Source: Terramyces sp. JEL0728 (taxonomy: Eukaryota > Chytridiomycota > Chytridiomycetes > Rhizophydiales > Terramycetaceae). Taken from it: DNA of 29,921 nucleotides. The DNA is taken from the NCBI GenBank assembly GCA_027603945.1, contig JADIIU010000146.1, positions 1-29,921 on the forward strand. The letters run 5' to 3'. A program made the translations under genes and the position numbers. Below the pieces are notes generated by a model, which had not been told where the DNA came from, did no database searches, and saw nothing but the letters and a program-made list of their open reading frames with translations. This document shows positions 1 through 29,921 of this stretch, one piece after another; the first letter of the stretch is position 1; the number at the start of each line of letters is the position of its first letter.

Positions 1-55
1 TTTTACGCGAAAGAAAATCAATATCTGAACAGCACTGTAGCGAGCATCCACGATC
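1..55. repeat. 55-bp inverted copy at window edge (copy 1)
   Basis: Bases 1-55 are the exact reverse complement of 8292-8346. Identity stops abruptly at base 56 (complement A against T at 8291). The match starts at the first base of the window and is exactly 55 nt long. I infer a contig end sharing one assembler k-mer (k=55) with an internal site, or a chimeric or inverted junction, rather than a biological repeat. Read on the + strand, the copy encodes a short open tail that stops at 64-66. Confidence 0.9.
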
Positions 56-260
56 TGGTACCGTAGTCATTTGAACATTCAGCTGTTTCATACACTAAAA
101 GGTTAACTGGAGCCAATTTTATTACACGAGTTCAAAACCTCACTAATTCAAATATTCAGTGCGATTACGTTTTGTATTGCAGTTAAAGTTCAAGTAAATA
201 AGGAAAATAGAGCATGCTGTCTGAGAAATTGCAAGAGTAGAGAAGCGAATAAGTATACAT

Positions 261-2429
261 TTATTCATTTAATTTCAATACTATCTGAGCACTATTGGCA
301 CTTTGCGAGTCTGTTGAAAAATCATGATATCTGGTTGTATTAATGTTTAAGACATATTCAGGTACTGCATCTGAAGATTGGTGCTCACTGATGTTTCCAA
401 TACTAGCGGTGTTGTCAGCAGGCTGAACGTTAACTTGTTCATTTGAGTGTACAAGTCGGATACCTTCATTTTCAGCTTGTAACGGCCGCATGGGCAAAGG
501 GGGATGTCCAGGTTCGTTTGCAGATACCACAATAGTAGCCTGATCAGTCGGCAGCCCAGTGTCTACTTCAGTGATAGTTTCATCAACTACAAACACGGTT
601 GGCGCGTTAAATACCAGATCTACAGGACCAAACACAGCTTGCAACTTACAAGATCCTGTAGTCCCAAGCGTCGGATATATTTGATCAGGATAAAACCCAT
701 CAGTGACAAATTCATCACCAATTCTTATTCCATTGTGAGTAAAGTAAAAGACAGTTTGGTTCAAAATATGATCACCATAACTGGGAATTTCCACTATGCG
801 GTATCCAATCCCAAGTACATCTCCAACAGCTATTGGCGGTCCACAGGTAGTTCCATTTTCCCTATTGTTCCAAAATACATTTCCAGAATCTGAATGGTAA
901 GCAATTGAAGTTTGATCGTAGCCCGGCAGTCTAAATGGCGGGTATGGACATGTTGCAAATCCCAGTGCAATTTTTGCGTTTTCTTTATCTTTGGAAAGAA
1001 TTTTAACTTCAAAATAGCATTCTTGAGAAGCACCGAACGTATCAAAAGAAGGAGGCGGTTGAGGAGATTCGCTTCCAAATATTCTAGGTTTCAAGCATGC
1101 ATTGGACTGTATATTGCATTCCTGATATGTATTGAATTCAATTTCCTGTTGACCATTCTCCATCTTACTTATGATTACTCTTGGTTTGACACCTTGGAAC
1201 CCAAACCCTACAAATTTTCTAATCGTGAGCATAGTCACAGAATTTCCAGGGTCTGACATTGATGTTGGAATGGAATTATTTGAATTGAGAGCTAAATTTG
1301 CAGCTTGTGTATTTGGCGGAAAGTTTGAAATGAAACAATCTGCTTGCTCACTTGGATTTGCAAGATTGCCAAGTTGAATATCCCTTCCGGCTCGATTCTC
1401 CAATCTCTTTAGACTGTATCTGATCGCAATCAGGGCGAAAATTGCGATAACGATGAGGATTGGAATTAAATAAGGGATAAATTTCAATACGTCCAATGAC
1501 TGTGGTATGTACCCGACTGCAAAATTTGAAGCACCAATAAAGTCAATCGAACCAGAGCTAGGCGACAGCGAGTTGATCTGTACTTGTGTGATATTTAACG
1601 AACCGAATTGTATTGTCCCTTTTTTACTGGATAAATGTAGCTGCTGATTGACAATTGCTAATCCAGACACTTCTGAAAATGTGAAATTCGACGAGTTTGA
1701 AAACTTTCCAATAGTAGATATGTCGTTATTGCTAAAAGCAGCATTGGAAAGTGTAAACTTTCCTCTAAATATCGCTGCACTATTTACTGAACCTACTGCT
1801 CCAAAAAACTCGCCGTCTAAATTAGAAACTGATGAAGATGTATATACAATTGCATTTGATTGCCATAAGGTTGTTAGAGCAGCATTGAATTTGCCGAAAT
1901 CCAGTACTGGTGCAGTCAGAGTTTGGTTCCACAACTGCACAAATTGCAGTACCGTTGCGTTGTCGGTGATATTAAATGAGATATCCAGACTGGAAAAAGT
2001 AAAGTTGGAGTCTCCATACACCATTAATGTGTCCTTCAAAGTAGTTTCGCTCAACTGCACACTGTATATTTCGTTGGGGTTGTAGTAAAAGGCTATTTGA
2101 TTGATAGATGAAGTCCAATACAATGGATCATCGCTGCTTCTTGGATAACTGGAGCTGTTGTACAAATTACTGATGAATGCTACGACGAAATACAACGACG
2201 GTACATACAACCCTTGGTATATAAAACTAGTATCTACTCCTGGTGTAATCTGTGAGATATATCCGTCCTCATTAGACGGAGGAAACAATAGTGTGGTGTT
2301 TGGGAATGGTCCGTATATCTGCTGCATTTGGTAATTCACAGCTGATAGTGCCTGGGAGTTGCTGGTGAATGAGAATATCCCCCTACAATACACTTGAAAA
2401 GCTAGTATAATCGGGGCTAGTTTATTCAT
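261..2429 (-). CDS. Type I membrane protein: glycosylated ectodomain, TM helix, cytoplasmic SPRY domain (paralogue A)
   Basis: Single exon, 722 aa from the ATG at 2427-2429. The N-terminus MNKLAPIILAFQVYC resembles a weak signal sequence. Residues to about 315 form an ectodomain with many N-x-S/T sequons. A TM helix spans about 316-337 and is followed by a basic stop-transfer stretch (RYSLKRLENRAGR). A SPRY domain lies at about 470-608, with PYPPFRLPG and THNGIRIGDEF as its most conserved blocks, then an acidic tail. The frame stays open upstream for 64 more codons to a TTG, including a hydrophobic run, but has no other ATG. It is the tandem paralogue of the next gene: both share the ectodomain block GSVN and a juxtamembrane CLKPR..G.ESPQPPPSF motif. 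By topology it should be a surface receptor or adaptor with an intracellular protein-binding SPRY domain; the ligand is unknown. SPRY and TM calls are firm; the exact start is less so. Confidence 0.85.
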   Translation of the reverse strand: MNKLAPIILAFQVYCRGIFSFTSNSQALSAVNYQMQQIYGPFPNTTLLFPPSNEDGYISQITPGVDTSFIYQGLYVPSLYFVVAFISNLYNSSSYPRSSDDPLYWTSSINQIAFYYNPNEIYSVQLSETTLKDTLMVYGDSNFTFSSLDISFNITDNATVLQFVQLWNQTLTAPVLDFGKFNAALTTLWQSNAIVYTSSSVSNLDGEFFGAVGSVNSAAIFRGKFTLSNAAFSNNDISTIGKFSNSSNFTFSEVSGLAIVNQQLHLSSKKGTIQFGSLNITQVQINSLSPSSGSIDFIGASNFAVGYIPQSLDVLKFIPYLIPILIVIAIFALIAIRYSLKRLENRAGRDIQLGNLANPSEQADCFISNFPPNTQAANLALNSNNSIPTSMSDPGNSVTMLTIRKFVGFGFQGVKPRVIISKMENGQQEIEFNTYQECNIQSNACLKPRIFGSESPQPPPSFDTFGASQECYFEVKILSKDKENAKIALGFATCPYPPFRLPGYDQTSIAYHSDSGNVFWNNRENGTTCGPPIAVGDVLGIGYRIVEIPSYGDHILNQTVFYFTHNGIRIGDEFVTDGFYPDQIYPTLGTTGSCKLQAVFGPVDLVFNAPTVFVVDETITEVDTGLPTDQATIVVSANEPGHPPLPMRPLQAENEGIRLVHSNEQVNVQPADNTASIGNISEHQSSDAVPEYVLNINTTRYHDFSTDSQSANSAQIVLKLNE

Positions 2430-2806
2430 TTTGAAAGTTTTTTGAGCCAGTTTTCCAATCAGGCTCCACTGTGAGAATGAGTAATGAGAGCCTGGAATGA
2501 CTTTGAAAATCCAAGCGATTATGTTTGTAATTGGGAATATCGCTGCTGTAACAATTATTACACTGTGCCTAATCCAAGTCGACTCTGTGATTTTGAGGTG
2601 AAATTGCAATCTAAACAGCAAATTGTATCTGTCAAGTGCCAGATGATAAACTTTAGTGTATCAAGCGTCATTACTAAAAGTCGGATGATGCAATTCGCAA
2701 ATCATATTCTATCTCAAAGACATCTCTCAATGCGGATTTCCTTGCAGATGCCGTACGGTTTAACCCCAAGACCATCAATTACAAGCCGGTACATCTCTCT
2801 ATTTTA
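2430..2806. other. Intergenic, 377 bp between tandem SPRY genes
   Basis: This holds the 3' flank of paralogue B and the presumed promoter of paralogue A. The A frame remains open up to 2621 without an ATG. A separate 26-codon ORF (minus strand, ATG near 2793) has no recognisable product. I see no RNA gene or repeat. Confidence 0.5.
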
Positions 2807-4969
2807 TTAAGTATTTGGACTTTCTGAAAAGTTTGGCGCATTGTTGGATGTTCCAATTTCATCATCGGTAACTGGGGAATTTACTTTTAAATGTTCTTCT
2901 AGACTTTGTTTTGGTAAAGATAGCACTGTGCCATTGAGCTGCATCTCATCTATATCTACAGTGGTAGCAGCTTCATTGTTTTCTTGGCTTTGTTGAATCA
3001 ATTCAGATGCAACCGCATTTGATTGGCCCTCTCCAATTGTGTGGTCTTCAGGATCTATGTCAATTGAAGCACTCTCTTCAACTGAAGGCGATGCAGGATG
3101 TGTAAATTTTGTCGGAGGTTCAAAAGCTCTATCAACATTTCCAAAATTCAACTCCAATCTACAGTTTCCATTTGACCCAATTGTAGGATAAATCTTGTCG
3201 GGATAGAACCCATCTGTAATGTATTCATCTCCAATTCTAACTCCGTTGTGGGTAAAGTAAAACACAGTCTGGTTCAGGATGTGATCTCCAATTTTTGGTA
3301 ATTCAATTATTCTATATCCAATTCCAACAATATCTCCGATTTGCATTTCAGGGCCACACTGAACACCTTTTCCGCGGTTGTTTAGGTTTACATTACCAGT
3401 ATCTGACTGGTATCCAATTGAATCGTAGTCACATCCAGGTAGTCTAAATGGGGGATGAGGCAATGTAGCAAATCCAATACTGACCTTTGCTGCTTGGAGT
3501 AGCTTTTCAAGCAGTTTCACTTCAAAATAAGCTTCCTTGAATTCAGTTGGTCCATCATCAAATGAAGGAGGAGGTTGAGGCGATTCGTTTCCAAATACTC
3601 TAGGTTTCAAACAGGAATTGGATTGGATGCAGCAATCCTGCAACGTTATAAACTCTACAATTTGAATCCCAGATTCAATATCCATCTGTTGAATATCAAC
3701 AGAAGGCGGCGCACCATCAAATTCAAATCCTGGAAACTGTCTGACACACATCATCGTAGGTTTGTCTAAACCTTGCATTGAAATAGGGGTAGCGTTGGTT
3801 GAATTTAAATGTAAGATTGCAGCTTCAGAGTCTGGTGGAAATGTATTTGAAAACGCTTCAGCTCTGGTGGACGTATTCAGTGCTGTCATTTCCAGTCTGT
3901 TTCGTAACATTCGTTCCCGTTCTTCTGCTTGCTTTCTTCTTCCATTAATCACCCAATAAACCATTAATAAACAAACTGCGATTGTTGGTGCAAATCGAAC
4001 TGTGAGAGAAAGTAGAGTTTCTTTGGCTGCTTGATAAACCACCATGTATCCGGCTTGTCCATTATAGCTTATCGCTCCATCAATCGGAATAATGATGGAT
4101 TGCGTTTGGAATACAGTCAATGGAGCTTGTGCAGCACTTTTAAGAACAGCGCTTTTAAAAGTAATAATCAAACTAGAATTTTGTGCAACATAAACCTTTG
4201 ATAATCCAGAGGCTGCAAGTTGAAAAGAGTTATCGAGCGTATAATTAGCCAGTGTATTTGCCAAAGAAAATGAAAGGTTATTGAAGGAAAAGTCTCCATT
4301 GTATATTCCACCAGTGTTTACCGATCCAACGGAACCGCTAAAATGTCCATTCATTCCAGATATATTTGCAGAGCGTAAAGTGAGTGTTGGCAACCAATTT
4401 GAAATCTGATTATTAAACTGTTGATCAATATCCTTGGTTGTTGCATTGTTCACTGTGGTATTCCATTTCCCCACCAATTCTTTCAAACTATCAATCGGGG
4501 TTCCAATTCCTATCGTGAAATTAAATGTGCTTGTCTGCAAAGTTATGTCCAAAGAGCCAGCAAGTTGAATTGAATCCATCAAGACTGAATTTTCAGGATT
4601 AGCAACCTTCTGAACAAATCCTTCAGATGGATTGATAAACATTGTAAGTATCCCTGGATTATTCGTCCAAAAATTGTTATCGTCCACATCTCTTGGCCCA
4701 CTACTAGACAGAAGCAATTGTGCAAATCCCGCAAGTATGGGCTTCGAAACCGGAAATCTCTGAAGAAAAGTATACACGTCACACTGGTAATTATTTCCAT
4801 TACTTGGATAGCTAATACTGATATCATCAACTTGATTGAATTGGTATTGCTGGACTATAAACGAAGACAGATCCGTGGACATGTTTTGGGCTTTAAACTG
4901 TTGATAAATTAAAGTAAAAGAGAATAATCCTCTGCTGTTTACTTGAGCTACAAGCCAGTGTATCAGCAT
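2807..4969 (-). CDS. Type I membrane protein with ectodomain, TM helix and SPRY domain (paralogue B)
   Basis: Single exon, 720 aa from the ATG at 4967-4969, with an in-frame TAA 33 nt upstream. A short hydrophobic N-terminus (MLIHWLVAQV) precedes a sequon-rich ectodomain to about residue 319. The TM helix is at about 320-342, then a strongly charged juxtamembrane segment (NGRRKQAEERERMLRNR). The SPRY domain spans about 478-618 and carries PHPPFRLPG and THNGVRIGDEY. An acidic Gln/Glu-rich tail of about 100 aa follows. It aligns with paralogue A along its whole length and almost residue for residue in SPRY, so the two are a tandem duplication. The N-terminus is unusually short for a signal peptide. 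A coding-like but frame-broken stretch lies just upstream (see 4979-5216). The predicted role is membrane signalling or adhesion; partners cannot be read from the sequence. Confidence 0.85.
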   Translation of the reverse strand: MLIHWLVAQVNSRGLFSFTLIYQQFKAQNMSTDLSSFIVQQYQFNQVDDISISYPSNGNNYQCDVYTFLQRFPVSKPILAGFAQLLLSSSGPRDVDDNNFWTNNPGILTMFINPSEGFVQKVANPENSVLMDSIQLAGSLDITLQTSTFNFTIGIGTPIDSLKELVGKWNTTVNNATTKDIDQQFNNQISNWLPTLTLRSANISGMNGHFSGSVGSVNTGGIYNGDFSFNNLSFSLANTLANYTLDNSFQLAASGLSKVYVAQNSSLIITFKSAVLKSAAQAPLTVFQTQSIIIPIDGAISYNGQAGYMVVYQAAKETLLSLTVRFAPTIAVCLLMVYWVINGRRKQAEERERMLRNRLEMTALNTSTRAEAFSNTFPPDSEAAILHLNSTNATPISMQGLDKPTMMCVRQFPGFEFDGAPPSVDIQQMDIESGIQIVEFITLQDCCIQSNSCLKPRVFGNESPQPPPSFDDGPTEFKEAYFEVKLLEKLLQAAKVSIGFATLPHPPFRLPGCDYDSIGYQSDTGNVNLNNRGKGVQCGPEMQIGDIVGIGYRIIELPKIGDHILNQTVFYFTHNGVRIGDEYITDGFYPDKIYPTIGSNGNCRLELNFGNVDRAFEPPTKFTHPASPSVEESASIDIDPEDHTIGEGQSNAVASELIQQSQENNEAATTVDIDEMQLNGTVLSLPKQSLEEHLKVNSPVTDDEIGTSNNAPNFSESPNT

Positions 4970-5317
4970 CCTACTTTTTCCAAAACCTTGAAAGGGAAGT
5001 TACGATTGTCCCTGACATTAACTCGGGGCACGAATTCCAGAAGGTCATTGGATCAAAAAGATCTTTATCTGGAAACTGAATAGCTTGCTGATTGCAGACT
5101 TGTCTGTGATTTGAAATCCATCATTGATCATGTATTTTACGTTAGGAGCTGGACTCTGAATAATTCTTGGCTGTAATACCTGGGGCAATACAATCGCAGT
5201 AGTACAAAGTATAGTCACATCTCGGCTGGATTAGTATTTAAATCACCTACGTTAAAAATTATCTTGTCAACGTGGCATTTAGTACAAAGTCAGCAAAAAA
5301 ATAAGCAATCTCTCGAA
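4970..5317. other. Divergent intergenic region, 348 bp, between SPRY gene B and the F-box/ankyrin gene
   Basis: Shared upstream region of two divergent genes. Its left two-thirds contain a minus-strand coding-like stretch described separately; the right end is AT-rich and probably holds both promoters. A 21-nt stretch at 5226-5246 (minus strand, GTGATT start, CTAAT, CCAG end) resembles the window's tiny introns but joins no open frames; at most it is a 5'-UTR intron. Confidence 0.4.
4979..5216 (-). pseudogene. Frame-broken coding-like remnant upstream of SPRY gene B
   Basis: On the minus strand one frame reads a hydrophobic leader-like stretch (VTILCTTAIVLPQVLQPRI) followed by SPAPNVKYMINDGFQITDK. 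A second frame, shifted by one base, continues with NQQAIQFPDKDLFDPMTF, then NSCPELMSG, and ends at a TAG just before the ATG of SPRY gene B. There is no ATG at the head of the first frame. One further single-base shift in an A5 run would join it to gene B. It may be an eroded N-terminal segment, an assembly indel or chance; no canonical tiny intron explains the shifts. Low confidence. Confidence 0.3.
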
Positions 5318-6337
5318 ATGCAGAATATTCCAAACGAATTAGTGCTCCTGATTACTCTGCATTTAACGTTATATGAATATCAGCAATTCAGATTCGCTTT
5401 CAAATCGCCACTATGCAAATATCATTTCGCAAAGTATTATCCGTTTGTCCAGTCAATATTGGAATTTGAAATCAATTCAAAGCAGACCTCAAAGAATTTA
5501 GTGTTCAACTACATGAAAACACAAATGCGGATAGACATACCATCATTTACTGAATATAAATGTAAATACAGCGATGTTTCACAGTACATGACAATTATAG
5601 GCAGCTATGATAGCAACGAGTATGCTAAACTCCTTGTGCGGTTCCACCAAATGGACCAGCTGTTAAGATTAGACTTTTCTTTGCTGTCACTGGAAACAAT
5701 TATGGATATATCGTACCTGGAATTATCAGACAGCCAACTGTGCACCATTTTGCAAGACATTGACAAACAGAAAATGTCTAGTTTGATGGCCTCTCTTACA
5801 TTCCGCGCTTGCAAGAATGGATATGTTGAATGTCTCGGATACTTGGTAAAAATACCGACATTTGGTCATCTTAAAGCCCTCAGTACAGTTTTAAGCACAC
5901 AATTAGCAAATCAATGGAAATGCATAGAAATTCTGCTTTCTGAAATTGCAATTAGTGGCGAATTGGCGCGCATGGCTATACAATCAAACCATATGCAATT
6001 GGCAAGGTATCTACTGGAAAAAAACAAAGGAATATGGAACACTTCTCCGGATTTTTGGTTGCCGTGTAGCAGAGGAAATACAGAATTAGTTTCTTTACTC
6101 CTAGAAACAAATGCCGATCCTTCGGCAAACAACAACCACGCTATACGCTGTGCCAGTGAAATGGGACACTGTGATATAGTTGAATTACTCGTTCAGGATC
6201 CTAGGGTTGATCCTAGTGACTTTGACAATAGTGCCGTGAAACTTGCTCAAACTAATGGACACACGCAGATTGTCAACTTGCTCCTGAAGCAGCCCAATGT
6301 TAGTTTATCAAAGAATAAAAAGTATTACTTTTTCTAA
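5318..6337 (+). CDS. F-box-like and ankyrin-repeat protein
   Basis: Single exon, 339 aa. I start at the first ATG (5318); a TTG 18 codons upstream is in frame but unlikely. Residues 3-40 (IPNELVLLITLHL...) look like an F-box helix bundle. Ankyrin-type units follow at roughly 160-193, 216-240, 249-275, 276-300 and 305-330; the last ones are clearest (GHCDIVELLVQDPRVDPS, then NGHTQIVNLLLKQPNV). F-box/ankyrin proteins usually recruit substrates to SCF ubiquitin ligases, so that is the inferred role; the substrate is unknown. The DP(R/S)VDPS-style repeat ends suggest a lineage-expanded family. The F-box is a weak match (about 60% sure); the ankyrin call is secure. Ends in a Lys/aromatic tail. Confidence 0.8.
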   Translation: MQNIPNELVLLITLHLTLYEYQQFRFAFKSPLCKYHFAKYYPFVQSILEFEINSKQTSKNLVFNYMKTQMRIDIPSFTEYKCKYSDVSQYMTIIGSYDSNEYAKLLVRFHQMDQLLRLDFSLLSLETIMDISYLELSDSQLCTILQDIDKQKMSSLMASLTFRACKNGYVECLGYLVKIPTFGHLKALSTVLSTQLANQWKCIEILLSEIAISGELARMAIQSNHMQLARYLLEKNKGIWNTSPDFWLPCSRGNTELVSLLLETNADPSANNNHAIRCASEMGHCDIVELLVQDPRVDPSDFDNSAVKLAQTNGHTQIVNLLLKQPNVSLSKNKKYYFF

Positions 6338-6402
6338 TTCGTATGTGAATATGGTTATGGTTGGGAAACAGTTTATTCCATTGAATTAAAACGGTAAAAG
6401 TG

Positions 6403-7908
6403 CTATTTCATGTTATTGCAAGTATTAGTCAATTGGTCAAGCTTCTTTCCGCCAGCAAACTCTTGGACATTGGCAAAGGTGGTATGGCCGATGTTTTCTA
6501 ACGCTTCGTGGGTCAAGAATGCTTGATGCGAAGTCACAATAACGTTGCTGAATGACAGTAAGCGGGAGAGAAGATCGTCCTTGATAACCTGTCCAGTCCA
6601 GTTTTCGAAAAAGTATTCACTTTCGCCTTCGTAAACGTCCAACCCAGCATAGCCAATCTTTCCGCTTTTGAGGCCATCTATCAGATCAAGAGTATCGATC
6701 AATCCGCCGCGAGAAGTGTTGATCAACATTACACCAGTCTTCATCTTGCCAATGCTCTCCTTGTTGATCATATGAGTAGTTGAAGACACAAGCGGCGAGT
6801 GGAGTGAAATAATATCTGCAACAGTGTACAATTCGCCAACATCATCCACATATCTAACATTTGGGTTTGCCAACAGTTCCTTATCCTTATAGATATCATA
6901 GCAGACTATTTTACATCCAAACCCAATCAGGATGCCGCATAGAATCTTGCCGATTTTGCCAGTTCCAATTACACCTGCAGTTTTACCGTGTATATTGAAC
7001 CCAGTCAGTGCAGTCGACAGGGAAAAGTCGCCAGTGCGAGTTTTGTTGTATGCTTGTGGAATCTTTCTGTTCAAAGACATGATTAGTGCCACGGCATGTT
7101 CAGCAACAGCGTAAGGCGAGTATGCTGGAACACGAGCAACTGTTAGCTTAACCCGATCACAAGCTTTCAAATCAACATTGTTGAACCCTGCACACCGCAT
7201 AGCAATCATTTCAACGCCGAATGCATGTAATCTAGCAACTACTTCTTTGCATAACTCGTCATTCACAAATGCGCATACAATCTACAGTTAGCTTTACGTT
7301 ACATTTGCTTGCTTTGCTAATGCAACAGTTTCCCGAGTGAGTTTAGATTCAATGTACCGGACTTCATAGTTGATGTCAGCAAACTTTTGTTCAAGCAAAC
7401 CAAAGTACTTGCGGTCATAAGATTTCGCATCAAACACCATAAACACTTTTTTCTCTTTCGTTGGAATGTAATCTGCCGGTCCGTCTCTCCAGTAACGTAA
7501 TTCGGAAGCAATGTATTTCAAGATACACGATGTTATGTTGGAGTTGTTGGAAGCAAGGGTTTCAAATTCATGGAGGGTAGCGTAGAATACCTGGACATCA
7601 GTTTCGGCAATCAAGGTGTGTGAACATGTTGGCTGGCCAATAAATAGTGAAGTCAGGCCAAATGCAGAGATATTGTCCAGCTTCTTGAGTTTTTCCTTTT
7701 TGTTGTTGCAAATCGCAACATTGCCAGATTTGAGAATGAATACTTCGTTATGGACACTGCCAATAGTATACAAGGCATCGCCCTTGCGGAATGACTTTTC
7801 TTTGAATAATTGCAGGAGTTGATCTGTGGTTTTCTTGTCGAGCTCTTTGAATAGCGGCAGGGAATCGAGAATTTCTTGGTCCATTTGAGTTGATTTATCC
7901 GCTAACAT
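6403..7908 (-). CDS. Cyclic-nucleotide-binding-like domain fused to D-lactate dehydrogenase
   Basis: Two exons, 7303-7908 and 6403-7281, joined across a 21-nt intron, give 494 aa. Residues about 15-130 form a CNB-type beta-barrel (GDALYTIGSVHNEVFILKSG). Its phosphate-binding cassette (about 83-97, FGLTSLFIGQPTCSH) lacks the Glu and Arg that normally contact cAMP or cGMP. From about 153 on it is a complete D-2-hydroxyacid dehydrogenase: NAD-binding GTGKIG at 308-313, active-site Arg in NTSRGG (about 393), Glu in DVYEGE, and His in SHQAF (about 454). Known reaction: D-lactate + NAD+ to pyruvate + NADH, cytosolic. The intron falls between AN and IVCAFVNDEL inside a conserved segment, so splicing is needed for function. 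The fused domain could be a structural or allosteric module; regulation by cyclic nucleotides is doubtful. It is divergent from the PIERCE gene. Confidence 0.93.
7282..7302 (-). other. 21-nt intron in the CNB/D-LDH gene (phase 0)
   Basis: Starts GTAACG, has GCTAAC with the branch A at position 15, and ends TGTAG. Removing it joins ...LAKQAN to IVCAFVNDEL, the expected D-LDH sequence. Unspliced it gives a TAA after two codons. Confidence 0.97.
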
Positions 7909-8040
7909 TTTGTCACGACGAAATAGTTATATGCAAGATGAGTAATCATTTCTCATTTTCATAAATCCGAAAATGGAAGGAAACAGTCATTTGAAGTCAT
8001 CTCTTATCACCTTTCTGATGAATCAATCTTATTCATATCA

Positions 8041-8133
8041 ATGCAAAATCCAGTTGGTTTTTTTATTGTTTTGTTACTGGCATTGTTATGCTCAAATTTC
8101 AATGCTGTGAAAGCTGCACCTAAATTACAGTAG
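8041..8133 (+). CDS. Possible small secreted peptide or orphan signal-peptide exon
   Basis: ATG to TAG, 30 aa: MQNPVGFFIVLLLALLC, then SNFNAVKAAPKLQ. It has the n-, h- and c-regions of a signal peptide with an Ala-x-Ala-like cleavage site, but almost no mature peptide. No downstream 19-21-nt intron extends it. It may be a micropeptide, a relic first exon, or the head of a gene truncated by a misjoin near 8292. Weak support. Confidence 0.25.
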   Translation: MQNPVGFFIVLLLALLCSNFNAVKAAPKLQ

Positions 8134-8291
8134 ATTGCTTAGTGGCAATTGCATGATACTGATTGATTAGTGTCCCACACATATTTCTCTTCTAAATCTG
8201 TCAGATCTGAACTGGTAGAAAATTGCCTTCCAACTCTTTGATATCGAAACATTTGGACTCGAATTATGCTCCTTGAAACCAGAAAGCAAAT

Positions 8292-8346
8292 GATCGTGGA
8301 TGCTCGCTACAGTGCTGTTCAGATATTGATTTTCTTTCGCGTAAAA
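8292..8346. repeat. 55-bp inverted copy (copy 2), just 5' of the PIERCE start
   Basis: Exact reverse complement of bases 1-55. It ends 18 nt before the ATG of the PIERCE gene. It lies within a minus-strand open frame that ends at 8167; the same frame read from window base 2 ends at 64-66. See the finding on contig-edge origin. Confidence 0.9.
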
Positions 8347-8364
8347 CGTCACCTCTTGCTTCAA

Positions 8365-8841
8365 ATGAGCTTTGCAGCATTCCCGTTAGAATTAGAGCCA
8401 GTTAGGACAAACGTGCTTCGAGTGCCGCAGATCAACCAGGAGATTCACAATCTGGAAAAGAATATTGAAACCTTGGAAGCGTCAATTAAACAGATCCAGC
8501 AAGAACACAAGCCTAAAGAACCAACACAAACCCCGCACGAACCCCAGCCTACTTTGAATAAAACCAGGACTTCGGATGTGTACCGTACCAAAGGACCACT
8601 ACCTAAACGATTTGAGGAGCCAGGTAGACAAGCACTAAACAGATACATGGAATTATAAAGTAAAGAAGCAACATCCAATGTTTTCCACAACCGCAAACTC
8701 CTACGGATCTCAACCGCCAACCATCCACGATATGCCAACCACATTCCTTGGACAGAGTACGAAATTCTCAGAGGTAAGCGTGACTAATATTAGCAATTGG
8801 ATCATGCTGGTCCGTACAGAAACTTTTCATTGAATATTTAA
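8365..8841 (+). CDS. PIERCE: PIERCE1/2-like microtubule inner protein of the ciliary doublet
   Basis: Three exons, 8365-8623, 8643-8773 and 8794-8841, separated by 19- and 20-nt introns, give 145 aa. An N-terminal coiled coil (about 20-48) and a Pro/Gln-rich linker are followed by the family signature: YRTKGPLPKRFEEPD, SYGSQPPTIHDMPTTFLG, and C-terminal KFSEQLDHAGPYRNFSLNI. PIERCE proteins line the lumen of axonemal doublet microtubules beside the outer-dynein-arm docking site, so this marks a flagellated life stage. Both introns fall inside the conserved domain and are needed to rebuild it. I chose ATG 8365; an in-frame ATG at 8266 would add 33 unrelated residues and run through the 55-bp copy. 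The assignment is by recalled family motifs; whether it is PIERCE1 or PIERCE2 cannot be settled. Confidence 0.85.
8624..8642 (+). other. 19-nt intron in PIERCE (phase 1)
   Basis: GTAGACAAGCACTAAACAG. Joins LPKRFEEP to DTWNYKVKKQHP. The branch A is at position 15 or 16, only 3-4 nt from the 3' end, the tightest in the window. Confidence 0.93.
8774..8793 (+). other. 20-nt intron in PIERCE (phase 0)
   Basis: GTAAGCGTGACTAATATTAG; branch A at position 14. Joins STKFSE to QLDHAGPYRNFSLNI. Confidence 0.96.
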
Positions 8842-9050
8842 AGTGATTTTATTAAAGATATTCTTGTTTGTGTCTCCGTTTGATTGTTTTTCAGAGCGAG
8901 CTTTTGCAGTAGCGATGGCGATTTTAGGATTTCGTATACTCGCTGTTTCAGCGACCTTGTTTCCCAATCATCCATAATTCGAAAAAGTAGGCTCGAGTGA
9001 GCTTTTAGGCTTGACTGGCAAATAATTTATTTTGATATTTATTCTGATAT

Positions 9051-10586
9051 TTATTCAAAAACATTTGCCGACCCGAAATCAACCAGCAGTTTACAGTTGC
9101 CATTCGTACCGACAGTAGGATATACCTTTTCACCGTCGCAAACAAACTCATCTCCTATCCTTACTCCATCCACAACAAAGAATAGTACCAAATCATAAAT
9201 TACATGGCGCTCTACTCTAATACGTTCTATTCTTCTATATCCTACTCCGATTATACTTCCTCGTCTAGCTACAGGTGCTGCAAATCTAGTTTTGTTGTGT
9301 AATATGTTTCCAGATGTATGATAGGCAATAGATATATCTTCCATTCCAGGTAACCGGAATGGCGGGTATGGTCTTGTTGCGAAACCTACTCCAATAATGG
9401 TATCTTTGTCCATTTGATCAATTGTTACAGAGTAATAGCGCTCAGGCAATTCGGTAGATTCAAATGAAGGTGGCGGCAAGATACCCACCTCTGTTAACAT
9501 TCGATTGGTTTGTAAAGTGACTACTTGTCTCGATTTGACTTGGATTCGTTGTTTTCCATTTCCATACAACCCACCAACAATAACTTTAGGTATAGGTTCA
9601 GTGAATTCGTATTCTTTAATATTCAATAATGAAAATGTGGGCATTTTAGTTAATTCCACAAGTTCGGTGTTGGGAGGATATGATTCAAGGAAATTTCCAG
9701 CTCGTTCTTGCTGATCTCGTTCATCGCGTTCAATTGTTCTCGTTGTCCATTTTGGTTTCGATCTCCATTTCGTTATAATAACAGCGAGCATTGCGAGAAT
9801 GAAAAAGATGATGCAGATGTTGATGATGGTGTTTTTAAGTTTGTAAATAGCTTCTATTGATGAAAAGGGGTCGATAGTCGTCAAAAAAGAAGACGTGCCA
9901 GCAAATTTAACCATGCTTGCTGTGTCAAAATGTGTGAACGCAGTGAGATTAATGTAGCTATTGATTGTAAATTTTGATGAAGAAATGAAAATGAATTCTC
10001 CTCGAGTTTGAATTGCTGGGGTTTCCAGTTGTATTTCATCAGTTGAATTTAAATAATAGGTATTGATTGTACTATTGGTATTCAGGTTGACGTCAAAGTC
10101 ACCAAAATATAGGGCTAAATCGCTCTTTGAAAATAATGTTCCATTTGCATTTCCACTAAGCGTGCAGTTGAATTCAACCAATTTGCCTTGCAGTAATAAG
10201 TCCTGGAATACCAGATTTTGGCCTCCCTTGAATTTCGCACTAATAGTACCTTCCAGATTGACATGCCCATTAAAATTGATATAATCATCCACTTGCATCC
10301 TAAAATCCGCTTGGAACTCGTCATAATTAGAATAAAACGTTGCTCTAATCGGAGATACATGCCGATCAAACACACTGCTGTCGAGTCCAAAAAACGATTG
10401 GTAAAGCACATTGTTCATTGTCGATAAACCGGTAAAGGATTGATTGAACGGAAATCCAATCACATTCAAGCCAAATCTCTGTTCAGTCTGAGTGGGATAC
10501 ACCGTGTGATTCAGGACTGAATTGGAATAGGTATTGTTTGAAGCAAGGGCGGCAACTATTGGTGACGATTGGAACAAACCGTGCAT
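9051..10586 (-). CDS. Membrane protein with ectodomain, TM helix and SPRY domain (paralogue C, short form)
   Basis: Single exon, 511 aa from the ATG at 10584-10586; an in-frame TAA lies two codons upstream. Residues 1-250 carry at least seven N-glycosylation sequons. The TM helix is at about 252-273, followed by a basic stretch (KWRSKPKW). SPRY spans about 382-508 with PYPPFRLPG, GVGYRRIER and DGVRIGDEFVCDG, ending almost at the stop codon, so the acidic tail of paralogues A and B is missing. It keeps the PPPSF motif before SPRY. No signal peptide is visible at this start. A hydrophobic ATG-led stretch (MLVSFLVQV) lies about 70 nt upstream in another frame and resembles the start of paralogue B. 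Same inferred role as A and B; diverged well before they split. Confidence 0.83.
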   Translation of the reverse strand: MHGLFQSSPIVAALASNNTYSNSVLNHTVYPTQTEQRFGLNVIGFPFNQSFTGLSTMNNVLYQSFFGLDSSVFDRHVSPIRATFYSNYDEFQADFRMQVDDYINFNGHVNLEGTISAKFKGGQNLVFQDLLLQGKLVEFNCTLSGNANGTLFSKSDLALYFGDFDVNLNTNSTINTYYLNSTDEIQLETPAIQTRGEFIFISSSKFTINSYINLTAFTHFDTASMVKFAGTSSFLTTIDPFSSIEAIYKLKNTIINICIIFFILAMLAVIITKWRSKPKWTTRTIERDERDQQERAGNFLESYPPNTELVELTKMPTFSLLNIKEYEFTEPIPKVIVGGLYGNGKQRIQVKSRQVVTLQTNRMLTEVGILPPPSFESTELPERYYSVTIDQMDKDTIIGVGFATRPYPPFRLPGMEDISIAYHTSGNILHNKTRFAAPVARRGSIIGVGYRRIERIRVERHVIYDLVLFFVVDGVRIGDEFVCDGEKVYPTVGTNGNCKLLVDFGSANVFE

Positions 10587-10981
10587 GAGTTAATCTTGCA
10601 TTGTCTGCTTAAAAGGATGACTTTTTCAGTCACCTGAACTAAAAAACTGACCAGCATGGTTGTGGAGAATTAAATAATAACGTCATATATATGTAATGGG
10701 TCAATATTCAAATAGCAAGGTATTGCTGCAATGACGGTAGTATGGTTTGTTCCATCGGGTAAATTTTAGTGTAACAGCGAGCTAGAATTGGATCAATTCA
10801 AGACCGCCGATACTACTGAGATCAAACCCACAATGCTCCTGTTGTATTTTTGAAATGTTTGGCTCTAGGGTTAGGGCTAAATTTTTTTCTTTCAAAATGA
10901 ATGCTTCTTTTCTTTCCACTTATTAACCTACTTTAAATTCTTTGATCACAAACTATTAAGGTATTTCTCAATTAAACGCAG
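10587..10981. other. Divergent intergenic region, 395 bp, between SPRY gene C and RPP0
   Basis: Contains the RPP0 promoter with a telobox-like element (10866-10876) and, on the minus strand, the out-of-frame MLVSFLVQV leader of SPRY gene C and an AT-rich block. No RNA gene seen. Confidence 0.5.
10866..10876 (+). promoter_or_regulatory. Telobox-like element (TAGGGTTAGGG) upstream of RPP0
   Basis: Two overlapping telomere-type repeats 105 nt before the RPP0 ATG, followed by a T-rich tract. Telobox/Tbf1-type AGGGTTA sites are established promoter elements of ribosomal-protein genes in several fungi and plants; function here is inferred. Confidence 0.55.
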
Positions 10982-12084
10982 ATGTCAAAGGGAGAAGGTC
11001 GTATCAAAAAGGAAGCTTATTTCGCTAAACTCTACAGTCTTTTGGACGAATACAAGACTGTCTTCATCGTCAATGTTGACAATGTCGGTTCCAACCAAAT
11101 GCACCAAATCCGTCAATCATTGAGAGGATCATCCGTTGTATTGATGGGTAATTGATGACTAATCCAAGGCAAGAACACCATGGTTCGTCGTGCTTTGAGA
11201 AACGGAATGGCATCCAACCCTAACTTTGAAAAGCTCTTGACCTCCATCAGAGGAAACATTGGTTTCATCTTCACCAAGGGTGACTTGAAGGATACCAAGA
11301 CTGCCATCCTTTCAAACCGTGTCAAGGCTCCAGCCAAGGCCGGTGCTCTTGCTCCAGACAATGTAACCATTCCAGCTGGTAACACTGGTATGGAACCTGG
11401 TAAAACCTCTTTCTTCCAGGCTCTTGGTGTCCCAACCAAGATTTCCCGTGGTACCATTGAAATTATCAATGATGTCGATATTATCAAGGCTGGTACCAAG
11501 GTTGGTGCTTCCGAAGCCACCTTGCTTAACATGCTTAACATCTCTCCTTTCACTTACGGTATGACCATTCTTGCTGTATTTGACAACGGAAACTTGTTTG
11601 ATGCCTCTGTTTTGGACATTTCTGATGAAGATTTGGTCAAGGAATACATTAACGGAATCAGCCAAGTCACCTGCATTTCCCTTGCAATCAACTACCCAAC
11701 TGTTGCTTCTATCCCACACTTGATCGTTAACGGATACAAGAACGTCTTGGCTGTTGGTATGGCTTTGGAAAACTACTCCTTTGATGCTATTGAAAGAGTA
11801 AGTAAACAAATCGCTATTTTTATTGATAGCATCTGCTCCACAACGATTAAAACTATTTGGTTTGATCTTGATGATTTCTAAAAACCGTACACTCTAATTT
11901 TTTCATGAGTGGAGCAAACAAGAACATTTTAATTCTTTAGATCAAGAATGCTATCGCTAACCCAACTGCTGTCGCTGTTTCTGCCGCTCCAGCTGCTGCT
12001 GCTGCCTCCGCTGCTGCCCCAGCTGCTGCCGCTGAAGAAGAGGAAGAAGAAGACGATGACTTTGGCATGGGTCTCTTTGATTAA
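10982..12084 (+). CDS. RPP0: 60S acidic ribosomal protein P0
   Basis: Three exons, 10982-11147, 11169-11797 and 11941-12084, give 312 aa, the usual family length. P0 is the base of the ribosomal stalk: it binds 28S rRNA and anchors P1/P2 dimers that recruit translational GTPases. The N-terminal rRNA-binding part reads [20 protein letters not shown], followed after the first intron by [10 protein letters not shown]. An Ala-rich hinge and an acidic end finishing in DDFGMGLFD match the conserved stalk tail. It is the only gene here that combines a 21-nt intron with a conventional-length intron (143 nt). Codon choice is strongly biased (GCT, GTC, AAG), as expected for a highly expressed gene. Confidence 0.99.
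11148..11168 (+). other. 21-nt intron in RPP0 (phase 1)
   Basis: Starts GTAATTG, has GACTAAT with branch A at position 15, ends CCAAG. Joins VVLM to GKNTMVRR. If retained, a TGA is read at once. Confidence 0.98.
11798..11940 (+). other. 143-nt conventional intron in RPP0 (phase 0), possibly structured
   Basis: Starts with a full GTAAGT donor and ends TTAATTCTTTAG. It joins AIER to IKNAIANP. Inside, TGCTCCAC (11834-11841) and GTGGAGCA (11909-11916) can form a perfect 8-bp stem, and a C-box-like TGATGA lies at 11869-11874. No convincing D box or H/ACA layout was found, so a snoRNA is only a possibility. Confidence 0.93.
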
Positions 12085-12250
12085 TTGTATTAATACACTT
12101 TCTCTTGCATTTATTGAATTTTTGATAAGCATTGTTTGAATAACCAGCAACTAAACATTAGCGCTATTGAGAACCTCATGGCTTTGTGAACTAACAGTCC
12201 ATGTACAATTCTACCAATAAAATTGCACACAGATACCGACAATGAAAATG

Positions 12251-12260
12251 TATAAATAGA
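12251..12260 (+). promoter_or_regulatory. TATA box of the carboxylesterase gene
   Basis: TATAAATAGA ends 24 nt before the ATG at 12285. A start site about 30 nt downstream would leave a very short 5' UTR. Confidence 0.5.
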
Positions 12261-12284
12261 GTCCAAACGCAGGTTACCACATAG

Positions 12285-13742
12285 ATGTTTACACTAAATA
12301 CTCTCCTTTGTTACTTGCTTGGCACGGCTTTGTGCTACTCTACTCGTGTGTCTTTGGACTATGGCACATTTCAAGGTATTCACGACCCCCAAAGTTCAAC
12401 AATTTCATACTTGAATATCCCATATGCTAAACCGCCTATTGGCCCACTCCGCTTTGCACCTCCCCAAAAGCCAAACAATTACCTTGGTGTACAAAATGCA
12501 GCAGTCTATGGAAACGGCTGTATCCAAAACCCAACTTCTGGTGGTAATAATGGTACTGGCTTGACAATTTCTGAAGACTGCCTCAACCTGAATGTATACA
12601 AATCAGCTTCCTCCAAAACACTGTTGCCTGTTGTTGTCTATGTCGTTGGCGGAGGGTTCAATTCCGGCTACGCTGCAAATCCATACTACAACGGCAAAAG
12701 CATCTTGTCCAAAATCCAATCAGATATAATCATTGTTACATTCAACTACCGCGTCGGTGCATTTGGATTCCTTTCGAGTAAAGAGCTACAAGAACACGGG
12801 TACTTGAACGCAGGGCTGCTTGACCAAGTAATGGTATTCAAGTGGGTAAAGCAGTACATCAGTTTGTTTGGTGGTGATCCTAATCTAATTACTGCGTTTG
12901 GACAGAGTGCCGGCGCTATATCTATCGGGACTCTGATGACTGGTACTGGCTTGGATTTGTTTGATAAAGCTATTATGCACTCTGGTGGGCCAGCGTTTAC
13001 TCTCAAACACCCTGTAGAAAACCAGAAATCGTTTGATGACGTGGTGAATTCACTCAATTGTACTGTAGATACTGTTACTTGTTTGCAAACAGGCAATCCG
13101 CAATCACTCTACACATTAACAGAGTCGTTCCAGTTCTTTCCTGTCATGGACGGCAAGCTAATTCGCAAACAACCACTATCAAATATACTTTCTGGCAATT
13201 TCAGACAAATCCCAGTAATGCTGAACAATGTGTTGGATGAAGGCAATATATTTATGCAGCCAATTGTAAAATCACCGAATTATGTGACTCCTGTGGAACA
13301 GCAAGCGTTTTATTTCTTGAATTCATCAGCTATTACGGAATTAAAATCGCTTTATCCACCAACTACAGAGTATAGCTTTCAATCTGTTGGCGATGCCTAC
13401 GGAGATTTAGGGTTCCAATGTCCAACTTTGTTGATGGGGCAAGTAATGGAGAAATCTTACAAATCTGTGTTTACACATCAATCTGCTTTTCTTCCAGCTC
13501 CGCCTGGTGTTGGAATTGCCCATGGGTCTGATATTCCATTTACCTGGTTCTATGAACCTAAGCTCACTGAACAAGAAAAATCCATTTCCAAGTTTGTCGG
13601 GACGAGTTGGACTAATTTCGTGCTCGGAAAATTAGACTGGCAAGCGTATAATGGTACCATGGCTACTATAGACCAAGAGATTGGCACAGCAGATGACAAT
13701 CATAGAATAGAAAAATGTGAATTCTGGAAAGAAGCTGTTTGA
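12285..13742 (+). CDS. Secreted type-B carboxylesterase/lipase
   Basis: Single exon, 485 aa. An N-terminal signal peptide (about 1-17, MFTLNTLLCYLLGTALC) is followed by the alpha/beta-hydrolase core of the cholinesterase/lipase family: ISYLNIPYAKPP, SEDCLNLNVY, an oxyanion loop in GGGF (122-125), nucleophile Ser208 in FGQSAGA, acidic residue Glu319 in LDEGN, and His413 in IAHGSDIPF. Known chemistry is hydrolysis of carboxylic esters; the substrate cannot be told. The nucleophile elbow is GQSAG instead of the commoner GESAG. At 485 aa it is at the short end of the family. Secretion fits a saprotroph or parasite. No intron. It follows RPP0 by 200 bp on the same strand. Confidence 0.93.
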   Translation: MFTLNTLLCYLLGTALCYSTRVSLDYGTFQGIHDPQSSTISYLNIPYAKPPIGPLRFAPPQKPNNYLGVQNAAVYGNGCIQNPTSGGNNGTGLTISEDCLNLNVYKSASSKTLLPVVVYVVGGGFNSGYAANPYYNGKSILSKIQSDIIIVTFNYRVGAFGFLSSKELQEHGYLNAGLLDQVMVFKWVKQYISLFGGDPNLITAFGQSAGAISIGTLMTGTGLDLFDKAIMHSGGPAFTLKHPVENQKSFDDVVNSLNCTVDTVTCLQTGNPQSLYTLTESFQFFPVMDGKLIRKQPLSNILSGNFRQIPVMLNNVLDEGNIFMQPIVKSPNYVTPVEQQAFYFLNSSAITELKSLYPPTTEYSFQSVGDAYGDLGFQCPTLLMGQVMEKSYKSVFTHQSAFLPAPPGVGIAHGSDIPFTWFYEPKLTEQEKSISKFVGTSWTNFVLGKLDWQAYNGTMATIDQEIGTADDNHRIEKCEFWKEAV

Positions 13743-13812
13743 ATAAATTTGTTTTGATTCCATATATAGCGATATCATGTGAGCTCTTGAATATTATTGG
13801 AAGCAGTTCTTC

Positions 13813-13857
13813 ATGAAGCTCCAAATTTCGTCAAAAAGTTGTTTTTCCGCTTCATGA
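13813..13857 (+). promoter_or_regulatory. uORF overlapping the SelO start (ATGA)
   Basis: A 14-codon ORF (MKLQISSKSCFSAS) begins 41 nt before the SelO ATG. Its TGA overlaps that ATG as ATGA, an arrangement suited to termination-reinitiation. It could lower SelO translation. Chance is possible. Confidence 0.35.
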
Positions 13858-15491
13858 AAAGAATGTTGAATCCAAAAACAATAAAAAATTTACTCACTAG
13901 TACACTCAAAGCAGACTCAGAGACCCCAGGTACTCCATTTGCCCTATCCAAGCCAACCTCGGCGTCAAAGATACCAAGGCAAGTCCACAATGCACATTTT
14001 TCCTATGTCCAACCAACACCATTACCCGAACCCAAGCTAGTGTCATTCAATAATTCATTAGCTACGGAACTGGGAATTGAATTCGCAGATAATTCAGGAA
14101 ACGTGTCGCAAGAAGTAATCAACATACTTTCTGGAAATAAAAACATGGAAGGAACTAATCCATGGGCATTGAATTATGGAGGACATCAATTTGGAAGCTG
14201 GGCAGGCCAATTAGGAGATGGTAGAGCAATATCACTAGTACAATTTGAACACGAACAATTGTATGAATTACAACTGAAAGGGGCTGGATTAACTCCATAT
14301 TCAAGATTTGCCGATGGAAATGCAGTATTGCGGTCTTCAATAAGAGAATATTTGGCAGCGGAAGCTATGCACGCCTTGGGATGTCCAACTTCCCGGTCCT
14401 TATCATTAATTGCCGGTTCAAGCGTTGTACAAAGAGAACAAAAAGAGCAAGGAGCAGTTGTATGTAGAGTCATTCCTAGTTGGATTAGATTAGGAAGCTT
14501 TGAAATATTCTATTCAAGAGGGGATACCGAATCGTTGAAATTATTGGCAGATTACAGTATATCCAACTTTTTCCCCGAAATTAGCGATAGTCCAAAGAAA
14601 TATTATGAATTTATTTCATCGGTGCTTGAAAAAACTGCGCATATGATTGCGCATTGGCAGGCGGTTGGATTCTGCCATGGTGTAATGAATACCGACAACT
14701 TTTCTATTTTGGGTTTAACTATTGATTATGGTCCATTCCAGTTCTTGGATGCTTACGATCCATTCTACATTTGTAACCATTCCGATGAAACTGGCAGGTA
14801 TAGTTTTAACAACCAACCTCAAATTGGATTGTGGAATTTGGTAAGATTTGCATCTGCCTTACAGCCATTATTTGCTGATCCTGCTGAAGCTATCAAGGAG
14901 TTACAAACAATCATTAGCCAGTACAATCCCATCCTTGCTAAAAAGTACAATGAATTGATATGTCAAAAGTTTGGTTTCAGCGAAGCAACTAAAGAATTGA
15001 TGGTCACGATAGTTCAGCCATTACTGGAGCTACTGCAAGCTTCTGAAATGGATTACACCTTGTTTTTCAGATCACTGTCCAATTTGTCTTTGGAAAGTAA
15101 ACAGTTACCAGAAGAGACATTGGAATTATGGAAATCGTATTCGTTGTTACCAAAAGAAGCATTTGATACCGTTGACGCTACATCCGAAACTGGCCAATCA
15201 CTGGCAACACAATTTTCAATCTGGTATGTGCAATTCAAAACTGCTCACAAAAGAACTGATGAAATTGCCAGAAAGGAACTAATGTTGAAAACCAATCCTA
15301 AATTTATTCCAAGAAATTACGTCCTTCAAAATGTGATTGAAAGAGCAGAAAAAAGCGATTACGCGATTGTTCACGAATACCTAAAAGTGCTGCAGAATCC
15401 ATACGATGAATGGACTGACAATGAGTATGAATTGTTTGGAAAACCAGTACCTGCTCAAGATCGCGATATCAAGTGCAGCTGCTCTTCTTAA
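13854..15491 (+). CDS. selO: SelO protein AMPylase (selenoprotein O family, Cys form), probably mitochondrial
   Basis: Single exon, 545 aa from ATG 13854; a TTG 19 codons upstream is in frame but not needed. Basic, Ser/Thr-rich residues 1-40 fit a mitochondrial presequence. Family signatures: GGHQFGSWAGQLGDGRA (109-125), LQLKGAGLTPYSRFADG, SSIREYLAAEAMHALGCPT, and the catalytic HGVMNTDNFSILGLTIDYGPF (starts about 275). SelO is a pseudokinase-fold enzyme that transfers AMP to protein Ser/Thr/Tyr and is tied to redox control in mitochondria. The protein ends KCSCSS; vertebrate SelO has selenocysteine near this site, and fungi typically have Cys, so no Sec machinery is implied. A uORF overlaps the start codon. 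Confidence 0.95.
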   Translation: MKRMLNPKTIKNLLTSTLKADSETPGTPFALSKPTSASKIPRQVHNAHFSYVQPTPLPEPKLVSFNNSLATELGIEFADNSGNVSQEVINILSGNKNMEGTNPWALNYGGHQFGSWAGQLGDGRAISLVQFEHEQLYELQLKGAGLTPYSRFADGNAVLRSSIREYLAAEAMHALGCPTSRSLSLIAGSSVVQREQKEQGAVVCRVIPSWIRLGSFEIFYSRGDTESLKLLADYSISNFFPEISDSPKKYYEFISSVLEKTAHMIAHWQAVGFCHGVMNTDNFSILGLTIDYGPFQFLDAYDPFYICNHSDETGRYSFNNQPQIGLWNLVRFASALQPLFADPAEAIKELQTIISQYNPILAKKYNELICQKFGFSEATKELMVTIVQPLLELLQASEMDYTLFFRSLSNLSLESKQLPEETLELWKSYSLLPKEAFDTVDATSETGQSLATQFSIWYVQFKTAHKRTDEIARKELMLKTNPKFIPRNYVLQNVIERAEKSDYAIVHEYLKVLQNPYDEWTDNEYELFGKPVPAQDRDIKCSCSS

Positions 15492-15655
15492 TAAAAAATC
15501 TTTCATCTTCAAATACTATGACAGAGTCCTCGCAATTTCCATGCATACCCAGAGTTAGTATATCATATTACCTAATAGCCGATGCTGCAAATAAGGAAAA
15601 TGCGTACTCATTACACTGATGACGTTTCACCAGATTCTTGATAAATTAATGAGAT

Positions 15656-17227
15656 ATGGACTACCTAATATTCGAATCTGCATGGGTAAATAATACACAG
15701 TGTACAGGACCTCCATCTACAATGGTCCTATTCACAAATATCTTCCAAACACCCCTTTACAACTATTCGTATTACTTTGACTTTGGCTTACCTACTTGCG
15801 GGTATTCCAAAGAAGATCGACCCACCGGATGTTGTTATAATTCGTTGGATAAAGATATTACTGTTGGGTATACTTCTTACATGTTCAATAATTTGACAGA
15901 TGGTGTGTCGCTGGAGCATTCGGCACCACAGTCAGCAAATGGCTATGATTATTGTCAACTAAGTAGTGCGGACGGATCACCATTGTATCGATTTGGAGGG
16001 TACTATACAATGTATTTCCTCGGTAATTCAGCATGCATAGAGGGATACTTTAAATGCGACATGGAAAATTTGTACATTTATAATAACTCTGATTGTACGG
16101 GAGTTTACGAGTATCTGCCTGTTGCCAATACGTCTGCACCGCAAGAATCGTTTTTTCTCGGAAATGTATCGGTGAATACGGTTAGATTTGATCAAGGGAT
16201 GATTACTCCACAATGGCAGACGTATACACCGTTCACTTTTTTTGCGCCAAACTTTACAGAGCAAATTGATTATTTGATTTGCGCGTTTTACACTATATCT
16301 ATTTCTGCATTAGGATTGTCTTCGGTATGGTACTTGTGGATGTGTTTCCATTCCAAGTACTGGAAGCATCTCTTTTTTTCTGGTGTACTAATAGTTAATT
16401 TGGCGCATGTAATATTTGATGCAGTACTTTGCTATGTTACGAGTTGGGCTAGCGAATTAGAATTGGAAATTATTATCTTGATATGTAACTTGATGATACT
16501 CACATCTATTTTCACTATTTATGTCAATGTCATACTGCTCTTTGATCAATTTAGACAGTACAACACCCTGAGGTACCAAGGAGTCGCGTTTGTAGTAGTA
16601 GTCGGACTCCACTTTGTATTCAATTTTTTTTATTACGCAGGAGAGATAGTTGGATTCACGGGTAACGAAGTGTTGGGTATAAAGTTTTTGCAATGGTCGA
16701 CTATTCCCAGATTGATATGGAGCATACTTGGGTCGTTCATGTACGTTTCACCACCAACATTTCTAATGATTAAAATGAGAAATGTTTGGAAATTAAAGAA
16801 AAGAAAGTTGGATTTGGGTTTACAGCACACTGGAGAAACCAAATACCGTGTATTGCTTTCATTAGTCACAAGTTTAAACTTGATTGTTGCATTTAATATC
16901 ACAGAAAAGATTACCATCACACTTACAGACTCGTTTCTACGCTCGGATAGAGATTACGCTCTTTTGAATTCTATATTAGACACGCTCAGTGCAGCAACCT
17001 GCTTGTTGGTTGTGTTAATCAATGAGCGGATGACAGACTTTGCCAACCTCTTGGTATTTAAAGGAAAGACTGGAGGAAAGATTATCTTTGAAAATAATAC
17101 AGAGTCTCTGCCTCCAACAATGAAAACTGGGGAAAAAACCATTGCTGATTGTAAGGTGCAGAAGCAAAATTCCGATGTGTATACGTATGCTGATCAGTTG
17201 GAAGTGGACAAAATCACAAAGAAATAA
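15656..17227 (+). CDS. Seven-transmembrane receptor-like protein with Cys-rich ectodomain
   Basis: Single exon, 523 aa. Residues 1-203 form an ectodomain with about a dozen Cys (TQCTG, PTCGY, TGCCY, SDCTG) and many N-glycosylation sequons. Seven hydrophobic helices follow at about 204-229, 238-262, 269-296, 307-332, 349-373, 397-417 and 434-455, then a charged C-tail of about 65 aa. This is GPCR-like topology, but I cannot match it to a named class. No signal peptide is visible at the ATG, although the CTGPP-type extracellular sequence should need one; an upstream exon may be missed, or TM1 may act as a reverse signal anchor. A 33-codon ORF at 15518-15619 precedes it without a clear splice link. 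Probably an orphan, lineage-specific sensor. Confidence 0.75.
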   Translation: MDYLIFESAWVNNTQCTGPPSTMVLFTNIFQTPLYNYSYYFDFGLPTCGYSKEDRPTGCCYNSLDKDITVGYTSYMFNNLTDGVSLEHSAPQSANGYDYCQLSSADGSPLYRFGGYYTMYFLGNSACIEGYFKCDMENLYIYNNSDCTGVYEYLPVANTSAPQESFFLGNVSVNTVRFDQGMITPQWQTYTPFTFFAPNFTEQIDYLICAFYTISISALGLSSVWYLWMCFHSKYWKHLFFSGVLIVNLAHVIFDAVLCYVTSWASELELEIIILICNLMILTSIFTIYVNVILLFDQFRQYNTLRYQGVAFVVVVGLHFVFNFFYYAGEIVGFTGNEVLGIKFLQWSTIPRLIWSILGSFMYVSPPTFLMIKMRNVWKLKKRKLDLGLQHTGETKYRVLLSLVTSLNLIVAFNITEKITITLTDSFLRSDRDYALLNSILDTLSAATCLLVVLINERMTDFANLLVFKGKTGGKIIFENNTESLPPTMKTGEKTIADCKVQKQNSDVYTYADQLEVDKITKK

Positions 17228-17233
17228 AAAAGT

Positions 17234-17240
17234 AGGGTTA
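17234..17240 (+). promoter_or_regulatory. Telobox-like AGGGTTA upstream of the MIM1-like gene
   Basis: AGGGTTA lies 50 nt before the ATG at 17291, the same core as the RPP0 element. A single 7-mer can occur by chance. Confidence 0.3.
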
Positions 17241-17290
17241 AAGGTGGTTACAAGTTGACATTTTTTTTGAATTTGATTGACAAAATCAGA

Positions 17291-17578
17291 ATGGAAAACA
17301 AGGCAGAATATTTAGATGAACAGCCATTGGATAAAGTGCTCAATGATATGATTGGACCAGCACTACCGCCATTAGTAGAGCCAGCAGATTACGTTTCAGT
17401 TAGAGGTGTTGTAGCATTATTCATTGCGCCATTTTTCCAAGGATTGTTTTACGGTTTGGGAGAAGGATTTGCAAAAATAACAGTCGGGAGATGGGTTGGA
17501 CTTGATCCTTATATTGCACTTGGCGGAAGCAAGACATTTAAGCAGAGAATAAGCGAATTGGAAAAGATGATTAAATAA
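17291..17578 (+). CDS. MIM1: MIM1/TOM13-like mitochondrial outer-membrane insertase subunit
   Basis: Single exon, 95 aa from ATG 17291; a TTG 12 codons upstream is in frame. An acidic N-terminus is followed by one TM segment (about 37-62): SVRGVVALFIAPFFQGLFYG, then LGEGFAKITVGRW. Tandem GxxxG spacing (G51, G55, G59) matches the helix-packing motif of yeast Mim1, as do the PF..G....GxGE context and a C-terminal basic segment. MIM1 works in the MIM complex that inserts alpha-helical proteins into the mitochondrial outer membrane and is known only from fungi, supporting a fungal origin of the window. The family is short and divergent, so this is a motif-level assignment. It is convergent with the LIM gene, 82 bp apart. 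Confidence 0.65.
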   Translation: MENKAEYLDEQPLDKVLNDMIGPALPPLVEPADYVSVRGVVALFIAPFFQGLFYGLGEGFAKITVGRWVGLDPYIALGGSKTFKQRISELEKMIK

Positions 17579-17660
17579 TTATGATTAGCAAAGAGGATGT
17601 TAATAAATAATTGTGGATTAGAAAGGAATTCACTCTTAAATAGGATAATTATAGTGAGAT

Positions 17661-18476
17661 TTATTCTTCCTTTAATTTTGCAATTTCTTGCTCCTTGTTG
17701 GTAATGTCGGTTTTTAGCTGATCCATTTGTCTTTGCAAGGATTCCAAATTAATCTTCATTTGGTCCAATTCTTCTTGGCGAATCTACAATTAGCAATGGT
17801 TACGCTTAAAATAACCGAGCTTCCTTTTTGTGCCTTTGGTTCTTCTGAAAACTGGTTCTTGAGCTGTTGAATGGAAGTAGCAGGCTTTTCTTCTTGTCCT
17901 ACTTGGGTCTTTGAAACTTCGGTTTTCAAATCATTGTTTGAAAATTGGGTTTTTAGTTGTTCAATGGAAGTAGCTCTTTCTTCTTCATTAATTTGGTTCT
18001 TGATATTTTGGATTGTGTTAGGTTCCTCCTTCTTGTCTGCAGTAGTGGAATAATTTGACGCTACAGATTCAGTTCTACCGTGTGCTGCTTGTTCTGCTTT
18101 TTGGAATCCGTCAGTGTAATTTCCTTTGACAGCAAATAGTTGCTTGAAATGCGGCTACATTAGCAATAGTTACTTTGCAATAAAAGACATTGTTCAATGC
18201 GGCATAGTTGCCAAGCTAAATTAACGAAAATCTACTTGCAGTGTTTTGTTACAGTGTCCACACCTTAAACATGACTTGTGGAATATCTGTGTTAGGAAAT
18301 CGTACTTTGTCATCCGCAGTGAGCTTGTCCATCGGATAAACGACTTTTTGACACATTACACACATGTCCTTCTTTACTTCTCCCAATGGAGCTGCTTGTG
18401 TGTTGGAAGCTACTTGGGTCGACATTTTTTCAAACTTGGAAGACAAAAGTTTAGTGTTTGCGGTATTATTTGACAT
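17661..18476 (-). CDS. Single-LIM-domain protein with repeated motif and C-terminal coiled coil
   Basis: Five exons (18306-18476, 18236-18286, 18174-18215, 17804-18154, 17661-17783), all joined in phase 0 across 19-20-nt introns, give 245 aa. Spliced residues 39-90 are a textbook LIM domain: ligands C39, C42, H60, C63, C66, C69, C87 and H90 with exact CX2CX17HX2CX2CX2CX17CX2H spacing. Three introns lie inside the zinc-finger pair, one only a residue before P89-H90. After the domain, a motif of the form SI.QLK.QF occurs three times (about 134-147, 149-162, 180-193), and residues 206-245 form a coiled coil. LIM domains bind proteins, often on actin structures, so a cytoskeletal adaptor role is inferred. 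It shares a 117-bp promoter with GNA1. Confidence 0.93.
17784..17803 (-). other. 20-nt intron 4 of the LIM gene (phase 0)
   Basis: GTAACCATTGCTAATTGTAG; branch A at position 14. Joins SSVILS to IRQEELDQMK, opening the coiled coil. Confidence 0.93.
18155..18173 (-). other. 19-nt intron 3 of the LIM gene (phase 0)
   Basis: GTAACTATTGCTAATGTAG; branch A at position 14. Joins VFYCK to PHFKQLF, completing the last C-x2-H zinc ligands. Shares its first half with intron 4. Confidence 0.97.
18216..18235 (-). other. 20-nt intron 2 of the LIM gene (phase 0)
   Basis: GTAGATTTTCGTTAATTTAG; branch A at position 15. Joins HCNKTLQ to LGNYAALNN. Confidence 0.97.
18287..18305 (-). other. 19-nt intron 1 of the LIM gene (phase 0)
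   Basis: GTACGATTTCCTAACACAG; branch A at position 14. Joins KLTADDK to IFHKSCLRC, restoring the 17-residue spacing of the first finger. Confidence 0.97.
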
Positions 18477-18593
18477 TTTAAATAATCAGCTGGAACAATG
18501 ATCAGAGTTCTTTGGACCAATATGGTTGTCATATCCACACTAGAATGTGGCTTGGGCTAATCTTTCCTTTCAAGACAGGAAAATTTCAATAAA
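18477..18593. promoter_or_regulatory. Bidirectional promoter, LIM gene and GNA1
   Basis: Only 117 bp separate the two divergent ATGs. It contains a CCAAT box (18517-18521) and no clear TATA box. Confidence 0.5.
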
Positions 18594-19188
18594 ATGAGCG
18601 ACCAGCTGTTTTCATCCAAATTAATCTCTCCTGCTGTTACCAAGGCATTGAAGCCCGGATTCGTAGTAAGGCCATTGGCAGCTTCCGATTACGAAAAAGG
18701 TAAGATCACCCTGACGAGGATTCCTAAAAGCCCTTGGAATGCTCACTTCAGTTGGAAATATGCCAAAAAAGGATTTCTTGGGTAATCCATTGCTAACAAG
18801 ATCGTTACAACTACCTCAAGAAGCACAATCACGAATATTTCACCATCGTGATTGAAGACACTGTAAAGCAAGTCATTGTTGGCGCTGGAACTATTTTTGT
18901 AGAACGCAAATTCGTTCATCACAATGGACTAGTCGGGCATATTGAAGATATCGTTACGCATTCCGAATACCGTGGAAAGAACTTGGGTTGGCTCGTTATC
19001 GAAACTTTGAAATATATTGGAGAGCAAACTGGATGCTACAAGAGTAATCCATTACTGATTTAGTCATTTTGGATTGTTCCGACAAGAATGTTCCATTTTA
19101 TGAAAAGTGCGGATTCAAACAAAAGGAAGTGGAAATGGCTTGCTACATCACTGCCAATGATGTCCCAAACTCAAAGGCAAAGCTTTAA
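18594..19188 (+). CDS. GNA1: Glucosamine-6-phosphate N-acetyltransferase
   Basis: Four exons (18594-18699, 18719-18781, 18801-19043, 19064-19188) split by three phase-1 introns of 19, 19 and 20 nt give 178 aa, close to the usual family length. The spliced protein is a GNAT fold: FVVRPLAASDYEKGFLKALG, VGHIEDIVTHSEYRGKNLG with the acetyl-CoA loop RGKNLG at 114-119, and C-terminal DCSDKNVPFYEKCGF. It transfers acetyl from acetyl-CoA to glucosamine-6-phosphate in the cytosol, the second step toward UDP-GlcNAc, which feeds chitin, N-glycans and GPI anchors. Introns 2 and 3 begin with the same nine bases (GTAATCCAT). Without splicing only a 63-aa fragment is read. Confidence 0.97.
18700..18718 (+). 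other. 19-nt intron 1 of GNA1 (phase 1)
   Basis: GTAAGATCACCCTGACGAG; branch A at position 15 in CTGAC. Joins ASDYEK to GFLKALG. Confidence 0.97.
18782..18800 (+). other. 19-nt intron 2 of GNA1 (phase 1)
   Basis: GTAATCCATTGCTAACAAG; branch A at position 15. Joins PKKDFL to DRYNYLKK. Confidence 0.97.
19044..19063 (+). other. 20-nt intron 3 of GNA1 (phase 1)
   Basis: GTAATCCATTACTGATTTAG; branch A at position 15 in CTGAT. Joins TGCYK to IILDCSDKN. Confidence 0.97.
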
Positions 19189-19244
19189 GCAGTCATAATA
19201 AAGCAAGCGCCAATGGCATATTTTTGCTTTTTTATTTCATTACA

Positions 19245-22200
19245 ATGGATTTCGCAGTGATAGAAGTGGGCTGCTTATCATTGTGCGTCAATTCGCTGCA
19301 TTCGCTTAGTAGGATGAATGAGGTCATGGTAGAACGCGTTAATTTTCTACTATACTTGAAAGAGATGGACTTTCACTTTGACGTTCATCATTCATTCAAA
19401 GAATTATACGAAGCAATTAATCCAGCGGACCTTCCTTTCAATCACGAGCCCGACTATAATGATGGAGCTGGTGAAGCAACGACATTTATTGCCTTGCCAG
19501 TAAAACGAAACGCTAGAAAGATTGGAAACCAAGCTAAAAAATCATTAATCGCCACTCTGAAATTGGCTGTTACAAATCCGAATCTAATTGATGAACAAGA
19601 CCAGTACACTTACTTGGATTACGAGAAAGCGTTGATGCCTTATATCCTGTCAACCACAGCCGATGATTCAGCAAAGACTTTAAAGATTCTATTGGAACAC
19701 GAAGAAAAGTTGAAATTGGACGACTATTACGTTGATTCAATCAATGCGACCATTCAACATACAAAAGAAGAACTGAAAAATAGAACTTACGATAACCATT
19801 TGGTGCTATCCAATATTCCGCAAAAAACCCAATGGTACAGCTTGAATCAACTAAGAGTCCACGCCGGCTCTCCCGAACGGTCTGCATCTGGAATTAATAG
19901 ACTGGCAAAGTATAAAAGATTAACCATAGTTACTATGCCCAGCTGCAGCACTTGGAACACAAGTTTTCTTTTGAAACTGGAAAGGTGAATATCGGATTTG
20001 TTTGGTATGAATCTTGGCACCCAAGTGACCAAGGTAAGTCGGGTATAATGTAGTCGCTACAAACTGTATCCAATATGAAAAAGCAGCTACTCTATATAAT
20101 ATTGCAGCAGTCTATTCCCAGCTTGCTGCAAAAGAAAGACTGTCATCGCCAGACGGCAAGAAACGAGCGTTAGCAAACTTCCAAAGAGCTGCTGGAATAC
20201 TGACTTATATAAGAGACAGCCTAACCCAAAGATTCAAGGTTAACCTGGAAAGCTACGCTGATTTGCACGAAACGTCCTTATCTGCAATGATTACCTTAAT
20301 GCTAGCACAAGCAGCGGAATGCTTTTATGAAAAAGCAACAGATGGTAATTGCCATTAATATAGAAAAGAAAATGAGTGCAGTCACAGCCGTAATTGCAGT
20401 CTACGTGTCTGATTTGTATGATGTAGCAAATCGATATACCACCGACCATTGTTCAATGGCAAAGCTGAAATTTCCGAAATATACAACCTTGCACTTGAAA
20501 ACAAAGTTTAATTTGTACGGAGCCATCGCACATTTCCATACTGCACCGAGCACATCCAATGATAGAGCAGTTGCGGAAAGATTGACAAGATTAAGCATTG
20601 CCAAGAAATTGGTTACTGCTAGTTTGGGCTATGCTCAAGAAATTGGCGGCTACTTGCAAGATTTGGTAACCGGATATGCCAAAAACCTTGCCACAGCACA
20701 CCTGTGCCTTGATTCTGCAAACCATGAGGTTATTCACCACACGCCGTTTGATCATCGCTTACTTGCTCCTTTAAGGAGACCAACTGACGCGTTGGTCAAC
20801 CCAATTGACGCATCAGATATCATGACAATGATCACATTTTTCCCAGACGTTCTTGAAGGGGTAATGTCAAATACGAATCATATGGCGCTGCAAGAGGTCT
20901 TGGAACACTCTAGAAAACTTGGCACCGAAGGTCAAGCTATTGTACAAGGACTATTAAAACAGTTTGCTGTGTAAATTCTGTTAATTGTAGAGAAGTAAAA
21001 CTTGGACCCATGCCAAACGATGTCTTTGACGAAAAAAAGTTTGATAAACTTAAAGAAGATTCAAAAAAGCTGGTAGAAGAGATTCACAAACTGCAAGAAG
21101 ATGAAAATATTTTGTCTACAAGGGATTTATTACTCGCAATGTCAAAGGTTGAAAGTTATATTCAGTGTAATCTGGATGCTTGCACTGAAGTACTGGGAAA
21201 CCTGATTAGCGAAAAATCAAGAAATAAGGATGAGGCAGCAGCAATTATTACTCTAAGGTCGATGCTGTCGAATATTAAGGAGCAGCAAGCCGAACATACT
21301 GAGCACTTGAACATGATTGAAAAGTACAGAATCAAATTTAATGACGAAATTTCGGCCTATGATTCTACCGAATGGACAAGGTCCAAGTTGGGGGCAATAG
21401 TTCCGGTCCTTGAAGAAAGTGGTAAATCTGCATTTGGCGATATTAAAACTCTTTGGGATGGCATTTCAACACTTATCGATAAAGAAAAGGAAGTGCTGAA
21501 GAGTTTATTGACTAGAGCTGAAGGATTACTTCCAAAACTAAAATCGCTTCCTTTTGGTAACTGCTGACTAAGCTAGATGGCTGGACAAAGCAAAAAAGTG
21601 TTACTATTACCGAAGCTATAAAAGCAAGAAACGACTATATAAAAGGAATAGAAGTAGAACTCCACGATACGTCAAAGCAACTTGAAGTCTGCGTTAAACG
21701 AATTGCGGTACCGCCTCACTAATTAAGGGACAAAAAGAATCAATTTTAGCAATCCATCTAAAGCTGACTGAGTTGGGCAATCAAGCAAAAATTGTTGCTG
21801 ATTTTCACGATTCAACGGCCAAGGGATTTGCATTCAAACAGGAGCTAATCAAAGATGTCCAGGTATTTAATTTTAATTTAGAAATTACTGCATGACAGAA
21901 AAAAATCTTGTCGTACGTTATTCCTATGCTTGGAACTTAAACAAGAAGACGATCCAGCATTTTTGCTAAGAGGAAGGGATACTCCAAAAGATCCATATGT
22001 GCTCAAATTAATCAAAAGCGAATCTGACGGAAGGGCAGAAAACTACAAACCTACCGAGCACACAGATACCAGAACATTAAAAGAGTGTCTTATTGAAGAT
22101 TTGATTCTCCCGCTTGAGAAAATGGTTCATCATCAAGACACGTTTGTAAATTTCTGGAAAGGAATACACGAAATTGTAGAGCCTCCTGTTGAAGTACCAA

Positions 22201-23348
22201 CCCTGGCAAGAAAGCCCTCTCTTTTGCGTGTCCCATCGTTTAGACAGGCACCATCTTTGTTGCATGTTCCTTCATTCAAGAGGTCGCCATCACTTTCTCG
22301 TCTACCATCAGCCACAGACAACTACTATATTCCACGTAATGCAATCAATGTCGACGAATTAGACGCATTCTACAATCAGCAATTTCGATTTCCACACCAA
22401 ACAAACCCACGTTTGGCAAAAGCACTTCATCGCCGGGCTTCATCAGTTACATTTGAGGAGGATCGGATTAAACCCAGAACATCGGTGTATGACATGCTCG
22501 TCAATGCCAAGGAAGGGTTCTTGAAGCTGCTTGGAAAGAATTCAAATGCAGCCCCAGACGGGAAGTTGAAGAATAACAGGAGATTCAGTAACGCATCTGC
22601 TCATGAAATGCAAAACACAAAAAGAAATTTAAATAACCCAAGGATTGAAATTTCAGATGTTGACTTGACAGGCGAGGAGGAGCAACTGGATGCCAACATT
22701 TCTGCTATTATGAAAGAGAACGCCAAACTTCGGGCAGAAGTTCTAAAGGTCAGGACTGAGAGGAATCTTCAAAAAAATCAAAAGTTGGTGCAAATGCAGG
22801 AAAATCTGAAAAAGCTAAGAAAGGAACATCACTCTGAAAAAAAGCTGCCAGAGAGGAAAAAGTCCAACAATAGTGAATTGCATAAATGGGTCGAAGAACA
22901 AAACAAATTAGTTCAAGAGCCTTCAAGTACAGATCCAAACAGCGAAAGCACTTCAAGCAGTGGCACTTCCACCAGATTGGCCCTTGCCGCAGTTTTAACG
23001 TCCACATACGATGCTGTCAGGAAGCTAAGAAGAAAATCAGCAAACGGCAAAGCTGGTAGAAGCAAAACCAATGAAAACTTTGAATTAAAAAACAAAAAAA
23101 GCAAAGAAATACGATCAATGGTGTTTGCAGATGAACAATTTCTTACTGAGCGTGATTTAAAACAATTGAAAAAGACTTTTGATTTTACCAGATTGGATAG
23201 TGGAATTAGCAAGTCGAGGGATGATTTGAATATCCAGGACTTGACTATTGAAGAATTGAACACTTTGAAAAAGCTCCGAAAAGGTAATGCCAAAATAACT
23301 TTGAAAACCCGCTGGACTCTTTCAAAATTGAAAACGAAAATGTTGTAA
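19245..23348 (+). CDS. Large BRO1-domain protein (ALIX/Bro1/Rim20-like) with long coiled-coil and Ser/Pro-rich tail
   Basis: Eight exons (19245-19909, 19930-20033, 20054-20344, 20364-20970, 20991-21556, 21577-21707, 21728-21862, 21882-23348) joined across seven introns of 19-20 nt give 1321 aa. BRO1 landmarks: LANYYAQLQHLEHKFSF (about 220-236), FVWYESWHPSD, then IQYEKAATLYNIAAVYSQLA, and AQAAECFYEKA. A helical V-domain-like region covers about 550-830. A 12-aa repeat of the form PSLLRVPSF(R/K) lies at about 943-976, and a coiled coil at about 1092-1154; the tail is very basic. BRO1 proteins bind ESCRT-III (Snf7/CHMP4) in endosomal sorting or pH signalling, inferred here. The BRO1 core is preceded by about 140 residues more than in ALIX. 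At 1321 aa it exceeds typical Bro1 or Rim20; the C-terminal third is unrecognised. Start by first in-frame ATG. Confidence 0.88.
19910..19929 (+). other. 20-nt intron 1 of the BRO1 gene (phase 2)
   Basis: GTATAAAAGATTAACCATAG; branch A at position 14. Joins GINRLA to NYYAQLQHLE. Confidence 0.96.
20034..20053 (+). other. 20-nt intron 2 of the BRO1 gene (phase 1)
   Basis: GTAAGTCGGGTATAATGTAG; branch A at position 15 in TATAAT. Joins SWHPSDQ to VATNCIQYEKA. Confidence 0.95.
20345..20363 (+). other. 19-nt intron 3 of the BRO1 gene (phase 1)
   Basis: GTAATTGCCATTAATATAG; branch A at position 14. Joins CFYEKATD to EKKMSAVTAV. Confidence 0.95.
20971..20990 (+). other. 20-nt intron 4 of the BRO1 gene (phase 2)
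   Basis: GTAAATTCTGTTAATTGTAG; branch A at position 14. Joins LLKQFA to VEVKLGPMPNDVF. Unspliced reading stops at TAA immediately. Confidence 0.94.
21557..21576 (+). other. 20-nt intron 5 of the BRO1 gene (phase 1)
   Basis: GTAACTGCTGACTAAGCTAG; branch A at position 15. Joins PKLKSLPF to DGWTKQKSVT. Confidence 0.94.
21708..21727 (+). other. 20-nt intron 6 of the BRO1 gene (phase 0)
   Basis: GTACCGCCTCACTAATTAAG; branch A at position 15. Joins VCVKRIA to GQKESILAIH. Confidence 0.94.
21863..21881 (+). other. 19-nt intron 7 of the BRO1 gene (phase 0)
   Basis: GTATTTAATTTTAATTTAG; branch A at position 14. Joins ELIKDVQ to KLLHDRKKSCR. Confidence 0.9.
22209..22310 (+). repeat. In-frame 36-nt tandem repeat (about 2.8 copies) in the BRO1-gene tail
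   Basis: Encodes successive KPSLLRVPSFRQ, APSLLHVPSFKR and SPSLSRLPS units. The protein repeat is clear while the codons differ, so it is old or under protein-level selection. R-x-P-S/R-x-x-S contexts suggest phosphorylation or 14-3-3-type docking, which is inference. Confidence 0.8.
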
Positions 23349-23404
23349 GAATTATTGGGTCAAAATGAACAACATGTAATAAATTAAGCTGCTTGTTTAT
23401 ATTA

Positions 23405-26400
23405 TTAATCCACAATATCATCTTCATTCATCGGGTGAGTTCTTTGGGTCTTCTTTCCGGAACTCGAGCCTTTTCCATTCAGGTTTTCATAGCCTATACT
23501 CCCCGTTCTGCTTGTGGATGTATATACTTGCGGTGCTCCAAATAATCTGCTAATAAACGATCTATTATTATTTGCTTTTTCCGCCGTTAGCTTCTGAACT
23601 TGTCTAGTTAGCCTTTCCACTTGAGAAATAAGGATTTTAATATTTGGGTCACCGTCAGATGAAACTAGGGATGAGTTTGTATTTGAACTGTGAATCGTTT
23701 TTTGAATCATGCTTTCTAATCTTGTTACTGTGTCTCGCGATTTTTTCATTTCATATCTAATCAAATTTTCAATTTGCTGCATATTCATATTTGGCAACTG
23801 CTGGGATAAGCCATCATTGTTGGCTACTAGGTCGTTGTTGGGGGTTTCAAATCCAAGAGAATTCGTTTTAGCTTTTTTTTGATTATCAAATCTTGAATCC
23901 GATGTTGCAGGGATGGCGCTCACTGAAATCATTCGATCTCTGTATATTGACGGTTTTCTGTCAGCAATGTCTTTCAAGCCCCTATTTGGATTACGTAAGA
24001 AAGAAGGCGAGTCTAGCGCGAAAGAGGAAGCAAAGTGCTTTGGTGGTTTTGGAGATTGGGCATCTTCTTGCGAATCAGCGTTTTTCCGAAGCAAGTTAGT
24101 GATTGAATTTCCAGTATCCTGAGCTTCTTCTTTGATAATATTACTTGTAGCAAATTCGTTACTTTTCTTGAAACTCCCTTTCTGTATATTTGCAATCGGC
24201 GGTGTTTTACTGTTTGTTTCGGGTGCCTTTAAGCTGATTCTTCGTGGAAGTGGTTCGGGGGCATGGACGCTATTCTTTCTTTGTGCAGGGATTACTGGTA
24301 GTAGATAGTCATCTTCCTTTTCGTATTTTTCTTCCTCGACTTTTGGGAACTCTGACAAGTGGGGAGAGTAGACATCTTGCCGTGCTTGAACGGTCCCTTT
24401 GTATTCCAGGTCCACATTATGGCTCATTTTCAGAGATTCTAATCCAATTGGAGAGGACTGTAGTGACTTTGGAAAATCGTTCCACCACGACTTTTTGATT
24501 ACCACATCTCTTGGAGCCGTGTACAGTACTACAATAATATTTTCAATTTCATTATCAATATCGGTTTTCTCTTTTGAATTAAAGGACGCAGCTTCACCTT
24601 GGCCTGTCCCATCGTCGTTCATGTTTACCAAAGACGATTTGTTGACCCCCAGATCCTCCCGGTTCCATTTTGGATAATTGAACGGCCACGGCCAATAAAG
24701 TTCCAGCTCGACCATTAATTCGGAAATTTCTACCAGCCATGCCGCACGCATATTGGAGGTGACATCTGCAACGTTCACTGTCATTAAAGCAACGATTAGG
24801 TTAATAAAGCATATCAAAAATGTAGCGTGGAACATAATACGGCAGAAAAATATTGAAAAGACTTGCTCTTGATCGTTCAGTAGCCTATACTTAGCGAATA
24901 ATTACGAATAATCGAATGTCATCATAGTTAGGGTGAATTGCAAACTCTTCCAAAAAGTAGTGAATATTGTTGTAGACCCCACTATTTTTTGGCACAATAT
25001 GAAAAACGCTGCAGTGTATGCAACGATCAAGATTATCATAGGAATTAAAATTGGAATCACGTTCAGAAGGGCTGAACTGGTAATTCTCACTACTGGGCCG
25101 ACAGAGGGAAATATCCTAAGGTACAATAGCAAGCGCATTGATGCAAATACTATAACAAGAGCCATGATTAAAGGTTCCACATTAACCCCGAGAAATACGT
25201 CCGAAATAATAGTATAAAGTACAAACATATGGATTGCCAGATCTATAACATTTGTTGTTGAATGAATGTACTTGTCCGTATCATCTACAAACTGTCTCCC
25301 TTCTTGTAGTACGAAAATAAATGACAAGAACAGAGTCAGTGTAGACAAAGCGTATATCGAGGCATCAGAGTACTGATCTGGGCTGTTTCCTTTCAGAGCA
25401 ATTAAGAAATACAATCCTGCAGTAGACAGGATAAATAGAATCATACTGAAAAACTGAATCGAAAATCGAAGCCAGAAATATCCAAATGCCCAATGATATT
25501 CCATCAGGGACTGAACTGCTGGGGATAGGATTATACTTTCATCACCAGTGCTTAGCAATCTAATTAAAGAATTCGTTTGGCGGGCTCCATCCTTTAGCCA
25601 GGTTTCCCTGAACGCTGGTTCTGTAACTAGTATCTGTGGAATCATACATATTACCGATTCACTTTCGTACGAATTGTCTGTCTTTTTCGAACTAGCATTT
25701 CTGAGTTGTCCTTCAAAATGCAAATCATCCCAGATTTCGTTTGGGGAAGCATGCTCTGGAGGTTTTACCAACGTTTTGAGAGTAGCGGCACCAAGTTTCA
25801 CACCTTTTACTAGTCTAGAACGAACAAATGGATCTCTATCTTCCGCTACTGGCACACAACTTGGAATGGGTATATTTGAAATTTCGTCAAAGAACCAAGA
25901 TACCTCTTGCGGAAATCTATTTGCAATGAATGGGAGATATTTTAGAACCTGTGACTTGCGAAACAGGATTGGAACTGCACCTGATGCCGTTTCAACGGAT
26001 TTGTCAGGAAACAACAGCGTCTCTAATATTAAATGCAGGATCTTTTGATGTCCGTGTTCCACAGATTCGTATATTGACGGCACCAAGTTATCAGGAAAGC
26101 ATTCTTTTTCAATTAATGCAATGAGAACGTTTGAATGGTTTAGGCGACAGGAAATGTTGAACAAGTTTGCCATAAAAATTTTGTGGACATTATCGTGAAT
26201 CCCAATATCTGCCAGATCAATTTCAAAGTTATTTTGTTCGTAATAGGAGATCAACTCTCCAATAACTGTTTGGCGCGAATGAGTTGTTGCTGTTGCAAGT
26301 GCCATAAATACATAAATAAACGGAGGGAAAAATGTTTGGAAAGCCATATCATCGGAATAAGTCTTGGATTGTATGCTAACATTGGGGTTGATATCTGTTA

Positions 26401-27448
26401 GAAAGTCCGAGGCTTGGAATTGGAGCAGTGCAACTAGCTGTTCGTTTCCTTTGATCGAACTCGCCATAAAAGCACAAATCAAGCCTTCTTTGGTGATTTT
26501 ATCTTTTTGGCTGGATAAAATAGTGCAACCGCAGTCCGAATCTAAGTTGTGTGATGCAAATTCCAAAACTGAGTTGATTACACAACTTTCGATTAGCTCA
26601 GAAGTCCTGGACAAGAACGTCTCCATTGTCTGGATAACAAACTTGTCTTTAGATATCGCGCAATAAAGTAGGAATTTTGGTATGATTTCTGTTGTCAGCT
26701 CCTTTTGCTCTGCTTTCATTACATTTGGAAGCAAGTAATCCAATAAGTCTGGCCCAGTAGAGAATTTAGTGACGGCGTATAGAGCTTTTACAGTCTCCTT
26801 CATCGTTGAAATTTTAAGCGTTTCCAAGAACTTTTCGGTGAAAAATTTGACAGCTTTGACTTTTAATTTGTTTGCGATTTCGTACTCGACATCCACATAA
26901 TCGCCAGATTGGCCCTCGTACTTCACTGCATACCTATCCCACAACTGTGAATTAACTTCAATGTCGTATTCGTTTATCTGATTAAGGATTACCCAGTGAA
27001 AGTTTTCCATATCCGTGACTAAATTACATTTGATTTTGAAACTAGCCTTTAAATAAATTGCAAGTTTTTTGTTCCGCTCAATGAGCCAATTCTCAACTTC
27101 ATGCGCAACTAACTGTATAAATTCTAGTCTATGTTTCATGTCAATTGTTTGCGGAGAGCTTGGGTGATAGTCTGCAGCATCATCCGTTAAACGAGAACAG
27201 GCTAGCAACCCGTCAATCATTGTTTTGCGAACAGTCGATATATAATCCAATCTGATATTGTCTGATAGGAACGTTGAAAACTGGATTTGCGGTGTCTTTT
27301 TTGCCTCCAATAACAGTGCAGCGGTGCCCAATCCAAGTATTGAAAACCTCTTTTTTCTCCCTGCCCCATTCATATCAATACGAAAGTCGCCACTGTTCTG
27401 CCTACTATCTGGCATGATCGCGCGCGTGTAAGAATTCCAAGACGTCAT
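23405..27448 (-). CDS. TRP-like six-transmembrane cation channel with large cytosolic ends
   Basis: Two exons, 24906-27448 and 23405-24884, joined across a 21-nt phase-2 intron, give 1340 aa. About 650 N-terminal residues are helical and possibly ankyrin-like (HSNVLIALIEKECFPDNLV, GHQKILHLILETL). Helices S1 to S5 lie at about 656-685, 697-715, 732-752, 759-780 and 793-819; a pore-loop segment (FTTFWKSLQFTLTMMTFDYS) at about 829-848; S6 (FLICFINLIVALMTVNV) at about 870-886. The post-S6 segment NMRAAWLVEISELMVELE resembles the TRP-box region. The approx. 450-aa C-tail is Ser/Pro-rich with a coiled coil (IKILISQVERLTRQVQKL), which could tetramerise. The intron cuts exactly between pore and S6. 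Probably a Ca2+-permeable sensory channel; gating cue unknown. Convergent with the BRO1 gene, 56 bp apart. Start at first ATG; MPDSRQ at 27415 is an alternative. Confidence 0.88.
24885..24905 (-). other. 21-nt intron in the TRP-like gene (phase 2)
   Basis: Starts GTAATTATTC, has GCTAAG with branch A at position 15, ends TATAG. Joins TMMTFDYS to LLNDQEQVFSIFF. Retention gives TAA in the first full codon. Confidence 0.96.
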
Positions 27449-27529
27449 AACTGATGGAACTACCAATAAAACAGGACTAAGTTTGTTCTTGGATATTATT
27501 TAGTTTCACTTGAAAGAATCAGTGTTTAT

Positions 27530-29921
27530 TCACGAGTTGCGGACAAGTCTGAATTTCGAAAAAACATAAGGGTAGCCTGGTTGATACCAGTTCCTAAAGG
27601 ATTTTCGATGAGCAATACGCGGAATGGTAGCCCATGAAGCTCCAAGAACTACATAGTGCTTATCATCGTAGAAATCCGATGAATATCCTGGGTAAATCTT
27701 GCTTTGTTCAAAGCCGTCAAAGGGATAGAACTTTGTATTTGTCAATTCCCAACCATTTCCGACTACGTTTTCAACTTTATTGGAGGTAGCTGTAAGTGGT
27801 TGAGGATGTAATGTTCTAAATGAATGAGTGTAATTAACTGAAGACGTTGGATCAGCTTTGTTAATGAATGATAATTGATCTTCGGTCGGCAAGGTACAAT
27901 CGCAGTGCTGTGCGTATGCCATTGCCTGAAGTTGACTTGTTGCAACTGGCCATCTACCAGCGTGCGTCATTTCAACTGGTCCATAAACAGTTCTTACGGA
28001 ATATTCCGAATCAACTTTAATCCAAGAAGATGGGATTAAATCTTCTGGGAAGCCTTTTCCAGCAACAAATTCATAGTATTCTTGTACTGCGACAGGTCTG
28101 TGTTGAATTTCGAAAGGTGGAACTGCTCTTCTAACTTCTGGCACTTCACAGTCCCACCCAAACATTACCGGAGGCGAATCAAGGTCAAGATCCTTGGACT
28201 CGAGGTCGTTCAATCCCACGGTAAATTCGCCACCCTCGACTTTAACCCAATTTGCCATCGGAAGGGGTTTTTCAAAAGTTTCAAAAATTGGACTTGGGAA
28301 GAGAGACGGGTCAGAAATTGGTTTATCTTGTATAAACATGTACAAAAGCGTCTACAGTTAACTAATACTCACTTCAATATGCAGTGCCTCGTGTTCAAAG
28401 CACATATTAATGGCTCTGATCTGTCTCTTTGTCAGCTTTCCTTCTGCAAGCAACAATTGTAATCGAGTTCGCACTGCTTCGGTAAAATTCCAAATCTCTT
28501 TCACATCTGGCCAGATTTTTGGAACTTTTGAATGTGAATGGCAGATTGATGGATCTTCCATGTTAGGGTCAATGCCTCTTTCAAAAATTTCTGCAAAATA
28601 TTTGTTTGTAGGTTCCTCATCTACAGCTCTGGATAGTTGAATATCCAAAAACCCTGGTAAGTGGCCCAAGTAAAATATATACGGATGTCTGAGTGAAATT
28701 GGTTTGTTCATGTATCGGGAAGGGTCAATAATTTTAGTAGTAATAGCGTCGCTGGCTTTCCACAATTCTTTCCACTCTGCAATAGTAGGCAATTTCTGTT
28801 GTCCTAGTCCGATCTTGGTATCAAAATATATTGGTGAGCGGTAAAACCTAATATTAAATGAGCATTACATATGTACACTGTAAAGTCTCTTTGATTCAGT
28901 CCATTTTCCTAAATACGACATTTTGGCTTCTTGAACTAATTCGGCGACTTCACTTGCAGAGTACTTGTAGCTGTATTCAAAGTTGATGAGTTCGCCCTTC
29001 TTTAGCTGCACTGAAACTTTTTCATCTCTAAAGGCAATGGTTTGGTCTCTGGCTGATTCGTAGTAAGCTTCGTGTCTTCCGTCTTTCTCGTTATAGATCG
29101 ATACGTAAGCAAAGTTGGACGGATCAAATACCGTGTACTTGAAGATATTGTTGATGTTGACCAGTCCGTTCATGGCAAAGTCTCGGGTAAGTCCGTTGCG
29201 ATCATTGTACGCCAAAGATACAGTCTCGAAAGAGTTGCGCTTATCGATACCGCACAAAAACAAGTCTCCGTCTTTCATTGCAGTATTGCGAACATTAAGC
29301 AAGAAATCTGCGCCTTCTTTTCGGGTTAAATTGCCAATAGATGAACCCAACCACAAAAACAGCTTTCTTGAACTGGAATGGTTCTTTTGAATCCAGCTGA
29401 GAGAGTCGTGGTAAGTTCCCCAAAGTCCCACAAACTTGATGCTTGGATAGGTAGTTGCCAGCGGCTCAAGGGACTGTCTCAGGGAAGCTTCTGCCAAATC
29501 AACTGCAAAATATGTGATTTTTCTGTTGGCTTTTGTGATAGCATCCAAAATGTATTTCGTCTTTCGCATAGCACTACATTAAATTCCAAATACCCAGCAC
29601 CGAGTTCAATCAGAACATCGCCGTCTTTGACATATTTCTCGACCAATTCATCCGAGTTATTCTGCAAGACTTCAATTTCAGCATTAGTCAGATAGTAATC
29701 TCGATCATAAGTAATCTTGTCGAATATTTCAAGGCCCTTGTCATCGTACAGGATCATGGTCGGCAACGAGCGAAGTAAAGCAGTTGTTGGGTTTCCGCCT
29801 TGTCGAATTACACGGGAGTCAGTAAATGGAATGTTGATTTTTGAAATGCAATTGATGATTGCGTTCTTCATATCAACTTCAGTGTTGGAGACATTGGTGC
29901 TACCACGAATATCCAAAATTT
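27530..29921 (-). CDS. EGT1: Ergothioneine biosynthesis protein EGT1 (EgtD-EgtB fusion), 5' end cut by the window
   Basis: Four exons in view (29594-29921, 28869-29573, 28373-28847, 27530-28351) joined across introns of 20, 21 and 21 nt; 775 aa are visible. The first visible residues ILDIRGS match the conserved start of EGT1, so only a few codons lie outside. Exons 1-2 encode the EgtD-like SAM methyltransferase (MILYDDKGLEIFDKITYDRDYY, LIELGAG) that makes hercynine from histidine. Exon 3 carries the DinB-like helices with iron-binding His (LGHLPGF, HEALHIE). Exon 4 is the FGE-sulfatase-like part (VVGNGWELTNTKFYPFDGF, ASWATIPRIAHRKSFRNW) of the sulfoxide synthase that joins hercynine and cysteine using O2 and Fe(II). 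Product serves as an antioxidant thiol. The TGA stop is 81 bp upstream of the TRP-like gene's start, same strand. Confidence 0.97.
28352..28372 (-). other. 21-nt intron 3 of EGT1 (phase 0)
   Basis: Starts GTGAGTATT, the only GTGA donor among the tiny introns; TTAAC with branch A at position 15, ends TGTAG. Joins HEALHIE to TLLYMFIQDK. Contains an in-frame TAA. Confidence 0.97.
28848..28868 (-). other. 21-nt intron 2 of EGT1 (phase 2)
   Basis: Starts GTAATGCTC, TTAAT with branch A at position 15, ends ATTAG. Joins LYSVHM to FYRSPIYFDTK. Retention gives TAA at once. Confidence 0.96.
29574..29593 (-). other. 20-nt intron 1 of EGT1 in view (phase 2)
   Basis: GTATTTGGAATTTAATGTAG; branch A at position 15. 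Joins LIELGAG to AMRKTKYILDA, the SAM-binding loop. Confidence 0.97.

What the first reader, a model, noticed from the sequence alone, without database searches (positions are those of the whole stretch)
7282..29593. A near-uniform class of 19-21-nt spliceosomal introns in a fungus-like genome
I reconstructed 22 introns of 19 nt (7), 20 nt (10) or 21 nt (5) in eight genes: CNB/D-LDH, PIERCE, RPP0, LIM, GNA1, BRO1, TRP-like and EGT1. Each removal restores the protein expected for the family, including exact LIM zinc spacing and the GNA1 and EGT1 active regions. From general knowledge, introns this short are the norm only in odd lineages (Stentor at 15-16 nt, Bigelowiella nucleomorph at 18-21 nt, Paramecium at 20-33 nt). 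I know of no fungus whose typical intron is about 20 nt. This is close to the steric limit for a spliceosome.
Basis: partly seen in the sequence, partly recalled or inferred. Interest (0 to 1): 0.93.

Follow-up and report, generated by a model that had tools for sequence, protein, structure and literature searches.

The report
Twenty-nucleotide introns in a chytrid fungus
A chytrid fungus, Terramyces, appears to carry mostly introns of only 19-22 letters, far shorter than the human splicing machinery tolerates, which gives a new place to ask how small a splicing substrate can be.

Summary
Confirmed. The 22 reported introns (7 of 19 nt, 10 of 20, 5 of 21) are there. A gene finder found 8 of 22 with no motif and a flat length prior, 15 with a learned motif, 21 with a length table, and 22 with tables taken from elsewhere in the genome. 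The window is a contig of Terramyces sp. JEL0728 (Chytridiomycota).

The class is not local. In 229,921 nt (1.5% of the assembly), 253 of 323 predicted introns are 19-22 nt under a flat 12-400-nt prior, against 1-11 for seven decoy dinucleotide pairs. A model-free motif count peaks at 19-21 nt and lies in sense 176:6. Anatomy: GTAATT, branch YTAAY with its A at nt 14-15, last G 5-6 nt later. U2 snRNA keeps its branch-pairing sequence. Best read as U2-type spliceosomal introns pressed to a floor near 19 nt.

Corrections: introns of 15-17 nt are known elsewhere; RPP0 also holds a 143-nt intron; deposited models already splice at least eight of the 22. My searches listed no paper on them. No RNA was examined; U1 and U6 were not found. 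CWC25 keeps the glycine plug that Stentor lost.

The parts
7282..7302 (-). 21-nt intron in the CNB/D-2-hydroxyacid dehydrogenase gene
   Evidence: 2-Hacid_dh match 171-486 spans the junction
8624..8642 (+). 19-nt intron 1 of PIERCE
   Evidence: missed, found; PIRC1_2 over 53-145 spans it
8774..8793 (+). 20-nt intron 2 of PIERCE
11148..11168 (+). 21-nt intron in RPP0
   Evidence: deposited protein P0001 uses it; PDB alignment continuous
11798..11940 (+).
   Evidence: deposited protein P0001 uses it; internal hairpin, fold z -2.17
17784..17803 (-). 20-nt intron 4 of the LIM gene
18155..18173 (-). 19-nt intron 3 of the LIM gene
   Evidence: LIM match 39-94
18216..18235 (-). 20-nt intron 2 of the LIM gene
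18287..18305 (-). 19-nt intron 1 of the LIM gene
18700..18718 (+). 19-nt intron 1 of GNA1
18782..18800 (+). 19-nt intron 2 of GNA1
19044..19063 (+). 20-nt intron 3 of GNA1
19910..19929 (+). 20-nt intron 1 of BRO1
   Evidence: deposited protein P0121 agrees
20034..20053 (+). 20-nt intron 2 of BRO1; a 19-nt counterpart is inferred at the same place and phase in Boothiomyces sp. JEL0866
20345..20363 (+). 19-nt intron 3 of BRO1
20971..20990 (+). 20-nt intron 4 of BRO1
21557..21576 (+). 20-nt intron 5 of BRO1
21708..21727 (+). 20-nt intron 6 of BRO1
21863..21881 (+). 19-nt intron 7 of BRO1
24885..24905 (-). 21-nt intron in the TRP-like channel gene
   Evidence: joins two open frames; family match below its cut-off
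28352..28372 (-). 21-nt intron 3 of EGT1
   Evidence: EgtB-IV alignment 367-772 runs across
28848..28868 (-). 21-nt intron 2 of EGT1
29574..29593 (-). 20-nt intron 1 of EGT1, within the methyltransferase domain (gene is cut by the contig end)

Best explanation
These are U2-type spliceosomal introns of Terramyces sp. JEL0728, compressed to 19-22 nt across the sampled genome. The three signals form one nearly fixed block: 5' splice site GTAATT, 4-5 nt, branch site YTAAY with its A at nt 14-15, last G of AG 5-6 nt after that A. SHOWN by sequence: motif, lengths, geometry, strand bias to genes, spread over 21 sampled contig stretches, restoration of proteins, a U2 snRNA with the usual branch-pairing sequence. 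INFERRED: removal from RNA by the major spliceosome, which reads the intron as one unit. INFERRED: with 13-14 nt between 5' site and branch, against about 50 nt needed in human extracts, U1 and U2 snRNPs are unlikely to sit together as in the human A complex, so the 5' site is probably handed over from U1 before or as U2 locks on. INFERRED: deletion pressure in a compact genome shrinks introns until they meet this floor, which explains the uniform length.
For: Joined-frame test: GT..AG 67, 89, 43 at 19, 20, 21 nt, against 11-52, 18-37, 6-20 for 13 decoy pairs. Gene finder without motif, flat prior: 73 of 186 introns are 19-22 nt, against 5-11 for five decoy pairs. With learned motif, flat prior: 253 of 323, against 1-11 for seven decoy pairs. 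Model-free motif count by length: 60, 89, 41, 15, 13 at 19-23 nt, against 3-10 at each length 12-18 and 2-17 at 24-60; sense 176, antisense 6; 163:7 and 174:7 with genes found under decoy rules; 205 in all against 15-30 in ten resamples. Branch A at nt 14 or 15 in 278 of 338. Under the flat prior 58 introns of 19 nt, one of 18 and one of 16. U2 snRNA 140 bits, GUGUAGUAUC intact; matches to CWC25, YJU2 and ISY1. Coding fraction 0.84, median intergenic gap 105 nt, by my gene finder. Human minimum of about 50 nt: PMC6692369 (passages). Deposited models splice at least eight of the 22. A relative's protein fits a same-place 19-nt intron read through.
Against: No RNA data. U1 (RF00003): no match, and two pattern hits that no Rfam family matches. 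U6: two copies of one sequence below the cut-off, no pattern hit, one and four further pattern hits that no Rfam family matches. RED_N: no candidate, though the controls of that search also rang in none. The hand-off in early assembly is not tested. One search used a length table favouring 19-22 nt, so its 361 of 386 is an upper figure. Without a length prior the finder places only 15 of the 22 window introns exactly. At 22 nt the crude test does not beat its decoys.
Confidence: 0.93

Rival explanations
1. The introns are real but already recorded: the depositors' gene models contain them, so nothing is new beyond the literature not having remarked on it.
For: Deposited BRO1 P0121 is identical to my spliced model over its 1281 aa and so uses all seven introns; deposited RPP0 P0001 begins at the Met just before the 21-nt intron and uses it.
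Against: Ten paper searches listed no paper on about 20-nt introns in a chytrid; the listings are capped and the library holds open papers only. The one paper with Terramyces, intron and genome is a classification. The genome paper that I recall was not held. Only two of the eight deposited proteins were compared.
Confidence: 0.3
2. Sequencing or assembly artefacts inserted short strings into genes.
For: One draft assembly only; some sequence is present twice (L035/L036, 99.3% alike).
Against: Artefacts would not carry GT, YTAAY and AG at near-fixed spacing, nor follow the gene strand 176:6. The two CWC25 copies on different contigs carry the same 20-nt intron.
Confidence: 0.01
3. The short segments are removed from DNA (as ciliate internal eliminated sequences are) or skipped by ribosomes, not spliced.
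For: The lengths resemble the shortest eliminated sequences (recalled).
Against: Sense-strand GT/branch/AG signals fit U2 snRNA; I know of no such process in fungi (recalled).
Confidence: 0.01
4. Many of the introns are not removed constitutively but are retained in part, as a regulatory or decay signal.
For: Kept in the message, 353 of 378 introns of 16-24 nt would shift the frame or bring a stop; the finder sees introns without such effects poorly, so this count is biased.
Against: They sit inside conserved domains of housekeeping genes and are dense, 1.88 per kb of CDS.
Confidence: 0.1

Closest known systems
Bigelowiella natans (chlorarachniophyte) nucleomorph introns, 18-21 nt
   Same: Nearly the same narrow length range, many introns, compact genome (PMC10245619, section 7 read)
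   Different: A relic algal nucleus; here a fungal genome of 15 Mb
Heterotrich ciliate introns (Stentor, 15-16 nt)
   Same: Uniform ultrashort introns in an organism that is not a reduced parasite
   Different: Here about 4 nt longer, with about 14 nt from 5' site to branch A where a turn of 10 nt is given for Stentor; CWC25 glycine plug kept here, absent in Stentor (PMC9505925, section 2.6 read)
Mikrocytid introns, 16-17 nt
   Same: Narrow size and conserved signals
   Different: 224 introns in the reduced parasite Mikrocytos mackini (PMC10245619); here an estimated 16,500-23,600
Paramecium and Nyctotherus introns, about 25 nt
   Same: Short and uniform
   Different: Ciliates, longer (start of the abstract of PMC5014332 in a listing)
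Other fungi, for example Cryptococcus (mean 63 nt), and microsporidia
   Same: Fungal spliceosome
   Different: Cryptococcus introns about three times longer (PMC8476143, passages); microsporidian introns of about 23 nt and up, few per genome, are recalled

Membership tests
U2-type spliceosomal intron | GT-AG ends above decoy expectation | tested here: met
U2-type spliceosomal intron | Branch site that can pair with U2, upstream of AG | tested here: met
   clear YTAAY-like motif in 338 of 378 introns of 16-24 nt; U2 GUGUAGUAUC
U2-type spliceosomal intron | Major snRNAs U1, U2, U4, U5, U6 in the genome | tested here: inconclusive
   U2 found; U1 and U6 not found; U4 and U5 not searched
U2-type spliceosomal intron | Removed from RNA, as a lariat | not testable with these tools
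   no reads held
U12-type intron | AT-AC or GTATCC start and TCCTTAAC branch (consensus recalled) | tested here: not met
   AT..AC gives 1 prediction of 19-22 nt against 253 for GT..AG; donor GTAATT and branch YTAAY
Ultrashort intron class (nucleomorph, heterotrich, mikrocytid type) | Narrow length peak below 30 nt that holds most introns | tested here: met
   253 of 323 at flat prior
Ultrashort intron class (nucleomorph, heterotrich, mikrocytid type) | Changed branching factors, as proposed for Stentor | tested here: inconclusive
   CWC25 start MGGGDLNLKKSWHP kept, YJU2 aligned from residue 1; ISY1 start differs from MARNEEK of relatives, but the gene model there is unsure

The most novel reading that the evidence does not exclude
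The Terramycetaceae have evolved a genome-wide spliceosomal system for 19-22-nt introns in a fungus, with a rigid 13-14-nt spacing from 5' site to branch that rules out the usual simultaneous U1/U2 occupancy, so that early assembly must be re-ordered; and they reached it by another route than Stentor, keeping the CWC25 plug while altering ISY1.
Probability: 0.35. Interest if true: 0.87.

Novelty: new member of a known kind. Interest (0 to 1): 0.76.

Why it matters
In what I read, genome-wide ultrashort introns are described from ciliates, relic nuclei and reduced parasites. A chytrid with thousands of 19-22-nt introns would bring the problem into Fungi, where another chytrid (Spizellomyces) can be transformed (title and abstract start of PMC7213984) and spliceosome structures exist. 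One could ask directly how little intron a conventional spliceosome needs, which proteins have to change, and whether intron length is set by deletion pressure against a steric floor. It has practical weight too: two deposited proteins of the family are damaged at such introns (P0001 starts late, P0122 has a shifted frame and an apparent read-through).

Tried and rejected
snRNAs: U1 by RF00003 (no match) and by a 5'-end plus loop pattern (two hits, no Rfam match in those loci). U6 by RF00026 (two 27-bit hits, copies of one sequence) and by patterns (none; one hit, its locus without Rfam match; four hits, loci without Rfam match); I looked for the hit in its locus and did not find the string in the orientation tried. 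SSU rRNA could not be searched. RED_N: no candidate, uninformative. SF1, U2AF, U4, U5 and SMU1 were not searched. Amoeboaphelidium occidentale was considered as the organism from genome size and GC (PMC10608142, table) and dropped when the protein search named Terramyces. A 7-residue insert KVNYFQQ in Boothiomyces macroporosus P0123 was weighed as a retained 21-nt intron and set aside: I could fit no branch motif; 116 introns were kept for a first logo after filters on length, third base and branch distance; it is illustrative only; 40 of 378 introns without a clear branch motif were left out of the spacing counts, and 14 of the 338 kept have the A at nt 10-12, probably mis-assigned. The 20 stretches were picked by place from large contigs, not at random. 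A note of mine calls them random; that is wrong.
Full report
WHAT THE WINDOW IS. The window is contig C146 of an assembly of 15,016,339 bases in 231 contigs. A search with the spliced RPP0 protein gave as best hit a deposited protein of Terramyces sp. JEL0728 on a contig of exactly 29,921 bases. The taxonomy places it in Chytridiomycota, Rhizophydiales, Terramycetaceae.

THE 22 INTRONS. Each was rebuilt: 19 nt (7), 20 nt (10), 21 nt (5), as stated. I wrote a gene finder that starts from long open frames with no intron motif and a flat 12-400-nt length prior, then learns donor, branch and acceptor tables, then gets a length table taken from the histogram. It placed 8, 15 and 21 of the 22 exactly; with motif, codon and length tables from the other 20 stretches alone it placed 22 of 22. 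Under the flat prior it fused neighbouring short introns in LIM and GNA1. Its other calls in the window include 11798-11940, a 143-nt intron in RPP0 that is real, since the deposited protein needs it and the alignment to solved P0 proteins runs on across it, and some that I take as spurious, such as 4784-4803. Spliced proteins reach their Pfam families across the joins, GNA1 aligns to 2vez at E 4e-45, RPP0 at E 4e-120 over residues 4-312, EGT1 to EgtD and EgtB structures. The TRP-like join is weakest: two long open frames joined, channel family below its cut-off.

BEYOND THE WINDOW. I took the window plus 20 stretches of 10 kb from large contigs, 229,921 nt or 1.5% of the assembly, chosen by place and not at random. 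Four tests agree. (1) Joining two open frames by removing GT..AG is in excess at 19, 20 and 21 nt (67, 89, 43) over 13 decoy pairs (highest 52, 37, 20); at 22 nt it only equals the highest decoy. (2) No motif, flat prior: 73 of 186 introns are 19-22 nt, against 5-11 for five decoys. (3) Learned motif, flat prior: 253 of 323, against 1-11 for seven decoys; at 31-60, 61-100, 101-200 and 201-400 nt the GT-AG counts are below every decoy. (4) No gene model: strings GTA..YTAAY..AG number 60, 89, 41, 15, 13 at 19-23 nt, against 3-10 at each length 12-18 and 2-17 at 24-60, so the clear peak is 19-21; they lie in sense in 176 cases and antisense in 6, and 163:7 or 174:7 when the genes come from runs with decoy intron rules. 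With the length table 361 of 386 are 19-22 nt, an upper figure because of the prior. If the sample stands for the whole, the genome holds about 16,500 to 23,600 such introns.

ANATOMY. Donor GT, +3 A 0.89, +4 A 0.59, +5 T 0.53 (G 0.21), +6 T 0.67 (261 introns of 18-23 nt). Branch YTAAY. The branch A is at nt 14 or 15 in 278 of 338 introns with a clear motif, and the last G is 5 or 6 nt after it in 287 of 338. The floor is sharp: with the flat prior 58 introns of 19 nt, one of 18, one of 16; A at nt 14 in 138, at nt 13 in 3. Introns are AT-rich (GC 0.30, CDS 0.41). In 106 complete predicted genes of at least 100 aa there are 2.61 introns per gene, 1.88 per kb of CDS, and 28 genes without introns; coding fraction 0.84, median gap between genes 105 nt (figures of my gene finder, which had the length table).

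MACHINERY. U2 snRNA scores 140 bits and keeps GUGUAGUAUC. U1 and U6 were not found, which does not show absence. For Stentor, a lost glycine plug of CWC25 and a changed ISY1 N-terminus were proposed to make room for a tight lariat (PMC9505925, section 2.6 read). In Terramyces CWC25 begins MGGGDLNLKKSWHP, as in human, and YJU2 aligns to human from residue 1. So loss of the plug is not required for introns of about 20 nt. ISY1 begins MAPKTLAQKQE in my model and in a deposited Boothiomyces JEL0838 protein, where Homolaphlyctis and Fimicolochytrium have MARNEEK; my model there needs exons of 4 and 3 nt, and the Boothiomyces protein lacks four residues of it, so this is unsettled.

MECHANISM. I infer excision by the major spliceosome. 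In human systems about 50 nt between 5' site and branch are needed, and 35 nt abolished assembly on one substrate (PMC6692369, passages). Here it is 13-14 nt. The simplest reading is that U1 leaves before U2 locks on, or never shares the intron with it, and that U6 takes the 5' site as U2 pairs with the branch. This is inference. The uniform length fits deletion pressure in a compact genome that stops at a functional floor, the idea put forward for mikrocytids (PMC10245619, section 7 read).

RELATIVES AND DEPOSITED MODELS. The deposited BRO1 (P0121) is identical to my model over its 1281 aa, so the depositors splice all seven introns; deposited RPP0 (P0001) uses the 21-nt intron but starts at the Met just before it. 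That is eight of the 22; the other 14 were not compared. In Boothiomyces sp. JEL0866 the deposited BRO1 (P0122) reads KVKNTNIV at the place and phase of Terramyces intron 20034-20053, and the residues before it resemble the Terramyces exon read in another frame. Back-translated, the extra residues allow exactly 19 nt of the form GTNAARAAYACNAAYATHG, which can hold CTAAY and TAG. This is inference from a protein; its DNA was not seen.

LITERATURE. Ten searches of the open library listed no paper on introns of about 20 nt in a chytrid; listings are capped. Seen: passages of PMC8476143 (Cryptococcus mean 63 nt; Chytridiomycota 3.93 introns per kb in two species), PMC5364385, PMC6692369, PMC8371127 and PMC13391722; passages and one section each of PMC10245619, PMC10608142 and PMC9505925. 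The genome paper that I recall for this strain was not held.

VERDICT. It is a new member of the known class of ultrashort spliceosomal introns, in a kingdom where I found no such class described.

Noticed in passing
window 11798-11940: The 143-nt RPP0 intron contains an 8-bp stem (UGCUCCAC/GUGGAGCA) around about 70 nt (fold z -2.17); it could host a small RNA or bring the intron ends together. No Rfam family matched the window at gathering score.
   Followed up: partly
window 1-55 and 8292-8346: The first 55 bases of the contig are an exact inverted copy of 8292-8346.
   Followed up: partly
window 6403-7908: A cyclic-nucleotide-binding domain and a D-2-hydroxyacid dehydrogenase in one reading frame across a 21-nt intron.
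   Followed up: no
L035 and L036 (G000 C30 and C33): CWC25 and its neighbours are present twice at 99.3% identity on two contigs: uncollapsed alleles or a recent duplication.
   Followed up: partly
L033 1963-2061: The ISY1 N-terminus seems to need exons of 4 and 3 nt between introns of 17, 20 and 21 nt, and differs from the conserved MARNEEK start.
   Followed up: partly
window 663-1106 and 3176-3622: Two neighbouring genes without predicted introns share 72% identity over 457 aligned bases; a third gene at 9051-10586 looks related by eye only.
   Followed up: no
short introns, position +5: The donor prefers T over G at +5 (0.53 against 0.21), which would mismatch a standard U1 5' end (recalled); U1 was not found.
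   Followed up: partly
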